Assembly (NCBI RefSeq): GCF_014863605.1
Contig: NZ_CP062252.1
Location: 3,419,001 to 3,483,000 of the forward strand
Source of the DNA: Pseudomonas allokribbensis
GTDB lineage: Bacteria; Pseudomonadota; Gammaproteobacteria; Pseudomonadales; Pseudomonadaceae
Reading direction: 5' to 3'
Length of the DNA stretch: 64,000 bases
Shown here: piece after piece, positions 1 to 64,000 of the stretch
Numbering within the stretch: the stretch's first letter is position 1
Layout of the letters: each line of letters opens with the position of its first letter
Program-made: the position numbers and the translations under genes
The notes under the pieces: model-generated
Seen by the model: the letters and a program-made list of their open reading frames with translations, nothing else
What the model was told of the DNA's origin: nothing
Databases searched by the model: none

Positions 1-238
1 ACTCGTCGAGACTGAGCCCCTCATCACACAACAACTGAGCGTACGCCAGCAAAGTCAGCGGCTGAACGCCCATGACGGAGGCCAGCGCCTGCAGCTTCTC
101 CAAAGTCGGACTTTTAAGTCCGCGTTCCAATGTGCTGAGGTATGTTCGGCTGCTTTTAGTCGAGAAGTCCTCCTGCGTCAGCGCCTTGCTTTTTCTCAGG
201 CGCTGCAACGCCACCCCGAATGCTTGATTCAGCTCCAT
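1..238 (-). CDS. XRE-family HTH regulator, C-terminus beyond the window
   Basis: The minus strand reads from an ATG at 238 off the left edge for 79 codons without a stop. The N-terminal 65 residues form an XRE/Cro-type helix-turn-helix: LRKSKALTQEDFSTKSSR is the first helix-turn region, followed by YLSTLERGLKSPTLEKLQ, the classic recognition-helix pattern. It is therefore a DNA-binding repressor-like protein. It is transcribed divergently from the 145-aa gene at 329, and the 90-bp spacer holds a dyad that could be its operator. The full length and any C-terminal effector domain cannot be seen. Confidence 0.75.
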   Translation of the reverse strand, partial: MELNQAFGVALQRLRKSKALTQEDFSTKSSRTYLSTLERGLKSPTLEKLQALASVMGVQPLTLLAYAQLLCDEGLSLDE

Positions 239-275
239 TTTGCACCGCTCGCAAAAGGAACTATAGGGCAATAAC

Positions 276-306
276 GAACACTTTAGAGCTACAATCTATA
301 GTGTTC
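276..306. promoter_or_regulatory. Dyad operator and promoter between divergent genes
   Basis: GAACACT at 276-282 and AGTGTTC at 300-306 form a perfect 7-bp inverted repeat with a 17-bp spacer (near-perfect to 10 bp). A -10-like TACAAT (290-295) lies between the arms. The element sits between the XRE gene and the 145-aa gene and would be a plausible site for repression of one or both promoters. Binding by the adjacent regulator is inferred only from proximity. Confidence 0.45.
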
Positions 307-328
307 ATTTGCCGAGAGTGGCGGGAAA

Positions 329-766
329 ATGTTTAGAACGAGTCGGAAAGCAAAAATACCAACGCCGGCGTTCCTCGGCGAAGATATACATCTATGGTCC
401 TGCGTCGAGCATGGCCTGCATTTACCTTGGTTTTACGCTCGATCGGTTCACGAAGAAGACGGCCTGCAGATCAGTCATATGCTGATGCTGTCCAGCCTGG
501 AGTTATTGAAAAGCGCGCTGACTCAGCGAAACCCTTCCGCATCGATTGACGAGATACAATTGGTCAGCCCGGGTTATTTCAACAAATCAGGGCGATGGCT
601 CATGGAGCCTTTGTTGGAGCTTACCGAGGTGGTAGCGGGCCGCGGGCAGGCGATCTCCCATATCTTCAGAGTAATGGGAGATCGGCTCTATACGCAGGGG
701 CATGCAGACGGCTCTGCAGAGCAAATCAGGCGTACAATCTACCTGGCGAAAACCCAGAACGCCTAA
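329..766 (+). CDS. Hypothetical protein, 145 aa
   Basis: The gene is open from ATG 329 to 766. I do not recognise the family. The protein looks soluble: no signal peptide or membrane segment, a helical middle (LMLSSLELLKSALTQ) and a conserved-looking C-terminal half (LMEPLLELTEVVAGRGQAISHIFRVMGDRL is amphipathic in pattern). It is divergent from an XRE regulator across a short dyad-containing spacer, an arrangement common for a regulator and its target in accessory regions. There is no cargo-type or toxin-type motif that I can name. Confidence 0.55.
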   Translation: MFRTSRKAKIPTPAFLGEDIHLWSCVEHGLHLPWFYARSVHEEDGLQISHMLMLSSLELLKSALTQRNPSASIDEIQLVSPGYFNKSGRWLMEPLLELTEVVAGRGQAISHIFRVMGDRLYTQGHADGSAEQIRRTIYLAKTQNA

Positions 767-2048
767 CCCCCCCTCAACGGACTCGCTGATTACGAAAAGC
801 GTTTGAGCCTGACGAGCAGGGGGAGCGAACAACGCTCCCATCGCCAAGACGTGCTATCTCAGTAAAAGATTCCTCTGTGCGCTGCCATTCACCATAAATA
901 CACGCTCGATGTGCATTCATACCGGCGCCAAGGATTGCGCGATGCTGTGCATTTATGCCTCTGCGAGCATGATGCGGTTCGGTTTTATTTTTATTAGTTA
1001 ATACGGCTGTTTTACTTCATAGGCCACGTTTTCTAGCATCATCTTAATGAGTTAAGTGCGACTCCGTACACACGTAGATGCCGCAGCGTCAAGAAGCGCT
1101 GTCATAGGTGCGCCTATCCTAAATGGGTCGCCTGCAGAGTTCGTACGACATCGTACTCTATGCAAAATGGGGTAGCCCGGGGCGACAGAAATCACTGCAA
1201 AAGCACGAACTAGCAGGCCATACACTAGAGGCTTACGGACAACTCGGTGCTGTCGGTCTGGGATTTTCGGAAAAAGCGGAGAACTGCCGAAAAGCGGCGT
1301 CGCGTAGAGCGTGATCTGAACGCCGAGGAGCAATTTTTGGTCTTGCATGCGTAGCTTGAGAGACCTGCCAGTTTGGCCGATCAATGGGACGCTGTCATTG
1401 CAGTTTTGGGGGGCTGAGTGGAGATCGGGGTGAATTCAGATCATCCAGGAGGCGATAGCATTGATTGACATAGTGACTATGGATTTACTATTGTTTGTCT
1501 GCGCCTAGGCGTAGATCATAGGGTGGCTACAGGGGTCTTCGGATCGCACCCCGCTTCTGATGAAGGTCAGATGGCCCAGTGTCAGGTAACAGCGTCCTGC
1601 CCCGTCGAAAGCATGCAATTGACGGCTGAGAATCTCGCCTAGAGCGAGATTCGCCTTTTCTGGGCATTCACTTTTGCGGCTTCGGCCAAATCCGTGCCTT
1701 CTTGAGAGGGCCTAGACTCTTGGGCTTTATTTGCGTACCGACACGGCTAGACCGGGAGACCGCGAAGCAAAGCGCTGGCTTCGCTCGACGAGCATTCTAA
1801 GCACTTGGAGTGGGTTGCGCTGGACGATTGCGGTATTTGCTGGTTCAGCATATCGAATTAGTTCTACGCGATGATGGCTTTCGCGGCGATGAGGAGATCA
1901 GCCTCGAAGAAGCTATAAAGTGTGCGCCCTCTTATAGGGTGGGCGCCTATCAATGACGTACGCGCTTCGGATCATTTGTCCGTAAAGTGTATTGTAAAAT
2001 AATTAAACTCTCACTCCTACACCTACGATTAAACACCCTCCACAAACG
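767..2048. other. 1.3-kb gene-poor stretch with degenerate coding fragments
   Basis: No convincing gene is seen. Short open stretches on both strands (for example 1052-1384 minus and 1123-1314 plus) lack ribosome sites and family features. On the plus strand about 1765-1962 reads like a decayed gene: one frame gives LEWVALDDCGICWFSIS then a stop, and the neighbouring frame continues with LRDDGFRGDEEISLEEAIK to a stop near 1962. Hairpins at 1630-1652 and 1924-1946 would fit old gene ends. The stretch lies beside the transposition module and looks like eroded accessory DNA. Confidence 0.4.
1630..1659 (+). terminator. Terminator-like hairpin
   Basis: GAATCTCGC (1630-1638) and GCGAGATTC (1644-1652) form a perfect 9-bp stem with a 5-nt loop, followed by GCCTTTTC. 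It resembles a rho-independent terminator on the plus strand, although no intact gene precedes it. Confidence 0.4.
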
Positions 2049-3182
2049 TTAGTAGCGCCATGTCTTTAAGGGAAATTGGCCTTTCCAAAACTTCACTTGG
2101 GCATCACTCAACACCTTACTCCGGTATGCCGCATACTCCAACCCGTTTAAAAACGGTGTTAATCGTTTCTGCAGATCGCCAGTCGCACAAGAAAAACAGC
2201 CAATCAAATCTAAATACTCCCCTTCAGAATGGAACCAAGGCGAACAATAACCGAGTTCCTCAATGCTTTTAGGCCATGTAAAACCGAAAGCACTCGCCGC
2301 ATGATGTAATCGCAGTAAGTCTTTTTCCGAGAGCAATCGAAAAACGTACCCTACCATTAAAATAGCGATCATCCTATGGTACGGTGAGGCACTACCAGAG
2401 CCAAACTCCATACACTCTCGATAGTTTAAATTTTCATAAACTAGAGGCTCGCTACCTTCATTAAATAAACTTCTAGCCGCGCCCGGGCTTCGAAAGCGTG
2501 TTCGAGAAGATAAAAAAATCTGCATGAGAAATTTTAAAACGACAATCAGCTCGCCTGACAAAACAGGGTGTTTGTCTCCGGGCAGCAAACACCATTTTTT
2601 CCTCTCCAACTCTGATAGCCACGTTTGTATCTTGATTGCCATACTTAGATCGAGCACCCTGCTGGAAATGCCTCCCCATCGGTGCGAGTGTTCGACATAC
2701 GGATGTTCTGGATCGTTCGGAGTCTCAGTAGCAAATGCATCCCAAGACTTATAAAACGATGGGATCTCATTCGTAATACTCAATACGGACCTGTGATGGG
2801 AGCAGATGGGGTTGCCAATATAACACCAAGACTTACGCCATACTGGCAAGCCATACAACTTGATATCTTCTCTGATACACTGAGTGCAAAAGCTAAATCG
2901 GTATTGCGGCAGGGAGAGGTGTGAAGACCTGGCTCCAAAAAAATCTGAGACTAACCGGCCGGGCAACTTTTGACCATTACACAACCCCTCAAAAGTCTTA
3001 TTGTTAAAATTAAAATCCGGGTCAAAATCTGGATTTAGATAAGGCCAGCAACTAATCGCACTGGGGTAGATCTCCCCCATTTCGCAATTAAAGCTTTTAA
3101 CATGTTTGTTATGAGCGGACCTGAACAACCAAGAAGTGAATGTCTCGTCGTGTATTGCTCTGGGCCAACCCCTTATCTTCAT
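2049..3182 (-). CDS. tniQ: TniQ/TnsD-like transposition targeting protein
   Basis: This 377-aa protein belongs to the TniQ family, the target-site or accessory factor of Tn5053/Tn7-like transposons. It starts with the typical region MKIRGWPRAIHDETFTSWL and has a zinc-finger-like cluster (FCTQCIRED, then WRKSWCYIGNPICSHH: C-x2-C with a later C-x2-H) near residues 98-130. It lies last in a tniA-tniB-tniQ order on the minus strand, 31 bp after tniB. Base composition is clearly more AT-rich than the Pseudomonas genes to the right. No tnsA-like endonuclease and no tniR resolvase is next to it. Confidence 0.8.
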   Translation of the reverse strand: MKIRGWPRAIHDETFTSWLFRSAHNKHVKSFNCEMGEIYPSAISCWPYLNPDFDPDFNFNNKTFEGLCNGQKLPGRLVSDFFGARSSHLSLPQYRFSFCTQCIREDIKLYGLPVWRKSWCYIGNPICSHHRSVLSITNEIPSFYKSWDAFATETPNDPEHPYVEHSHRWGGISSRVLDLSMAIKIQTWLSELERKKWCLLPGDKHPVLSGELIVVLKFLMQIFLSSRTRFRSPGAARSLFNEGSEPLVYENLNYRECMEFGSGSASPYHRMIAILMVGYVFRLLSEKDLLRLHHAASAFGFTWPKSIEELGYCSPWFHSEGEYLDLIGCFSCATGDLQKRLTPFLNGLEYAAYRSKVLSDAQVKFWKGQFPLKTWRY

Positions 3183-3213
3183 TTTCGCTCCCCTACTGCT
3201 AAAAACACTGTAA

Positions 3214-4068
3214 TTACATTTTATACGCCCAAGGGTTGCTCATCGCCTCCTGCAGACAATCTATGGTTATTTGTTCCTCCCCAGAGACAAGGGCGACAAT
3301 TGCGGCGTGCTTGATGAGTTTGACTACATTATCCATTACACCGTCCGAGTACATGAGTAAAAACTTTAGCAGATCCTCAGAGTAGAGAGAGGACGGTTTA
3401 CGCAAAGGAAGATTTTCTTCATAAGCGGCTAGAAAAGCTCTGAAGTTTTCCGATTCGGTCCACTTGGGGAGATCATGAATATAATATCTGCGTAGGAGTT
3501 GCGCGTCATGCCGCAATGCGTTACGTGCCAGAGACGTTCCGAACCCGATAACAGACAAACAGTAAGGTTCTCCGGACAATCCCTTCAAGATAGATAAGGT
3601 CTTTGCCTGGTCGGTTCTGTTGGAGAGCAAGGCATCATGAAATTCATCGATCACGATCGCTCGTACGCACCTGATGGCAATAAATTCCGACAGCTCAGCA
3701 GGCAATGTAGGTTTTATTTTTACTCTGGTAGATCGTGCCGCCCCCATAGCCTCCAGAAATAGGTCTCTAAAATGCAGATTTCCTGGATTTTCATTAAGCG
3801 CCATAAAAACAACATGCTCATCCCATTTCCGGCTAAGGAATTTAAGCTGTTTCACGATACTTGTTTTACCACTCCCACCCTCTCCGCAAACAAGCATGCA
3901 CGGCGCTTGAATCTGTGACGGGGATTGTATAATATTTTTTATCATTCGAAGCGCCAATAGAGATTGCGGACAGTCCACCCATATGTCCTGATGCACTATC
4001 TTAACGCGCTCCTTCACCGGCAACTCCAGCATATAACGTCTTGAATCTTTGACATGACTTTCACTCAT
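3214..4068 (-). CDS. tniB: TniB/TnsC-like AAA+ transposition ATPase
   Basis: This 284-aa AAA+ ATPase has a Walker A motif (GEGGSGKTSIVKQ, about residues 61-73) and a Walker B motif (AIVIDEFHDAL). In Tn5053/Tn7-like elements such an ATPase bridges the target-selecting TniQ and the TniA transposase. An upstream in-frame GTG at 4083 exists. I prefer ATG 4068 because it falls one base after the tniA stop codon and has a GAGG-type site about 9 nt upstream. The gene is translationally coupled to tniA and AT-rich like its neighbours. Confidence 0.82.
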   Translation of the reverse strand: MSESHVKDSRRYMLELPVKERVKIVHQDIWVDCPQSLLALRMIKNIIQSPSQIQAPCMLVCGEGGSGKTSIVKQLKFLSRKWDEHVVFMALNENPGNLHFRDLFLEAMGAARSTRVKIKPTLPAELSEFIAIRCVRAIVIDEFHDALLSNRTDQAKTLSILKGLSGEPYCLSVIGFGTSLARNALRHDAQLLRRYYIHDLPKWTESENFRAFLAAYEENLPLRKPSSLYSEDLLKFLLMYSDGVMDNVVKLIKHAAIVALVSGEEQITIDCLQEAMSNPWAYKM

Positions 4069-4069
4069 C

Positions 4070-5902
4070 TCAAAAATCCTCACTTGGTAAGGGCGTCGGT
4101 TTGATTGAGTAGTCCACTGGATTTACAACTGCGCTTTTTTCGGTCAATGGGCGGTAGCTTAGAAGGCCGGAATCTCTCAAATGATTAGCATATTCTTTTT
4201 CCGCCTGTCTTTTTTTCTTCATTCTTTTTGTTTCTTTTTCGCTCTCACTCACCAGAAAGTCGTTATTTTTATATACCTCAAGAAGCGCTTCTGGAGAAAC
4301 CCACTTAACACCTAAATTCCTTTTTTTACTTAATGAATACTCTTCAAGAGTCATATCTGAATTAGTGAGATCAGAAAAGCTCGCAGCAAGATATTCACCA
4401 TTCAACCTCACCCAAACTTTACTTAAAGAAAGCGGGTCATATTTGATAATAGCTTTTTTCACACCAATAAAATCAATCAGTCCAGGCGACCAATAATGCT
4501 TGCCGCCAAATGCTATACCCTTGGGTGAAATGGCGCGAACATCCTCAGGCATAAAATCTAATCTAAAACTAAAGGAATCACGTAGAAGAGGGGGCTGGTT
4601 GACTGTCATATCTGCGCTTGTAAAACAACTTATCCACTTATCTCCCGGCGTACTATCGAGCCCACGATGATAGGATGCATGATAAATAGCAACTTGCCCA
4701 GTAAACCACTTTATAAACTCGCGCAGTGACAGTATTGATTTTTTCTCGCTGTCGTAACCTTTCCGTTGCTGGACATTTGAAAATGTCGTGCCTGATAAAA
4801 AGTGTACATGACTGGTCATCAAGGTGCCGATTAAGCGTTCAATATGACCACCATAGTGTTTTTTTCCAGGAGGTCTAAACTCAACCTTTATCCCATGTAT
4901 TGCACAGGCTCTTTCAAGCTTATTTGATCTAAATTCCTTTGCATTATCCATGTGGAGAATTTTAGGCACCCCATAAAATGGATACAGCTCAGCCTCAGCA
5001 CCGATATTTTTTAAATATTCACGCTTGGGAAATGCAGCATGAGTTATAGCGCAAGCGACATTAACAGCTGACGGTGCATTAAACCCTATGTAATAACCCA
5101 AAATAATTCTAGTGTGCACATCGATTGCAACTGTTAACCACGGCCTCCCTATCGGCTCGCGCGTTTCTTGGTCGCATAAAATAACATCTACAAGCGTATG
5201 ATCTATTTGAACCAACTCTAATGGAAATTGAGTTTTCCGATGGCCTGGACGCGCCCCATACAACTGATCTGCAGCTTCAGCACCAAACCGCAAAGCATGA
5301 AGTTGTTTGGCATTTATGCTCTTAAATCTTGCTGTAACAGCTCCGATACTTGGAGCATGAAGACCCGCCTCTTGACAACGATTATTAATCTCTTGCCAAG
5401 CTTTCTTAAAAGTAAGTTTTTTGCCCGATCTTTTTTTCGATGCTGCATCCGCTATGAATTCTTCAACCTGCTCCTGCAGTTGCTTTTCTCCTAACTTTCT
5501 TCCTCTATTACGGCGAATCAACGAGACCATGCCAACTTCACTATCGTAAAGCTTAATTAGCTCAAAGAAACGAGATTTTTTTAAATTTATAGTTGCCAGC
5601 GCTTCACTAAGCGAGATCTCACGAGACAAGTATTTGCTTACTAATATAAACCGTTCTTCTGATATTTTAACTTCATTATCTGACGCCGCATTCTGTATGC
5701 AAACGAGTTCCTGAGTATAGACTTCTTTACCGTCAGCGCCGGTTTTTGGGAGAGGGTTTACTTGCTCGACAGGTATAACTAGCTGGAGCCTATCTTTTAA
5801 TCGCAAAACCTGGATCATTGATTTCGGTAAGCACTGAAGGATTGTCGCGGGCTCCCCGGCGACTAAAACCACAACACCTGGATCTAATCTGACGATATTC
5901 AC
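4070..5902 (-). CDS. tniA: TniA/TnsB-like DDE transposase
   Basis: This transposase of the Mu/Tn7-B family has about 610 aa. The retroviral-integrase-type core contains the D-D-E residues: VQIDHTLVDV (first D), KILHMDNAKEF (second D) and GGHIERLIGT (E). An N-terminal DNA-binding part and a C-terminal Mu-type beta-barrel region flank it. I chose GTG 5902 because GGAGGT (5910-5915, complement) sits 7 nt upstream. An alternative ATG at 5968 lacks such a site and adds 22 unconvincing residues. The gene is first in the tniABQ operon and strongly AT-rich. Confidence 0.85.
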   Translation of the reverse strand: MNIVRLDPGVVVLVAGEPATILQCLPKSMIQVLRLKDRLQLVIPVEQVNPLPKTGADGKEVYTQELVCIQNAASDNEVKISEERFILVSKYLSREISLSEALATINLKKSRFFELIKLYDSEVGMVSLIRRNRGRKLGEKQLQEQVEEFIADAASKKRSGKKLTFKKAWQEINNRCQEAGLHAPSIGAVTARFKSINAKQLHALRFGAEAADQLYGARPGHRKTQFPLELVQIDHTLVDVILCDQETREPIGRPWLTVAIDVHTRIILGYYIGFNAPSAVNVACAITHAAFPKREYLKNIGAEAELYPFYGVPKILHMDNAKEFRSNKLERACAIHGIKVEFRPPGKKHYGGHIERLIGTLMTSHVHFLSGTTFSNVQQRKGYDSEKKSILSLREFIKWFTGQVAIYHASYHRGLDSTPGDKWISCFTSADMTVNQPPLLRDSFSFRLDFMPEDVRAISPKGIAFGGKHYWSPGLIDFIGVKKAIIKYDPLSLSKVWVRLNGEYLAASFSDLTNSDMTLEEYSLSKKRNLGVKWVSPEALLEVYKNNDFLVSESEKETKRMKKKRQAEKEYANHLRDSGLLSYRPLTEKSAVVNPVDYSIKPTPLPSEDF

Positions 5903-5968
5903 TCTGGGCACCTCCAATAAAGCGGAGTGGCAGTGAATTGAGAATATTTGAAAGGTGGCTATTTTCAA

Positions 5969-6066
5969 GCTACAGGCTTTTTTTTCCGTGTTTTTCTTGT
6001 TTATTTTATTTTTTTTTATAAAAATCAGTTAATTATGTGAGCTCCATTTTTTAGATGATTCCCACA
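5969..6066. repeat. Possible right end of the Tni element
   Basis: AT-rich DNA upstream of tniA (long T tracts at 5986-6020) gives way abruptly to GC-richer host DNA near 6066. Read outward-in on the minus strand, the sequence from 6066 begins TGTGGGAATCATC, and TGT...ACA ends are the rule for Mu/Tn7/Tn5053 elements. I could not find a matching inverted copy between 1 and 2048, nor a 5-bp target duplication, so the boundary is inferred from composition and the TGT start only. Confidence 0.35.
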
Positions 6067-6137
6067 TCTCCACCATCGCTCCTCAAAGCACCTTGCCTTT
6101 GATGCCTGGCGATCGCTCTATTTGGAATGTGCTGCTC

Positions 6138-6653
6138 TCAATCCTCGTCACGAGTCAGCTTTTCAATCAGCGCTCGATGCTGCGGATACTGCGCCGTAAG
6201 CTTCCGCCGATTCCCCATTTCCATATCCGCGAAATCAAACCCTGGCGAAACCGCTTCGCTGATCAAGCCAAATCCATTCTCGCCATTCAACAGTCTGGAG
6301 GCTTTCCAGATTCCGCCCGGTACGTGCAATTGCAGATGTTGGCCTGCCAGAACGTCGCTGCCCATCACCAATGTCTGTAGCGAACCGTCAGGATGAATCA
6401 GGCTGTACTCGATGGCGTCGCCCAGATGGAAATAATGCAGGATGTCTGACTGGTTGAAATGAAACTGGCCCACGGGCGATTCTTCGGTCAACAGGTAATA
6501 AATGGACGTCATCAAATAACGTGAGCCGCCTTCGGTTTCGAGCATTTCTCGATGGTCGGCCTGAAATGTCCTGCGGAAATAGCCACCCTCAATATGAGAT
6601 TCAAGTTTCAGGGCTGTAATGACGTCTTTTGCGCTCGCCTGGCGTTTCAACAT
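6138..6653 (-). CDS. DUF985-type cupin protein
   Basis: This 171-aa RmlC-like cupin is of the DUF985/cupin_5 kind, shown by HIEGGYFRRTFQ, TSIYYLLTEESP, DILHYFHLGDAIEYSLI and the C-terminal VSPGFDFADME. Family members are small beta-barrel proteins of largely unknown function; no enzymatic role is claimed. In-frame ATGs also occur at 6689 and 6665. ATG 6653 is preferred because GGAG lies 6 nt before it. The gene stands alone on the minus strand between the transposition module and the GGT gene, and its 3' end is about 70 bp from the presumed element boundary. Confidence 0.75.
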   Translation of the reverse strand: MLKRQASAKDVITALKLESHIEGGYFRRTFQADHREMLETEGGSRYLMTSIYYLLTEESPVGQFHFNQSDILHYFHLGDAIEYSLIHPDGSLQTLVMGSDVLAGQHLQLHVPGGIWKASRLLNGENGFGLISEAVSPGFDFADMEMGNRRKLTAQYPQHRALIEKLTRDED

Positions 6654-6784
6654 AGCCTTCTCCATTGATTTCACAGTAGATTTTCGCATAGCTCAACTAA
6701 AGGCTCATTTAGTGTAGTTAACCTAATATGTCGACACATTCGAAGACGTTAGCCTCATTTAGCGTTTTCTTCGTTAGCTTGTGC

Positions 6785-8395
6785 TTACCAAACCGCAATA
6801 TGCGAATCCGCCCTGGGCTCAGTCCCACCACAAAACACACCACTGACCGGATCACGAATAATAATCTGCCCTCTGCCGTAATCCGTAAGGTCAGAGGCGA
6901 TCTGTACCTCATGTCCCCGTCGCGCCAGCGCATTGGCCAAATCCCTCGAAGCCCCCTGCTCGATCCCTACCTTCATCCCCCCCAGCCATTGCCAGCGTGG
7001 AGCGTCCAGCGCCGACTGCGGGTTCAATCCGAAATCCACCAAGTTCATGACCATCTGCACATGCCCCTGAGGCTGCATATAGCCGCCCATCACACCGAAC
7101 GGCCCAAGCGCCTGGCCATCCTTGGTCAGGAAGCCCGGAATAATCGTATGGAACGTCTTCTTGCCCGGCGCCAGACAGTTGGCATGTTCCGGATCAAGGC
7201 TGAATTCTTGCCCTCTGTTCTGCAGCGCAATGCCGCTGTCAGGTAGCACCACACCCGAACCAAAGCCGTGGTAATTGCTCTGGATGAACGACACCATATT
7301 GCCTTGTCCATCGGCCGTGGCCAGATACACAGTACCGCTGGCATGAGGATCACCTGGCTTGGGTGGCTGAGCCTTCTCACCGATCTGCCCACGGCGCCGA
7401 GCGCTGTAGCCATCACTCAACAGATCGGCCACCGCCACGCGCATGTGCAATGGATCGGTGATGTAGTGCAAACCATCGCTGTACGCCAGTTTCATGGCCT
7501 CCAGCTGACGGTGCCAGGTCTGTTGGCTGTCACGATGATCAAAGTCGAAACCCTCGAGAATCTTCAGCGCCATCAACGCGACCAGGCCCTGGCCGCTTGG
7601 CGGGATTTCCCAGACATCCACACCGCGATAATTGACGTGGATCGGCTCCACCCATTGCGCACGGTAATGTTCCAGATCCGTAGCTCGCAGATACCCGCCG
7701 GTAGCCTGTGAATGCGCATCCAGGCGCTGCGCCAAAGCGCCGCGATACAAACTCTCACAGCGGCTCTGCGCCAATTCTTCAAGCGTCCGCGCTTGCGCTG
7801 GATTACGAAACAGCTCCCCTGCCCTCGGCGCCCTACCCTCAATCAGGAAAGTATCGAACCAGGCGTCCAGCACCGCATCGCGATGGGGACTGAACTCATC
7901 CAAAGCAACCTGCCATTGATGAGCAACCACTGGCGACAGCGGAAAACCATCCCGTGCCAGGCTGATGGCCGGCTGCAACAACTCAGCGAACGGCAGCACG
8001 CCAAAGCGTTGAGAAAGCTCGGCCCAGGCCGAAGGGCAACCGGGCACCGTCACCGGCGTCCAGCCATACAGCGGCATCTGTTCATGTCCGGCCGCCTTGA
8101 CCGCTTCGATGCTCAAAGCAGCCGGTGCATGGCCGTTGGCGTTGAGCCCATGCAACTGATCCTTGAACCAGACCAGAGCAAAAGCATCGCCGCCAAGACC
8201 ACAACCTGTAGGCTCGACTACGGTCAGCGCTGCCGCGGTAGCGATGGCGGCGTCGATCGCATTGCCACCCTTTTGCATCATCTCGATGCCGGCCTGAGCG
8301 GCTAAAGGCTGGGACGCCGCAACCATGCCACGACGGGCAAAAACACTTTGGCGTTGTGACGGATACGGATACTCGTGAGCAGAAAATTTCAGCAT
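6785..8395 (-). CDS. Gamma-glutamyltransferase-family Ntn hydrolase
   Basis: This 536-aa protein covers the full gamma-glutamyltranspeptidase fold. The N-terminal subunit region (RRGMVAASQPLAAQAGIEMM, GGNAIDAAIATAAALTVVEP) is followed by the small-subunit start with the nucleophile threonine in HASGTVYLATADGQG, then NRGQEFSL and GVMGGYMQPQGHVQ. There is no signal peptide, so it is likely cytoplasmic like Bacillus YwrD rather than periplasmic Ggt. It is last in a five-gene transport operon (permease, ATPase, two binding proteins), which suggests hydrolysis of an imported gamma-glutamyl compound. That substrate is an inference. Confidence 0.85.
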   Translation of the reverse strand: MLKFSAHEYPYPSQRQSVFARRGMVAASQPLAAQAGIEMMQKGGNAIDAAIATAAALTVVEPTGCGLGGDAFALVWFKDQLHGLNANGHAPAALSIEAVKAAGHEQMPLYGWTPVTVPGCPSAWAELSQRFGVLPFAELLQPAISLARDGFPLSPVVAHQWQVALDEFSPHRDAVLDAWFDTFLIEGRAPRAGELFRNPAQARTLEELAQSRCESLYRGALAQRLDAHSQATGGYLRATDLEHYRAQWVEPIHVNYRGVDVWEIPPSGQGLVALMALKILEGFDFDHRDSQQTWHRQLEAMKLAYSDGLHYITDPLHMRVAVADLLSDGYSARRRGQIGEKAQPPKPGDPHASGTVYLATADGQGNMVSFIQSNYHGFGSGVVLPDSGIALQNRGQEFSLDPEHANCLAPGKKTFHTIIPGFLTKDGQALGPFGVMGGYMQPQGHVQMVMNLVDFGLNPQSALDAPRWQWLGGMKVGIEQGASRDLANALARRGHEVQIASDLTDYGRGQIIIRDPVSGVFCGGTEPRADSHIAVW

Positions 8396-8420
8396 GGCAA
8401 AGACTCTTCAAAACAAGGAT

Positions 8421-10312
<1,892 letters not shown>

Positions 10313-10314
10313 GA

Positions 10315-11094
10315 TTAACGTCCCCTCAGCAGTTTCAGCGTGCTGCGACCGAACATCCGATTGGATGCCGGCGGCGGCGACGAAGGTCGATCCGACTGGC
10401 CGAAACGCGTCTCCAGCCAGCGCTGGAAGAAACCCCACAACGTCGTGAGCAACAGGAAATAGATCGCCACCACGAGGTACAACTCGAACACTCGAAAGGT
10501 TGCCGAAGTCACCATCTGCGTGCTGAGCAGCAACTCCTGCACACCGATCACACTGACCAGCGTGGTGTTTTTAAGCATCACGTTGAACTCGTTACCCAGC
10601 GGCGGCACGATGACCCGAAACGCCTGTGGCAAGACGATACGGCGCATCAACTTGGCGAAGGTCATGCCCAGGGAGCGCCCCGCCTCGTACTGCCCCTTGT
10701 CGACGGCACCGATACCGGCGCGAATGATCTCGGCCATGTACGCGCCTTCGTTAAGGCCCAACGCAATGATCGCGGCCTGGATGTTGCCGGGGATCATCAG
10801 CCCGAACAGTTCAATGTCTTCAAAGCGGAAAATCCTGCCCGCCGCCAACGCCGTATAGAGGAAGACGATCTGCACCAGCAAGGGCGTCCCGCGCATCAGC
10901 CACACATAAAAACGCACCGGCAGATGCAGCAAAGGGTTCTTCGACAATCGCAGCAGCGCCGCCGCCAACCCCAGGACACAACCCAGCAACATGGCCAGCA
11001 CACTGATCAGGCACGTCAGCCAGAGCCCGGTGAGGTAGACCCCGCTGGGCTGCAACAGGTACTGCCAGAACACATCCCAATTGAAGTTCATCAA
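10315..11094 (-). CDS. Polar amino acid ABC transporter permease
   Basis: This 259-aa membrane protein of the HisM/GlnP family has about five hydrophobic segments, an N-terminal [21 protein letters not shown] segment and the EAA loop ([24 protein letters not shown]) that contacts the ATPase. [10 protein letters not shown] is also conserved. Only one permease gene is present, so it would have to homodimerise. It sits 8 bp after the first binding-protein gene. Confidence 0.9.
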
Positions 11095-11102
11095 CGCTTA
11101 CC

Positions 11103-11909
11103 TCAATCGAGAGTGTCGCTGGAGACGTGCCATTTACTCAGGAGCTGGTTGTAGCTGCCATCGCTGCGCATGTCGGTGATCACTTGCTGCACCGCGGCAC
11201 TCAGTTGCGGATCGTCCTTGCGAATACCCAGACCGGTGAGGATCCGGCTGAAGGCTGGAACGCCTTCCTCGAACAGGTCCGGTGCCATGGCGGCGTAATA
11301 CCCGGCGGTTTCCACCGTGGTGCCGTAAGCATCGACCTGACTGATGCGCAGCGCCTGGAATGCATCGGTGTCGGTGTTGTAGACCACCAGTTTCATCGGT
11401 GGCTTGCCGGCCTTGGCCAGGCTTTCATTCTCGGTATCGAGCAAGGTCTTGATGGTCGAACCGTTGAGCACCGCGATCTTGTGCGCGCTGAGATCAGCCA
11501 GCGTCTTGAGCCCCTTCGGGTTGCCCTTGGGCACCACCACCGCCTGGCTGGAATACATGTAGTTGACGATGTCGATCACCTCGCGGCGCTCGGGCTTGTC
11601 GAACAACTGGTCGACGATCATGTCGCATTGCTTGGCCAGCAAGGCCGGCAGCAATCCGGAAAACGGGATCACCCGCCACTCGACCTTCTTGTCCCCCAGG
11701 CGCCTGGCGACTTCCAGGCCCAGGTCGACGGTCAGGCCTTTTGGTTTTTGCGCTTCATCGAAGGACACCAGGGGCGGCGAGTCCATGCCCGAGCAATAGG
11801 TGAGTTTGTCGACCTTGAGCAAGCGCTCCGGCACAGTGGGTGCGGCAACCGCCCACTGCGTACAGAGCCCCAGGGAAATTGCAGCCAACAGCAGGCGAGA
11901 CGTATGCAT
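11103..11909 (-). CDS. Amino-acid-type periplasmic binding protein (SBP_bac_3)
   Basis: This 268-aa family-3 solute-binding protein has a signal peptide (MHTSRLLLAAISLGLCTQWAVA), then YCSGMDSPPLVSFDE, GLTVDLGLEVARRLG and CDMIVDQLFDKPERREVI, all typical of the lysine/arginine/ornithine/glutamine binding clade. The open frame reaches back to 12083, overlapping the GntR gene, but ATG 11909 starts directly at the signal peptide. It is the first structural gene after gntR and the natural receptor of the HisM-type permease downstream. Confidence 0.88.
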   Translation of the reverse strand: MHTSRLLLAAISLGLCTQWAVAAPTVPERLLKVDKLTYCSGMDSPPLVSFDEAQKPKGLTVDLGLEVARRLGDKKVEWRVIPFSGLLPALLAKQCDMIVDQLFDKPERREVIDIVNYMYSSQAVVVPKGNPKGLKTLADLSAHKIAVLNGSTIKTLLDTENESLAKAGKPPMKLVVYNTDTDAFQALRISQVDAYGTTVETAGYYAAMAPDLFEEGVPAFSRILTGLGIRKDDPQLSAAVQQVITDMRSDGSYNQLLSKWHVSSDTLD

Positions 11910-11988
11910 GACCAGACACTCCAGTTCGGTTAGTAACGGGGCAGTTCTCAAAGTCAAAACATCGGCGGGCTCGGTGCCCGCTCTGTGG

Positions 11989-12657
11989 TTATCGTTCCGA
12001 TTGCAGAAACTTGATGAGCTCAGGGACCGTGCCTTCGATGTGCTCGCGCACCACGGCCTCTGCCTTCGCGGCATCACCGGCACGAATTGCGTCGAGGATC
12101 ACCACGTGTTCCTGGCGTGCACTCAGTGGCTTTTCAACGTGCTGCAGCCAAAGACGCATGGGAGCTTCGATCAGCGAGTAGAGCGCGCTGATCTGTTTCA
12201 CCAGACGAGGTCGTCCGCTGAGGCTGCACAGGTACTCATGGAACTTGCGGTGGCGACTGACCCAGGCCGCACTCTCGTCGCGGTAGTCATCCATTTCATC
12301 GAGCAGGCGTTCCAGGGCAGTCAACTGACGTTCACTGATCTTCGGCACCGCGACTCGAATCGCCAGTCCCTCAAGGGCGCTGCGCATCTCGAAGACTTCG
12401 TGCATTTCCTCGACATCCAGACCGCTGACAATCGCGCCGCGATTGGGCCTGAGCGTCACCAGCCCCTGGGCGTCTAGACGGCGAAAGGCTTCGCGCACGG
12501 GCATCCGGCTCATGCCGATTTCACTGGCAATGTCCTCGGCGATCAGCCGGTCACCTTTGCGATAACGACCGCCGCAGATGCCTTCCAGAAGAAAGTTGTA
12601 GGCCTCCTCCTCGGCAGTCATCGGTTGGCGCTGGTCGTAGGCGGGAGCGAATTGCAT
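11989..12657 (-). CDS. GntR/FadR-type (FCD) transcriptional regulator
   Basis: This 222-aa protein has an N-terminal winged helix (YNFLLEGICGGRYRKGDRLIAEDIASE, then MSRMPVREAFRRLDAQGLV) and a C-terminal all-helical FCD ligand domain (FEMRSALEGLAIRVA, HRKFHEYLCSLSG, EHVVILDAIRAGDAAKAE). It probably controls the transport/GGT operon that follows about 80 bp downstream. ATG 12657 is chosen as the start of the conserved region. A dyad 21-44 bp upstream is a likely autoregulatory site. Confidence 0.88.
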   Translation of the reverse strand: MQFAPAYDQRQPMTAEEEAYNFLLEGICGGRYRKGDRLIAEDIASEIGMSRMPVREAFRRLDAQGLVTLRPNRGAIVSGLDVEEMHEVFEMRSALEGLAIRVAVPKISERQLTALERLLDEMDDYRDESAAWVSRHRKFHEYLCSLSGRPRLVKQISALYSLIEAPMRLWLQHVEKPLSARQEHVVILDAIRAGDAAKAEAVVREHIEGTVPELIKFLQSER

Positions 12658-12677
12658 GGCGGCACCTTTTGTCTTTT

Positions 12678-12701
12678 TGTATCCAATTATCCACGGATAC
12701 A
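12678..12701. promoter_or_regulatory. Dyad operator upstream of the GntR regulator
   Basis: TGTATCC (12678-12684) and GGATACA (12695-12701) are perfect 7-bp inverted arms separated by 10 bp, immediately upstream of the GntR start codon at 12657. The position and symmetry fit a dimeric GntR/FCD operator. That GntR binds here is inferred. The rest of 12702-12907 shows nothing recognisable. Confidence 0.5.
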
Positions 12702-12907
12702 TAAAAGCAGAATGCATGCCAAAACCTGCATCTTCCCGCCAAGCGATTGATTCGAATGAATTAAAGGAAAATAGCAGCGCGCACAGCCATCAGATTTGCC
12801 GGTGCGACACTGGAGATTTGCTACCTAATGGCTCATTGCGAGACCCGGAAAGGTGCAGAACGGTAGCTGAGTAACACCTCTTGAAAACACGTCGGCCAGC
12901 CCCCCCC

Positions 12908-12934
12908 ACTCGCCTGCCAACGCAGCAGGCGAGT
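12908..12934. terminator. Hairpin downstream of panB
   Basis: ACTCGCCTGC (12908-12917) pairs perfectly with GCAGGCGAGT (12925-12934) across a 7-nt loop, 26 bp past the panB stop. There is no T-tract on the panB strand, so it may be a weak terminator or an mRNA-stabilising structure. Confidence 0.4.
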
Positions 12935-12959
12935 GAAATGAGACATTGCGCAGTGCCAA

Positions 12960-13784
12960 TCAGCGCTTCACGCCAAAGCAGTGCGAAAGCTCCGGGAAAC
13001 TTCCCTCACGCACATCCGATGCGTACTGCCCCACCGCATCGCGGATCACCGCATGCACATCGGCATAACGTTTAGCGAAACGCGGTATGAACTCTCCCCC
13101 CAGCCCCAGGATATCTTCGATCACCAGCACCTGACCGTCGCATGCGGGCGAGGCGCCGATTCCGATGGTTGGCACGCGCAAGGCTTCGGTCAACTCGCGG
13201 GCCAGCGGCTCTGCTACGCCCTCCAGCACAATGCAAAACGCACCGGCCGCTTCCATCGCCAGGGCGGCCTCACGGATAGCGTCTGCCGATCGTTCGTCCA
13301 TGCCCTGGGCCTTGAAGCCACCCATGGTGTTGACGAACTGGGGCATCAACCCGATATGCGCCATCACGGGAATGCCCCGCTCCACCAGAAACTGCACAGT
13401 GGGCGCCATGACCGCACTGCCTTCCAGCTTCACGGCAGCAATATTGGCCTCCATCATCAACCGCGCGGCACTGCGAAAAGCCTGAGCCGGTGACTCCTGA
13501 TAAGAGGCGAATGGCAGATCAGCCACCACGCACGCGCGCTGTGTGGCACGCACCACCGCACGACTGTGCTGAATCGTCTGATCCAGTGTGAAATCCAGCG
13601 TGTTGGGCTGCCCGTAGGCAACCATCGCGGTCGAATCCCCCATCAGGATAACGTCGACAAATTCGTCAACGATCTCAGCAAGCGATCGATTGTGCGCGGT
13701 CAACGACACGATCTTGCGTTTGCCCTTGCAAGCCCTGATGTCGGGTACGGTCAGACGGCGGGTTTCATTGATTGCGGTACTCAT
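12960..13784 (-). CDS. PanB-like ketopantoate hydroxymethyltransferase paralogue
   Basis: This 274-aa TIM-barrel enzyme resembles 3-methyl-2-oxobutanoate hydroxymethyltransferase. The metal and catalytic residues look kept: D in [13 protein letters not shown] (D50), D in [12 protein letters not shown] and E in VKLEGS, and E in [26 protein letters not shown] is also typical. The start at ATG 13784 begins the conserved part; the frame is open to 13997. No panC follows, unlike the usual pantothenate operon, and a LysR gene is divergent. It may be a catabolic aldolase paralogue rather than the housekeeping PanB. Confidence 0.75.
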
Positions 13785-13998
13785 GACGTGAGCTCCTCGC
13801 GAAAACAGCGTTAAAGGAAGAACCTCTTGAATCGACGCAGACGCCAAATACGATCTCCGAACAAGGCTGGCCTCCACTTCTGATTTAATGTTCCCCGTCC
13901 TTGTATCCGGACGTTTTTCGGGGGCGATGGTAGAAGCATTTCTCCAGCCGGAGTGAGCGAACAATTTTTCTGAACCGTATGCGGAAATGGAATACAAG

Positions 13999-14892
13999 AT
14001 GGACCTGAAGAACCTGCGCTATTTCGTGGAAGTGACAGAGCATGGAAGTTTCTCGAAGGCATCCCGCACCCTTCACGTCACCCAGTCGGCACTGAGCAAA
14101 GCCGTTCAATTACTCGAAGAGGAACTGGGCGCGACGCTATTGGTTCGCAGCCGTCCGGGCGTGCCGTCACGCTTGACCCCGTCGGGCGAAGTGGTCTTCC
14201 ACCACGCCAAGGGATTGCTGAGTCGCAGCAAGCAAATGCTGACGGACGTGAACTTGCTCAACAGCCTCGTCACCGGTGTCCTTCAGCTGGGGCTGCCTCC
14301 CTTGGGCAGTACCGATCAAGTAGCGGCCGTGTTGACCGAATTTCGGCGGCGCTTTCCCCAAGTGGAACTGCAATTGCGTGAGCAAGGAGGCCAGGCTCTG
14401 GAAGAGGCCGTTCGCAAGGGCGAGATAGAACTGGCGATCAGTCTGCGACCCGACGGAGACGACCTGGCCTGGCTGCCGATTTGTGAGGAACCACTGGTTG
14501 TCGTCCTGCCACCTCGCCACCCACTCGCCAACCGCCATCGACTGACACTGCCGGATTTGGCGCATCACCCATGGGTGCAGTTGCAGGGCGCCTCGATTCT
14601 CAATCACCGCATCAAGCTCTGCTGCCCTGCTGTGGACGTCAGTCGCCTACAGGCAGCCAAAAGCGACAACCTGGCTTTTTGCTTGTCATTGGTGGCCGCG
14701 AACGCAGGCCTGCTGGTATTGCCTCGACTATTGGCGCAACACCACATCCCGCCCGGTGTGGAAATCGTTCCGCTCGAATGCGCGGAACTGGAATGGCAAC
14801 TCGTCGCCATCTGGCGCAAGAACGCACAGCTGTCGGTCGCGGCACAGCAATGGCTTGAATTGTTGGCCCCCACTGACTCACAGAAGTCGTAG
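13999..14892 (+). CDS. LysR-type transcriptional regulator
   Basis: This 297-aa LTTR has an N-terminal HTH ([39 protein letters not shown]) and a periplasmic-binding-like effector domain ([18 protein letters not shown] and so on). ATG 13999 has GGAA 6 nt upstream; ATG 13987 is an alternative. It is divergent from panB, with a 214-bp spacer, and convergent with the last gene of the steroid operon (10 bp between stops). Its likely target is the panB paralogue. It has no copy of the steroid-cluster box. Confidence 0.88.
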
Positions 14893-14901
14893 CGTTTTTA
14901 T

Positions 14902-15777
14902 TCAGCTGCCATATACCTTCGCGGCAGGCACCGCCCGATTCAGCAATTGCTCGACAGCCCCGCCGACCTCGTCTACCGCCCAACGACCACGCCTGTCCAG
15001 CTCAGGGCCTTTACGCCAGCCATCGGCAATCGACAGCTTGCCACCCTCCACTTCAAACATCTGCCCATTCACCGCTGCGGATTCCTGCGAACCGAGCCAA
15101 ACCACCAGCGGCGCTACGTTCTCCGGCGCAAAGTAGTCAAATCCCTCCTCCGGTTTCTTCATGACGTCGGCAAACACTCCCTCGGTCATGCCGGTGCGCG
15201 CCGCCGGGGCCAGGGCGTTGACGGTAATGCCATAGCGCCCGAGTTCTGCCGCTTGCACCAGCGTCAACGCGGCAATCCCGGCCTTGGCCGCAGCGTAGTT
15301 GGACTGGCCGATAGAACCCTGCAAACCGGCACCGGAGCTGGTGTTGATGATCCGCGCACTCACGGGCTGGCCACCCTTTACCTGCTCACGCCAGTAACGC
15401 GCCGCGTGGCTTGAGATGCAAAAATGCCCTTTGAGGTGCACCGCCATCACCGCGTCCCAATCGGATTCGCTCAGGCTGGTGAACATACGATCACGACAGA
15501 TGCCGGCGTTGTTGACCACCACATCCAGCCCACCAAAAGTCTCGATCGCCTGGCGCACGATCAGCGCCGCATCGTCATAGCGGGTGATGTCGTTGCTGTT
15601 GGCCACCGCCATGCCGCCCTGCGACTCGATGGCATCCACCACCGCCAGTGCGGCCTCGCGATTGATGTCGTTGACCACCACTTTCGCGCCCTCGGCAGCG
15701 AACGCCAGCGCATACGCCCTCCCCAGCCCTCCCCCGGCACCGGTGATGATCACGACGCGGTTTTTACAGATCTGCAT
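14902..15777 (-). CDS. SDR oxidoreductase, 17beta-HSD type 4-like
   Basis: This 291-aa short-chain dehydrogenase has the cofactor motif TGAGGGLGR (residues 13-21), NNAG, and the catalytic S-Y-K (NTSSGAG, then QSNYAAAKAG). The long C-terminal tail (FEVEGGKLSIADGWRKGP) is like the SDR half of peroxisomal multifunctional enzyme 2 and like Mycobacterium Rv3548c of the KstR2 regulon. It is the last of ten genes in the operon starting with hsaC. It probably oxidises a hydroxyacyl-CoA in ring C/D degradation; the exact step is not certain. Confidence 0.8.
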   Translation of the reverse strand: MQICKNRVVIITGAGGGLGRAYALAFAAEGAKVVVNDINREAALAVVDAIESQGGMAVANSNDITRYDDAALIVRQAIETFGGLDVVVNNAGICRDRMFTSLSESDWDAVMAVHLKGHFCISSHAARYWREQVKGGQPVSARIINTSSGAGLQGSIGQSNYAAAKAGIAALTLVQAAELGRYGITVNALAPAARTGMTEGVFADVMKKPEEGFDYFAPENVAPLVVWLGSQESAAVNGQMFEVEGGKLSIADGWRKGPELDRRGRWAVDEVGGAVEQLLNRAVPAAKVYGS

Positions 15778-15802
15778 GGTCCTGCTCCCGTCAAAACTTC
15801 AT

Positions 15803-16951
15803 TCACAAACGTTCGATGATCGTCACGTTGGCCTGACCGCCGCCTTCGCACATGGTCTGCAAACCGAAGCGACCACCGCTGCGTTCCAGCTCATGCAACA
15901 GGCTGCACATCAAGCGAGTGCCGGTGGCGCCCAATGGATGGCCGAGGGCAATCGCGCCGCCGTTGACGTTGGTCTGTTCGTGGGGATAGCCGGTCTCTTT
16001 CAGCCAGGCCATGGCGACGGAGGCAAAGGCTTCGTTGATCTCGACTCGATCGATGTCCTCAAGCTTCATGCCCGCTCGCTTCAACGCATAAGCAGTGGCC
16101 GGAATCGGCGCCGTCAGCATCCAGATCGGGTCCTCGGCGCGTACGCTGAGGTGATGGATACGCGCGCGCGGTGTTAGCCCGTAGCGCTTGAGCGCCGCTT
16201 CGGAAACGATCAGCATCGCGCTCGCCGCATCACAGGTCTGGCTGGACACCGCAGCCGTCACCCGGTCGCAGCCAAACAGAAACTCCAGCTCGGCCATTTT
16301 CTCGAGGCTGGTGTGGCGCGGCGTTTCGTCGTGAACAACGTCGGCCAGGGGTACGATTTCCCGCAGGAATCGCCCCTGCTCGATGGCACGCAATGCCCGC
16401 TGATGAGACTCCAGTGAATACGCTTCCAACTGCTCGCGGGACAATCCCCACTTTTCGGCAATCATCTGCGCCGAACGAAATTGCGTCGGCGGTTGCCCGC
16501 CGTAGCGCCGTACCCAGCCTTCGGAGCCGCTGAACGGGTCACTGAAACCCAAAGGCTCAGCCGCGATCATGGCCGACGAAATCGGGATCTGCGTCATGGT
16601 CTGCACGCCGCCGGCGATAACCACGTCCTGGGTGCCGCTCATCACCGCTTGCGCGGCAAAGTGCACCGCTTGCTGCGACGAGCCACACTGGCGATCAATC
16701 GTGGTGCCGGGCACGGATTGCGACAGCCCGGCAGCCAGCCAACTGGTCCGCGCAATGTCCCCGGCCAGCGGGCCGATCGTATCGACGCAGCCAAAGATCA
16801 CGTCGTCGTAATCCTCGTCGGGGATGTCGTTGCGTGCGACCAGTTCGCGCAAGACGTGAGCGCCCAGATCGGCCGCATGAATATGACTCAAACCACCCTT
16901 GCGCCGGCCCGTAGGCGTACGCAGGGCGTCGACAATATAAGCTTCAGGCAT
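15803..16951 (-). CDS. fadA6: FadA6-like thiolase
   Basis: This 382-aa thiolase has nucleophile Cys89 in DRQCGSSQQA, the [17 protein letters not shown] histidine motif and a C-terminal CEGGGQAN cysteine. The RQCGSSQQAVHFAAQAVMSG stretch is characteristic of the FadA6/FadA5 steroid thiolases. It is embedded in the ipdAB/echA20 operon, consistent with cleavage of a beta-ketoacyl-CoA from ring C/D degradation. There is a 25-bp gap to the upstream acyl-CoA dehydrogenase gene. Confidence 0.82.
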   Translation of the reverse strand: MPEAYIVDALRTPTGRRKGGLSHIHAADLGAHVLRELVARNDIPDEDYDDVIFGCVDTIGPLAGDIARTSWLAAGLSQSVPGTTIDRQCGSSQQAVHFAAQAVMSGTQDVVIAGGVQTMTQIPISSAMIAAEPLGFSDPFSGSEGWVRRYGGQPPTQFRSAQMIAEKWGLSREQLEAYSLESHQRALRAIEQGRFLREIVPLADVVHDETPRHTSLEKMAELEFLFGCDRVTAAVSSQTCDAASAMLIVSEAALKRYGLTPRARIHHLSVRAEDPIWMLTAPIPATAYALKRAGMKLEDIDRVEINEAFASVAMAWLKETGYPHEQTNVNGGAIALGHPLGATGTRLMCSLLHELERSGGRFGLQTMCEGGGQANVTIIERL

Positions 16952-16975
16952 GATTTTTCTCGGTAAGTGGTGCCG

Positions 16976-18031
16976 TCAGAACGTCTGGCCGGCACCCAGT
17001 GCGCAACGACCGTTGAACAAGGCTGCGCGGATGCGTTCTTTGTGGAAACCGCGATCGCCCCAGACCTTGTCCAGCGCCCAGGCGCGTTTCATGAACAGGT
17101 GCAGATCGACTTCCCACGTGTAACCCATGGCGCCGTGGGCCTGAATGGTGTTTTTCGCCGCCAGCATGGCGGCTTCCGAGGTCGCCAGTTTGGCGTGGGA
17201 AACCAGCACCGAGCGGTTCGGCTGTTGCTCGGCGACGGCATAGGCAGCGCGATACAACGGCCCCTTGGCGAATTCAATCTGCACCGCGACATTCGCCATC
17301 AGATGCTTGACCGCCTGGAACGACCCCACCGGTTTGCCGAACTGTTTGCGTTCGAAGGTGTAGTCCACCGCAAGATCGACCATGCGTTTGGCCAGTCCCA
17401 ACAGCTGTGCGGCACTGCCCAGCGCGCCGCGATCAACCGCCTCCGCCCACAGTCGCTGCCCCTGTTCTCCGGAGGCCACGCAGGTCGCAGGTGACGGAGT
17501 CCAAGAGACCTGAAATAACTGGCGAGCCGGGTCGACCGACACATTGCGGGTCAACTGCACCGCGCCCGGTTCGACCGCATGCACCTCATCGCCATGGGCC
17601 AGCAACAGCAGATCGGCGACATGGGCATCGCTGACCAGCGGGTTGCCCGGTTCGGCAACCGCCAGTCGTGCGCGGCCTTCTGCGATACGTCCGAGCCAGT
17701 CCTGTTTGAGTGCCGCGTGACGCTCATCAAGACCGGCGAGTAACGGCACACCCACCAACATCGTCTCCACCAACGGCTCGGGCAGTCCGGCATACCCGCA
17801 TTCCTGGGCGAGCAGCACGAAGTCCAGCTCGTTCATGCCCATTCCGCCATTTGCTTCGGGAACGGTCAGTGCAGTCAGCCCCAGCTCGACCAATTGCGCC
17901 CACAGCTCATCGCTGCGCCCGCTCTCGGTCTGCCAGAGTTCGCGAATGCGTTCCGGTGTCACCTCGTTGATCAGAAAATGCCTGACGTTGTCCTGGAACA
18001 GCAGTTGGTCGCGGCTGAAATTAAAGTCCAT
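16976..18031 (-). CDS. Acyl-CoA dehydrogenase, small-subunit type (FadE31/33-like)
   Basis: This 351-aa ACAD has RKQFGKPVGSFQAVKH in the FAD/CoA region and AHGAMGYTWEVDLHLFMKRA near the C-terminus. It lies 10 bp after another ACAD gene. Steroid-degrading bacteria use alpha2beta2 heterotetrameric ACADs encoded by adjacent genes (FadE28-29, FadE31-32 types), and this pair has that layout. ATG 18031 (MDFNFSRDQ) is chosen over the open extension to 18160, which overlaps the neighbouring gene. The likely substrate is a HIP-derived acyl-CoA. Confidence 0.8.
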   Translation of the reverse strand: MDFNFSRDQLLFQDNVRHFLINEVTPERIRELWQTESGRSDELWAQLVELGLTALTVPEANGGMGMNELDFVLLAQECGYAGLPEPLVETMLVGVPLLAGLDERHAALKQDWLGRIAEGRARLAVAEPGNPLVSDAHVADLLLLAHGDEVHAVEPGAVQLTRNVSVDPARQLFQVSWTPSPATCVASGEQGQRLWAEAVDRGALGSAAQLLGLAKRMVDLAVDYTFERKQFGKPVGSFQAVKHLMANVAVQIEFAKGPLYRAAYAVAEQQPNRSVLVSHAKLATSEAAMLAAKNTIQAHGAMGYTWEVDLHLFMKRAWALDKVWGDRGFHKERIRAALFNGRCALGAGQTF

Positions 18032-18041
18032 GGTCTCTTCC

Positions 18042-19208
18042 TCAAGCACGCGGCATGCCGAGCATGCGTTCGGCAATGATGTTGCGCTGGATCTCGTTGG
18101 TGCCGGCGTAGATCGGCCCGGCCTGGGCAAACAGAAAACCTTCCAGCCAGTGGCCGACATCGCCCGCCGCCGGGGCTTCGGGCAACAGCTCGCCGCGCAG
18201 GCCGAGGATGCTCATGGCGGTGTCGTGCATGCGCTGATCGAGTTCCGACCAGAAGATTTTGTTGGTCGACGATTCCGGCCCGATCTTGCTGCCCTGTACC
18301 AGTTGCGACGCGGTGCGGTAGGTATTGAGGGTGTAGGCCTCGGCGTCCAGCCAGGCGCGCATCACCGCCTCGCCAATCGCCGGGTCGCGGTCGGCCTGCT
18401 CGCGATTGGCCTGATACAACTGCACCAGACGCCGGGCCGTTTCCTGAAAGCGTGCGGGCGAGCGCAGCAGCAAGCCGCGCTCGAAACCGGCGGTGGACAT
18501 CGCCACATGCCAGCCCATGCCCTCGCCGCCCAGTGCGTTTTCCACCGGTACCTTGACGTCGTCGAAGAAGATTTCGGCGAACCCGGGCAAGCCGTTGAGC
18601 TGAGGAATCGGCCGCACCGTGATTCCCGGCGTGTCCAGCGGCAGAAGAATGAACGTCAGGCCCTGATGACGTTGCGAGTTCGGATCGGTGCGGAAAATGC
18701 CGAACACCCAATCGGCCCACACGGCGCGTGTTGACCAGGTCTTCTGGCCGTTGATGACGTAGTGATCGCCAACCCGTTCGGCCCGCGAGCGGATCGCCGC
18801 CATGTCGGAGCCCGCTCCCGGCTCGGACCAGGCCTGGGCCCAGATATCTTCACCAGTGGCCATGCGCGGCAGAAAACGCGCTTTCTGTGCGTCGCTGCCG
18901 TACTCCATCAGCGTCGGGCCGAGCAGGAAGATGCCGTTCTGGTTGACCCGTGCAGGCGCTTCGGCGCGGTAATACTCCTCCTCGAAAATCAACCACTCGA
19001 TCAAGTCGCAACCGCGACCGCCCAACTCGACCGGCCAGGTGACCATGCCCCAGCGCCCGTCGTTGAGGCGGTTTTCCCAGGCCCGGTGTTGAGCAAAACC
19101 TTGTTCGGTGTCGAATGATTGCAGCGGCTCGCGAGGCACGTTGGCCGTCAGCCACGCCCGCGCTTCAGCGCGAAAGGCCTGTTGGGCCGGGGTATAGGTC
19201 AGATCCAT
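18042..19208 (-). CDS. Acyl-CoA dehydrogenase, partner subunit (FadE30/32-like)
   Basis: This 388-aa ACAD starts MDLTYTPAQQAFRAEARAW and has WSEPGAGSDMAAIRSRA (substrate/FAD loop), NGQKTWSTRA and YAGTNEIQRNIIAERMLG (C-terminal FAD-binding signature). It is the first of the two ACAD genes in the operon and is probably the alpha partner of the gene at 16976. It follows the enoyl-CoA hydratase gene by 10 bp. The step, in HIP degradation, is inferred from context. Confidence 0.82.
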   Translation of the reverse strand: MDLTYTPAQQAFRAEARAWLTANVPREPLQSFDTEQGFAQHRAWENRLNDGRWGMVTWPVELGGRGCDLIEWLIFEEEYYRAEAPARVNQNGIFLLGPTLMEYGSDAQKARFLPRMATGEDIWAQAWSEPGAGSDMAAIRSRAERVGDHYVINGQKTWSTRAVWADWVFGIFRTDPNSQRHQGLTFILLPLDTPGITVRPIPQLNGLPGFAEIFFDDVKVPVENALGGEGMGWHVAMSTAGFERGLLLRSPARFQETARRLVQLYQANREQADRDPAIGEAVMRAWLDAEAYTLNTYRTASQLVQGSKIGPESSTNKIFWSELDQRMHDTAMSILGLRGELLPEAPAAGDVGHWLEGFLFAQAGPIYAGTNEIQRNIIAERMLGMPRA

Positions 19209-19218
19209 GAGAGAGCCT

Positions 19219-19974
19219 TCAGCCGTTGAAGTGAGCATCACGTTTCTCGATGAACGAGTCGCGTGCTTCCTGTGAATCCAGTGAGCGATAGGCCTCAAGC
19301 GTGAAGCCCTGCTCCCAGCGATACTTGTCTTCCAGATTGCCGTCCTCGATGCCGTTCAGCGCTTCTTTGGCGAGGCTGATCATGGCCGGGCTCTTGGCGG
19401 CGATGGTGCGGGCGATCTGCAACGCGGCTTCGCGCAAGTCTTCGCGCTTGACCACGCGCTCCACCGCTCCGAGACGCCAGGCTTCCGCCGCATTGATGGC
19501 TTCGCCGGTGAAATACATGTGCCGAACCTTCTGCACCGGGAACAGGCGCTGCAAATGCGCACCACCACCCATGGCGCCGCGATCGACTTCGGGCACGCCG
19601 AAAGTGGCGCATTCGGAGGCCAGGACAATGTCGGCAGCACCGCAGAGACCGATGCCACCGCCAAGCACAAAGCCGTGCACCGCCACGATCACCGGTTTCG
19701 GGTTGCGGTGAATGGCCTTGAAGCTGTCGTAGTTGCCTTTGTTGACCGCCACGATCAGGTTGCCGTCGGCAGCCAGTTCCTTGATGTCGACCCCGGCGCA
19801 GAAGCCGCGACCTTCGGCGCGAATCACGATGACCCGCACGCGGTTGTCGCTTCCAAGCCCTTCGATTTCACGGGCGATTTCGGCCCAGGTACTGCAATTG
19901 AAGGCGTTGACCGGCGGCTGGTTGAACACCAGTTCGGCAATGCCGTTATCGATATTGACGCTGAATGGATGCAT
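19219..19974 (-). CDS. Enoyl-CoA hydratase/isomerase (crotonase) family protein
   Basis: This 251-aa crotonase has the oxyanion-hole motifs GFCAGVDIKE and HGFVLGGGIGLCGAADIVLAS, then FGVPEVDRGAMGGGAHLQRL. ATG 19974 is preceded by AAAGGA 7 nt upstream. It lies between the IpdC-like and ACAD genes of the same operon. It is less like EchA20 than the gene at 21056 and more like a general hydratase, so a conventional hydration of an unsaturated acyl-CoA is probable. Confidence 0.82.
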   Translation of the reverse strand: MHPFSVNIDNGIAELVFNQPPVNAFNCSTWAEIAREIEGLGSDNRVRVIVIRAEGRGFCAGVDIKELAADGNLIVAVNKGNYDSFKAIHRNPKPVIVAVHGFVLGGGIGLCGAADIVLASECATFGVPEVDRGAMGGGAHLQRLFPVQKVRHMYFTGEAINAAEAWRLGAVERVVKREDLREAALQIARTIAAKSPAMISLAKEALNGIEDGNLEDKYRWEQGFTLEAYRSLDSQEARDSFIEKRDAHFNG

Positions 19975-19985
19975 GTTTTTTCCTT

Positions 19986-21053
19986 TCACGACACGCGACG
20001 ACAGAGTTCGTCCAGACGCAACTCGGCGTCACGAACGATCTGCTCGATCAATTGGGCACAGCTGGGCAGGCTGTCGATGGAGGCCGCGACCTGACCCGAA
20101 GGCAACACGCCTTCGGCCGGCAGCCCGTCGACCATGGCTTTCTGGATGACCATCGGCGCGTTGGCGGCCATGATGCTTTGCGCAGCGGTCAGGTCTCCGC
20201 TGCTGCGCATCTTCAATGCACTGGAAAGCAACTGACTCAAGCTCATGCTGCTAAGGCGGCGGTAAGCCAGACCGCTGCGCACCGCCAGCAACCAGCGTTT
20301 GAACACGCCGCTGGTTTCCAGTTGGTCGAGCAATTCGTTGCGGATCATGCGTTGCGGCATGCCGTCGATGGCGCGGCTGACGATGATCGCCGCCGGGTCT
20401 TTGATCGCCAGGTAACGCGCCAGGGTCTGCGCCGGCACCGGGCTTTCGGCACACATCAGAAACCGCGTGCCCATGGCGATGCCTTCGGCGCCGTAGGCCA
20501 GGGCCGACACCAGTCCTCTGCCGTCCTTGAATCCACCGGCCGCCACCACCGGGACCGACACTGCATTGACTACTTGATCGAGCAGCAACGCCGTCGGCAC
20601 CGAGCCGGTATGCCCCCCGCCCTCGCCGCCCTGTACGGTGACGGCATCCGCGCCCATTTCCACGGCTTTCTGCGCGTGTTTCAAGGCGCCAACCGTGGGA
20701 ATGCACACGACACCGGCATTCTTCAGGCGCTGGATCATCTGTTTGCCCGGGGAACGGCTGTAACTGACCGCTCGCACCTTATGGCGCAGCACCAACTCGA
20801 CGATGTCGTCGGCGTTGGGCTGGTACATATGGAAATTGACCCCGAACGGCTGGTCCGTCAGGCGCCGGGTTTCGAGGATCGCGGCCTCCATGTGCTGCGG
20901 TTCGATGGTGGCGCCGGCCAGAAAACCGAAGGCGCCGGCATTGCTCGTGGCCGCGACCAGTTTCGGGTCAGCCACCCAGCCCATCGCGGTCTGGATGATC
21001 GGATAACGGCAACCGAGCAACTCGGTCAGCCGGGTATTCAATGAGATCGCCAT
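19986..21053 (-). CDS. ipdC: IpdC-like flavin enzyme (nitronate monooxygenase fold)
   Basis: This 355-aa FMN protein of the NMO/enoyl reductase FabK family has RYPIIQTAMGWVADPKLVAA, VTVQGGEGGGHTGSVPTALLL, VVAAGGFKDGRGLVSALAYGAEGIAMGTRFL. In Mycobacterium and Rhodococcus IpdC (Rv3553) lies beside ipdAB and acts on 5-OH-HIC-CoA-type intermediates; the same neighbourhood is seen here. A GTG at 21059 overlaps the upstream stop (GTGA) and is an alternative start to ATG 21053. Assignment rests on fold plus context. Confidence 0.8.
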   Translation of the reverse strand: MAISLNTRLTELLGCRYPIIQTAMGWVADPKLVAATSNAGAFGFLAGATIEPQHMEAAILETRRLTDQPFGVNFHMYQPNADDIVELVLRHKVRAVSYSRSPGKQMIQRLKNAGVVCIPTVGALKHAQKAVEMGADAVTVQGGEGGGHTGSVPTALLLDQVVNAVSVPVVAAGGFKDGRGLVSALAYGAEGIAMGTRFLMCAESPVPAQTLARYLAIKDPAAIIVSRAIDGMPQRMIRNELLDQLETSGVFKRWLLAVRSGLAYRRLSSMSLSQLLSSALKMRSSGDLTAAQSIMAANAPMVIQKAMVDGLPAEGVLPSGQVAASIDSLPSCAQLIEQIVRDAELRLDELCRRVS

Positions 21054-21055
21054 GT

Positions 21056-21928
21056 TCACGCCCCACCCGTCGAGCGTTGCGAACTGGCCATGGCCTTGGC
21101 GTCGTAGCCGCCGAGCCGGTCGCCGGACACCAGTTCATTGTGGGCATGGGCGAAGTGGTGCAGGCCGAAGACCATGTCCATGGTCGCGCGCTTGCCCATC
21201 AAGTCTTCGGCGTTGTTGACCGCCTGCTTGCTCAATTGCAGGCCCAGGCGCGGCATCTGGGCGATGCGCCCGGCGATATCGAGGGTTTCCTGTTCCAGGG
21301 ATTCGCGAGCCACCACCCGGTTGAGCATGCCCATCTGATAGGCGCGCGGCGCCGGCATGCGTTCGCCGAGGAACAGAAACTCCTTGGCGATGCGCGGGTT
21401 GAGTTCATGCGCATGGGCAAAATACTCGACCCCGGGAATGCCCATGCGCACCACCGGATCGGCAAAATACGCATCCTCGCTGGCGACAATCAGGTCGCAG
21501 ACCCAGGCCAGCATCAACCCGCCGGCAATGCACGCGCCCTGCACCATGGCGATGGTCGGCTTGGGCATTTCGCGCCAGCGCCGGCACATGCCCAGATAGA
21601 CTTCCTGCTCCCGGGCGTAAAGAAACTCGCCACCGGGCTTGTTGGTGTGGTCATACCAGAGGCTCGCGCGGTCGAACGTCTTATCGACGTCCCGCCCCGG
21701 CGTGCCGATGTCATGCCCGGCGGAAAAGTGCTTGCCGGCCCCGCGCAGCACGATGACTTTCACCTCGTCATCATCGCAGGCACGGCGAAACGCCGCGTCC
21801 AGCGCGTAGGTCATCTGCGAGTTCTGGGCATTGTGATACTCGGGGCGATTCATGGTGACCAGCGCCACCGCCCCGCGCACTTCGTAGAGCACCACGTCGG
21901 CGGCATTATTATCGTTATGTTCAGCCAT
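21056..21928 (-). CDS. echA20: EchA20-like ring-cleaving crotonase
   Basis: This 290-aa crotonase has KHFSAGHDIGTPGRD and QGACIAGGLMLAWVCDLIVAS as oxyanion loops, and a C-terminal FGLHHFAHAHNELVSGDRLGG tail. In actinobacteria EchA20 (Rv3550) hydrolytically opens ring D of the HIEC-CoA intermediate and is encoded beside ipdA/ipdB. The gene order ipdA-ipdB-echA20-ipdC is reproduced here. ATG 21928 is chosen over an adjacent GTG at 21931. The stop overlaps the GTG alternative start of ipdC. Confidence 0.82.
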   Translation of the reverse strand: MAEHNDNNAADVVLYEVRGAVALVTMNRPEYHNAQNSQMTYALDAAFRRACDDDEVKVIVLRGAGKHFSAGHDIGTPGRDVDKTFDRASLWYDHTNKPGGEFLYAREQEVYLGMCRRWREMPKPTIAMVQGACIAGGLMLAWVCDLIVASEDAYFADPVVRMGIPGVEYFAHAHELNPRIAKEFLFLGERMPAPRAYQMGMLNRVVARESLEQETLDIAGRIAQMPRLGLQLSKQAVNNAEDLMGKRATMDMVFGLHHFAHAHNELVSGDRLGGYDAKAMASSQRSTGGA

Positions 21929-21952
21929 CACTTTTCTCCGAAACGGTGCGAC

Positions 21953-22747
21953 TCAGCGCTGGCCCGGCGGGTTGTCTTTGAGCTGGCTGGCGCGCAGGTT
22001 GTGCGGGTCCAGACGCTCGATCAGTTGCAACTGCGCGGCGGTGGGCGACGTTGTGGTCGGGCAATCCTGTGGCACATGCAGCTCGAATCCGGTGTTGTCC
22101 TGTACCTGTTCCACGGTCACGCCGGGGTGCAGCGAACGAATCCGCACCTGTCGTTGCGGGCCGAGAAAATCCAGCACGCACAGATCCGTGACGATCAGGC
22201 GGATATCGATTTCATCCAGCGACCAGCCCCAGGCCAGGCGCGCCGGGTTGTAGCCGACCGAGGCGACCATATCGACCTCGCCTTCGACGAACACCCGACG
22301 GTTATGGCTGGGCACGCAAAAGGAGTTGGCATGGCTGATCGAGTTGCCGGGAAAGCCCCGCACACCGAGCATTTGCGCCTTGGGTTTGGCGTAGTCACCG
22401 ATGCAGGAAATGTTGGCCTGACCGAAGCGATCGATTTGCGTCGGGCCCACAAGCGCATGACGCTTGCCGCCCCAGACGTTGTCGAAAATCCGCGAGAAGC
22501 CCATCCAGCTGTCGCGCTTTGGTTCGTAGCCGTTGCGTGCACCGAGCGGCACCGGCTCGGCGACCATGTACGCCTCGGAGTCGGTCATCAGCAGCTGCGG
22601 GTTGCTGGTCAGCATGCTCAATGAAGCGGCCAGGCGCGGAATCACCCCGATCCCGGTGGCGAGTACCTCGCCGTCGTCGCGCCAGGCTTCGGAAGCCGCG
22701 CAGATCATCAACTCGGCGAGGCTGTAAGTCGTTGCAGAAGTCGTCAT
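21953..22747 (-). CDS. ipdB: IpdB, beta subunit of COCHEA-CoA hydrolase
   Basis: This 264-aa protein has the class I CoA-transferase beta fold: VLATGIGVIPRLAASL, GPTQIDRFGQANISCIGDY, VRGFPGNSISHANSFCVPSH and LHPGVTVEQVQDNTGF. IpdAB of Mycobacterium, despite the fold, is a hydrolase that opens ring C of COCHEA-CoA. The beta subunit here follows ipdA by 12 bp. It acts in the cytoplasm as part of an IpdA-IpdB heteromer. Confidence 0.88.
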   Translation of the reverse strand: MTTSATTYSLAELMICAASEAWRDDGEVLATGIGVIPRLAASLSMLTSNPQLLMTDSEAYMVAEPVPLGARNGYEPKRDSWMGFSRIFDNVWGGKRHALVGPTQIDRFGQANISCIGDYAKPKAQMLGVRGFPGNSISHANSFCVPSHNRRVFVEGEVDMVASVGYNPARLAWGWSLDEIDIRLIVTDLCVLDFLGPQRQVRIRSLHPGVTVEQVQDNTGFELHVPQDCPTTTSPTAAQLQLIERLDPHNLRASQLKDNPPGQR

Positions 22748-22759
22748 ATCAAGGCTCGC

Positions 22760-23641
22760 TTAGTAGACCGGCAGAGGGAGCTGGCGGATGGCGTCCAGGC
22801 CGCCGACCTTGTCCAGATACTGTTCGTGGGTGCAGTCGACATAGTCGCGGACGTAGTCCTGCCAACCTTCGCCGGCCTGGGCCGAAGCGTTGTAGGCCTT
22901 GAAATGCGCCACATCGAAGCCATACAGCGGCGCGCAGGAAGACGGGTGCGCTCCGCCCGGCACGTGCGCCACGGCAGTGGTCAGGTTGCGTTCCCAGAAC
23001 ACTTGATGCGCCCGCGCCGGATCGGCATGGAAGTAGTCGCTGTCGACCAGTTCGTCGCACGTCACATAGCTGTGGGTCGCCGCCCGGACGAGCAAGTCGT
23101 CCATGTAGTGATCGGGGCCGCTGATCTGGCAGACACCGCGTACATCGGCGCGGTCGACGTGAATCAGCGCCGCATCGAGCTTGAGTGCCGGCATGGCGAC
23201 CCATTGCTTGTTGTCGGCATAGGGCGAGTCGATCAACTTGATCTGCGGGTTGTGCCGCAGCACGTCGGTGCCCAGCCCCACGGCCGTGGGAATGAACGGC
23301 ACTTTCATGGCGGCAGCACGCAGGCCGAGCAACAGCATGCCTTCGTCGATTTCCATCACTTGCAGCGCCGCGTCCTGACGCGCTTTGCGGAAGTACGGTT
23401 CGAGTGGAATGAAATCCAGCGACACAAAGGCAAACACCAGTTTGCGGACCTTGCCGGCCGCGCAGAGCATGCCGACATCCGCGCCGCCGTAGGCGACCAC
23501 GGTCAGGTCCTTGAGGTCCGAGCGCAGGATCTCGCGCACCAGCGCCATGGGCTTGCGCCGGGGGCCCCAGCCACCGATGCCGATGGTCATGCCGTCACGC
23601 AGTTGGCCGACCATTTCGGCCGTGGTCATTCGCTTGTCCAT
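22760..23641 (-). CDS. ipdA: IpdA, alpha subunit of COCHEA-CoA hydrolase
   Basis: This 293-aa protein has the CoA-transferase alpha fold with a glycine-rich start (GMTIGIGGWGPRRKPMALVREIL), VVAYGGADVGML, and VMEIDEGMLLLGLRAAAM, which carries the glutamate in the position of the catalytic Glu of IpdA. ATGs at 23656 (ATGA overlap with hsaC), 23647 and 23641 are possible. I prefer 23641 because it gives the MDKR start like the known proteins and places GAGG 9 nt upstream. It is the second gene of the hsaC operon. Confidence 0.87.
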   Translation of the reverse strand: MDKRMTTAEMVGQLRDGMTIGIGGWGPRRKPMALVREILRSDLKDLTVVAYGGADVGMLCAAGKVRKLVFAFVSLDFIPLEPYFRKARQDAALQVMEIDEGMLLLGLRAAAMKVPFIPTAVGLGTDVLRHNPQIKLIDSPYADNKQWVAMPALKLDAALIHVDRADVRGVCQISGPDHYMDDLLVRAATHSYVTCDELVDSDYFHADPARAHQVFWERNLTTAVAHVPGGAHPSSCAPLYGFDVAHFKAYNASAQAGEGWQDYVRDYVDCTHEQYLDKVGGLDAIRQLPLPVY

Positions 23642-23652
23642 CGTCATAGTCC

Positions 23653-24549
23653 TCATTGGCGACCGACACTGAAGTCATGGCCCCAGTGGCTGACCACGGT
23701 GCTTTCGAACGGGGTGTGCAGCTCCCAGTCGACCACCAGGCCATCGCAGCCGTACTCCAGGTCAAACCCGGACGGGGTCTTGATATAGAACGAGATCATC
23801 TGGTCGTTGGTGTGCTGGCCGAGGGTGGCGGACATCTTCACGCCGTTGGCCTGCACTCGGTCGAGGGCCCGGCCGACTTCATCCAGGGCGTTGACCTCGA
23901 CCATCATGTGCACGCAGCCGTGGGGCATCGGGCACTCGAAAATCGCCAGTGAATGGTGGCGACCGTTATTGCAATGCAGGAAGTGAATGCGTTTTTGCGG
24001 TTCGGCCGGGTCCGGTGTGAAGCGGACTTTCATCAGGTCCGACAGGCCGAAACCGAGCACCTGCTCATAGAAATCCCGGCAACGATCGAAGCTCGGCGCC
24101 GGCAGTACTACATGGCCCATGCCCAGTTCGTTGGTGACGAAGCCCTTTACGCCGACCGGCGAAACGAAGCGCGCGAAGTCCTGCAACGGGCCCCAGAACA
24201 ATTCGTGGCGGTTGCCATCCGGATCGCTGAAGTGCACCAGTTCCTGGACTTTGCGGTCCCGAGCCTGAGCCTCTGTGCCACGGGTGACTTGCACATCGGC
24301 GCGCTCCAGCTCGCTGACAGCCTGCTCGAGCGCCGCTTTGCCCGACACTTCCCAACCGCAGGCGCCGAAGCCGTTTTCGGTGCTTTTCTCCACCAGAATC
24401 CGGTGGTGGCGCTCGTCCATTTTCAGGTACAGGCGCTCATCGTCATCGCTGCCGGCGACCATCATGCCGAGCACCTGACTTGCGTACTGCCGCCACTGCG
24501 CCAGATCGCTGGATAACAGGGTGACGTAACCCAGACCACGGATATCCAT
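23653..24549 (-). CDS. hsaC: HsaC/TesB-type extradiol dioxygenase
   Basis: This 298-aa two-domain vicinal-oxygen-chelate dioxygenase has metal ligands apparent as H146 (GMGHVVL), H199 (GRHHSLAIFE) and E265 (GFDLEYG), the 2-His-1-Glu triad of type I extradiol enzymes. In the 9,10-seco pathway it meta-cleaves the catechol ring A of 3,4-DHSA. It opens a ten-gene minus-strand operon running to 14902, with a steroid box at 24646-24664 and a -10-like TTGAAT at 24620-24625. Confidence 0.9.
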   Translation of the reverse strand: MDIRGLGYVTLLSSDLAQWRQYASQVLGMMVAGSDDDERLYLKMDERHHRILVEKSTENGFGACGWEVSGKAALEQAVSELERADVQVTRGTEAQARDRKVQELVHFSDPDGNRHELFWGPLQDFARFVSPVGVKGFVTNELGMGHVVLPAPSFDRCRDFYEQVLGFGLSDLMKVRFTPDPAEPQKRIHFLHCNNGRHHSLAIFECPMPHGCVHMMVEVNALDEVGRALDRVQANGVKMSATLGQHTNDQMISFYIKTPSGFDLEYGCDGLVVDWELHTPFESTVVSHWGHDFSVGRQ

Positions 24550-24619
24550 GGATGCACTCCTCGTTGTTCTCAGGCCGAGCCGCCCGGCGGCGATTGCCGG
24601 GGAGACTGTATTGGGGCCT

Positions 24620-24664
24620 ATTCAAACGGGTTCGCCAGGGGGAAACATCGTCCAATGGGACTAG
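24620..24664 (-). promoter_or_regulatory. Steroid-cluster box 1 and promoter of the hsaC operon
   Basis: On the minus strand CTAGTCCCATTGGACGATG occupies 24664-24646 and TTGAAT occupies 24625-24620. The hexamer begins 28 nt after the first G of GGAC, the spacing seen at nearly all other copies. It lies about 97 bp before the hsaC start codon. Confidence 0.75.
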
Positions 24665-24686
24665 CGCAGACCCGGAATACAGGCAT

Positions 24687-24712
24687 AAAAAAACGGGCCT
24701 TGGGGACCCGTT
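24687..24712 (-). terminator. Rho-independent terminator after the LLM gene
   Basis: On the minus strand AACGGG, an inner CCCAAGG-containing loop and CCCGTT are followed by seven T. It separates the luciferase-like gene (ending at 24896) from the hsaC promoter. Confidence 0.7.
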
Positions 24713-24761
24713 GGAAATGGGGACTGGATTCCGTTCCAGACCTTGTGCGCGAGCAGTTGAT

Positions 24762-24872
24762 GATCGTTCCCACGCTCCGCGTGGGAATGCCTCAATGGAC
24801 GCTCTGCGTCCGCTGTTGAATGGGACGCGGAGCGTCCCGGGCTCCATTCCCACGCGGAGCGTGGGAACGATC
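24762..24872. repeat. REP doublet (REPIN)
   Basis: GATCGTTCCCACGCTCCG opens the left unit (24762 onward). The right unit (to 24872) is its perfect 28-bp inverse, ending CGGAGCGTGGGAACGATC. Each unit contains its own GCG-centred palindrome, and two more GGACGC/GCGTCC palindromes (24798-24812 and 24822-24838) lie between. This is the classic Pseudomonas REP doublet. It sits in the LLM-hsaC spacer, downstream of the LLM stop and upstream of its terminator. Confidence 0.85.
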
Positions 24873-24895
24873 AGGTGAGTGCAGTGTGGGAGCTA

Positions 24896-26026
24896 TCACG
24901 CTGGTCCGGATTTGCGGAAATGCGGAATCACCTTCTCGCCAATATTCTTCAACGTCTCCATCTGCGCCCACTGCGGTACGGTGCCCATCTGGCAGATGAA
25001 CAGGATTTCGTCGGCGCCGGCGTCGATCAGTCGCTGCACGTAGCCGATGCAATCCTCGACAGTGCCGTAGGCATGGTTGGGGTTCATCATGGCCATGGTC
25101 GGGTCGGAGAAATCGACGCTGACCTCTTCCGAGGCAAAACGCGACTTGATCACGCTCTGCCCGTTGCCATCGACGAAAGTGTCGTCCTTCCACTTTTCCG
25201 GGTCCGGACGCTCGCCGCCGCCGTACCAGTAACCCAGCGACTCCATGAAATAGCGCTGGCCACGGATGCCGATACGCCGCGCTTCTTCGTTGTTTTCCAG
25301 CACGATCGCCGGGCACAGCGCCGCGATATGACGGTTGGGACGGAAGCCCACCTGGTGTTTCACGTCACGGTTGTCCCAGGCCTGGTGATAGACCTCGACC
25401 TTCTTGGCGATTTCTTCCGGCCCGCCAAAACCCAGCACCAGCGCGCCCATGCCACGGCTGCCAGCCTTTTTCAGCGAGTCGGTGTTGGTGCAAGCCAGGT
25501 ACATCGGCGGGTGCGGATCCTGGTAAGGCTTGGGATGGATCGGCCGTTTCGGAATCTGCACGAAGTCGCCCTGGTGCTCGATTTCGTCGAACACGAACAT
25601 TTTCGGGATCAGGTACATCATCTCGTCGATCTGCGGCTGCAACGTCGTCAGGTCATAGCCGAAGGTGCCGGCCTCCTGCTGGGTGCCACCCTTGCCGACA
25701 CCGAAATGCACCCGGCCCTTGGACAGCAGGTCGAGAGTAGCGATGCGTTCGGCGACTTTCACCGGGTGGTTCATCGCCGGTGGCAGGCAGACCACGCCGT
25801 GGCCGATGCCGATCCGCTCGGTCTTGCCGGCGACGAACGCCAGCATGGTTTCCGGCGCGGACATGTGCGAGTAGTTGCTCAGTGCCGTGTGCTCCACGCA
25901 CCAGAACGTATCGAAGCCCAGTTTGTCGGCCAGCACGGCCTGTTCGACGGTGTCTTCGAAAATCTTGCGATCGCCTTCACGGCTGGAGTCCACCGTCTGG
26001 GCTTCGTAAATCAGGGAAAATTTCAT
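24896..26026 (-). CDS. Luciferase-like (LLM) flavin monooxygenase
   Basis: This 376-aa protein of the bacterial-luciferase superfamily has LADKLGFDTFWCVEHTAL, GKTERIGIGHGVVCLPPAMNHPVKVAER, TLDLLSKGRVHFGVGKGG, GTVEDCIGYVQRLIDAGAD. Members use reduced flavin and oxygen, often on ketones or aldehydes. ATG 26026 starts the conserved beta-strand. The gene is monocistronic, with its own weak steroid box at 26113-26131 and a terminator at 24687-24712, so it seems co-regulated with the pathway. No step of the canonical seco pathway needs it; a Baeyer-Villiger-type or side reaction is only a guess. Confidence 0.8.
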   Translation of the reverse strand: MKFSLIYEAQTVDSSREGDRKIFEDTVEQAVLADKLGFDTFWCVEHTALSNYSHMSAPETMLAFVAGKTERIGIGHGVVCLPPAMNHPVKVAERIATLDLLSKGRVHFGVGKGGTQQEAGTFGYDLTTLQPQIDEMMYLIPKMFVFDEIEHQGDFVQIPKRPIHPKPYQDPHPPMYLACTNTDSLKKAGSRGMGALVLGFGGPEEIAKKVEVYHQAWDNRDVKHQVGFRPNRHIAALCPAIVLENNEEARRIGIRGQRYFMESLGYWYGGGERPDPEKWKDDTFVDGNGQSVIKSRFASEEVSVDFSDPTMAMMNPNHAYGTVEDCIGYVQRLIDAGADEILFICQMGTVPQWAQMETLKNIGEKVIPHFRKSGPA

Positions 26027-26086
26027 GGTTGATCCTTGTACTTGTTGGATGCGCAGCCGGCGCCGGAGAACCACGCCTTCGCGCTA

Positions 26087-26131
26087 ATGCTCGGGCATCC
26101 TCGAGGCGCTCGAATCCTGCAAACGGACTAG
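26087..26131 (-). promoter_or_regulatory. Steroid-cluster box 2 (degenerate) before the LLM gene
   Basis: Minus strand 26131-26113 reads CTAGTCCGTTTGCAGGATT: a perfect left half-site and a poor right half. A weak -10 candidate GAGCAT (26092-26087) keeps the 28-nt spacing. It lies about 87 bp before the start codon. Confidence 0.5.
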
Positions 26132-26150
26132 CCGATTCAGCGCAGTGCGG

Positions 26151-27335
26151 TCAGAGGAAAAAGTCGTTGCTGTCCTGGCCCATGCTCACGGCGCCGAGGT
26201 TCCAGGCGTACTTCGCCGGGCTGTTGGCGACGTGGGCGCGACCGGTGTGAATGTCGCGAAAGGCGCGGTTGATCGGGTGGCTGCGGAAGATCGTCGAGGC
26301 GCCGCTGTTGAACATCAGCTCGCCCACCGCTTTCGCGCATTTGTCGGCTACCCGTGCGGAGTCGTAACGCATCTTCACCCGCTCGGGCATGCTCAGCGGC
26401 TCGGCTTTTTGCGCCCGTTCCAGCATCAAGGCGAAGTTGCGATAGAGCACGGTCTTGCATTCGTCGACGCAGACCATGGCGTTGGCCAGCGCCGATTGCG
26501 CGGCCGGGTCCTGGACCATCTTGCGTCCGTCGTTGACCCCGACCCGTGCGCGGTTGTGTTCGACAAACTGATCCACCGCGCCTTGCAGCGCACCGATGGC
26601 CGCCGACGACACCGCCCGCACGAAAATCTGCCCGAACGGCAGGCGAAACAGCGGTGCGGTGTTCACCGCATTTCCGGGGCTGTTCTGCATGAAACCGTCG
26701 AACGCCCGATGGGTGCGGTACTCGGGGACGAAGGCGTTCTCGACCAGGATGTCGTGAGAGCCGGTGGCTTCGAGCCCCATGACATTCCAGTTATCGAGGA
26801 TTTGGTAGTCACTGCGCGGCACCAGGAACGTCCGGTAATCCGGCGCACCACCGGCCTCTTCCGCCGGCACCAAGGCCCCGAGAAATGCCCATTCGCAATG
26901 CTTGCTGCCGGACGAAAAGCCCCAGCGCCCACTGAGCCTGAAACCGCCCTCCACCCGTTCGACCTTGCCCACCGGCATATAGGAAGAAGAGATCAGCACG
27001 CTGGAGTCGTCGCCCCAGACATCCTGCGCCGCACGGTCATCGAACAGCGCCATCTGCCAGTTATGAATCGCCACAACGCCAAGCACCCAGGCCGAAGACA
27101 TGCAGCCCTCGGCGAGGGTCATCTGCACTTCGAAGAAGTCCTTGGGTTCCAGCTCGTAGCCTTCCCAGCGTGCCGGCTGCAGGATGCGAAAGAACCCCGC
27201 TTCCTGAAAATCCTTCAGGGTCTCTTCCGGCAACTGGCCGGTTTGCGCGGCGTCCAGGGCGCGCTCACGCAGAATCGGTACCAGCTCGCGGGCACGCTGG
27301 CTCAGACGCTGGCGAATCAGGTCTTGGTTGAGCAT
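26151..27335 (-). CDS. hsaA: HsaA-type flavin-dependent 3-HSA monooxygenase, oxygenase component
   Basis: This 394-aa group D flavin monooxygenase has the acyl-CoA dehydrogenase fold: LAEGCMSSAWVLGVVAIHNWQ, LSGRWGFSSGSKHCEWAFLG, VMGLEATGSHDILVENAFVP and a C-terminal RDIHTGRAHVANSPAKYAWNLG. In steroid degradation it hydroxylates ring A of 3-HSA to the catechol using reduced flavin from HsaB. ATG 27335 begins the conserved protein (MLNQDLIRQRL). It is monocistronic and divergent from hsaB across 257 bp that carries two boxes. Confidence 0.9.
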   Translation of the reverse strand: MLNQDLIRQRLSQRARELVPILRERALDAAQTGQLPEETLKDFQEAGFFRILQPARWEGYELEPKDFFEVQMTLAEGCMSSAWVLGVVAIHNWQMALFDDRAAQDVWGDDSSVLISSSYMPVGKVERVEGGFRLSGRWGFSSGSKHCEWAFLGALVPAEEAGGAPDYRTFLVPRSDYQILDNWNVMGLEATGSHDILVENAFVPEYRTHRAFDGFMQNSPGNAVNTAPLFRLPFGQIFVRAVSSAAIGALQGAVDQFVEHNRARVGVNDGRKMVQDPAAQSALANAMVCVDECKTVLYRNFALMLERAQKAEPLSMPERVKMRYDSARVADKCAKAVGELMFNSGASTIFRSHPINRAFRDIHTGRAHVANSPAKYAWNLGAVSMGQDSNDFFL

Positions 27336-27425
27336 TTTTATTGTTCTCCATTGTTCACCCCGTCCGCCGGGGCGCGCGTGCAGCGAGGCACGTGCCGCAC
27401 TTGCGGTGCCTGCCTCCTGTGCGGC

Positions 27426-27471
27426 ATTCAAACAATGTGAAAAGTGCCGGGCATCCCTCAAACGGACCATG
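27426..27471 (-). promoter_or_regulatory. Steroid-cluster box 3 and promoter of hsaA
   Basis: Minus strand 27471-27452 reads CATGGTCCGTTTGAGGGATG. A -10-like TTGAAT (27431-27426), identical to that of hsaC, starts 28 nt after the first base of the right half-site. It is more degenerate than box 4, about 116 bp before hsaA. Confidence 0.6.
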
Positions 27472-27512
27472 TCGGCGATGATCCGAAGCACGTACGCAGA
27501 CCGCCCAAAGGC

Positions 27513-27557
27513 CTAGTCCCCTCGGACGATGCTGCGCAGGCACGCCAGCGCAAAAAT
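27513..27557 (+). promoter_or_regulatory. Steroid-cluster box 4 and promoter of the hsaB operon
   Basis: CTAGTCCCCTCGGACGATG lies at 27513-27531 and an AT-rich -10 candidate AAAAAT at 27552-27557 (28-nt spacing). It is 62 bp upstream of hsaB and is a near-consensus copy. Confidence 0.75.
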
Positions 27558-27592
27558 CCATCGCACTCCAGTACAACCACAGGACGAGTGCG

Positions 27593-28108
27593 ATGAACGA
27601 CGTCAATCTGAAAGCCGACATGCTCCAGGCCATGCGCCGTCTGGCCAAGTCAGTCACCATCATCAGTACCAGCAACGGCTCCGAGCGTTTCGCCATGGCC
27701 GCCACAGCGGTCGATTCCCTCAGCACCGAGCCGCCATCGCTGCTGATCTGCGTGAACAAGACCGCCTCTTCCCACGCGGCACTGGCCACCGGCGCGGACT
27801 TCTGCGTGAACATCCTCGGCGTCGAACAACAAGGTCTGGCCCATCGCTGCAGCGGTTCGATCAAAGGCGAGGCGCGCTTCGACCAGGGCAACTGGCTGAC
27901 CAGCCCCGGCGGCATTCCGTATCTGAGTGACGCTCAGTCGGCGATACTCTGCCGTCAGGACGGCCACTTCAGCTATGGCACCCACACCGTGTTCATCGGG
28001 CGCATCCTGCAAATCTACACCAGCGACACCATCACCCCGCTGGTCTACCTCGACGGCAGCTACACCACCACCGCCAACCCGGCATCTGCCTTTGCTGCTG
28101 CGGGCTGA
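27593..28108 (+). CDS. hsaB: HsaB-type flavin reductase
   Basis: This 171-aa NAD(P)H:flavin reductase of the split-barrel HpaC/HsaB family has MRRLAKSVTIISTSNG, FAMAATAVDSLSTEPPSLLICVNKTAS, FCVNILGVEQQGLA and a C-terminal DGHFSYGTHTVFIGRI. It supplies reduced flavin to HsaA, whose gene is divergent. It is the first gene of a four-gene plus-strand operon (hsaB, Delta4-dehydrogenase, 3beta/17beta-HSD, kshB). Confidence 0.88.
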   Translation: MNDVNLKADMLQAMRRLAKSVTIISTSNGSERFAMAATAVDSLSTEPPSLLICVNKTASSHAALATGADFCVNILGVEQQGLAHRCSGSIKGEARFDQGNWLTSPGGIPYLSDAQSAILCRQDGHFSYGTHTVFIGRILQIYTSDTITPLVYLDGSYTTTANPASAFAAAG

Positions 28109-28117
28109 GGCCGGGCC

Positions 28118-29797
28118 ATGGACGCTCAACAACAGTTGTCGCCATTGCGTGTGAACAGCGCCGATCAGTTGGACTGGGACGATCGCTGTGATTTGCTGGT
28201 GGTCGGTTTTGGCGGTGCCGGAGCCTGCGCGGCGATTGAAGCGGCCAGTCGCGGCTTGTCGGTGTTGGCACTGGACCGGTTCGCAGGCGGTGGTGCCACG
28301 GCCATCAGCGGCGGCGTCGTGTACGCCGGTGGCGGCACGCCGTATCAGCGTCAGGCCGGCTACGAAGACAGCCGCGACGCGATGTTCAACTACTTGCGCC
28401 AGGAAGTCGGCGAGGCCGTGAGCCCGCAGACCCTGCGCGAATTCTGCGAAGGCAGTTGCGAGCAACTGGCCTGGCTCGAACGCCAGGGCGTGGCGTTCGA
28501 ATCCAGCGTGCCGCCGCACAAGACGTCCTACCCGAGCGACCAGTTCTACCTTTACTACTCCGGCAACGAAGCCGTCCCCGCCTATGCCGCGATCGCCAAA
28601 CCGGCACCGCGCGGCCATCGCACCAAAGGCCCCGGCCTGTCGGGCGCGAGCCTGTTCGCCCCGTTGAAAGCCAGCGCCTTGCGCCTTGGGGCACGCCTGC
28701 GCAGCCAATGCGAAGTCAGGCGTCTGGTGATCGATGCCAATGACCGCGTGGTGGGTGTCGAAGCCTGGCAGTTGCCGACCGGCAGTCGCGCAGCCCGGCA
28801 ACATGCCCGGTTGTCACGCTGGGCCACCGCGATTCACATGTACGCACCGGCAGTGGCGGATCGGTTGCGCAATCGGTTGCGGCGCATTGAACTCGCCAGT
28901 GCCGAACGCCAGTTGATTCGCGCCGACCAAGCCGTGTTGCTGAGCAGCGGCGGTTTTATCTTCAACCGTGAATGGGTCGGTCAGCATGCGCCGCGTTATC
29001 TGCCCGGTTTGCCGCTGGGGACCACCGGTTGCAACGGCAGCGGCATTGCCCTGGGCCAGAGCGCCGGCGGTCGCGTGGCGCGTATGGACAAAGTCAGCGC
29101 CTGGCGTTTCATCAACCCGCCGCTGGCCTGGGCCCGAGGCCTGATCGTCAATGCCCGTGGCGAGCGTTACGCCAACGAAGAAATCTACGGCGCCACCCTC
29201 GGCCACTCGATGGTGGAAGAACAGGACGGCCGCGCCATCCTGATTCTCGACCGGGCATTGGTACGCGAAGCGCTGCGCCAGGTCGGCCCGGGTAAAGTCT
29301 GGGCCTTCCAGCGGTTGCCGGTGCTGCTCAATCTGCTGTTCAACGCCAAACGCAGTCGCAACCTTGCCGATCTGGCAAAGCGCTGCGGATTACCGCCCGA
29401 AAACCTGCAACGCGCCGTGAACACCTACAGCCGCGCCGCACGCGCAGACATCGTTGATCCGTTCGGCAAGTCGCACGCCATGCTCGCCGACATGGATCAG
29501 GGCCCGTGGTACGCCCTCGACCTGTCCTTCGCCAGCCGCCTCTTCCCCTGCCCCGTCATCACCCTCGGCGGGCTGAAGGTCTGCGAAACCAGCGGTCAGG
29601 TGCTGAACCACGCCGACCGGCCGATTGCCGGCCTGTACAGCGCCGGGCGCAACGCGGTCGGGGTCGCTTCGAATCTGTATGTCTCTGGCCTGTCCCTGGC
29701 CGATTGCATTTATTCCGGCCGCCGTGCCGCCGCCCATGTGGCCGAACAACTTGCTGCTCAAACCACACGCTCAGGAGAACAACAATGCAACGTGTAG
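28118..29797 (+). CDS. Probable 3-ketosteroid Delta4-(5alpha)-dehydrogenase
   Basis: This 559-aa FAD flavoprotein of the KstD/fumarate-reductase superfamily has dinucleotide motif LLVVGFGGAGACAAIEAA (residues 26-43) and GGGATAISGGVVYAGGG. It differs from the Delta1-type enzyme at 35033. Near the C-terminus SNLYVSGLSLADC carries Tyr521 and Ser523; Delta4-(5alpha)-dehydrogenase of Rhodococcus uses a Tyr-x-Ser pair (Tyr466/Ser468) as catalytic residues. I therefore favour Delta4 activity (the TesI role), though a 5beta-specific enzyme is possible. It begins 9 bp after hsaB and overlaps the next gene by 13 bp. Confidence 0.72.
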   Translation: MDAQQQLSPLRVNSADQLDWDDRCDLLVVGFGGAGACAAIEAASRGLSVLALDRFAGGGATAISGGVVYAGGGTPYQRQAGYEDSRDAMFNYLRQEVGEAVSPQTLREFCEGSCEQLAWLERQGVAFESSVPPHKTSYPSDQFYLYYSGNEAVPAYAAIAKPAPRGHRTKGPGLSGASLFAPLKASALRLGARLRSQCEVRRLVIDANDRVVGVEAWQLPTGSRAARQHARLSRWATAIHMYAPAVADRLRNRLRRIELASAERQLIRADQAVLLSSGGFIFNREWVGQHAPRYLPGLPLGTTGCNGSGIALGQSAGGRVARMDKVSAWRFINPPLAWARGLIVNARGERYANEEIYGATLGHSMVEEQDGRAILILDRALVREALRQVGPGKVWAFQRLPVLLNLLFNAKRSRNLADLAKRCGLPPENLQRAVNTYSRAARADIVDPFGKSHAMLADMDQGPWYALDLSFASRLFPCPVITLGGLKVCETSGQVLNHADRPIAGLYSAGRNAVGVASNLYVSGLSLADCIYSGRRAAAHVAEQLAAQTTRSGEQQCNV

Positions 29798-30540
29798 AAG
29801 GCAAAGTCTGCATCATCACCGGCGCCGCCAGCGGCATCGGTCGCGAAGACGCCCTGCTGCTGGCCCGCGAAGGCGCCAAGGTGGTGCTGACCGATCTCAA
29901 CGACAGCGCCGGCCGGGAAGTGGCCGCGCAAATCGGTAGCAACGCACTGTTCATCCGTCACGACATCGCCAGCGAAAGCGACTGGCAGAACGTGATCAAA
30001 ACCACCCTGGAACACTTCGGCCGCCTCGACGTGCTGGTCAACAACGCTGCGATTCTGGCGTTGGGCAGCATCGAAGACACCACACTGGAGCTGTGGCAGA
30101 AGGTGCAGAAAATCAACGGCGACGGCTACTTCCTCGGCTGCAAGTACGCGATCCAGGCGATGAAGGAAACCGGCGGCGGTTCGATCATCAACATGTCGTC
30201 GGTGGCGGCGCTGGGCGCGATGCCGATGTTCTGTGCCTACTCGGCATCCAAAGGCGCGGTGGCGGCGATGACTCGCTCGATTGCCTTGCACTGCAAGCAA
30301 CAGGGTTACCGCATTCGCTGCAACAGCGTGCATCCGGACGGGGTCAACACGCCGATGACCCAGGCCCTCACCGGTGGTGTAGCGATCAATCAGCAAGATC
30401 TCGACCAAGACCCGATGAACCGCATGTGCGCGCCGGCCGACATTGCCAATGTGGTGCTGTTCCTCGCCACCGACGAGTCGCGTTTCGTCAACGGAGCCGA
30501 GATCCGCGTCGACAACGCCCAACTGATCAGCGGGCTCTGA
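29785..30540 (+). CDS. 3beta/17beta-hydroxysteroid dehydrogenase-like SDR
   Basis: This 251-aa classical SDR has ITGAASGIGRE (NAD site), NNAAI, NMSSVAALG and the YSASK catalytic motif. It strongly resembles Comamonas testosteroni 3beta/17beta-HSD in several non-catalytic stretches: FIRHDIASESDWQNV, AMKETGGGSIINM, QQGYRIRCNSVHPDGVNTPM and a C-terminus ending NGAEIRVDNAQLISGL. It likely oxidises the 3- or 17-hydroxyl group of the entering steroid. ATG 29785 lies within the end of the preceding gene and has AGGAG about 8 nt upstream. Confidence 0.83.
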   Translation: MQRVEGKVCIITGAASGIGREDALLLAREGAKVVLTDLNDSAGREVAAQIGSNALFIRHDIASESDWQNVIKTTLEHFGRLDVLVNNAAILALGSIEDTTLELWQKVQKINGDGYFLGCKYAIQAMKETGGGSIINMSSVAALGAMPMFCAYSASKGAVAAMTRSIALHCKQQGYRIRCNSVHPDGVNTPMTQALTGGVAINQQDLDQDPMNRMCAPADIANVVLFLATDESRFVNGAEIRVDNAQLISGL

Positions 30541-30553
30541 GGCCGAGGTGAAC

Positions 30554-31639
30554 ATGGGCACGCAACAACAGAACCTGACACCGGCCCAGGCCACAGCGGC
30601 CAGCTACGCCTTGCAAGTGTGCGCGGTGATCGACGAAACCGCCGATGCGCGCTCGCTGGTGCTGGACATACCGCCAGACCTGCGTGAGCGCTTTGGCTAC
30701 AGACCGGGGCAGTTCCTGACGTTTCGCGTGCCCTGTGCCGGCAAGCTGCTGACCCGCTGCTATTCCATGGCCAGTTCGCCGTTGACCGATGAGCAACCCA
30801 AAGTCACGGTGAAACGGGTCGAGGGCGGCCGGGTGTCGAACCGGATGAACGAGGTACAGGTCGGTGACTGGCTGGACGTACTGCCGCCGGCCGGGCATTT
30901 TTGCCTTGATGAGCATCAACCGGATGACGACAAACCTCTGGTGCTGTTCGGCGGCGGGTCTGGCATCACCCCGGTGTTTTCCATTCTGAAATCGACGCTG
31001 CAACGCAGCCGGCGGCCGATCAAGTTGATCTACGCCAATCGCGATGAGGCATCGGTGATTTTCAAGGATGAGCTGCGGCAACTGGCGCAGTCCCATCCGG
31101 AACAACTGCAAGTGGTACACGCGCTCGACTCGGTGCAAGGCTTCCTGACCACCGCCCAAGTGCGCCATTTGCTGAAAGGTTCTGCCGGCGGCGATTACTT
31201 CATCTGCGGCCCGGGCCCGTTCATGGACACCGTCGAACGGACCTTGCTGGAACTCGGAGAAGCGGCTGAACGCATCCACGTCGAACGCTTCGTCTCCCCG
31301 CCCGATCCCGACGAACTGCTGGCTGAAGAAGCCGCCGCCCGGCAAGCCTCCCTTGGCTCGCGCTGCGAATCGCTGGTGGTCGTGCTTGACGGTCAACAGC
31401 ACGAAATTGCCTGTCAGCCCGGCGACACCCTGCTGCAAAGCTGCAAGGCCGCCGGCCTCGACGTGCCTTCGTCTTGCGAAGAAGGTTTTTGCGGTGCCTG
31501 CATGTGCGTCGTCGAGGAAGGCGAAACGCACATGGCCCGCAACGACGTGCTCAGCCCCAGAGAACTGGCCGAAGGCTGGACCCTGGCCTGCCAAAGCCGC
31601 CCGAGCGGCGCACGAGTGCGCTTGAAGTTCCCGGATTGA
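30554..31639 (+). CDS. kshB: KshB-type ferredoxin reductase of 9alpha-hydroxylase
   Basis: This 361-aa electron-transfer protein has three parts. The first is an FNR-like FAD domain (PGQFLTFRVPC, LLTRCYSMASSP), the second an NAD domain (VLFGGGSGITPVFSILKS, DYFICGPGPFMDTVE), and the third a C-terminal plant-type 2Fe-2S domain (PSSCEEGFCGACMCVVEEG plus a later Cys). This FAD-NAD-2Fe2S order is that of KshB. It passes electrons to KshA, whose gene is 12.5 kb away at 44100. ATG 30554 has GAGG 5 nt upstream; the GTG at 30548 is less likely. Confidence 0.87.
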   Translation: MGTQQQNLTPAQATAASYALQVCAVIDETADARSLVLDIPPDLRERFGYRPGQFLTFRVPCAGKLLTRCYSMASSPLTDEQPKVTVKRVEGGRVSNRMNEVQVGDWLDVLPPAGHFCLDEHQPDDDKPLVLFGGGSGITPVFSILKSTLQRSRRPIKLIYANRDEASVIFKDELRQLAQSHPEQLQVVHALDSVQGFLTTAQVRHLLKGSAGGDYFICGPGPFMDTVERTLLELGEAAERIHVERFVSPPDPDELLAEEAAARQASLGSRCESLVVVLDGQQHEIACQPGDTLLQSCKAAGLDVPSSCEEGFCGACMCVVEEGETHMARNDVLSPRELAEGWTLACQSRPSGARVRLKFPD

Positions 31640-31652
31640 GCGCCGGTCGAGA

Positions 31653-31697
31653 ATAGTCTCAACGGACGATCTCCCGGGCGCGATCTGCAGTTAGACT
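31653..31697 (+). promoter_or_regulatory. Steroid-cluster box 5 and promoter of the SDR-fadD3 operon
   Basis: ATAGTCTCAACGGACGATC lies at 31653-31671 and TAGACT at 31692-31697 (28-nt spacing from GGAC). It is 69 bp before the SDR start. Confidence 0.7.
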
Positions 31698-31739
31698 CGG
31701 CCAGCCCATTGGCCCGAAAACAATAAAAGAGGTGCAGTT

Positions 31740-32486
31740 ATGGCTCGTTTGCAAAACAAGGTCGCGGTGGTTACCGGCGGCGCATCGGGGATCGGTCTGG
31801 CCTGCGTGCGGCGCTTTGCCGCCGAAGGCGCGCAGGTTGTCGGCCTGGACATCGGCAATGCCCCGGAGGATTTTCCGGGCCTGTTCATGACGCTGGATGT
31901 GCGCGATGAAGCGCAGGTGCAACAGGTCATGCAGGAAGTCATCAACCACTTCGGTCACATCGACGTGCTGGTCAACGCGGCGGGTGTGGCCGACCAGGGC
32001 AGCGTCACCCAGACCAGCACCGCCAACTGGCAGCGGGTGCTGGACATCAACCTGACCGGCAGCATGCTCACCAGCAAGTACGCGCTGGCATCGATGGAAC
32101 CCCGGCGCAGCGGTTCGATCATCAACATCGGCTCAATCTTCGGCCTCCAGGGTTGCGACGGCAACGTTGCGTACAACGTGTCCAAGGGCGGCATCAACCA
32201 ACTGACGCGCTCGATGGCGATCGACTTCGGTTACGCCAATATTCGCGTCAACGGCTTGTGCCCCGGCCTGATCGAAACCCCGATGACCAGCATGGTCCGC
32301 GAGCACGAAGCCTTCCACGCCTTCTTCGCCTCGCAACACATGCTCAATCGCTCCGGGCAGCCGGAAGAAGTGGCCAACGTCGCCCTGTTCCTGGCCTCGG
32401 ACGAAGCGTCCTTTGTCAGTGGCCAGATGATTGCCGTGGACGGCGGTTTCTCCGCCGGCCGCCGCTTCGCCCCGCCCGCCGTCTGA
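31740..32486 (+). CDS. SDR oxidoreductase
   Basis: This 248-aa classical SDR has VTGGASGIGLA, NAAGVAD, NIGSIFGLQ with YNVSK as the Ser-Tyr-Lys set, and VDGGFSAGRR at the C-terminus. It is the first gene of a two-gene unit with fadD3 and is box-controlled. It may oxidise a hydroxyl group of the steroid nucleus or of a ring C/D intermediate; neither sequence nor context decides which. Confidence 0.8.
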   Translation: MARLQNKVAVVTGGASGIGLACVRRFAAEGAQVVGLDIGNAPEDFPGLFMTLDVRDEAQVQQVMQEVINHFGHIDVLVNAAGVADQGSVTQTSTANWQRVLDINLTGSMLTSKYALASMEPRRSGSIINIGSIFGLQGCDGNVAYNVSKGGINQLTRSMAIDFGYANIRVNGLCPGLIETPMTSMVREHEAFHAFFASQHMLNRSGQPEEVANVALFLASDEASFVSGQMIAVDGGFSAGRRFAPPAV

Positions 32487-32555
32487 TTTTCCTTGCCGGG
32501 CGCCTGCCCGGCACACCCCTTTCTTCCGCACCTGTCCTCTGGCCGAGGAGGCCCC

Positions 32556-34127
32556 ATGCTGCCTGTCGAAAACGCACTGACCATCGTCCAACTGTTCGCC
32601 AACGCTGCCCGCAATTATGGCGACCGCCCGGCCATCGAGGATGACGGACGCTCGATCAGCTACCGGCAACTCGATCAACTGCGCGGCCAGGCTGCCCGGG
32701 CGCTATTGGCATTGAACGTCCAGCCTGGCGACCGCGTGGCGATCTGGGCACCGAATATCTGGGAATGGATTGTCGCCGCCGGTGCACTGCAAAGCGTCGG
32801 CGCCGCGCTGGTGCCGCTCAATACGCGCATGAAAGGCAGCGAGGCCGGTTTCATTCTCCGTCAGAGCGGTGCCTGCGTGCTGTTTGCCATCGGCGAGTTC
32901 CTTGGCGCTGACTACCCGCGCATGCTCGCCGCCGAAGACCTGCCGGCGCTGCGCCATATCGTCACTTTGCGCAGCAATGACTCAAGCGCGCTGAGCTGGG
33001 ACGCGTTCCTGGCGCTGGCCAGCGACGTCTCACCCGAAACCCTGCAAACACACGAGCAGGCTCTCGGCCCGCAAGACCTCTCCGACCTGCTGTTCACCTC
33101 GGGCACCACCGGCAAACCGAAAGGCGTGATGAGCAGTCACGGGCAAACCCTGCGGGTGGTGCGCGACTGGAGTGAGGTGGTCGGTTTGCACGAGGGCGAT
33201 CGCTACCTGATCGTCAATCCGTTCTTCCATTCGTTCGGTTACAAGGCCGGCTGGCTGGCGGCGCTGATGCGCGGCTGCACCATCGTGCCGCAGCAGGTCT
33301 TCGACGTGCAGGCCGTGCTCGAATGCGTGCAGCGCGAGCGAATTACCGTGCTGCCTGGCCCGCCGACCCTTTATCAATCCCTGCTCGCCCACCCGCAGCG
33401 CGAAGCGTTCGACCTGACGTCCCTGCGCATTGCGGTCACCGGGGCTGCGACGATTCCGGTGGAGATGATCCGCCGCATGCGCGATGAGCTGGGATTCGCC
33501 ACCATTGTCACCGCGTATGGCCTGACCGAAACCTGCGGTTTTGCCACGATCTGTCGGCCGGGGGACTCACTGGAGTTGCTCGCGTCCACCAGCGGCCGGG
33601 CCATGCCGGGGGTGGAAGTGCGCTGCATTGGCGCCAACGGTCGCAGCCAGCCGGTGAACGTCCCCGGCGAAATCCAGGTACGTGGCTACAACCTGATGCA
33701 GGGTTATTTCAATGATCCGCAAGCCAGTCAGGAAGTCCTCGATGCCGACGGCTGGCTGCACACCGGTGATATCGGCGTGCTCGACGAACAGGGTTATCTG
33801 CGCATCACCGATCGCCTGAAGGACATGTTCATCACCGGCGGTTTCAACGTCTATCCGGCGGAAATCGAACACTGCCTGCTGGGTTATCCCGGCGTGGCGC
33901 AGGTGGCGGTGATCGGCATTCCGGATGAGCGTCTGGGCGAAGTGGCCATGGCCTTTCTGCTGCCGGCGCCGGGTGTCGAGATCGAGCAGGCCCGATTCCT
34001 CGCCTGGTGCCGTGAGCAGATGGCCAACTACAAGGTGCCGCGCCGGGTGCAGGTGCTGGAGAGCATGCCGCTGAACGCGGCGGGGAAAGTGACCAAGAAT
34101 GTGTTGCGGGAGTGGGCGTTGAGCTGA
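32556..34127 (+). CDS. fadD3: FadD3-like acyl-CoA synthetase (HIP-CoA ligase)
   Basis: This 523-aa ANL-superfamily ligase has the P-loop LLFTSGTTGKPKGVM, VTAYGLTETCG, LHTGDIGVLDEQGYL and RLKDMFITGGFNVYPAEIE, with the C-terminal catalytic lysine in PLNAAGKVTKNVL. FadD3 activates the propanoate side chain of HIP to HIP-CoA, the entry to ring C/D degradation. It is the best candidate in the cluster because it is the only ligase here. GAGGAG lies before ATG 32556. A 13-bp perfect hairpin follows the stop. Confidence 0.85.
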   Translation: MLPVENALTIVQLFANAARNYGDRPAIEDDGRSISYRQLDQLRGQAARALLALNVQPGDRVAIWAPNIWEWIVAAGALQSVGAALVPLNTRMKGSEAGFILRQSGACVLFAIGEFLGADYPRMLAAEDLPALRHIVTLRSNDSSALSWDAFLALASDVSPETLQTHEQALGPQDLSDLLFTSGTTGKPKGVMSSHGQTLRVVRDWSEVVGLHEGDRYLIVNPFFHSFGYKAGWLAALMRGCTIVPQQVFDVQAVLECVQRERITVLPGPPTLYQSLLAHPQREAFDLTSLRIAVTGAATIPVEMIRRMRDELGFATIVTAYGLTETCGFATICRPGDSLELLASTSGRAMPGVEVRCIGANGRSQPVNVPGEIQVRGYNLMQGYFNDPQASQEVLDADGWLHTGDIGVLDEQGYLRITDRLKDMFITGGFNVYPAEIEHCLLGYPGVAQVAVIGIPDERLGEVAMAFLLPAPGVEIEQARFLAWCREQMANYKVPRRVQVLESMPLNAAGKVTKNVLREWALS

Positions 34128-34132
34128 GCTCT

Positions 34133-34160
34133 TTCCTCCAGTGGGAGCCCACTGGAGGAA
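34133..34160. terminator. Bidirectional terminator hairpin
   Basis: TTCCTCCAGTGGG (34133-34145) and CCCACTGGAGGAA (34148-34160) form a perfect 13-bp stem with a 2-nt loop. It is located exactly between the convergent fadD3 and SDR genes. Confidence 0.7.
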
Positions 34161-34166
34161 TGACCT

Positions 34167-35036
34167 TCAAATCACCCGGGCCGGATGCTGTTGGCGCGGG
34201 TCGCCAAGCAGGGCGCGATGAGATGGCGGCTGACGGCCGCCGTCTTCGCTGATGCCGTAACCGGCAGCGATTTCGGCAGTGATCAGCGTCTGCCCCGAGA
34301 GCGCCATCAACTGCGGATCATTGAGCAAGGCATGAATCACCCGACCATTGAATTGCGGGGTTTCGGCGTGCGCCAGAAAAGCCTTGTACTGCTCGCCATG
34401 CTGTTCGCCGGCAATCCGCGTGCGCTCGGTCAACTGCGGCCCGAGCCACAGCGATAACGCCGCCACGCCACGGCCCTCGAAATCGATGGCCATGTCCGCT
34501 GCCAGTTTGTCGCAACCAGCCTTTTGCGCACCGTACGCCGGGCCGTGCATGTAGCAGCCGCCGCCAAACGACGAAGTAAAGCAGATAAGTCCCTGCGCGC
34601 TGTTCAACAACAGTGGTGCGGCGTGGTAGCTGGCGATGTACGCCGAGCGCAGGCCGACGTCGAGGATGCGCACCAGGTCCAGCGGCTTTTCCCAGAATGG
34701 CCCCGGTTCGATCAACTGGTCATGAATGAACGCGGCATTGTTCACCAGTAGATCCAGTCTCCCGCACTCCCGTTCGACCTGGGCGAACAGCGCCGCCACC
34801 TGCCCATCGTCGGCATGATCACAGACCACCGCGACGCCCTCTCCGCCCGCCGCTGTAATTGCGGCGGCCGTGTCGTCCAGCGAGCTGTTCAAGGCCTGTC
34901 CATATAGATGCGCGCCTGCAGATTCCGGCGCACGCCCGGTGACGTAAACCCGCATGCCTGCCTCACCGAGTGCCAGGGCTATGCCCTGGCCGACGCCGCG
35001 ACTGGCGCCGGTCACTACTGCCACTTGCCGATTCAT
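34167..35036 (-). CDS. SDR oxidoreductase (DHRS1-like)
   Basis: This 289-aa SDR has VVTGASRGVGQGIALALGEAG (NADP-type site), NNAAF, FTSSFGGG and the YGAQK catalytic motif. A longer variable segment (residues 40-60) and C-terminal tail recall DHRS1-type SDRs. ATG 35036 overlaps the kstD stop (ATGA), so the two are translated together under box 6. A role in oxidising or reducing a steroid hydroxyl/ketone is likely but the position is unknown. Confidence 0.78.
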   Translation of the reverse strand: MNRQVAVVTGASRGVGQGIALALGEAGMRVYVTGRAPESAGAHLYGQALNSSLDDTAAAITAAGGEGVAVVCDHADDGQVAALFAQVERECGRLDLLVNNAAFIHDQLIEPGPFWEKPLDLVRILDVGLRSAYIASYHAAPLLLNSAQGLICFTSSFGGGCYMHGPAYGAQKAGCDKLAADMAIDFEGRGVAALSLWLGPQLTERTRIAGEQHGEQYKAFLAHAETPQFNGRVIHALLNDPQLMALSGQTLITAEIAAGYGISEDGGRQPPSHRALLGDPRQQHPARVI

Positions 35037-36778
35037 TTGACGCTCCCGAACTGACTGATCACCGAGCCGCTTTTCTGGCTCTGACGATGGATGTGGTTGG
35101 CCGCCAGATAACCGAAGGTCATCGCCGGACCGATGGTGGAACCGGCCCCCGGGTAGGTGCGGCCCATCATCGACGCCGCGCTGTTGCCGATGGCGTACAG
35201 GCCCTTGATCGGTTTGCCGTCCTCGTGCAAGACCCGGGCGTGAACGTCGGTGAGCAAACCGCCCTTGGTGCCGATGTCGCCGGCATCAATGCGCACGGCG
35301 TAGAACGGCCCTTTGAACAACGGCGCCAGACACGGATTGGGCTGCACGTTCGGGTCACCGTAGTAGCGATCGAACAGCGATTCACCCTTGTGAAAGTCTT
35401 CGTCGTAGCCGCGCACCGCCATGCCGTTGAAGCGCTGCACCGTGCGCAGCAGCCCGGCCGCATCGACGCCGATGTTCTCCGCCAGGGCCTGCAGATCCGG
35501 TGCCTTGAAAAAGTAATCACGCAAGTGCTCGGGCAGTTGCCAGTCGCGCTGGGCATACCCTGGCAACAGCGCGCCGCAGGGGTATTTGCGGCGAAACTCG
35601 GCATCGAACACCATCCAGCACGGCACACTGACGGCGCCTTCGCGGTTGTTGGCGTACATCGCGTAAACGATGTCGGTGTACGGCGCGGCTTCGTTGACGA
35701 AACGTTCGCCCGCCGAGTTGACCAGTACGCAACCGGGCAACGTCCGCTCGACGAACATCGCCCGTTGTTTTTCCTCGCCGCGAACGTGGGTTGTCGGCGC
35801 CCACCAGCTGTGCTCCATCAGCGCCGTGCGTGCGCCGATGGCCTGGCCTGCACGAATGCCGTCGCCGGTATTGTGCGGCGGCGTGGCACTCCAGGTAGTC
35901 AGCGAGGGTTGCGGCAGATACTGGGTGCGCATCGTCTGATTCCATTCAAAACCACCAGCGGCGATGATCACGCCATAGCGCGCCTTGACGTTCAGACGTT
36001 GCCCCTCGCGGCAGACCCGCGCACCGCCGACCCGGTCGCCGACAATCAGCAGTTCTTCCAGTCCACAGTTGAGCCACAGCGATTTGCCGCGATCCAGTAA
36101 GGAACAGCGCAAGGACCCGATCAAGGCATTGCCCAACGTCAGGTAACGATCACGCTTCGACAGTCGCCGCCCCTCGCGGTCGCGCCAGTAACGCCACATG
36201 ACCTTCAGCGTCAGGCGCAACCAGCCGGGGCCACGGCACAGCAGCACCTGCGCCTCTTTCATGGTCATCGCCATGCGTCCCATCATCAACGTGCCGGGGG
36301 ATGGCGCACGCATGCGCAGAAACTCCTCACCCAGCTCGGCGGCGTCGAACGGTTGCGGGTCCATCGAGCGATAGCCGGGTTTGCCGCCTTCGACCTCCGG
36401 GTAGTAATCGGCGTAGCGCGCTTGTGCCTCGAAGCGCACACGGGTCTTTTGTTCGAGGTATTCGACCATCGCCTTGCCGTGCTCGACATAGGCTTCGATG
36501 CGCCCGTCGTCGATCTCGCCGTGGGTCACCGCGCGAATATAGGCAATCGCTTCGGCGGCGCTGTCGCTGCCGCCCAGAGCCTCGATCCGGTGATTGCCGG
36601 GGATCCAGATCCCGCCGCCGGACACCGCCGAGGTGCCGCCGTACTCGTTGCTCTTTTCGATCAGCAACACGTTCAGTCCCAGGTCGTGAGCGCGCAGCGC
36701 CGCGGTCATCCCGCCCGCTCCGGAACCCACCACCAGCACATCGCAGCACTCATCCCATTTGATCTCGGCAGCTTTCAT
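35033..36778 (-). CDS. kstD: 3-ketosteroid Delta1-dehydrogenase
   Basis: This 581-aa FAD enzyme has LVVGSGAGGMTAALRAHDLG, NEYGGTSAVSGGGIWIP, YADYYPEVEGGKPGYRSM and a C-terminal IGNSAASMMGRTYPGAGSTIGPAMTFGYLAA. Tyrosines in DYYPE, in NEAAPYTDIVYAMY and in GPFYAVRIDAGDIGTKGG correspond to the catalytic tyrosines of Rhodococcus KstD1. It introduces the 1,2 double bond that, with 9alpha-hydroxylation, breaks ring B. ATG 36778 begins the conserved protein; the open frame to 36805 lacks support. It is driven by box 6. Confidence 0.88.
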   Translation of the reverse strand: MKAAEIKWDECCDVLVVGSGAGGMTAALRAHDLGLNVLLIEKSNEYGGTSAVSGGGIWIPGNHRIEALGGSDSAAEAIAYIRAVTHGEIDDGRIEAYVEHGKAMVEYLEQKTRVRFEAQARYADYYPEVEGGKPGYRSMDPQPFDAAELGEEFLRMRAPSPGTLMMGRMAMTMKEAQVLLCRGPGWLRLTLKVMWRYWRDREGRRLSKRDRYLTLGNALIGSLRCSLLDRGKSLWLNCGLEELLIVGDRVGGARVCREGQRLNVKARYGVIIAAGGFEWNQTMRTQYLPQPSLTTWSATPPHNTGDGIRAGQAIGARTALMEHSWWAPTTHVRGEEKQRAMFVERTLPGCVLVNSAGERFVNEAAPYTDIVYAMYANNREGAVSVPCWMVFDAEFRRKYPCGALLPGYAQRDWQLPEHLRDYFFKAPDLQALAENIGVDAAGLLRTVQRFNGMAVRGYDEDFHKGESLFDRYYGDPNVQPNPCLAPLFKGPFYAVRIDAGDIGTKGGLLTDVHARVLHEDGKPIKGLYAIGNSAASMMGRTYPGAGSTIGPAMTFGYLAANHIHRQSQKSGSVISQFGSVK

Positions 36779-36852
36779 GCGATCACCCTTGCTCAGCGCC
36801 CTCAAGGCAAAAACCGCCGGCCGGATCTTCGTCCGGCGCGGTCGGTCTCGGG

Positions 36853-36897
36853 ATTGTTGGGCGCGTGTGCCGGGTGGTCATCGTCCGATGGGACTAA
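36853..36897 (-). promoter_or_regulatory. Steroid-cluster box 6 and promoter of kstD
   Basis: Minus strand TTAGTCCCATCGGACGATG lies at 36897-36879 with -10-like AACAAT at 36858-36853, at the same 28-nt spacing. It is 101 bp upstream of kstD and back-to-back with box 7. Confidence 0.75.
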
Positions 36898-36928
36898 GGG
36901 TCACGCACCCCGCTCCCGTGCAAATCGC

Positions 36929-36973
36929 TTAGTCCGCTTGGACGATGTTGCGCCCGGTGCGTGACCGCATAGT
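36929..36973 (+). promoter_or_regulatory. Steroid-cluster box 7 and promoter of the DUF1302 operon
   Basis: TTAGTCCGCTTGGACGATG lies at 36929-36947 with CATAGT at 36968-36973 (28-nt spacing). It is 93 bp upstream of the DUF1302 gene and 31 bp from box 6 on the other strand. Confidence 0.75.
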
Positions 36974-37039
36974 CGCCCACGGCACCACTTCCCCCCTGAA
37001 ATGCAGGTCGGGCAGGTCCGACCTGGGCATGAGGACGAC

Positions 37040-38617
37040 ATGATAAAAACAATAATCGCCCCACAATCGCTACACCCTCGCGTACAGCTGGCCGTGTTGT
37101 TGCTGGCCGGTGGACTGGGCAGCCAGGCCAGCGCGATGACCTTCCAGCCGAGCGAAGATCTGAGCGTCGACTGGGACACCACGCTGACCTACAGCCTCGC
37201 CTGGCGGACCGAGGCACGCGATCACAAACTGACGGCCAACGCCGACGCCAATGACGGCGACAATGCGTTTTCCAAAGGCAGCCTGATCAACAACCGCGCC
37301 GGTTTCCTCACCGAAGCCAACATCAAATGGCAGGACGATTACGGCGTGTTCGTACGAGCCACGGGCTTCTACGACAACGTCTACGATCAGGACAACGACA
37401 ACAACACCGGCACCTCGAACTGTTTTGCCGGTGGTCATTGCAACCGGCCGGACCGTTTCTCCCAGGACACCATCGATCAGCACCGCAACGAACTGCGCAT
37501 GCTCGATTACTACGCCTACGGCACCTGGGATCTGGGTGGGCACAACCTCAATGCGCGGCTGGGTAATCAGGTGGTCAGCTGGGGTGAAAGCCTGTTCTAC
37601 CCCGGCATTTCGGCGGCGCAGAGCCCGGTGGACGCGACCAAGTCGACCACGCCGGGGGTCGAGGTCAAGGAAATCCTCCTGCCGGTCGGGCAACTGTTCA
37701 CCCAGTTCAGCCTGACCGACAGCCTCGATATCCAGGCCTACTACCAATACAAATGGGAAAAGACCCAGTTGTTCGGGGTCGGCAGCTACTTCTCCACCAC
37801 CGACTACATCGACGAGGGCGGCTACAACGACGCCAGCGGTTTCGTGACGCGTCTGGCCAACGACAAACCGAGCAATCAGGGCCAGTACGGTGTGGCCTTC
37901 ACCTACGCCGCCGAGTCGCTGAACAACACCGAGTTCGGCATTTACTACTCGCGTTATCACGACAAGACGCCGTCGCTGGACTTCCAGTCCGAGCTGGGTC
38001 GCTACCGTGCGGTGTACTTCGACAACATCGACCTGTTCGGCGCCAGTTTCTCCACGGTGATCGGCGATGTCAGCTGGGCCGGTGAAGTCAGCTACCGCGA
38101 CGGTGCGCCGGTGATGGTCAACAACGGCTTCTCCAGCGCGGTACGCGGCAAGACCATGCAAGCGCAGTCGTCGATGATCTACGTGCTCGGCCCGACCTCG
38201 TTCGCCGACAACACCACCCTGACCGGCGAAGTCGTCTACAACACCGTGATCAGCAACGACAAGTCAGCGCCGGTGACCCTGGCGCCGGGCTTCACGTTGC
38301 CGGGCACCGACAGTCTGGTCTACGACCGCGAAGCCTGGGGTTACACCGCGCAGGTCAGCTTCGATTACAACGACGTGTTCAGCGGCTGGGACATGTCAGT
38401 GCCGATCACCTACAGCACCGCTGCCCACGGCGACAGCTCGATTGTCGGCTCGATCAACCAGGGCGAAGGCGACGACCGCGCCAGCATCGGCAGCTCGTGG
38501 CGCTACCTGGGCAACTTCACCGTCGAAGCCCGTTACAACGCCTACCTGGGCAATGCCAACAACAGCCCGTTGGCCGACCGCGACAACGTCGCCCTCAACT
38601 TCAAATACCGGTTCTGA
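37040..38617 (+). CDS. DUF1302 outer-membrane protein
   Basis: This 525-aa protein has an N-terminal signal peptide (hydrophobic VQLAVLLLAGGLGSQASA). The mature part is rich in alternating aromatic beta-strands and ends in the typical outer-membrane terminus ALNFKYRF. DUF1302 proteins occur with DUF1329 in clusters for steroids, terpenes and other hydrophobic substrates, and are thought to act as outer-membrane channels. It is first in a unit with the DUF1329 gene and box-controlled, so a role in steroid entry is probable but not shown. Confidence 0.82.
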   Translation: MIKTIIAPQSLHPRVQLAVLLLAGGLGSQASAMTFQPSEDLSVDWDTTLTYSLAWRTEARDHKLTANADANDGDNAFSKGSLINNRAGFLTEANIKWQDDYGVFVRATGFYDNVYDQDNDNNTGTSNCFAGGHCNRPDRFSQDTIDQHRNELRMLDYYAYGTWDLGGHNLNARLGNQVVSWGESLFYPGISAAQSPVDATKSTTPGVEVKEILLPVGQLFTQFSLTDSLDIQAYYQYKWEKTQLFGVGSYFSTTDYIDEGGYNDASGFVTRLANDKPSNQGQYGVAFTYAAESLNNTEFGIYYSRYHDKTPSLDFQSELGRYRAVYFDNIDLFGASFSTVIGDVSWAGEVSYRDGAPVMVNNGFSSAVRGKTMQAQSSMIYVLGPTSFADNTTLTGEVVYNTVISNDKSAPVTLAPGFTLPGTDSLVYDREAWGYTAQVSFDYNDVFSGWDMSVPITYSTAAHGDSSIVGSINQGEGDDRASIGSSWRYLGNFTVEARYNAYLGNANNSPLADRDNVALNFKYRF

Positions 38618-38640
38618 TTCCCCTGTCGGAGGAGCACAGC

Positions 38641-40020
38641 ATGTCTCGATTCACCCAAACGTTATTGAGCACGGCGCTGACTGTCGGCCTGTTCGGCAGT
38701 GGTCTGACCTACGCCAAGGTCAGCCCCGAAGAGGCCGCGCGACTGGGCCAGGACCTGACCCCGATGGGCGCCGAAAAGGCTGGCAACGCCGACGGCAGCA
38801 TTCCGGCCTGGAGCGGCAAGTGGCGTGGTCTGCCACCGGGTCTGAAATTTGCGGGGCCCGGCACGCCGTACCCGGACCCGTACGCGGCGGAAAAACCGCT
38901 GTTCGTGATCGACTCGAAGAACATGGACAAGTACACCGATAACCTGTCCGACGGTGAGAAAGCGCTGCTCAAGCGCTACCCGGAAACATTCAAGATCCCG
39001 GTGTACCCGAGCCATCGCGACTTCCGCGCCGATCAGCGTCTGGAAGACCTGATCAAGAAAAACGCGGTGACCGCCGAACTCGACAACGACAACAACGACA
39101 CCAAGAACGCCTGGGGCGCCTCGCCGTTTCCGATTCCGAAAAACGGCAGCGAGTTGATGTTCAACCACACCCTGCAAGGACGCGCCAACACCGAAGAGGC
39201 CAACTATGGCCAGGCGGTGGTGTACGCCAACAAGGAAAAAGTGCTCGAAGAGGTCAACTATAAGATCTTCTCGATCTGGTCCAGCCCGGACAAGAACCTC
39301 GACAGCGCCAACGGCATCCTGACCAACTTCCTGATCACCACCCTGGAACCGGTGCGCAAGAAAGGCGAGATCGTCGTCGGTCACGAGTTCATCAACCCGA
39401 CAGCCTCGCCGCGTCAGGCCTGGCAGTACAGCCCCGGCCAGCGCCGCGTTCGTCGCGCCCCCACTGTCGGCTATGACTCGCCGACCGGCGCCGGCGGCTT
39501 CCGGGTGTACGACGAAGACCGCTTGTTCAACGGTGCGCCGGACCGCTACAACTGGACCATCGTCGGCAAAAAGGAACTCTACATTCCGTACCACAACTAC
39601 AAGATCGACGACCCGAGCGTGACGGCCGACCAAATCCTGTCGACCACCGGCCACGTCGATCCGCAGTACATGCGCTACGAAAAACACCGAGTCTGGGTGT
39701 TGCAGGCAACGCTCAAGGAAGGCGCCCGCCACGTCTACGCCAAACGTGTGTTGTACCTCGACGAAGACACCTGGTCCGCGACCATGGCCGACAACTACGA
39801 TGCCCGTGGCCAGTTGTGGCGTACCAACATGCAGACCTCGGTCTACGCCTACGACATCGAGCGCTACCACGCACGCCTCGGCATCTACCATGACCTGATC
39901 GCCGGCTCTTATCTGGTTGACCGTCTGCTGGTCGATCAAAAGCCTGCGAAGCTCAATGCCACCGCCTTCTCCGAAGACGAATTCACCCCTGGCAACCTGC
40001 GCAAACTCGGTACCCGCTGA
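38641..40020 (+). CDS. DUF1329 exported protein (LolA-like)
   Basis: This 459-aa protein has a signal peptide (TLLSTALTVGLFGSGLTYA) followed by KVSPEEAARLGQDLTPMGAEK, the standard DUF1329 opening. YDSPTGAGGFRVYDEDRLFNG and the C-terminal GIYHDLIAGSYLVDRLL are family features. DUF1329 proteins are predicted periplasmic, with a lipoprotein-carrier-like barrel that could ferry hydrophobic ligands from the DUF1302 channel. It starts 23 bp after the DUF1302 stop. A rho-independent terminator follows. Confidence 0.82.
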   Translation: MSRFTQTLLSTALTVGLFGSGLTYAKVSPEEAARLGQDLTPMGAEKAGNADGSIPAWSGKWRGLPPGLKFAGPGTPYPDPYAAEKPLFVIDSKNMDKYTDNLSDGEKALLKRYPETFKIPVYPSHRDFRADQRLEDLIKKNAVTAELDNDNNDTKNAWGASPFPIPKNGSELMFNHTLQGRANTEEANYGQAVVYANKEKVLEEVNYKIFSIWSSPDKNLDSANGILTNFLITTLEPVRKKGEIVVGHEFINPTASPRQAWQYSPGQRRVRRAPTVGYDSPTGAGGFRVYDEDRLFNGAPDRYNWTIVGKKELYIPYHNYKIDDPSVTADQILSTTGHVDPQYMRYEKHRVWVLQATLKEGARHVYAKRVLYLDEDTWSATMADNYDARGQLWRTNMQTSVYAYDIERYHARLGIYHDLIAGSYLVDRLLVDQKPAKLNATAFSEDEFTPGNLRKLGTR

Positions 40021-40028
40021 ACCCATGA

Positions 40029-40069
40029 CGCCCTGACCGATTCATTCGGTCGGGGCGTTGTGCTTTTTT
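40029..40069 (+). terminator. Rho-independent terminator after the DUF1329 gene
   Basis: CGCCCTGACCGA (40029-40040) pairs with TCGGTCGGGGCG (40046-40057) with one G-T pair, followed by TTGTGCTTTTTT. It ends only 27 bp before the surE-like start codon, so surE would depend on read-through or a weak promoter within the terminator region. Confidence 0.75.
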
Positions 40070-40096
40070 CAATCTGCACCTTTACGGAAACTGCCC

Positions 40097-41047
40097 ATGA
40101 ATAAGTTGCTCACTGCGGCCCTCGCCGTGGCCGGCCTCGGTTTGTCGACGCAGGCCAGCGCCCTGAACATTCTGCTGACCAACGACGATGGCTGCCGCGC
40201 CCCCGGCATCGATGCGATGTACCGCGCACTGACCGCCGCCGGGCACACCGTCACCCTGGTCGGCCCGTTGAACGACAGCAGCGGCATCAGCGCCGCCAGC
40301 GTCGTGGTGCCAGGCCAGGCCTTGGCGGTGACCGAGCTTGCGCCCGGCAGATTCTGCGTCGGCCCGCCCGAGGGCTACACCCCGCCGACCGGCAAGACCT
40401 CGGCCATCGGCACGCCGGTGGATGCGGTCAACGTGGGGCTGGATGTGCTGCTCAAGGACACGCCACCGGATCTGGTAGTGTCAGGCATCAACTTCGGTGA
40501 GAACGTCGGCCCGCTGACGCAGATGTCCGGGACGTTGAATGCGGCGGTTCGGGCCATGTTCAAAGGCGTTCCGGCCGTGGCGGTGTCGACGGCCATCGAC
40601 ATGGACCTGATCATGCGCGACCAGCAGGCCGGCTACCGCAAGACCCTGGGCGCCATGGACGACACCGCGAAGTTTGCAGTGAAAGTCATCGAACAGGCTC
40701 ACCAGAGCTGCGCCAAACACCGCTGCAAACTGAATGTGCTCGGGTTGCCGGGCGTTAACGGGCTGAACCTCAACTACCCGGCGTTGCCTGCCAATCAAGT
40801 CAAAGGCGTGAGTTTTGCCCCGATCGGCAATTGGGACCGGGTGAACTTCACCTCACAGCGCGGTGCCGACGGCTCGGTTCACGTCAATCTGGTCGCACCG
40901 CCAAAACCTACGGCCACTCAGCAGCAGGCCGATGCGTATCAGCTGTGGCAGGGACATGCAGTGATTACGGTGATCGCCGGCAATATGAGCGCGCCGCCGG
41001 CGGTGCAGGATCAGGCGAAGAAAATGCTCAAAAGCGTCCAGCCTTGA
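40097..41047 (+). CDS. SurE-family phosphatase with a signal peptide
   Basis: This 316-aa protein matches SurE 5'/3'-nucleotidases: ILLTNDDGCRAPGIDAMYRAL with the metal-binding Asp pair (D30/D31), LVGPLNDSSGISA, and VVSGINFGENVGPLTQMSGTL with the metal-binding Asn and Ser. Unlike cytoplasmic SurE it begins with a clear signal peptide (MNKLLTAALAVAGLGLSTQA), implying a periplasmic enzyme. Its position after DUF1302-DUF1329 suggests work on an external phosphorylated or conjugated compound; the substrate is unknown. It is about 60 residues longer than E. coli SurE. Confidence 0.8.
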   Translation: MNKLLTAALAVAGLGLSTQASALNILLTNDDGCRAPGIDAMYRALTAAGHTVTLVGPLNDSSGISAASVVVPGQALAVTELAPGRFCVGPPEGYTPPTGKTSAIGTPVDAVNVGLDVLLKDTPPDLVVSGINFGENVGPLTQMSGTLNAAVRAMFKGVPAVAVSTAIDMDLIMRDQQAGYRKTLGAMDDTAKFAVKVIEQAHQSCAKHRCKLNVLGLPGVNGLNLNYPALPANQVKGVSFAPIGNWDRVNFTSQRGADGSVHVNLVAPPKPTATQQQADAYQLWQGHAVITVIAGNMSAPPAVQDQAKKMLKSVQP

Positions 41048-41056
41048 AACGACACA

Positions 41057-41086
41057 ACCCCTGCAGGTCATCACCCGCAGGGGTTG
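41057..41086. terminator. Hairpin between the convergent surE and ribB-like genes
   Basis: AACCCCTGC (41057-41065) and GCAGGGGTT (41078-41086) form a perfect 9-bp stem, 9 bp after the surE stop and 8 bp before the end of the convergent gene. T-tracts on both sides are imperfect. Confidence 0.55.
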
Positions 41087-41094
41087 AACGGTTT

Positions 41095-42207
41095 TCAGAC
41101 GGCGGATTGGAACGGGATGAATTCAGTGACTTCGAGATCGAACCCCGACACCGCTTTGTAGGGCACTGGAGAACTCATCAGGCGCATCTTGCGCACGTTC
41201 TGATCACGCAGTATCTGCGCGCCGATGCCCAACGTACGATGCGGAAAATGCGGCGGCCGCGACTTGCCACCGCTGCGCTGACGCAATTGCTCGAGCACAC
41301 CTTCAGCGGTTTCTTTCTGCGCCAATAACACCAGCACACCGCATTCGGCCGCCGCGATGCACGCCAGCGAACGTTCAAGGGTCCATTGCTGCGGTCCGTT
41401 TTCGCTTTCGCAGCCCAGGGCATCGCGCAGGGTTTCGATGCCTTGCACCCGCACCAGCACCGGTTGAGTGCTGTCGATCCGGCCTTTGACCAGCGCCAGA
41501 TGCAGCGCGCCTTGATAAGTGTCCTGATACGCCGTCACCTGGAACTCGCCGTGGCGGGTCAGCAAGGGATAGGCCTCACCGCGTTCGATCGTGCCTTCGT
41601 GAAGAATGCGGTAGTGAATCAGCTCGGCGATGCTGCCGATGCGCAGGCCATGGCGGCGGGCGAATTCGTGCAACTGCTCGCCACGGGCCAGTTCGCCGTC
41701 CTCGTCGAGAATGCCCACCAGTGTCGCCGCCGGTTGCAGGCCCGCGAGGCGGGTCAGGTCGCACGCCGCCTCGACATGCCCGGCCCGCTGCATGACGCCA
41801 CCGGGCAAGGCCTGCACCGGAAAGATATGCCCCGGTTGCACCAGATCCGCCGGGCCACTGGCCGGGTCGACTGCCACCTGAATCGAGCGCGCCCGGTCGG
41901 CAGTACTGATCCCCGTGGATACACCGGTTGCGGCCTCGATCGAACGGGTAAACCCCACGCCATGCTGCGCCCGCGAATGGGGCACCATCAGGTCCAGCCC
42001 CAGCTCGCGGCAGCGCTGCTCGGTCAGTGCCAGGCAGATCAAGCCGCGCGCCTGTACTGCCATGAAGGTTACCGCCTCGGCCCCGACCCGTTCGGCGGCC
42101 ATCAGCAGTGAGCCTTCAGCGTTGTTTTCGTCATCGGTGATGACCACCATCTGTCCCGCCGCGATGGCTTCGAGCAGTTGCGGCACACTGTCGAACGCCA
42201 GACTCAT
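41095..42207 (-). CDS. RibBA-like protein with degenerate active sites
   Basis: This 370-aa protein is colinear with RibB (DHBP synthase) over residues 1-205 and with a RibA-like domain after that. The usual DDEDRENEGD motif reads DDENNAEGS, so positions equal to E. coli Arg37, Glu38 and Asp42 are Asn28, Asn29 and Ser33. The CEL glutamate (E174) is glycine in LVGILDEDG. Both histidines (QPGHIFPV, AGHVEAACDL) remain. The RibA part lacks the zinc-binding Cys set (GCESENGPQQ instead). Normal catalysis looks unlikely. Its ATG overlaps the esterase stop (ATGA) in the operon driven by box 8. Confidence 0.75.
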   Translation of the reverse strand: MSLAFDSVPQLLEAIAAGQMVVITDDENNAEGSLLMAAERVGAEAVTFMAVQARGLICLALTEQRCRELGLDLMVPHSRAQHGVGFTRSIEAATGVSTGISTADRARSIQVAVDPASGPADLVQPGHIFPVQALPGGVMQRAGHVEAACDLTRLAGLQPAATLVGILDEDGELARGEQLHEFARRHGLRIGSIAELIHYRILHEGTIERGEAYPLLTRHGEFQVTAYQDTYQGALHLALVKGRIDSTQPVLVRVQGIETLRDALGCESENGPQQWTLERSLACIAAAECGVLVLLAQKETAEGVLEQLRQRSGGKSRPPHFPHRTLGIGAQILRDQNVRKMRLMSSPVPYKAVSGFDLEVTEFIPFQSAV

Positions 42208-43130
42208 TGCAGCGCCTCGCGCAGGTCGGCGGCCGCTTCGGACAACACCTGGGCGGCACCTTCGACAAACGGCGCCATGCTGATGAAACCGTGAATCATC
42301 CCTTCACAGCGCTGCACGCGCACGGGAACTTCGGCTGCACGCAAGCGCTCGGCGAACGCCTCGCCTTCGTCACGCAGCGGATCGAATTCGGCGGTGATCA
42401 GGGTCGTCGGCGGCAAATGCGCCACGCTTCCGGCACGCAATGGCGAAGCCAGCGGATCATCACCCTGCCCGTCTTCCTGCAAATACTGCTGCCAGAACCA
42501 GTTCATCATGGCGCCGGTAAGGAAGAAACCATCGGCAAATTCCCGGTAGGAATGGCTGTCGCAACGGGCGTCGGTGACGGGATAGAACAGGCATTGATAG
42601 CGGATCTTCGGCCCCTGCCGTTGCACCGCCAACTGACTGACCGCCAATGCCAGATTGCCCCCGGCGCTGTCCCCCGCCACCGCGAGCCGGCTGCCATCGA
42701 CGCCCAGTTGCGCCGCGTGTTCCACCAGCCAGCAGGTCGCCCGGTAGCAATCCAGCGGCGCCGCCGGGAACGGGTGTTCCGGCGCCAGGCGATAAGCCAC
42801 CGACACCACCACGGCGTCGGTCAGGTGGGCCAGCGAGCGGCACAGGTTGTCGTGAGTGTCGAGGTTACCGACGACAAAACCGCCGCCATGGAAATACACC
42901 AGCAACGGCAGATTGCCCTCTTTCGACGGCCGATACAGACGCGCATCCAGTTCGCCAATCGCACCCTCGACCCGCAAGTTACGCACTTCGATCATCGGCA
43001 CGCCCGGTATCGCCGGCTGCATGTTGTCGCAGAACTGCCGATAGTGCGCAGCATCGAGTTGACTGTAATCGGGTGCCGGCAGGTCGCTGAATTGCTGGAG
43101 TATCAGCGCGATCTGTTTATCGAGCGGCAT
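42204..43130 (-). CDS. HSL-family alpha/beta-hydrolase (esterase)
   Basis: This 308-aa carboxylesterase of the hormone-sensitive-lipase family has an HGGGFVVGNLDTHDN oxyanion motif (residues 81-84 HGGG), nucleophile Ser155 in GDSAGGN, Asp in EFDPLRDEG and His in MIHGFISM. It could remove acyl groups from steroid esters or open a lactone; no specific substrate is indicated. The start at 43130 (43136 is an alternative) lies inside the 3' end of the preceding SDR gene, so translation is coupled. Confidence 0.85.
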   Translation of the reverse strand: MPLDKQIALILQQFSDLPAPDYSQLDAAHYRQFCDNMQPAIPGVPMIEVRNLRVEGAIGELDARLYRPSKEGNLPLLVYFHGGGFVVGNLDTHDNLCRSLAHLTDAVVVSVAYRLAPEHPFPAAPLDCYRATCWLVEHAAQLGVDGSRLAVAGDSAGGNLALAVSQLAVQRQGPKIRYQCLFYPVTDARCDSHSYREFADGFFLTGAMMNWFWQQYLQEDGQGDDPLASPLRAGSVAHLPPTTLITAEFDPLRDEGEAFAERLRAAEVPVRVQRCEGMIHGFISMAPFVEGAAQVLSEAAADLREALQ

Positions 43131-43956
43131 GGGCATCTTCCTCTACATCGGACATTTTGAATTGTGGGTTGGACTCTTCCAGGATGCTCTGCACCCGTTG
43201 CTGCAGGGCCACTTTGAAGCCTTTGTGGGGAAAGACCCAGAAGCGCTTTTCGGCGATGGCGGCGAACACCTGTTCTGCGAGTACCGCAGGCGTCATGCCT
43301 TGACGGATGCTGCTGTCGAGCAATTGGCTGAAGGACGAACCGGCGCCGTCGACCACTTGGTTGGAGGCCATGATTTCACTGGCCACCGGCCCCGGACACA
43401 CGACAGAAACCGACACAGGTGCACCGAGCAGGGTCAATTCGTAGTGCAGGGTTTCCGACAGCGCGACCACCGCCTGCTTGGTCACGTTGTAAGGCGCCAT
43501 CAACGGGCTGCTGAGCAGACCGGCCAGTGACGCGGTGTTGATCACATGGGCCGCGCGGCCCTGACGTAAAAACAACGGCACGAAACAGCGAATGCCGTTG
43601 ATGACCCCGCAAAGATTGACGTCGAGCATGCGCTGCCACTGCTGCGCGGTGATTTCCCAGCTGTGGCCGGTCTGCATCACCCCGGCATTGTTGAACAACA
43701 GATCGACCCCGCCAAACTGATCGAGGGCGACATCGCGCAAGCGCTCCACCTGTTCCAGATCGCCGACATCGGTGACACAGGCGACGGCCTGCGCTCCGCC
43801 GCTTCGCAGTTCAGCGCAGAGGTTCTCCAGCCGCGACGCATCGAGATCGGCCAGCACCAGGCGCATCCCCAACTTGGCCGCATGCTCGGCCAGCCCCCGG
43901 CCGATGCCACTGCCGGCACCGGTAATGACCGCGACCGGCCCTGATTGCTCATTCAT
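43117..43956 (-). CDS. SDR oxidoreductase
   Basis: This 279-aa SDR has VITGAGSGIGRGLAEHAAKLG, NNAGVMQ, NTASLAGLLSS with the YNVTK catalytic motif, and a hydrophobic-pocket C-terminal half (ELTLLGAPVSVSVVCPGPV). It is the first gene of the SDR-esterase-RibB-like operon, divergent from kshA across a 143-bp spacer that holds one symmetric box. It is probably a hydroxysteroid dehydrogenase; position specificity cannot be read from sequence. Confidence 0.8.
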   Translation of the reverse strand: MNEQSGPVAVITGAGSGIGRGLAEHAAKLGMRLVLADLDASRLENLCAELRSGGAQAVACVTDVGDLEQVERLRDVALDQFGGVDLLFNNAGVMQTGHSWEITAQQWQRMLDVNLCGVINGIRCFVPLFLRQGRAAHVINTASLAGLLSSPLMAPYNVTKQAVVALSETLHYELTLLGAPVSVSVVCPGPVASEIMASNQVVDGAGSSFSQLLDSSIRQGMTPAVLAEQVFAAIAEKRFWVFPHKGFKVALQQRVQSILEESNPQFKMSDVEEDAHAAR

Positions 43957-44013
43957 TGTCTGCTCCTGACAAAAGTCCGATGGCGTCAGTAGAGCGGGCG
44001 CCAGTCGGCCGGC

Positions 44014-44033
44014 CATCGTCCATTCAGACGATG
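44014..44033. promoter_or_regulatory. Steroid-cluster box 8, shared by kshA and the divergent SDR
   Basis: CATCGTCCATTCAGACGATG is almost fully symmetric and lies 66 bp before kshA and 58 bp before the SDR. Downstream on the minus strand TCTACT (43993-43988) begins 28 nt after the right half-site. On the plus strand CAGAAT (44053-44058) is at 27 nt. One site apparently serves two promoters. Confidence 0.7.
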
Positions 44034-44099
44034 CCCGCTTCTACAGGGGCGGCAGAATCTCCAGCAAGCTCAAACCCGTGAACCTGGGAGAATAACAAG

Positions 44100-45143
44100 A
44101 TGAGTACCCTGCACCGTATCGAAGCCAAACTGCTGGAAGACCGCTACGCACGCGGCTGGCACTGCCTGGGCCTGGCCGCCCGCTACCGCGACGGCAAGGC
44201 CCACCGTCTGGACGTGTTCGGCACCCGGTTGGTAGCGTTTCAGGGCGAGGACGGCGAGCTGCACATTCTCGACGGTTATTGCCCGCACATGGGCGCCGAC
44301 CTCAGCACCGGTTGCATCGAAGGCAATTCGATTCGCTGCCCTTTCCACGCCTGGCGCTGGGGCGCCGACGGCGTTTGCGATGACATTCCCTACGCCAAGC
44401 GCATTCCGCCACGGGCCAAGCTCAAGAGCTGGCCGCTGATGGAGGAAAACCATCTGCTGTTCGTCTGGAACGACCCCGAAGGCAACCCGCCGCTGCCCGA
44501 GCAACGCATCCCGCGCATTGACGCCTGCTTCAGCGACGAATGGGCCGAGTGGGAGGTCGCTGAATTGCAGATCGACACCAACTGCCGCGAACTGATCGAC
44601 AACGTCGCCGACATGGCGCACTTCGGCACGGTACACGGCGCTCCGGTCGAGGCCTTCAGCAACGTGTTCGAAGGCCATCTCGCCACGCAGATCATGAGCG
44701 CTCGCAGCGAGCGGCTGTCCGGCGACAGCGCGTTGAGCACCGTGGCCACCTATTACGGGCCGGCCTACCAGATCACCGAAATGACCGGTGCCATGAACGG
44801 TCAGCCGATCCACTCGATCCTGCTCAACTGCCATGTGCCGATCGACCTCGACAGCTTCACCCTGCGCTACGGCGTGCTGGTGAAAAAGATCCCGGGCTTG
44901 AGCGAAGAACAGAATCAGGCAATGGCCAAGGCCTATGTGCAACAGGCCCAGGAAGCCTTTTACGAAGACGTGTCGATCTGGCACAGCAAGACCCGCGTCG
45001 ATAACCCGTTGCTCTGCGATGGCGATGGCCCGGTCTATCAATTGCGGCGCTGGTACGAGCAGTTCTACACCGACGTCGGTCTGCTTTCAGCGGATGTGCA
45101 GGACCAGAAAGAGTTCATCGTGCGGGCCCGCGAACAGGCCTGA
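44100..45143 (+). CDS. kshA: KshA, oxygenase of 3-ketosteroid 9alpha-hydroxylase
   Basis: This 347-aa Rieske oxygenase has Cys61-x-His63 (GYCPHMGAD) and Cys80-x2-His83 (IRCPFHAW) as ligands of the 2Fe-2S cluster. Mononuclear iron ligands H174 and H179 lie in NVADMAHFGTVHG, with an Asp near YEDVSIW. The short C-terminal domain is that of KshA rather than ring-hydroxylating dioxygenases. It hydroxylates C9, which with Delta1-dehydrogenation opens ring B. Its reductase KshB is encoded at 30554. It is monocistronic under box 8. Confidence 0.88.
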   Translation: MSTLHRIEAKLLEDRYARGWHCLGLAARYRDGKAHRLDVFGTRLVAFQGEDGELHILDGYCPHMGADLSTGCIEGNSIRCPFHAWRWGADGVCDDIPYAKRIPPRAKLKSWPLMEENHLLFVWNDPEGNPPLPEQRIPRIDACFSDEWAEWEVAELQIDTNCRELIDNVADMAHFGTVHGAPVEAFSNVFEGHLATQIMSARSERLSGDSALSTVATYYGPAYQITEMTGAMNGQPIHSILLNCHVPIDLDSFTLRYGVLVKKIPGLSEEQNQAMAKAYVQQAQEAFYEDVSIWHSKTRVDNPLLCDGDGPVYQLRRWYEQFYTDVGLLSADVQDQKEFIVRAREQA

Positions 45144-45166
45144 TCACGGGGCTGTCGCAATTTTGC

Positions 45167-45192
45167 GCCTGGCCGGCCGCCGCCGGTCAGGC
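45167..45192 (+). terminator. Hairpin after kshA
   Basis: GCCTGGCCGGC (45167-45177) pairs with GCCGGTCAGGC (45182-45192) with one G-T pair, 24 bp after the kshA stop. There is no strong T-tract, so termination is only suggested. Confidence 0.4.
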
Positions 45193-45275
45193 CTCGTGCC
45201 CGGGCGTTGCAAGTGGTCGATACAGGCGCTTATTCTCGGGCACCGCAAACCACTAATAATAAGAACGGGTTTCCC

Positions 45276-46406
45276 ATGCAGCAGAGCCTCAGCCTCGACA
45301 CGTTCAGCGATCTCATCGGCAACCTGTATCAGGGGCCGCTGGAAACCATTCCCTGGGCGACCTTTCTCAACCAGCTCAACGTTTACCTGAAAAGCAAGTA
45401 CGTGACCTTCATCCTGCGGCCGCCCAGCACCCATGTGGACGGACTGATGGTCAACACTACCGGCACCTCGACCGAAGCGGTCGCCTCGTACAACACGCAC
45501 TTTTTCACCCTCGACCCCTTCGTCGGCCTGCCCAACCGCCAGGTGGTGACCCTCGCCGAATTCGTCTCCAGCGATGACTGGCAGAAATCCGAGTTCTACA
45601 AGAACTTCCTCGAAGCGGTGGACGTGTTCCATATCCTCGGCGCCGACATCAACACCTGCGACGGCGCCCAGTGCCGGATCCGCATCAGTCGCGGCCGGGA
45701 TGACAAGCCTTTTGGCGATGAAGAGAAAACCCTGCTCGCGCATTTCATTCCGCACCTCGAGCGCTCGATCAAGGTTCACATGCAGCTCAACCGCATCGAG
45801 GTCGAACGCAACCTCTACGCCGGCGCGGTGAATCAGATGGCGGTCGGCACGATCATCCTCGACGAAGCCGGCAAAGTGCTGCAGACCAACCAGGTGGCCG
45901 ACCGGTTGATCCAGGAAAGGGACGGCATCAAACTGGTCAACGATGGCCTGCAGGTCGGTACGGACCGCGACACGCAAGAGTTTCGCCGCTTGGTCAAACA
46001 GTCGCTGCTCTCGCAGAAAAGCAGCAACCCGTCGATGGTCGAGGCGCTGCGCGTGCAACGGCCGTCCGGGCGGGCTGACTTGGGCATCATCGTGCGCTCG
46101 GTGCCGCTGTCGGAGTGGAGCGAAGGCAAACAGTGCCCGACCGTGGTGATTTTCATCAGCGACCCGGAGCAACAGTCCACCGCGCCCCAGGAGATCGTCC
46201 GCGCCCTGTTTGACTTCACACCGGCCGAGACCCAACTGGCCATGTTGCTGGCCAACGGGCTGACCCTCGACGAAGCCTCGGAAGAACTGGGCATCAGCCG
46301 CAACACCGCGCGCGCCCACCTGCGCTCGACCTTCTCCAAGACCGGCGTAACCCGCCAGACCATGCTCGTGCGCCTGATCCTGCGCAGCGTGGCCACCCTC
46401 GGCTGA
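45276..46406 (+). CDS. LuxR-type regulator, TeiR/TesR-like
   Basis: This 376-aa protein has a C-terminal LuxR HTH (residues about 315-375: TPAETQLAMLLANGLTLDEA, LGISRNTARAHLRSTFSKTG). It has a central PAS-like region (MAVGTIILDEAGKVLQTNQVADRLI) and an N-terminal part unlike autoinducer-binding domains. Comamonas testosteroni steroid genes are activated by TeiR/TesR, a LuxR-HTH protein of similar size, and this is the only regulator inside the cluster. It is the obvious candidate to bind the recurring boxes. No box is seen in its own upstream region. Confidence 0.82.
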   Translation: MQQSLSLDTFSDLIGNLYQGPLETIPWATFLNQLNVYLKSKYVTFILRPPSTHVDGLMVNTTGTSTEAVASYNTHFFTLDPFVGLPNRQVVTLAEFVSSDDWQKSEFYKNFLEAVDVFHILGADINTCDGAQCRIRISRGRDDKPFGDEEKTLLAHFIPHLERSIKVHMQLNRIEVERNLYAGAVNQMAVGTIILDEAGKVLQTNQVADRLIQERDGIKLVNDGLQVGTDRDTQEFRRLVKQSLLSQKSSNPSMVEALRVQRPSGRADLGIIVRSVPLSEWSEGKQCPTVVIFISDPEQQSTAPQEIVRALFDFTPAETQLAMLLANGLTLDEASEELGISRNTARAHLRSTFSKTGVTRQTMLVRLILRSVATLG

Positions 46407-46420
46407 CACCCATCCCGCGC

Positions 46421-46440
46421 CATCGTCCGCCCGGGCGATG
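46421..46440. other. Symmetric box-like palindrome after the LuxR gene
   Basis: CATCGTCCGCCCGGGCGATG lies 15 bp after the luxR stop and 14 bp before box 9. It could be a second regulator site or the stem of a terminator (GCCATCG/CGATGGC ends pair). I cannot decide between the two. Confidence 0.4.
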
Positions 46441-46454
46441 GCTTATTTGCCTGA

Positions 46455-46499
46455 CTAGTCCATTCAGACGAAGCCGAATATCTCGCGCCGCCCTACCTT
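46455..46499 (+). promoter_or_regulatory. Steroid-cluster box 9 and promoter of the 55-aa gene
   Basis: CTAGTCCATTCAGACGAAG lies at 46455-46473 with TACCTT at 46494-46499 (28-nt spacing from AGAC). It is 62 bp before the start codon of the small gene, the same distance as for hsaB and the SDR at 50537. Confidence 0.7.
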
Positions 46500-46535
46500 G
46501 CCTCTACAACAATAAAAAACCGTATGAGGCCCGCG

Positions 46536-46703
46536 ATGCGTAATTCCACCTGCGCCCTGCTCCTGATCGTCTGCGTCGGCAGTTCCGTCAGCCTGTGTCA
46601 GTTGTTCAGAAACGAAGCCTATCGACCGAGCACTGCGCTCCTCGGTTGTTCGAGCACGGCGGTCAACTGCTACCCGCCGCTGGTGCGCAATCTGCTCCCA
46701 TAA
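46536..46703 (+). CDS. 55-aa exported or membrane-anchored Cys-containing small protein
   Basis: ATG 46536 has GAGG 6 nt upstream and runs 55 codons to TAA 46701-46703. The N-terminus (MRNSTCALLLIVCVGSSVSL) is a basic start plus a 16-residue hydrophobic core like a signal peptide or single membrane helix. The remainder holds two more cysteines (LLGCSS, VNCYPP) and ends LVRNLLP. I know no family. It has its own box-type promoter and a strong terminator just downstream, so it is probably a real co-regulated gene of the steroid cluster. Confidence 0.65.
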   Translation: MRNSTCALLLIVCVGSSVSLCQLFRNEAYRPSTALLGCSSTAVNCYPPLVRNLLP

Positions 46704-46720
46704 ATCTGCCCCCATAAAAA

Positions 46721-46753
46721 AACACCGGCCTGCAAGCAGCGCCGGTGTTTTTT
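46721..46753. terminator. Bidirectional rho-independent terminator
   Basis: AACACCGGC (46721-46729) and GCCGGTGTT (46741-46749) flank an 11-nt loop. A-run and T-run lie on either side (ATAAAAAAAC before, GTTTTTTG after). It ends both the small plus-strand gene and the minus-strand hsaF operon. Confidence 0.85.
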
Positions 46754-46768
46754 GTTATCTGCCGAGGA

Positions 46769-47803
46769 TCAGGTCGGCAGGAAGCCGCGCGCCCGGGACA
46801 GGGTCAGCGCCAGGTCTTCGATCATGTCTTCCTGACCGCCAACGGTGCCACGCCGCCCCAACTCCACCAGCAGTTCGCGGGCGGCGACCAGGTACTTTTT
46901 CTCCGCACGTTTGGCAAACAGCAGGAACGAGCTGTAAACCCCGGCGTATCCCAGCGTCAGGGCATCGCGGTCGAGGCGGATCGGCTGGTCCATCATCGGC
47001 ACGATCAGGTCTTCGGCGACGTCCATGATCCCGTACAGATTGACGCCGCTTTCAACGCCCATCCGCTCCAGCACCGCAACGAACACTTCCAGCGGCGTGT
47101 TGCCCGCACCGGCCCCAAGACCCGCCGCCGAGCCGTCGATACGCGCAGCACCCGCTTCGATCGCGGCCAGGGAGTTGGCAATCGACATGCCCAGGTTGTG
47201 GTGGCCGTGAAAGCCCACTTCGGTCGCAGCGTTCAAGCCTGCGCGCAACACGCCGATTTTCTCGCTGACCTCGTCCGGGAGCATGTAGCCCGCCGAGTCG
47301 GTGCAGTAAATGCAGTTGGCGCCATAACTCTCCATCAACCGCGCCTGTTCCAGCAGTTTTTCTGCGCTGACCATGTGGGCCATCATCAGGAAACCGACGG
47401 TGTCGAGGCCCATTTTCGCGGACATGCCGATGTGCTGGCCGGAGACGTCGGCCTCGGTGCAGTGGGTGGCGACGCGGATGGTCGAAACCCCGTGCTCATG
47501 GGCCATGCGCAGATGATCGAGGGTACCGATGCCGGGCAACAACAGCGCCGAGACTTTCGCCTGGCGCAGGCGCGGAATCACCGCCGAAAAGTATTCCTCG
47601 TCGCTGTGGGCCGGCACTCCGTAGTTCAGCGACGCACCGCCCAGGCCGTCGCCATGGGTGATTTCGATCAGCGGCACGCCGGCCTCATCAAGGCCGGTGG
47701 CTACGGCGATCATCTGGTCCAGACTGATCTGATGCTGTTTGGCGTGCATGCCGTCGCGCAGGCTCATGTCGTGCAGACGAACGCGTTTACCTTGCAGATT
47801 CAT
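46769..47803 (-). CDS. hsaF: HsaF/TesG-like 4-hydroxy-2-oxovalerate-type aldolase
   Basis: This 344-aa DRE-TIM/HMGL-like aldolase has [17 protein letters not shown] (first strand with the Arg-Asp pair), [25 protein letters not shown] and the metal-binding [21 protein letters not shown]. It cleaves 4-hydroxy-2-oxohexanoate to pyruvate and propanal, which is channelled to HsaG. ATG 47803 has GGAG 7 nt upstream; ATG 47809 is too close to that site. Last gene of hsaD-hsaE-hsaG-hsaF. Confidence 0.88.
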
Positions 47804-47816
47804 GGTCATTCTCCAC

Positions 47817-48725
47817 TTAACGGGCGGGCAGTTGCAGGGCGCCCTTGTGGGCTTCTTCGGCGAACATTTCGGCAGTGCGCAGGCCGGCGGCGGTCATGAT
47901 GTCGAGGTTGCCGGCGGACTTGGGCAGGAAATCCCCGAGGCCTTCCACCTCGATGAAAATCGACACCTTGCGGCCATCGAACACCGGGCCGTTGATCAGC
48001 TTGTAACCGGGCACATAGCGCTGCACTTCCTCGACCATCTGCAGCACCGAGGCGCGAATCCGCTGCTGATCCGGCTCGTCGTCCGTCAGGCAGTGGATGG
48101 TGTCGCGCATCATCAGCGGCGGCTCGGCCGGGTTGATGACGATAATCGCCTTGCCGCGACGGGCGCCGCCGATCTTCTCGACCGCGCCGGCCGTGGTCCG
48201 GGTGAACTCGTCGATGTTCTGCCGGGTGCCCGGGCCGACCGAGCCAGACGACACGGTGGCGACAATCTCGCCGTAACTGACCGATTGCACCCGCGACACC
48301 GCCGCGACCATCGGGATGGTTGCCTGACCACCGCAGGTGACCATGTTGACGTTCATTGCCAGCGACGCCGCGTGTTCCTTGAGGTTGACCGGCGGCACGC
48401 AGAACGGGCCGATGGCCGCCGGCGTGAGGTCGATCATGATCACCCCGAGCTCGTTGAGCTTGCGGCTGTTCTGCTCGTGGACGTAGGCCGAGGTCGCATC
48501 GAAAGCGATACGAATATCATCGTCGAGCACATGGGGCAGCAGCCCGTCCACGCCGCCGGCGGTTGTTTTCACTCCCAGTTCACGGGCGCGCTTGAGGCCC
48601 TCGGACTCGGGGTCGACGCCGACCATCCACACGGGTTCGATCCATTCGGACCGACACATTTTCATCAGCAGGTCAGTGCCAATGTTTCCCGGGCCGATAA
48701 TGGCCGCTCTGAGTTTCTTGTTCAT
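47817..48725 (-). CDS. hsaG: HsaG/TesF-like acylating aldehyde dehydrogenase
   Basis: This 302-aa acetaldehyde/propanal dehydrogenase (CoA-acylating) has the NAD motif [17 protein letters not shown], catalytic Cys131 in [14 protein letters not shown], and [17 protein letters not shown]. It converts the aldehyde made by HsaF to propionyl-CoA. ATG 48725 (MNKKL) is chosen over an open extension to 48740. It precedes hsaF by 13 bp. Confidence 0.9.
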
Positions 48726-48743
48726 CCGGTTAAACCCCACGGG

Positions 48744-49535
48744 TCAGGCGCAGAAAGACACCCGGGCAGAGCCCAGGCCATCGATGGTCAGAGAAAAGCG
48801 GTCGCCCGCACGGGCAGGCTCAAGCGGAACCAGAGAGCCTGAGAGAATGAGCTCCCCGGCCTTGAACGGAATGCCGAAGGCACCCAGGGTGTTGGCCAGC
48901 CACGCGACCGCCGTCAACGGGTTGCCCTGTACGGCCGAGCCCAGACCTTCGCTCAGCGGTTCGTCGTTCTTGAATACACGCATGTGCAGATTCGGCAGGT
49001 CCAGCGCACGAGGATCGGCTTGCACATCGCCGAGCACAAACACGCCGCACGAGGCGTTATCGGCGACGGTGTCCTGAATGCGGATACGCCAGTCGTGGAT
49101 CCGCGAGTCGACGATCTCGAAGCACGGCGTGACGTATTCGGTCGCCGCCATCACGTCGGCTTCGGTCACGCCGGGGCCGATCAGGTCGTGCTTGAGCCTG
49201 AACGCGATCTCGCCCTCGGCACGGGGCTGGATCAGCCGGTTGGCCGACAGGGAGATCTGCGCGTCATTGGCAAACGACATCTGCCGGGTGATGAAACCGA
49301 AATCCGGCTGATGCACGTTGAGCATTCGCTGGACCGCTGCCGACGTCACGCCGATCTTCTTGCCGACGATTTGGTCACCGGCCGCGACCCGACGCTCGAT
49401 GCAATAGAGCGAAACGTGGTAGGCGTCTTCGATACTGATCGACGGCCAGCGCTCGGTCAGCGGGGCCACGGTGTTGCCCTGCAACAGTGCCTGATACAAC
49501 TCTTCGCCGAACTGGCGACGCAATGCCGCGCTCAT
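48744..49535 (-). CDS. hsaE: HsaE/TesE-like 2-hydroxypentadienoate hydratase
   Basis: This 263-aa protein of the FAH/MhpD family has VGKKIGVTSAAVQRMLNVHQPDFG, AEGEIAFRLKHDL, and VQGNPLTAVAWLANTLGAFG. It hydrates the 2-hydroxyhexa-2,4-dienoate released by HsaD to give the HsaF substrate. ATG 49535 overlaps the hsaD stop (ATGA). An 18-bp gap leads to hsaG. Confidence 0.88.
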   Translation of the reverse strand: MSAALRRQFGEELYQALLQGNTVAPLTERWPSISIEDAYHVSLYCIERRVAAGDQIVGKKIGVTSAAVQRMLNVHQPDFGFITRQMSFANDAQISLSANRLIQPRAEGEIAFRLKHDLIGPGVTEADVMAATEYVTPCFEIVDSRIHDWRIRIQDTVADNASCGVFVLGDVQADPRALDLPNLHMRVFKNDEPLSEGLGSAVQGNPLTAVAWLANTLGAFGIPFKAGELILSGSLVPLEPARAGDRFSLTIDGLGSARVSFCA

Positions 49536-50374
49536 CGCTGACCTTCCTGAAAGAAGAACAGGCATTCGCGATTGAACAGCTCGCGGTACTCGACCATCAC
49601 CCAATGCCCGCACTCGCTGAGCAGCACAAACCGGATGTTCTGGCAGTGCTGCATCATCGTTTGCGCACCCGACACCGGGCAGAATTTATCGTCCATGCCC
49701 CAGAACCCAAGGATCGGGCACTGCAACTCCTTCAGGCGCTCGGTCATGTTCGGCACTTGCATGGTCGACAGCACGCAGACCGGTTGCTCGCGTACCACGG
49801 CGACCCGTTCATTGACGGTTTCGGCACTGATCAACGACTCATCGAACAATTGCAGGCTCAGCAAACGGCGCATGCCGTCCGCGTCGTGCAATTCGCCTCG
49901 GGCAAATGCCGCGCCCATTTTCTGGATGCCTTCCATCTGCAGGTAATACTGCTCCTTGTCCATCAGCCCGCCCGGCGCCATCAATACCAGTCGGCTGACC
50001 CGTTGCGGCTGGTCCAGGGCCAGTTTGATGGCGATGGCACCGCCCAATGAGTTGCCCACCAACACGCAGCGCTGGATATCCAGGGCATCGAGCAGACCGC
50101 TCAGGGCGGTGACGAAAAAGTCCAGGGTGTAGAGGGTGTCCGGCTTGTCGGACGCGCCATAACCCGGCAGGTCAGGCACGATGACGCGATAACCGGCAGT
50201 GACGAACAGCGGGTAGTTCTGTTTGAAATTGCTGTGGCCGCTGGCCCCGGGCCCGCTGCCGTGGATGAACACCACCGTCTCGCCGCTGCCGGCGCCCTGC
50301 CCGCCGATGTCCAAGTAATGCAGCCGCAACCCCTGCGGCAGCGTAACGAAGTGCCCTTGCGCCATTGCGCTCAT
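49532..50374 (-). CDS. hsaD: HsaD/TesD meta-cleavage product hydrolase
   Basis: This 280-aa alpha/beta-hydrolase of the MCP hydrolase family has the HGSGPGASGHSNF oxyanion loop, nucleophile Ser109 in VGNSLGGAIA, Asp in FWGMDDKFCP and His in ECGHWVMVE. In the 9,10-seco pathway it splits 4,9-DSHA to HIP and a hydroxyhexadienoate. It is the first gene of the hsaDEGF operon, with box 10a and a near-consensus -10 (AATAAT). MSAM at 50374 or MAQG at 50365 may be the start. Confidence 0.9.
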   Translation of the reverse strand: MSAMAQGHFVTLPQGLRLHYLDIGGQGAGSGETVVFIHGSGPGASGHSNFKQNYPLFVTAGYRVIVPDLPGYGASDKPDTLYTLDFFVTALSGLLDALDIQRCVLVGNSLGGAIAIKLALDQPQRVSRLVLMAPGGLMDKEQYYLQMEGIQKMGAAFARGELHDADGMRRLLSLQLFDESLISAETVNERVAVVREQPVCVLSTMQVPNMTERLKELQCPILGFWGMDDKFCPVSGAQTMMQHCQNIRFVLLSECGHWVMVEYRELFNRECLFFFQEGQR

Positions 50375-50405
50375 AAGGTGTGCTCCCGGCTATTGTTGTA
50401 GCCGG

Positions 50406-50450
50406 ATTATTTGCGCAGGCCGGGCCAGCAACATCGTCCGACAGGACTAG
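50406..50450 (-). promoter_or_regulatory. Steroid-cluster box 10a and promoter of hsaD
   Basis: Minus strand CTAGTCCTGTCGGACGATG lies at 50450-50432 and AATAAT at 50411-50406, a five-of-six match to TATAAT at exactly the 28-nt spacing. It is 58 bp before hsaD. Confidence 0.8.
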
Positions 50451-50455
50451 CCGCC

Positions 50456-50500
50456 CTAGTCTTTTCGGACGTTGGCCGCCGGGGGCCGCACACCTAGCAT
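50456..50500 (+). promoter_or_regulatory. Steroid-cluster box 10b and promoter of the SDR-SRPBCC unit
   Basis: CTAGTCTTTTCGGACGTTG lies at 50456-50474 and TAGCAT at 50495-50500 (28-nt spacing). It starts 6 bp from box 10a, facing the other way, 62 bp before the SDR start. Confidence 0.7.
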
Positions 50501-50536
50501 CGAGGGCGTTGATCTTTGACTGAACGAGGTTGTTCC

Positions 50537-51310
50537 ATGCTGGATGCGCTGGATTTTCGCGGCAAAGTGGTGCTGGTCACCGGGGGCGGCAAAGGGGCTG
50601 GTCGGGGCATCAGCCAGCGTTTTCTCGACGGCGGCGCCGAAGTGGTGATCTGTGGTCGCGAGGCTCCGGAATCAATGCCTTCTGGCGCAGGACGCGAAGC
50701 GGTGTTCCTGCCGTGCGATCTGCGTGACGTCGAGCAGTCGGGTCGGCTGATCGAAACCATCGTCGAACGTTTTGGCCGGCTCGACGTGCTGATCAACAAT
50801 GCCGGTGGCTCGCCCAATGCCGACGCCGCCAGCGCCTCGCCGCGCTTCAGCGAAGCGATCATTCGCCTGAACCTGTTGGCGCCGCTGAATCTCTCTCAGC
50901 AGGCCAATCGGGTGATGCAGGCGCAGGACGACGGCGGTGCAATCATCAATATCTGCAGCGTCAGCGCGGTTCGTCCGTCCCCGGGCACGGCAGCTTATGG
51001 TGCGGCCAAGGCCGGATTGTTGAACCTGACCCGCTCGCTGGCCGTGGAATGGGCGCCGAAAGTGCGGGTCAACGCGGTCACGGCCGGGCTGATCCTTACC
51101 GAACAGGCCGCCCTGCATTACGGTGATGACGCAGGTATTGCCCGTGTTGCCGCTACCATTCCGCTACAACGCCTGGCGGCGCCGGAAGACATCGGCGACA
51201 CCTGCCTGTACCTCGCCTCCCCTCTGGCGCGCTATGTCAGCGGCGCGGACATCACTGTGCACGGAGGTGGCGAACGCCCGGCGTTTCTCGACGCTGCCCA
51301 GCCCCACTAA
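50537..51310 (+). CDS. SDR oxidoreductase
   Basis: This 257-aa SDR has LVTGGGKGAGRGISQRF (NAD site), NNAGGSP, NICSVSAVRPS with the YGAAK catalytic motif. ATG 50537 has GAGG 7 nt upstream. It is co-transcribed with the small SRPBCC gene 24 bp downstream under box 10b. Possibly a hydroxysteroid dehydrogenase or a dehydrogenase of ring C/D intermediates; not resolvable from sequence. Confidence 0.8.
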   Translation: MLDALDFRGKVVLVTGGGKGAGRGISQRFLDGGAEVVICGREAPESMPSGAGREAVFLPCDLRDVEQSGRLIETIVERFGRLDVLINNAGGSPNADAASASPRFSEAIIRLNLLAPLNLSQQANRVMQAQDDGGAIINICSVSAVRPSPGTAAYGAAKAGLLNLTRSLAVEWAPKVRVNAVTAGLILTEQAALHYGDDAGIARVAATIPLQRLAAPEDIGDTCLYLASPLARYVSGADITVHGGGERPAFLDAAQPH

Positions 51311-51334
51311 ATCTTAAAAAGAAGGAAATCCAGC

Positions 51335-51790
51335 ATGCCGGCGATTGCCTGCCACAGCGTTCTGCTCGAACTGACCCCGCCCGCCGCCTGGGCCAAACTG
51401 CGGGATCTGCGCCTTGCACCCCATTACGTGCCGGGGCTCACCGGCTGCCAGCTCCATCCCGGGCCGATCGAAGGGCTTGGCGCCACTCGCCGGGTGTTTC
51501 GCAAAGGCGGTCAATGGCTGGATGAAAGCGTTGTGCAATGGCAGGACGGGGTCGGTTTTGTCCTGGTGCTGCACAAGGCGAGCGCCGGCGCGCCCTTCCC
51601 GTTTCGCGAAGCCAGCTTCAGTTATGCCTTGCAGCGCGAGGGTGAATTCAGCCGCATGACTACCCAGATGCACTACAGCCTGCGCGGTGGCAGGCTGATG
51701 GAAAAACTGCTGGGCAAGGCGTTCGACAAGGTCGTGCGGCAGATTGCCGAGAATCTCAAGGTCTATTACGAAAACGGCATCGCGCAATGA
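51335..51790 (+). CDS. SRPBCC (START-like) family protein
   Basis: This 151-aa protein has the polyketide-cyclase/START-like helix-grip pattern: ELTPPAAWAKLRDLRLAPHYVPGLTGC, an antiparallel beta middle (RRVFRKGGQWLDESVVQWQD) and a long C-terminal helix (GRLMEKLLGKAFDKVVRQIAENL). The fold binds hydrophobic ligands, which would suit a steroid, but it is not known to be part of the pathway. It is the second gene of the box 10b unit and ends in a perfect hairpin. Confidence 0.72.
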   Translation: MPAIACHSVLLELTPPAAWAKLRDLRLAPHYVPGLTGCQLHPGPIEGLGATRRVFRKGGQWLDESVVQWQDGVGFVLVLHKASAGAPFPFREASFSYALQREGEFSRMTTQMHYSLRGGRLMEKLLGKAFDKVVRQIAENLKVYYENGIAQ

Positions 51791-51794
51791 ATCA

Positions 51795-51828
51795 GGTTGC
51801 AGGCTGCGATACTTCGCAGCCTGCAACC
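51795..51828. terminator. Bidirectional terminator hairpin
   Basis: GGTTGCAGGCTGCGA (51795-51809) and TCGCAGCCTGCAACC (51814-51828) form a perfect 15-bp stem with a TACT loop between the convergent SRPBCC and isomerase genes. Confidence 0.7.
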
Positions 51829-51832
51829 CGAA

Positions 51833-52216
51833 TCAGAACTGCGGGCCGATATTGGCTTCGCTCCAATAGGCTTTCATCGAGCGGATCTTGCCGTCGTCAT
51901 CGAATTCCATCACGTCAATCACATGCAGCGAGCACGGTTGCCCCGCCCACTGCATGTCGACCCGGAACGGCATCGCCCCACAACCGTTCAACGTCGCACG
52001 CACCGGGCCGGTCAACGTGGCCGACACCTTGCTCGCGCCCAGGCCCTGGCGGTAGAAACGCTCGATATCCGCGAGGCCCTGAATGGGCGGCTGACCGACC
52101 GGGTCCTCAACCGTCGCATCCTCACCGTACAGCGCAAGAATCCCGTCGATGTCGCCGGCGTCCACCAATTCTACGTAGCGGGCCATGGTGGTTTGAATCT
52201 GCTGTGCACTGATCAT
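51833..52216 (-). CDS. ksi: Steroid Delta5-isomerase (KSI)
   Basis: This 127-aa protein is unmistakably like Pseudomonas putida ketosteroid isomerase: MARYVELVDAGDIDGIL, ATVEDPVGQPPIQG, FYRQGLG, NGCGAMPFRV and VIDVMEFDDDGKI. The catalytic residues Tyr16, Asp40 and Asp103 of KSI correspond to Tyr14, Asp38 and Asp101 here. It moves the Delta5 double bond to Delta4 in 3-ketosteroids, so 3beta-hydroxy-5-ene substrates can enter. It is the last gene of a six-gene operon starting at 57064 and abuts the thiolase stop. Confidence 0.92.
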   Translation of the reverse strand: MISAQQIQTTMARYVELVDAGDIDGILALYGEDATVEDPVGQPPIQGLADIERFYRQGLGASKVSATLTGPVRATLNGCGAMPFRVDMQWAGQPCSLHVIDVMEFDDDGKIRSMKAYWSEANIGPQF

Positions 52217-53419
52217 TCAGACCACCTCGAACAGTGCTGCAGCGCCCATGCCGCCACCGATGCACATGCTCACCACGACGTAACGCAAACCACGGCGCTG
52301 ACCTTCGATCAAGGCATGGCCGACCATCCGCGCCCCGGACATGCCGAACGGATGCCCCAGCGCAATCGCCCCGCCGTTGACGTTCAACCGCTCCTGGGGA
52401 ATGCCCAGCGTGTCGCGGCAATACAGCACCTGACAGGCAAACGCTTCGTTCAGCTCCCACAGGCCGATGTGATCCATGGTCAGGCCCTGACGCTTGAGCA
52501 ACTTCGGAATGGCGTAGATCGGGCCAATGCCCATTTCATCGGAGTTGCAACCCGCGACGGCCATCCCACGATAAATCCCCAAGGGCTCCAGCCCGCGTTT
52601 CTCGGCCAGTTTGGCGCTCATCAACACCGAGGCCGATGCGCCGTCGGACAGCTGCGAGGCGTTACCGGCGGTGATGAAACGGCCCTTCTCGGTCCATTCG
52701 CCGCCGGCCCAGACCGGTTCCAGTGCGGCGAGATTTTCGCGGGTGGTGTCGACGCGGTTGCACTCGTCGCGTTGCAGGCTGAGGGTTTCAAAGCGGGTTT
52801 CGCCCGTGGCCTTGTCAAAAATCGCCTTGCGGCTGGTCATTGGCGCCAGTTCCCGGTCGAACAACCCGGCACTCTGGGCCAGCGCGGTACGTACCTGACT
52901 CTGGTAGCTGTACTCGTCCTGTTCCTCGCGGCTGATGCCGTAGCGGGCGGCGACGATCTCGGCGGTTTCAATCATCGGAATGTAAGCGTGCGGATCGCGT
53001 TCGAGCACCGCCCCGGACTGGTTGCGATAGAGGTTCTTGTGCTTGTTCTGCACCAGCGAAATCGATTCCAGGCCACCGGCCACCGCGATGTCGATTTCGT
53101 CGCACATGATGCTTTTCGCAGCCATGGCGATGCTCATCAGCCCCGAGGAACATTGGCGTTCGACGGCCATGCCCGACACGGAAAACGGTAAACCGGCGGC
53201 AATCGCGCACTGTCGGCCGAGGTTATAGGACTGCGTGCCCTGCTGCGCCGCCGCGCCGATGATCACGTCGTCCACTTCACCGGGCTCGATGCCGGCCCGG
53301 CGCACGGCTTCGCGCACCACATGGCCGCCAAGCAGCGGCGCTTCGGTGTCGTTGAATGCACCGCGAAAGGCTTTGCCGATCGGGGTACGGGCGGTCGAAA
53401 CGATGACGGCTTCTTTCAT
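52217..53419 (-). CDS. Acetyl-CoA acyltransferase (thiolase)
   Basis: This 400-aa thiolase has nucleophile Cys90 in [21 protein letters not shown], the [17 protein letters not shown] histidine motif and [14 protein letters not shown] with the second Cys. It is a complete degradative thiolase, the second in the cluster. ATG 53419 overlaps the MaoC stop (ATGA). Its neighbours (MaoC hydratase, IpdF, two ACADs) suggest a full beta-oxidation round on a ring C/D or residual side-chain acyl-CoA. Confidence 0.87.
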
Positions 53420-53904
53420 GCGGGACTCCTCGAAGGTGCTGCTGAATCTTGCGGGTAGTAGCGGCTGATGGTGTCGACCACGCAGCCGGGGCGTTCTTCG
53501 CCGTCGATCTCGACGCTGACGCGGATGGTCGCCTGGATGCCGCCCTTGACCTCGTCGACGGCCATCAACTGCGCACGACCGCGCACACGGGCACCCGCCG
53601 GCACCACCGTGGGGAAGCGCACGCGCTCGCAGCCATAGTTGACGCCCATGGCGATGCCGCGAACCTCGACGATCTGCGGCAGAAACAGGTTGACCAGCGA
53701 CAGGCTCAGGTAACCGTGGGCGATGCAGCCGCCAAAGGGTCCGCTGGCAGCCTTGAGCGGATCGACGTGAATCCACTGATGATCGCCCGTGGCATCCGCG
53801 AACTGATTGATCCGGTCTTGCGCCAGCAACAGCCAGTCGCTGACGCCCAACTCTTCTCCCACTGCATCGCGCAGGGCGAAAGGCGTGTCGAAAATACGCG
53901 GCAT
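53416..53904 (-). CDS. MaoC-like (R)-specific enoyl-CoA hydratase
   Basis: This 162-aa hot-dog-fold hydratase has the catalytic Asp/His pair in [15 protein letters not shown] and the following [14 protein letters not shown]. Single-domain proteins of this kind hydrate enoyl-CoAs, forming homodimers. It is preceded 1 bp away by the ipdF-like gene and overlaps the thiolase start. It probably serves the same beta-oxidation round as its operon neighbours. Confidence 0.82.
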
Positions 53905-53905
53905 G

Positions 53906-54688
53906 TCACGCCCTCTGGCTGGAGACCGACAACACTTCGCCGGTCATGTAGGAGCTGTAGTCGCTGGCCAGGAACATCATCACATTGGCCACTTCCCAGA
54001 CTTCGGCGGCGCGGCCGAAGGCTTCGTTGGCCGCCAGTTGATCGAGTACGGCCTGCGGCGCGGATTTGCGCAGGAAATCGTGCAAGGCAATGCTCGGGCT
54101 CACCGCGTTGATGCGGATCCCGTAGTCGGCGGCCTCGACCGCTGCGCAGCGGGTCAACGCCATGACTCCGGCCTTGGCAGCGGCGTAGTGCGCCTGCTCT
54201 TTCTGCGCTCGCCAGCCGAGCACCGACGCGTTGTTGACGATGACCCCGGCGCGGCGCTCCATCATCTTCGGCAGCATGGCGCGGGTCATGCGCATGGTGC
54301 CGGTCAGCGTCACATCGAGGACTCGGCTCCACTGCTCATCGGTCATCTCCACCAGCAACGCCGAACCGCCGAGACCGGCGTTGTTGATCAGCACATCGAC
54401 GCCTTCAAGGTCACGCTCGGCGCAGGCGATCAGCTGTTGCACCTGGGCTTCGTCGGCAACGTTGCAGACTTGCCCGAAAACTTGCTGCAGGCCGCTGGCT
54501 TCGCGGATTTTCAACACCGCTTCGGCCAGACGCCCTTCATGGATATCGCTGATCATCAAGGCGCGACAGCCCTCCTCGGCAGCCCGCAGTGCGGCGGAAA
54601 AACCGATACCGGCGCCGGCCGCTGCGGTGATCAGTACAGACTTGCCACGCAGCAGGCCGTGGCCTGCAACATAGTGAGGAACAGACAT
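53906..54688 (-). CDS. ipdF: IpdF-like SDR dehydrogenase
   Basis: This 260-aa SDR has the unusual cofactor motif ITAAAGAGIGFSAALRA (TAAAGxGIG instead of TGxxxGIG), also found in Mycobacterium IpdF (Rv3559c), plus NNAGLGG, NASVLGW, YAAAK and the final SVSSQRA. IpdF oxidises the 5-hydroxyl of 5-OH-HIP-CoA-type intermediates. Context (next to FadE30-like ACAD) matches the mycobacterial fadE30-ipdF neighbourhood. Confidence 0.82.
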   Translation of the reverse strand: MSVPHYVAGHGLLRGKSVLITAAAGAGIGFSAALRAAEEGCRALMISDIHEGRLAEAVLKIREASGLQQVFGQVCNVADEAQVQQLIACAERDLEGVDVLINNAGLGGSALLVEMTDEQWSRVLDVTLTGTMRMTRAMLPKMMERRAGVIVNNASVLGWRAQKEQAHYAAAKAGVMALTRCAAVEAADYGIRINAVSPSIALHDFLRKSAPQAVLDQLAANEAFGRAAEVWEVANVMMFLASDYSSYMTGEVLSVSSQRA

Positions 54689-54701
54689 GGGAACTCCTTG
54701 A

Positions 54702-55895
54702 TCACACAGAAAGGCGTGGCTCTTTGGGCATGCCCAGGGCACGCTCGGCGATGATGTTGCGCTGGATCTCGTTGCTGCCGCCGTAGAGGGTGTCGGCGCG
54801 GCTGAACAGGTAAAGCGATTGCAGACGCGTGAGCTGGTAAGGCGCGGCTTCGAGCAGTTCGGCGTCGGCGCCGAGGACGTCCATCGCCAGCTTGCCGAGG
54901 CTGGCGTGCCACGTGGACCAGAACAGCTTGTAGATGGTGGCTTCCTTGCGCAGCGAACCGTCCTGCGCCCCCGACAGCATGCGCAGCGAGTTGTAGCGCA
55001 TGATCCGCAGACCGCTCCAGGCCTGGGCCAGACGCTGGCGCAGGACCGGATCGCGCGCGGCGCCATTGGCCCGGGCGATGCCGATGATCTCGTTCAACTC
55101 ATTGTGAAACTGCATCTGCTGGCCGAGTGTCGACACCCCGCGCTCGAAACCGAGCAGCGCCATGGCGATCTTCCAGCCCTCGCCGGGCAGGCCGACGATA
55201 TTCGCGGCCTCGGTGCGGGCGTCGTCGAAAAACACTTCATTGAATTCCGAGGTGCCGGTCAGTTGCTCGATCGGTCGTACCGTGATTTCGGCCTGCGCCA
55301 TCGGCACCAGCAGGAACGACAGGCCGCGATGGCCGACACTGCCGGGCTCGGTGCGGGCCAGCACGAAGCACCAGTCCGATTCATGGGCCAGCGAAGTCCA
55401 GACTTTCTGCCCGTTGATGATCCAGCTGCCGCCGTCCTGATCCAGCGTGGCCCGGGTCTTGACGTTGGCGAGGTCCGACCCGGCGCCCGGTTCCGAATAA
55501 CCCTGGCACCAGAACGCCGTGCCGCTGACGATGCCCGGCAAAAAGCGCTGTTGCTGTTCGGCGCTGCCGAAAGCGGCGATGGTCGGGCCGGCCAAGCCTT
55601 CGCCGATATGGCCCATGCGTCCCGGGCCGCCAGCGCGGGCGTACTCTTCGTGGAAAATCACTTGCTGGCTGATCGACAGGCCACGGCCACCGTGCTCCGG
55701 GGCCCAGCCCACGCAGGTCCAGCCGCCCTCGGCGAGTTTGCGTTCCCAGGCTTTGCGCTCCTCGGGGAACATGTGTTCATCGCCGGGGCCGCCACGAAAA
55801 CGCAGGGCTTCGAACTCACCGCTGAGGTTGACGCGCAACCAGTCGGCCACTTCCTGTCGGAAGTGCTCATCGTGTTCGCTGAAACTGATTTTCAT
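54702..55895 (-). CDS. Acyl-CoA dehydrogenase (FadE30-like)
   Basis: This 397-aa ACAD has GGRGLSISQQVIFHEEYARAG, QGYSEPGAGSDLANVKTRA, NGQKVWTSLAHESDW and YGGSNEIQRNIIAERALGMPK. The stop of the upstream ACAD overlaps its ATG (55892-55895), suggesting a heteromeric enzyme. The adjacency to ipdF suggests the HIP-CoA or 5-OH-HIP-CoA dehydrogenation step. ATG 55895 starts the conserved protein; an open frame extends to 56192 but lies inside the other gene. Confidence 0.83.
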   Translation of the reverse strand: MKISFSEHDEHFRQEVADWLRVNLSGEFEALRFRGGPGDEHMFPEERKAWERKLAEGGWTCVGWAPEHGGRGLSISQQVIFHEEYARAGGPGRMGHIGEGLAGPTIAAFGSAEQQQRFLPGIVSGTAFWCQGYSEPGAGSDLANVKTRATLDQDGGSWIINGQKVWTSLAHESDWCFVLARTEPGSVGHRGLSFLLVPMAQAEITVRPIEQLTGTSEFNEVFFDDARTEAANIVGLPGEGWKIAMALLGFERGVSTLGQQMQFHNELNEIIGIARANGAARDPVLRQRLAQAWSGLRIMRYNSLRMLSGAQDGSLRKEATIYKLFWSTWHASLGKLAMDVLGADAELLEAAPYQLTRLQSLYLFSRADTLYGGSNEIQRNIIAERALGMPKEPRLSV

Positions 55896-57064
55896 GGCTG
55901 CTCCCCCAGAATCGCCTCGGCGATACGCTCCAGATGCCAGGCCGGCAGCCCGAGAAAACTCTCGCTGGCGCGGGCGCGTTTGAAATAGAGGTGCACGTCG
56001 TATTCCCAGGTGAACCCGACCCCGCCGTGCAATTGAATGGCTTCCGAGGCGCAGTGAAAGAAGGTTTCCGAGCAATGGGCCTTGGCCAGTGCTGCCGCTG
56101 TCGGCAACTCGCCGGCCACCTGCGAATCGCCTTCGGGATCGAGCACTTCCTGGGCGACGCAGGCCGCGTAATAACTGGCCGAACGCGCACATTCCACTTG
56201 CAGCATCATGTCGGCGGCACGGTGTTTGAGCGCTTGGAAACTGGCGATCGGTCGGCCGAACTGCTGGCGCTCCTGCATGTAGGCAACGCTCAGATCCAGC
56301 ACCTGTTGCGCGCCACCGGTCTGTTCGCAGGCCAGGGCGATGCAGGCCAGTTGCAGTGCGCGCTCAAGGTGCGGCCAGCCCTTGCCGAACTCGCCGAGCA
56401 GGCATTGAGCGTCGAGGTACACGCCGTTGAGTCGAATCCGTGCCTGACGGCGGGTCTGGTCCATGGTCGGCAACATCTGCCGTTCGATCCCGGGTTGATC
56501 GGCGTCTACGGCGAACAGGCTGATGCCTTCCTCGCCAACAGATCCGGGCAGCCGCGCAGCGATGATCAGCAGGTCAGCGCCATGCCCGTCGAGCACGTGA
56601 TTGAAGGTGCCGTTGAGCACAAAACCGTCGCCCTCCTTCACTACCGTGGCCTGCACGTCTTCGGCGGCCCGGCCGTTGGCACTGCTGAACGCCAACGCTG
56701 CGGTGACGCGGCCATCGGCAATCAACGGCAGCCAGCGCTGCTTTTGTTGATCGTCAGCGGCCAGCATCAGCGCCGGAGTAGCCATGCAGGCAGTTGCAAA
56801 GAAAGGGGAACACAGCAAGCGCCGGCCCATCTGTTCCAGCAGAATCCCCAACTCAACAAAACCGAGCCCCAGACCGCCATAGGCTTCGGGAATATGAATC
56901 GCGGGCCAGTACATCTCGCTGCACAGACGCTGCCACAGCGCCTCGTCGAAACCCCGTTCACTGATCATCGCCGCGCGCACGGCGGCAGAATCCGAGACAT
57001 CTGCCAGAAAACTTTCGGCCGATTCACGGATCATTTCCTGTTCGTCGCTGAATGCAAACTCCAT
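55892..57064 (-). CDS. Acyl-CoA dehydrogenase, partner subunit
   Basis: This 390-aa ACAD has PEAYGGLGLGFVELGILLEQMGR, ERQQFGRPIASFQALKHRAADM, LHGGVGFTWEYDVHLYFKRA. The last motif is shared with the 351-aa ACAD at 16976, so both pairs have the same two-subunit design. It is the first gene of the operon that ends with ksi. The box-like site at 57165-57183 is about 100 bp upstream. Confidence 0.83.
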   Translation of the reverse strand: MEFAFSDEQEMIRESAESFLADVSDSAAVRAAMISERGFDEALWQRLCSEMYWPAIHIPEAYGGLGLGFVELGILLEQMGRRLLCSPFFATACMATPALMLAADDQQKQRWLPLIADGRVTAALAFSSANGRAAEDVQATVVKEGDGFVLNGTFNHVLDGHGADLLIIAARLPGSVGEEGISLFAVDADQPGIERQMLPTMDQTRRQARIRLNGVYLDAQCLLGEFGKGWPHLERALQLACIALACEQTGGAQQVLDLSVAYMQERQQFGRPIASFQALKHRAADMMLQVECARSASYYAACVAQEVLDPEGDSQVAGELPTAAALAKAHCSETFFHCASEAIQLHGGVGFTWEYDVHLYFKRARASESFLGLPAWHLERIAEAILGEQP

Positions 57065-57164
57065 CGCGGCGCCTTCTACTCGTCTGGCGGAGCACCCGTG
57101 AAGTGGTGCTCCTTTGAGTAGCAAGTCTGGTCCGGGCGGTGCGCGACAGAATCGTCAGGCTTGC

Positions 57165-57183
57165 CTAGTCCGAATGGAGGTTG
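57165..57183. promoter_or_regulatory. Steroid-cluster box 11 (degenerate or reversed)
   Basis: Plus strand CTAGTCCGAATGGAGGTTG has a perfect left half-site but a poor right half. Relative to the minus-strand ACAD gene it points the wrong way, and no -10-like hexamer sits at the usual spacing. It may still be the control site of the ACAD-ksi operon because the core dyad is symmetric. Confidence 0.4.
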
Positions 57184-57184
57184 T

Positions 57185-57690
57185 CGAAAGATTTGAACAA
57201 ATCGGCTTTCATTCGGATCTTTCTTTCAGTGTGTACTTACAAGCTTAAAGATAACTAACCCAGCAAATCGCTCAACTATCGAGAACACTTATAGCCGGCC
57301 GCAATAACTCAAATAACAAAAAATAATGCCACATAGCCACCACCTAAGTAGCTTGCTAATCAAACCAGTTGAAACAGTTTCTCATTACGCTGAAAAAACA
57401 ATATTTAAACTACATCAATTAAATTTCTCATCGCCTTGAATGGATTGGAGAACTTTTCGAATAACGGCTGACACCCTGCCACACGCCAACACCCACTAAA
57501 CACCTCCTGAAAAAGCCTCTCTCTCAATCGACTTGCAAAACCACAACAACCGTCTAGGTTCATGAATATCTTCAAAGGCACGATCAACTGAACAATAAAA
57601 ACAGCCTACCTGGCCGGAGATTTCATTCCCCTGAAATAATTCAGACTCTGCTTTAGTTGCTGAACGGAACTCAGTCATAACCATTCAAGA
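57185..57690. other. 500-bp AT-rich spacer before the ebo cluster
   Basis: This stretch is clearly AT-richer than both flanks. It separates the steroid cluster from eboD and probably holds the ebo promoter, but I see no convincing -35/-10 pair. Two overlapping minus-strand frames (57684-57496 and 57587-57405) could be one frameshifted small gene: GQVGCFYCSVDRAFEDIHEP in the first and GCQPLFEKFSNPFKAMRNLI in the second, separated at a TTTTT run near 57510. This is weak. Confidence 0.35.
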
Positions 57691-57700
57691 GGGATGCTTG

Positions 57701-59575
57701 ATGAAGCACAGCCGTTGGTATCGTGCGCTCTCGAAAAAGGCGCCAGCCGAACATTTTTGGCTGTCACTGTTTTGCTTTGCGGGTCTTGTGATCGCCAGCT
57801 TCGTGTTGTTCGAACAGCAGATCCAGGACTTCCTCACTCATCTCGACCTGTACCTTCCGTCTTCCCCCACCCAGCAACTCAACCTGGCGCTTTTGCTGAT
57901 CGCCCTGTTGGCGCTGGACGTTGTGCTGCCCGTGCCTTCCAGCGTGGTCGCGCTACTGGCCGTGGCCATGCTGGGCAGTGTCGGCGGTTATCTGGTGATT
58001 TTCATTGGCCTGTGTCTGGGTGCCGGGTTGGGTTATGCATTGGGGGCCGGTTATTTCCGTATGCTGTCCAGCCGCCTCGGTCTGCATCAGCGCAAGCCTG
58101 GGCAACTGGCGTATCGGCTGGGTACGCTGTCGTTGATCTGCCTGCGCGGCGTGCCGGTATTGGCTGAAACCTCTGTGGTGGCCGCCGGCATGCAACGCTA
58201 TCCGCTACGGGCGTTTCTGCTGGTGACTACCCTGGCCAACGCCGGTCTGGCACTGGCCTACAGCGCCATCGGCACGTTCCTCGTCGAAGAGAACGCGCTG
58301 CTGGTGACCATCCTCGCCAGCATGGTGTTGCCGGGGCTTTTCATCGCCGGCTACAGCCTGTTCAAGACCTTGCGCAAACGCGGCGCCGAGCAAGCACTGC
58401 GCGGGCGTTTCGAGGTCAGTTACGACTACCCGGTGGTGTTCACCGATCACCTGTTCGATCCGCTCAACCCTTGTCTGCATCAACAACTCACCGCCCGGCA
58501 AAACGGCCGGGTGACGGTGATGGTGTTCGCCGATGAACAACTGCTGAAAAGCGCTCCGCAACTGCTGGAACAGATCGATAGTTACTTTGCCGCCCATGCC
58601 GCGGACCTGCATTTGCAGGCGCCGCCGATTGCCGTTCCAGCCGGTGAGCTGAGCAAGGATTCACAGGTGTTGCAACAGCTCTACACCGACATGCTGAAAC
58701 ATGGACTGGACCGGCATTGTTATGTCCTGGCCCTTGGCGGCGGTGCGGTACTGGATTCCGTGGGCTACGCCTGCGCCACCTTCCACCGTGGCATCCGGCT
58801 GATCCGCGTACCAAGCACCGTGCTGGCCCAGAACGACGCCGGCATCGGGGTGAAAAACGGCATCAATGCCTTCGGCCAGAAAAATCTGCTCGGGGCCTTC
58901 TACCCTGCCACGGCCGTGATCAATGACTTCCAGTTGCTGACCAGCCTGACCCGTCGCGACCAGATCGCCGGGCTGGCCGAGGCGGTGAAGGTCGCGCTGA
59001 TCAAGGACCAGGCGTTCTTCGAATGGATGGAGCAACAGGCCGACGCCCTCGCCCGCTTCGATCACCCGGCCAGCCGTTATGCGATTCGCCGCTGCGCCGA
59101 ACTGCACCTGGCGCACATCACCGGCGCCGGCGATCCCTTCGAGCGCGGCAACGGGCGGCCTCTGGATTACGGGCACTGGGCCGCGCACAAACTGGAAAAC
59201 CTCAGCCATCACCGGTTGCGCCATGGCGAAGCGGTCGCGGTGGGCATGGCCCTCGACGGGCTCTACGCCAATGCCCTCGGGCTGTTGAGCGATGTCGACA
59301 GTGAGCGGGTGATGAGTCTGTTGACCAAACTCGGTTTCAACCTGTGCCCGCCGGAACTGACCCTCAAAGATGCGCAAGGTCGCTCACCGGTGTTGCTCGG
59401 GCTGGAGGAATTCCGCCAACACCTCGGCGGACAGCTCTCGATCCCGATGCTCAGCGGAATCGGCCAGTCGGTGGACCTGCATGAAATCGACGACGCGCAA
59501 ATGGAACAGGCGCTGCAGAAGTTGTCCGCCCGCAACGCTCCGGCTCTCGACCTGAGCGAGGGCTTTGCGAAATGA
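57701..59575 (+). CDS. eboD: DedA/VTT membrane domain fused to EboD (dehydroquinate synthase-like)
   Basis: This 624-aa fusion has two parts. Residues about 1-235 are a DedA/VTT membrane domain with several hydrophobic helices (LALLLIALLALDVVLPVPSS, then the VLIGAGLGYALGAGYF-like region and LRGVPVLAETSVVAAGM). Residues about 245-605 are a 3-dehydroquinate-synthase-like domain: ALGGGAVLDSVGYACATFHRG, RVPSTVLAQNDAGIGVKNGIN, AEAVKVALIKD, and zinc ligands in GHWAAHKLE and RHGEAVAVG. EboD is normally only the second part. ATG 57701 has GAGGG 7 nt upstream. It is first of six tightly overlapping ebo genes. Confidence 0.85.
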   Translation: MKHSRWYRALSKKAPAEHFWLSLFCFAGLVIASFVLFEQQIQDFLTHLDLYLPSSPTQQLNLALLLIALLALDVVLPVPSSVVALLAVAMLGSVGGYLVIFIGLCLGAGLGYALGAGYFRMLSSRLGLHQRKPGQLAYRLGTLSLICLRGVPVLAETSVVAAGMQRYPLRAFLLVTTLANAGLALAYSAIGTFLVEENALLVTILASMVLPGLFIAGYSLFKTLRKRGAEQALRGRFEVSYDYPVVFTDHLFDPLNPCLHQQLTARQNGRVTVMVFADEQLLKSAPQLLEQIDSYFAAHAADLHLQAPPIAVPAGELSKDSQVLQQLYTDMLKHGLDRHCYVLALGGGAVLDSVGYACATFHRGIRLIRVPSTVLAQNDAGIGVKNGINAFGQKNLLGAFYPATAVINDFQLLTSLTRRDQIAGLAEAVKVALIKDQAFFEWMEQQADALARFDHPASRYAIRRCAELHLAHITGAGDPFERGNGRPLDYGHWAAHKLENLSHHRLRHGEAVAVGMALDGLYANALGLLSDVDSERVMSLLTKLGFNLCPPELTLKDAQGRSPVLLGLEEFRQHLGGQLSIPMLSGIGQSVDLHEIDDAQMEQALQKLSARNAPALDLSEGFAK

Positions 59576-60462
59576 GCCAGACCCCGCAAAGCCTCAAAAC
59601 CTGGATGACGCTTGGCCGTGTCTCCAACCTGCCCACGGTGTGGACCAACACCCTGGCCGCCGCCCTGTTGGCCAGCAGCGCCGGTGCCCTGGCGCCGCCC
59701 TCGTGGCTGGTGTGGATTCTGCTGCTGTTCACCCTCTCGCTGCTGTATCTGGCCGGCATGTTGCTCAACGATCTGCTGGACGCCGACTGGGACCAGCAAC
59801 ACCACAATCCCCGGCCCATCACCCTGGGTCTGGTCAGCCGCCAGCAAGTGCGTCTCGCCACCGTGTTGTTGCTGACACTGGCGGCCGCCTCGGTGCTGGG
59901 CCTGAGCCAATTGATCGATCAGCCGCATTGGTTGCTGGCCAGCGTCACTCTGTTGGTGGGCTGCATCATCGGCTACAACGTGCTGCACAAAAAATACGCC
60001 CACAGCGTCTGGTTGATGGGCGCCTGCCGCTCGGCGCTGTACCTCACGGCGGCGGCCAGTCTGGCGGTGCCGCCGGAGCCGATCTGGCTCTGTGCGATCT
60101 TGCTGGGTGTCTACATCAGCGGGCTGACCTATCTGGCCCGCAATGAGCACAACAATGAGTTGCTCAGTCGCTTGCCCCTGATACTGATGCTGAGCCCGCT
60201 CGCGTTGGCGATCTACTCCGACAACCTGTGGTTCTGGCCGGTGCTGCTGCTCTGGCTCGGCTGGCTGGGCTGGCACTACTGGCGAAACTTGGCCAACCCG
60301 CAGCATCGAAAGGTCCGCGCTTTTATCGGCGCCGGCCTGGCAGCGCTGCCTCTGTTCGATGCGTTGGTGATGGCCGTGGCCAACCAGCCGTTGGGCAGCC
60401 TGCTGTGTGTCCTGGTGTTTTTCCTGCTCCCACACTTTCAGCGCTGGATCAAACCGACATGA
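59572..60462 (+). CDS. eboC: EboC, UbiA-family prenyltransferase
   Basis: This 296-aa integral membrane protein has about eight hydrophobic helices and the UbiA aspartate motif NDLLDADWD (about residues 66-74) followed by QQHHNPRPITLG. The second motif is altered (YLARNEHNNE). It would transfer an isoprenoid to an unknown acceptor. ATG overlaps the eboD stop (ATGA), and its stop overlaps eboA. Confidence 0.87.
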   Translation: MSQTPQSLKTWMTLGRVSNLPTVWTNTLAAALLASSAGALAPPSWLVWILLLFTLSLLYLAGMLLNDLLDADWDQQHHNPRPITLGLVSRQQVRLATVLLLTLAAASVLGLSQLIDQPHWLLASVTLLVGCIIGYNVLHKKYAHSVWLMGACRSALYLTAAASLAVPPEPIWLCAILLGVYISGLTYLARNEHNNELLSRLPLILMLSPLALAIYSDNLWFWPVLLLWLGWLGWHYWRNLANPQHRKVRAFIGAGLAALPLFDALVMAVANQPLGSLLCVLVFFLLPHFQRWIKPT

Positions 60463-61214
60463 ACATGGACGTCACTGCGCCGCCAACGGCGGCCCTCGGC
60501 ATGCGCCACGATTGCCTCGCCGAACACCTTCAGGTCTTGACCCGGCAACTCGATGACACCGAGCTGCACTGGTGGCGTCAGGCACAGGCGCAACTGGCCC
60601 GGCAGCCGGACGCCAATACTGCGGCGCTCTTGAGCGGCCAGTGCAAGCGTCATCTGCGTGACCGTGCACTGCCCGACAACCACTGGAGCCTGATCCAACT
60701 GGCTCGCGCGTTGTTGCTGGCGCAGGTCCTTGAACTGTCCTCTGAGGGCGGACAATTGTCCCTGCTGCGCCAGCTTTTTCTCTGGGGCGACGATCAGGAA
60801 AAGATCGCCACCCTCAAAGCCTTCGACTGGCTCGACAGCCACGGGGTGTGCGTCGAACTGGCGTTGCAGGCCGGACGTACCAGCAACAGCCAGGTGTTTG
60901 CCGCGCTCGCCCTCGACACGCCCTACCCGTCGCGTCACTACCCGGAACGGGCTTTCCACCAACTGGTGCTGAAGGCGCTGGGCATGGGGCTCGATGTCCG
61001 ACGCCTGATCGGTCTGCCGCAGCGACGCAGCGTCACCCTCAATCAATTGGCCCTCGACCTGCTGGAAGAACAGCTCGCCGCTGATCGAACCGTGTCCGCC
61101 GGATTACCCCTGGCGATTGCCTTCGACCAGCTCAGCCAGGCGCAACACCAGCGACTGGCCGACCTGAACCAACAGCAACGCTTGCCGCCGGAATGGCGCA
61201 GCCATCTGAACTGA
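60459..61214 (+). CDS. eboA: EboA-domain protein
   Basis: This 251-aa alpha-helical protein matches the EboA family, known only from ebo/EDB clusters: WRQAQAQLARQP, LLLAQVLELSSEGGQLSLLRQLFLWGDDQEKIATL, RTSNSQVFAALALDTPYPSRHYPERAFHQLVLKALGMGL. The biochemical function is unknown. ATG 60459 overlaps the eboC stop (ATGA). No signal peptide or catalytic motif is evident. Confidence 0.82.
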   Translation: MNMDVTAPPTAALGMRHDCLAEHLQVLTRQLDDTELHWWRQAQAQLARQPDANTAALLSGQCKRHLRDRALPDNHWSLIQLARALLLAQVLELSSEGGQLSLLRQLFLWGDDQEKIATLKAFDWLDSHGVCVELALQAGRTSNSQVFAALALDTPYPSRHYPERAFHQLVLKALGMGLDVRRLIGLPQRRSVTLNQLALDLLEEQLAADRTVSAGLPLAIAFDQLSQAQHQRLADLNQQQRLPPEWRSHLN

Positions 61215-61250
61215 TGCCCAACGATTCCTTTCCCTTGACGAGGATTCACC

Positions 61251-62135
61251 ATGCCCAAGTACTTTGATCCGCATATTCATATGGTCAGCCGCACCACCGA
61301 CGACTACCAGAACATGGCCGCGGCCGGCATCACCGGAGTGATCGAACCGGCCTTCTGGCAGGGCCAGGCCCGGACCAGTGTCGGCAGTTTCATCGATTAC
61401 TTCGACACCCTGTTGGGCTGGGAGCGCTTTCGCGCCAGCATGTTCGGCATCCATCACTTCTGCACCATCGGCCTCAACCCCAAGGAGGCCAATGACTTGT
61501 CGGTGGCCAACGAGGTGCTGGAGATTCTGCCGCGGTATCTGGTGAAGGACGGCGTCGTCGCGGTCGGCGAAATCGGCTACGACGACATCACGCCCGAGGA
61601 AGACCGCTTTCTCGCCGCGCAACTGGAACTGGCCAGACAGTTCAACTTGCCGGTGCTGGTGCATACGCCGCACCGCGACAAGATCGGCGGCACCAAACGC
61701 ACCCTGGCGGTGATTCGCGAAGTGGGGATCAATGAGAACCTGGTGATCATCGACCACCTCAACGAACTGACTCTGCCGCTGGTGCTGGACAGCGACTGCT
61801 GGCGCGGTCACTCGATCTACCCCAATACCAAAATGTCGGAACAGCGCATGGTCGCCCTGCTCCAGCAGTACGGCACCGAAAAAATGGTGGTCAACAGCGC
61901 CGCCGACTGGGGCATCAGCGACCCGCTCAAAGTGCCGAAAACCGGTCAGGCGATGTTGGCCGCCGGCTTCAGCGAGGCGCAGGTCGAGCAGGTACTGTTC
62001 CACAACCCGGTGGATTTTTTCGCCCAGAGCGGTCAACTGGACAAAACCCTGATCAGCACCCCGTTGCCCATCGATCAGCGCCGGCAGTGGCAGGAAAACT
62101 CCGCCCTGCGGGGCCAGGAACCGGTGATCAAATGA
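61251..62135 (+). CDS. eboB: EboB, TatD-family metal hydrolase
   Basis: This 294-aa metallo-hydrolase has the metal motif FDPHIHMVSRTTDDY at the N-terminus, GEIGYDD, LVHTPHRDK, IIDHLNE and VNSAADWGISDP, as in TatD-like amidohydrolases of ebo clusters. The substrate is unknown. It begins 36 bp after eboA with its own AGG site and overlaps eboE (ATGA). Confidence 0.86.
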   Translation: MPKYFDPHIHMVSRTTDDYQNMAAAGITGVIEPAFWQGQARTSVGSFIDYFDTLLGWERFRASMFGIHHFCTIGLNPKEANDLSVANEVLEILPRYLVKDGVVAVGEIGYDDITPEEDRFLAAQLELARQFNLPVLVHTPHRDKIGGTKRTLAVIREVGINENLVIIDHLNELTLPLVLDSDCWRGHSIYPNTKMSEQRMVALLQQYGTEKMVVNSAADWGISDPLKVPKTGQAMLAAGFSEAQVEQVLFHNPVDFFAQSGQLDKTLISTPLPIDQRRQWQENSALRGQEPVIK

Positions 62136-63364
62136 ATGCCGGCATGGGCTGGACGCCCGGGCAGATCGGCTATTGCAGCAATGTGCACCCGACCCGCGAT
62201 CTGGCCGGGTTGCAGTCTTCGATCGAGCAGCACTTTCAGGGCGTGCGGACCCTGCGCGGGCTGCCGGCGCAGGACAGCGGGCTGTGGATCAGTGCCCTCG
62301 CCGAGTCCAAGCTGCAACAGAAGTCGGCGCGTTCGGCGTTCCTCAGCCTGCTGCAACACAGCGGGCTACGGCTGACATCGCTGAACGGGTTTCCCTACGG
62401 TCAGTTTCATGACCGTGCAGTGAAAGCCGAGGTCTACCTGCCGAGCTGGGCCGAGCCGAAACGCCTGGCGTACAGCCTCAATCTGGCGCACATCCTCGCG
62501 CAGGCCTTGCCGCCGGATTGTCATCAGGGCGTGATTTCCAGCGTGCCGCTGGGCTATGCCGCCACCTGGAATCCGACGCTGCAACAACGGGCCGAGTATC
62601 AACTGCGCGAACTCACGGCTTCACTGGCCCAGCTGCATCGTGAAACCGGCAAGAAGATTGTGTTCTGTCTGGAAATGGAACCGGACTGCGTGCTGGAAAC
62701 CACTGACCAGGCCATCGCCTTCTTCCGTCGCTGGCAAACCACGGACCCGAACCATGCCTATCTGGCGCTGTGTTTTGATGTCTGCCATCAGGCGGTGATG
62801 TTCGAAGACTGCTATCAGTCGCTGGAAAAGCTGCGTCAGGCTCGGGTGCCCATCGGCAAGATCCAGCTGTCCAACGCCTTGATCTGTCGTTTGCCTTGCA
62901 ATGACGACAAGCGCCGCGAACAGGTCCTCAAGACCTTGAGCGACTTCTGCGAAACCACCTACCTGCATCAAGTGAAGGCGCGCGATGCACTGGGTCAGCT
63001 GCAGGCCTGGGCGGATCTGCCCGCGGCCCTCGTCGAATGCGCCAAACACCCGCAGCGATACCCCGAGCTGAGGATTCATTTCCATATCCCGTTGTTCAGC
63101 GAACAGCTGTTGTTGCCCGAACTGAGCGGCAGCCAGATCGCCCTGTCGCAGACCTTCGATTTTCTCGCCAGCCATGAGGATTTCAGGCCGGTGCTGGAAG
63201 TTGAGACCTACAGTTGGGGCGTCCTGCCCGCGCAACTGCGGCCGACGACAGAGTCCGCCCAGCTTCAAGGAATTGCCGCAGAGCTGAAATGGGTCGAGGA
63301 CCAGTTGCGGCAACGGCAATTGCTGCAACCACAAGCGCAGGAGGCGTACGCCGATGCGCTCTGA
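62132..63364 (+). CDS. eboE: EboE, sugar-phosphate-isomerase-like TIM barrel
   Basis: This 410-aa xylose-isomerase-like TIM barrel has the typical EboE start (GQIGYCSNVHPTRDLAGLQ), GLRLTSLNGFPYGQFHD, VFCLEMEPDCVLETTDQAI, LALCFDVCHQAVMFED and a C-terminal VLEVETYSWGVLP. Metal-binding Glu/Asp/His positions appear intact. The reaction is unknown. ATG 62132 overlaps the eboB stop. It overlaps the next gene by 11 bp. Confidence 0.85.
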   Translation: MNAGMGWTPGQIGYCSNVHPTRDLAGLQSSIEQHFQGVRTLRGLPAQDSGLWISALAESKLQQKSARSAFLSLLQHSGLRLTSLNGFPYGQFHDRAVKAEVYLPSWAEPKRLAYSLNLAHILAQALPPDCHQGVISSVPLGYAATWNPTLQQRAEYQLRELTASLAQLHRETGKKIVFCLEMEPDCVLETTDQAIAFFRRWQTTDPNHAYLALCFDVCHQAVMFEDCYQSLEKLRQARVPIGKIQLSNALICRLPCNDDKRREQVLKTLSDFCETTYLHQVKARDALGQLQAWADLPAALVECAKHPQRYPELRIHFHIPLFSEQLLLPELSGSQIALSQTFDFLASHEDFRPVLEVETYSWGVLPAQLRPTTESAQLQGIAAELKWVEDQLRQRQLLQPQAQEAYADAL

Positions 63365-64000
63365 TCATGCACGTCAACCGCTGCTGCTGATCAATGTGGT
63401 CGGGCTGACGCCATCGCTGCTGGGTGACGCGACGCCGCACATCAATGCCCTGCTGAAAACCGCCAAAATGGCCAGCCTGCAACCGGTTTTTCCGGCCGTC
63501 ACGTCGTCGGTGCAGGCTTCGATCCTTACCGGGCGTCCGCCGTCCGAACACGGCATCGTCGGCAATGGCTGGTATTTTCGCGATCAGGCCGAAGTGCGTT
63601 TCTGGCTGCAACCCAACGCGCTGATCCAGGGTGAAAAGGTCTGGAAGACGCTCAAGCGCGAGTTGCCAGGGTTTCGCTGCAGCCAGTTGTTCTGGTGGTT
63701 CAACATGTACGCGGACGTGGATGCCGCTATCACCCCGCGCCCTCACTACCCGGCCGATGGCCGCAAGATGTTCGGTCTGTATTCGTCACCGGCTTCGTTG
63801 CACGAGCGTATCGAGCAGCAGATTGGCGAGTTTCCCTTTCCGGGTTTCTGGGGGCCGGCGGCGGGCATTGCGTCGAGCCGCTGGATCGTCGATTGCGCCA
63901 TCGCCGAATTTCAGATTGATCAGCCCGACCTGCAATTGATCTACCTGCCGCACCTCGATTACAGCCTTCAGCGTGTCGGGCCCGATCATCCGTCGATTGC
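63354..64000 (+). CDS. eboF: EboF, alkaline phosphatase/nucleotide pyrophosphatase-like, 3' end beyond the window
   Basis: The frame is open from ATG 63354 through the window edge (215 codons). It begins with LLLINVVGLTPSLLG, then FPAVTSSVQASILTGRPPSEHGIVGNGWYFRD (the Thr nucleophile in the AVTSS part), GEKVWKTLKRE and, near the edge, LIYLPHLDYSLQRVGPDHP with metal-binding Asp and His. This matches phosphodiesterases of the alkaline-phosphatase superfamily found as EboF. It overlaps the eboE stop by 11 bp. Confidence 0.85.
   Translation, partial: MRSDHARQPLLLINVVGLTPSLLGDATPHINALLKTAKMASLQPVFPAVTSSVQASILTGRPPSEHGIVGNGWYFRDQAEVRFWLQPNALIQGEKVWKTLKRELPGFRCSQLFWWFNMYADVDAAITPRPHYPADGRKMFGLYSSPASLHERIEQQIGEFPFPGFWGPAAGIASSRWIVDCAIAEFQIDQPDLQLIYLPHLDYSLQRVGPDHPSI

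Follow-up and report, generated by a model that had tools for sequence, protein, structure and literature searches.

The steroid-degradation cluster in the 64,000-nucleotide stretch of Pseudomonas allokribbensis DNA analysed here (the window) carries a recurring 19-bp dyad, CTAGTCC-N4-GGACGATG. The copies of this dyad very probably serve as operators for the LuxR-type regulator encoded in the cluster, a TeiR/TesR-family protein that would activate its promoters in the class II manner from about position -42. With up to 3 mismatches allowed, the dyad matched 14 times in the window, against 1.26 matches expected, and none of 100 shuffles reached that number; the count takes in two dyads that match on both strands (44014/44015 and 46421/46422). 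In the usual arrangement GGACGATG is the promoter-proximal half and CTAGTCC the distal half. The recurrence described in the earlier note is therefore real, and 11 of the 12 coordinates that it gave are among the 14 matches; the other one, 27452, was too weak at this threshold, yet it is conserved at hsaA. A matrix built from 11 window sites scored at least 16 at 12 places in the window and nowhere in background DNA of this genome (20 stretches, each of 20 kb), of which only the background rate tests anything, because the matrix was trained on the window. Outside 24646-57183 no place in the window scored 12 or more (the best, at 3273, scored 11.1), in agreement with the claim that no dyad precedes panB, the ABC operon or eboD.

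The right half-site had been proposed to start exactly 28 nt before a -10-like hexamer. At 11 window sites the mean -10 score was 3.24 at offset 28 and -2.98 at the next best offset, and 0 of 20,000 circular shifts reached the observed value; this test used the sites of the earlier note plus kshA, so independent support comes from the other lineages. Of five sets of sites, three had their best offset at 28 and two at 29, with a good hexamer at the best offset in 33-60% of the sites versus 1-4% at other offsets. The spacing stood at the window sites but failed as a strict rule: it is 27 nt at kshA, and 29 is the best offset in the sets from Cupriavidus and Endozoicomonas/Marinobacter, so that the range is 27-29. 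No -35 box was apparent, since matches to TTGACA averaged 2.54 over 13 promoters versus 2.34 at random places, two of the 13 having 4 of 6 positions. If the hexamer begins at -12, the 28-nt spacing puts the operator centre at about -42, over the -35 position. An operator centred near -42 in a promoter that lacks its own -35 box has the features of a class II activator promoter, here as judged from the DNA sequence.

The surroundings of luxR are those of a steroid cluster: the gene that precedes it encodes a KshA_C domain, and there are HsaC-, HsaB- and hsaD/E/F/G-type genes around it; kshA carries KshA_C and Rieske Pfam domains, and the NCBIfam HsaC and HsaB scores fell below their curated cut-offs. 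The predicted operator of hsaC, an extradiol dioxygenase gene (23653-24549), is an exact copy of the consensus at 24646..24664 on the minus strand, followed by the -10 hexamer TTGAAT at 24620-24625; the dyad, with TTGAAT or TTAAAT at 28, is present in all nine mapped genomes. The luciferase-like monooxygenase gene (24896-26074) has a weak predicted operator at 26113..26131 (minus strand, 3 mismatches, -10 GAGCAT), of which all 14 mapped genomes retain the left half, (C/G)TAGTC(C/T), and GAnnAT at 28, whereas the right half differs from GGACGATG in every one of them. The predicted hsaA operator (ORF 26151-27491), at 27452..27470 on the minus strand with -10 TTGAAT, is divergent in sequence: it reads (A/C)TGGTCCGTTTGAGGGATG, with TTGAAT exactly 28 nt away, in 13 of the 14 genomes with a mapped HsaA (the miss is G027). 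It lies within 160 bp of the hsaB dyad at 6 of 14 places, and 13 genomes have it when the distance limit is dropped. An exact consensus copy at 27513..27531 on the plus strand (-10 AAAAAT) would serve the hsaB-FAD-SDR-kshB genes (27593-31639); it is kept in nine of nine mapped genomes, and its halves are 100% identical in six representative genomes in which the upstream DNA is 36% identical. The plus-strand dyad at 31653..31671 (-10 TAGACT; 15 of 15 mapped) is assigned to the SDR gene at 31740 and an AMP-binding, acyl-CoA ligase-type gene. Two further predicted operators belong to kstD-SDR34 (34167-36805; site 36879..36897, minus strand, -10 AACAAT, 18 of 19 mapped) and to DUF1302-DUF1329-SurE (37001-41047; site 36929..36947, plus strand, -10 CATAGT, 17 of 17 mapped). 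The name kstD comes from a general FAD family match and the earlier note.

Between two divergent promoters, those of SDR43/esterase/ribBA (minus) and kshA-luxR (plus), lies a symmetric 20-bp dyad at 44014..44033, both halves of which are of the proximal type. Its -10 hexamers are TCTACT at 28 on the SDR43 side and CAGAAT at 27 on the kshA side; its halves are identical in 14 of 14 representative genomes, and it was found in 19 of 19 mapped SDR43 and 21 of 21 mapped kshA promoters. Just 3' of luxR is a further dyad, 46421-46440, absent from the earlier list. It precedes a NUDIX-type gene (NudE-like by eye) in four other orthologous clusters with ORFs listed, and this gene is missing in the window. 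A small gene (46524-46703, 55-60 aa) has a predicted operator at 46455..46473 on the plus strand, with -10 TACCTT. The exact consensus copy at 50432..50450 (minus strand, -10 AATAAT, 21 of 21 mapped) is the predicted operator of hsaD-hsaE-hsaG-hsaF (46769-50374), and the dyad at 50456..50474 (plus strand, -10 TAGCAT, 20 of 20 mapped) is the one predicted for the SDR gene at 50537. At the far end, the degenerate copy noted at 57165 (57165..57183, plus strand) is indeed a dyad, its halves 0.84 identical in 10 representative genomes, but it was rejected as a working promoter element because no -10 follows it and the plus-strand DNA downstream is only 0.28 identical. Since a minus-strand copy at 57150..57168, CTAGGCAAGCCTGACGATT, overlapping it by CTAG, fits -10 and conservation where the plus copy fails, we took this one as the probable operator. 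Its position and CA(A/G/C)ACT at 28 (CAGACT in the window) are kept in 19 of 19 mapped genomes, and it would control an acyl-CoA dehydrogenase operon (52217-57124) in which two acyl-CoA dehydrogenase genes, identified by their Pfam domains, are followed by SDR and thiolase genes. The sites at 26113, 27452 and 57150 match the consensus poorly, and it is their conservation that marks them as candidate operators.

Considering eight genes together, a dyad scoring at least 12 and directed toward the gene was present in 140 of 141 mapped orthologous promoters, a number that is not one of independent observations because Pseudomonas promoters share descent. The set came from Pseudomonas with a close LuxR orthologue, namely 21 genomes that share descent, with the window added to them, and the single promoter without the dyad was kstD of G193. 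Among 6-14 representative genomes per promoter the half-sites were 0.84-1.00 identical and the 20 bases just upstream 0.29-0.66; the hexamer at 28 was 0.66-1.00 identical, except for 57165 in the plus orientation, with 0.28.

Both of the checks proposed earlier, a scan of the genome and a comparison with steroid clusters elsewhere, were carried out. In its own genome the degenerate consensus had 12 exact matches, versus 5 for the reversed control, and nine of the 12 lay in the cluster, as predicted; the three others all fall within long open frames, two of them gyrB-like and rluD-like by eye. Mismatch-tolerant counts failed as a test, as the reversed control exceeded the motif (180 versus 77 at 1 mismatch, 544 versus 241 at 3), so only exact matches discriminate. 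Over 298 Pseudomonas genomes the mean number of exact matches was 14.0 in the 23 with an orthologue of the LuxR protein, 9.3 in 30 with only a 37-42% identical relative and 2.2 in the other 245, and the reversed-pattern control was flat across the three groups. In genomes without such a LuxR the reversed pattern was commoner than the motif (7.0 versus 2.2), so weight lies only in the difference between groups and in the location of the matches. Exceptions were six of the 53 carrier genomes, with 6 or fewer exact matches, and three of the 245 non-carriers, with 6. The sites, their spacing, their conservation and this co-occurrence with the regulator family, in which motif number tracks the LuxR family over the genus, can be read directly from the genomes, and the scan and the comparison both support the reading as a LuxR-activated steroid regulon.

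The regulator itself (45276..46406, plus strand) consists of a GAF-like N-terminal domain, a PAS-like middle and a GerE HTH. Its alignment with TeiR of C. testosteroni spans the full length (38% identity, E 3e-97, 372 columns), which assigns it by sequence to the TeiR/TesR family, and its recognition helix, RNTARAHLRS(I/T)FSKTGV, is nearly identical to that of TeiR despite the 38% overall identity. The GerE Pfam match scored 26.2 bits against a cut-off of 23.5, and a C-terminal GerE-type HTH was found in 59 of 59 aligned family members at E up to 0.01. No other regulator family appeared among the cluster ORFs scanned (small ORFs partly), consistent with the claim that this is the only regulator in the cluster. 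The N-terminal part gave no Pfam match to the autoinducer-binding family (PF03472), the mark of a quorum-sensing LuxR; unlike those proteins, it has a GAF-like and PAS-like pair there. A PDB sequence search returned nothing for the protein. Foldseek searches with its AlphaFold model (pLDDT 76.1, pTM 0.50) matched VqmA (best E 3.8e-06) and EL222 (1.9e-05), with low whole-model TM-scores (0.20-0.22). VqmA and EL222 have a PAS domain and then a GerE-type HTH; the window protein differs in the extra GAF-like domain in front.

The dyad and the 28-29 spacing recur in Endozoicomonas/Marinobacter, in Cupriavidus and in G521, which encodes a LuxR with 97% identity to the Comamonas testosteroni TeiR; the LuxR proteins that accompany the dyad in other genera are 38-61% identical. 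In G521 the dyad lies in front of an hsaC(tesB)-like gene, a row of hsaA/kstD-like genes and a pair of SDR genes. The locus of Cupriavidus sp. BIS7 has one site scoring at least 16, and some other loci have none or one. A class-wide search of 369 genomes added G521, with relatives at 36-38% identity, and apart from it gave only weak ones (23-33%). A search of 399 Burkholderiales genomes gave relatives in four: the centre genome G666, G957, G917 and G765, the last being G521 again, as the coordinates are identical. In G225, a Pseudomonas, the recognition helix differs (RNTARTHLRAIFAKAGV) and the dyad is absent; visual inspection of three sites in the G225 cluster gave an equally long variant, CTACTGCANNCGGTTGATG. 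Genome-wide, CTACTGCANNCGGTTGATG had 36 matches with up to 3 mismatches versus 41 for the reversed control; both exact matches and two of the four with 2 mismatches lie in the cluster, C21:74952 being the only cluster match not used in writing the pattern.

In the model that we infer, which extends to binding, activation, operon structure, ligand and autoregulation, a steroid or degradation intermediate would cause a LuxR dimer to bind the 19-bp dyad centred at about -42. The bound dimer would stand in for the missing -35 box and recruit sigma-70 RNA polymerase to the -10 hexamer 27-29 nt after the right half-site start. With its two proximal-type halves, the 44014 site could let one dimer serve both the SDR43 and the kshA-luxR directions, feeding back on luxR. 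Intergenic DNA of Pseudomonas commonly contains short inverted repeats, but it is almost certainly wrong to regard these as mobile or structural repeats (REP-like, or terminator hairpins) with no regulatory meaning. The genome scan, with most exact matches in the cluster, already contradicts it, and so do the near-fixed -10 distance, the gene-facing orientation and the dyads kept where flanks drift. Nor do we find it at all likely that the dyad is a repressor operator at which a bound protein blocks RNA polymerase until steroids release it: the missing -35 is expected under activator dependence, and the near-fixed -10 distance in five site sets speaks for a demand of polymerase contact, not a steric block. 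The dyad does span the -35 region, a frequent location of repressors, and a LuxR-type repressor of 3,17beta-HSD in C. testosteroni appears in the passage concerned of PMC8700777; the nearest characterised relative, TeiR/TesR, is described in the excerpted literature as a positive regulator by genetics.

The same literature raises the option that another protein binds the dyad and the TeiR-like LuxR acts upstream, through a kinase cascade. The relevant passages of three reviews (PMC6678751, PMC8700777, PMC8399759), citing Göhler 2008, describe TeiR as a polar, membrane-associated kinase, in which it would differ from the window protein and which would leave room for an indirect effect. One stretch of TeiR is borderline hydrophobic (Kyte-Doolittle 1.65), and sensor kinases occur in the fold lists (WalK-YycH 9a5d, bacteriophytochromes). 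Most of the fold matches, however, cover residues 1-295 of the model, a GAF/PAS region common to sensor kinases and many other proteins; no kinase was among the 17 Pfam families matching any of the 59 members, all with GerE; the longest run of invariant columns in the family alignment lies in the HTH; and no stretch of the window LuxR looks membrane-like (0.99). Motif number also tracks the LuxR family over the 298 genomes, and in G225 a changed helix goes together with a changed motif, a single case noticed in hindsight. We therefore regard a kinase cascade as improbable, and direct activation by the cluster's LuxR as the best explanation.

In LuxR-type class II activation the lux box is centred near -42, and at the present promoters, likewise, an inverted repeat some 20 bp long takes the position of a -35 box; the half-sites differ in sequence from lux boxes. 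TeiR (C. testosteroni ATCC 11996) and TesR (TA441), positive regulators of testosterone degradation, are likewise LuxR-type and encoded in a steroid cluster, and the same dyad and -10 spacing occur in G521. TesR is needed for induction of the tesB-tesR, tesA1-tesG and tesA2-ORF18 gene sets, according to the part of PMC6895838 that concerns it. The actinobacterial KstR/KstR2 also mark a steroid regulon with one operator type, but they are TetR-type repressors unrelated to the window LuxR, and they are reported as absent from bile-acid-degrading Proteobacteria in an excerpt of PMC8399759. EdcR of Caenibius tardaugens has a palindromic operator in a steroid (estrogen) cluster as well, but is a repressor whose palindrome, of other sequence, overlaps the -10 box (PMC8700777, passage on EdcR). 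Our literature search found no published operator for TeiR, and a search by motif letters returned only unrelated texts among the matches listed.

A section of PMC8399759 calls the regulatory mechanisms of bile-acid degradation in Proteobacteria still largely unknown and has TeiR signalling via a kinase, and an excerpt of PMC6895838 passes on the reported restriction of tesR-like genes to C. testosteroni. Against the latter, 23 of the 298 Pseudomonas genomes carry a close orthologue of the TeiR-like gene in the window, and another 30 carry a relative with 37-42% identity. It seems to us an even bet that a single 'TeiR box' operator code is kept across the steroid regulons of Pseudomonas, Endozoicomonas/Marinobacter, Cupriavidus and Comamonas-like bacteria, that its readers are ligand-sensing activators of the GAF-PAS-HTH type, which contact promoters directly rather than acting as kinases, that two-way sites are symmetric and one-way sites asymmetric, and that at least one Pseudomonas lineage (G225) switched specificity, helix and operator together. 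As a sequence handle, the dyad allows the members of the regulon to be predicted in each genome and supplies biosensor design with candidate steroid-responsive promoters; it also brings the question of how TeiR acts within reach of one footprint.

CTAGTCC-N4-GGACGATG occurs 14 times in the window at up to three mismatches, against 1.26 matches expected, and 11 of the 12 dyads that the earlier note had located by eye are among these matches. The twelfth, at 27452, is a divergent copy whose support comes from comparison: its pattern, (A/C)TGGTCCGTTTGAGGGATG, then 20 variable bases and TTGAAT, recurs in 13 of the 14 genomes with a mapped HsaA match. Using a matrix built from 11 of the sites, no place in the window outside 24646-57183 scored 12 or more; 12 places in the window reached 16, and none did in 20 stretches of background DNA, each 20 kb long. 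The dyad observation is confirmed, with small corrections.

The spacing between the dyad and a -10-like hexamer was scored with a -10-like matrix. Of 52 offsets, counted from where the right half-site starts, 28 stood alone, with a mean score of 3.24 vs -2.98 for the next, and none of 20,000 circular shifts equalled it. The claim that the hexamer begins at exactly 28 held for 10 of 11 sites, where this is the best or second-best place, but not for kshA, where it begins at 27. This geometry recurred in five sets of sites (88, 45, 15, 10 and 9 sites, the first including the window), in all of which the hexamer offset, unused in choosing the sites, peaked at 28 or 29. A -35 box was absent from the 13 promoters of the cluster, which average 2.54 matches to TTGACA vs 2.34 at random. 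Placing the start of the hexamer at -12 would centre the dyad near -42, where a class II activator sits.

Two sites required correction or closer description. At 57165 a dyad is indeed present, but the plus-strand DNA after it is not conserved, which rules out the plus-strand copy as a working site. An overlapping dyad on the minus strand, CTAGGCAAGCCTGACGATT (57150-57168), has CAGACT at exactly 28 nt; the dyad and hexamer are kept as a pair, the latter as CA(A/G/C)ACT, in 19 of 19 genomes. G193, G278 and G027 have a canonical left half here, CTAGTCC or CTCGTCC. With this minus-strand dyad added, 13 promoters, each with a dyad reading toward its gene, serve the stretch between hsaC and the acyl-CoA dehydrogenase genes, both included, with the operon structure deduced from gene order. 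Between kshA and SDR43, the SDR gene near 43956, lies a single symmetric dyad, CATCGTC(T/C)NNNN(G/A)GACGATG, made of two proximal-type halves. The halves are unchanged in all 14 representative genomes, and the hexamer on either side is kept. Since luxR follows kshA by 132 bp, the site may also allow feedback on luxR. A weak site is aimed at luxR itself in the Cupriavidus loci, and palindromes lie ahead of luxR in the Endozoicomonas loci.

Of 298 Pseudomonas genomes, 23, that of the window included, carry a close orthologue (79-100% identity) of the cluster's own LuxR-type regulator (45276-46406, plus strand). Judged by this protein, the nearest named relatives of the window are Pseudomonas. 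We compared 22 regions, the window and the surroundings of 21 of the other 22 orthologues, omitting G232, in which the contig starts beside the gene. Promoters of eight genes were mapped (hsaB, kstD, DUF1302, SDR43, kshA, hsaD and the SDR genes near 31740 and 50537). A dyad scoring at least 12 and reading toward the gene was present in 140 of 141 orthologous promoters, the sole miss being the kstD promoter of G193 (a 60% homologue), and a fitting hexamer lay at 27, 28 or 29 in every one of these 140. Across representative genomes (6-14 per promoter), identity was 0.84-1.00 in the half-sites, 0.29-0.66 in the 20 bases upstream and 0.28-0.64 in the 20 bases from dyad to hexamer. The hsaC and acyl-CoA dehydrogenase promoters were likewise kept (9/9 and 19/19 mapped genomes). 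Ahead of the luciferase-like monooxygenase gene of the cluster (24896-26074, minus strand), the left half and the hexamer were kept in 14 of 14 mapped genomes, with the right half off-consensus in all 14; LLM-type enzymes have been studied for progesterone in Caenibius (PMC12239570). Dyads 3' of luxR were less uniform, and one of the small-gene type was not found in G193, G278 or G027.

A scan of the whole genome had been proposed to see whether the motif is as frequent in unrelated places. The degenerate consensus NTMGTCYNNNNRGACGWWG gave 12 exact matches in the 6.57 Mb vs 5 for a reversed control; nine lie in the cluster, the kshA/SDR43 dyad being counted twice (both strands), and three elsewhere, within long open frames. 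Among the 298 genomes, the 23 orthologue carriers averaged 14.0 exact matches (10-22), the 30 with only a 37-42% LuxR relative (lower bound also given as 36) 9.3 (1-15), and the remaining 245, including G149 with a 26% relative, 2.2 (0-6); reversed-pattern means were 6.0, 6.9 and 7.0, respectively. Six of the 53 carriers of an orthologue or a relative had six or fewer exact matches (G106, G217, G223, which is 73% complete, G225, G265 and G285), and three non-carriers had six (G039, G202 and G293).

In one of these carriers, G225, a steroid-type cluster is accompanied by a 39% LuxR relative with the helix RNTARTHLRAIFAKAGV. The canonical motif has a single exact match in its genome, and nothing in the 33 kb of cluster scanned scored above 12.1. 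A variant of unchanged length, CTACTGCANNCGG(T/A)T(G/C)ATG, stands in three places, ahead of kstD-, DUF1302- and hsaD-like genes, and a fourth, which has CATGAT at 28, lies ahead of hsaE-/hsaG-like genes (named by eye). G225 may represent a specificity switch, a possibility drawn from one case found after the fact.

Beyond the orthologues, we took 20 further stretches, 18 from eight Pseudomonas genomes with 35-42% relatives (some of them peripheral portions of one cluster) and two surrounding 69% LuxR paralogues in G277 and G204. Every one of the 20 contains homologues of steroid-type genes from the window, together with one or more places scoring at least 13. In G277 and G204 (L169, L170) the paralogue lies in a second cluster, which has DUF1302/DUF1329 genes and carries these dyads as well. 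Among named loci, dyads also occur in Endozoicomonas, a Marinobacter MAG, an Oceanospirillaceae MAG, Stutzerimonas stutzeri K1, P. resinovorans and Cupriavidus (LuxR 48-79%), with sites scoring at least 16 counted in 80 loci (0 to 10 per locus), 14 of them in detail. In Cupriavidus, all five exact genome-wide matches of G666 fall within 53 kb around luxR, and four of five in G667 within 47 kb; the five of G668 are spread on two contigs. G666 carries four LuxR paralogues in 58 kb, and G957 also four, three of them on contig C2 adjoining steroid-type genes. These multiple paralogues suggest several regulators reading similar operators. The LuxR of G521 is 97% identical to TeiR of Comamonas testosteroni (Q6URL0); 8 of 10 exact matches in this genome lie within 2756737-2864128, around luxR, and dyads with the hexamer at 28 stand ahead of an hsaC-like gene, a row of hsaA/kstD-like genes and a pair of SDR genes.

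Several neighbouring features were also noted. Directly 3' of luxR, the dyad at 46421-46440 is followed by a NUDIX-type gene (NudE-like by eye) in the four other orthologous clusters with ORFs listed (G046, G135, G242 and G129); the window lacks this gene and retains the dyad, 33 bp ahead of the next dyad. A small ORF with its own dyad (46524-46703, plus strand; about 55-60 aa), without a Pfam match, ends in CYPPLVRNLLP, which is kept in four of five genomes compared and divergent in G242; its product may be a small, exported member of the steroid regulon. At its left end (2049-5968) the window carries TniQ-like and integrase/Mu-type transposase genes, which hint at a transposon adjoining the region. 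GntR-type and LysR-type regulator genes beside ABC genes and a ketopantoate hydroxymethyltransferase gene (11989-14892) lie outside the dyad-marked cluster.

The LuxR-type interpretation of the dyads is supported. TesR/TeiR is the genetic activator of the steroid genes of C. testosteroni (PMC6678751, PMC8700777, PMC6895838, PMC13101464), and the mode of action of TeiR is given as that of a kinase (PMC6678751, PMC8700777, PMC8399759). In P. stutzeri Chol1, which has two TeiR-like genes, deletion of one delayed cholate degradation, according to unpublished data reported in PMC8399759. We found no TeiR/TesR operator in the literature searched, which mostly excludes subscription papers and to which any claim of novelty is limited. 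A LuxR-type class II regulon is a known kind of system; what appear to be new are the TeiR/TesR-family operator predicted here from sequence and its spread over several genera.
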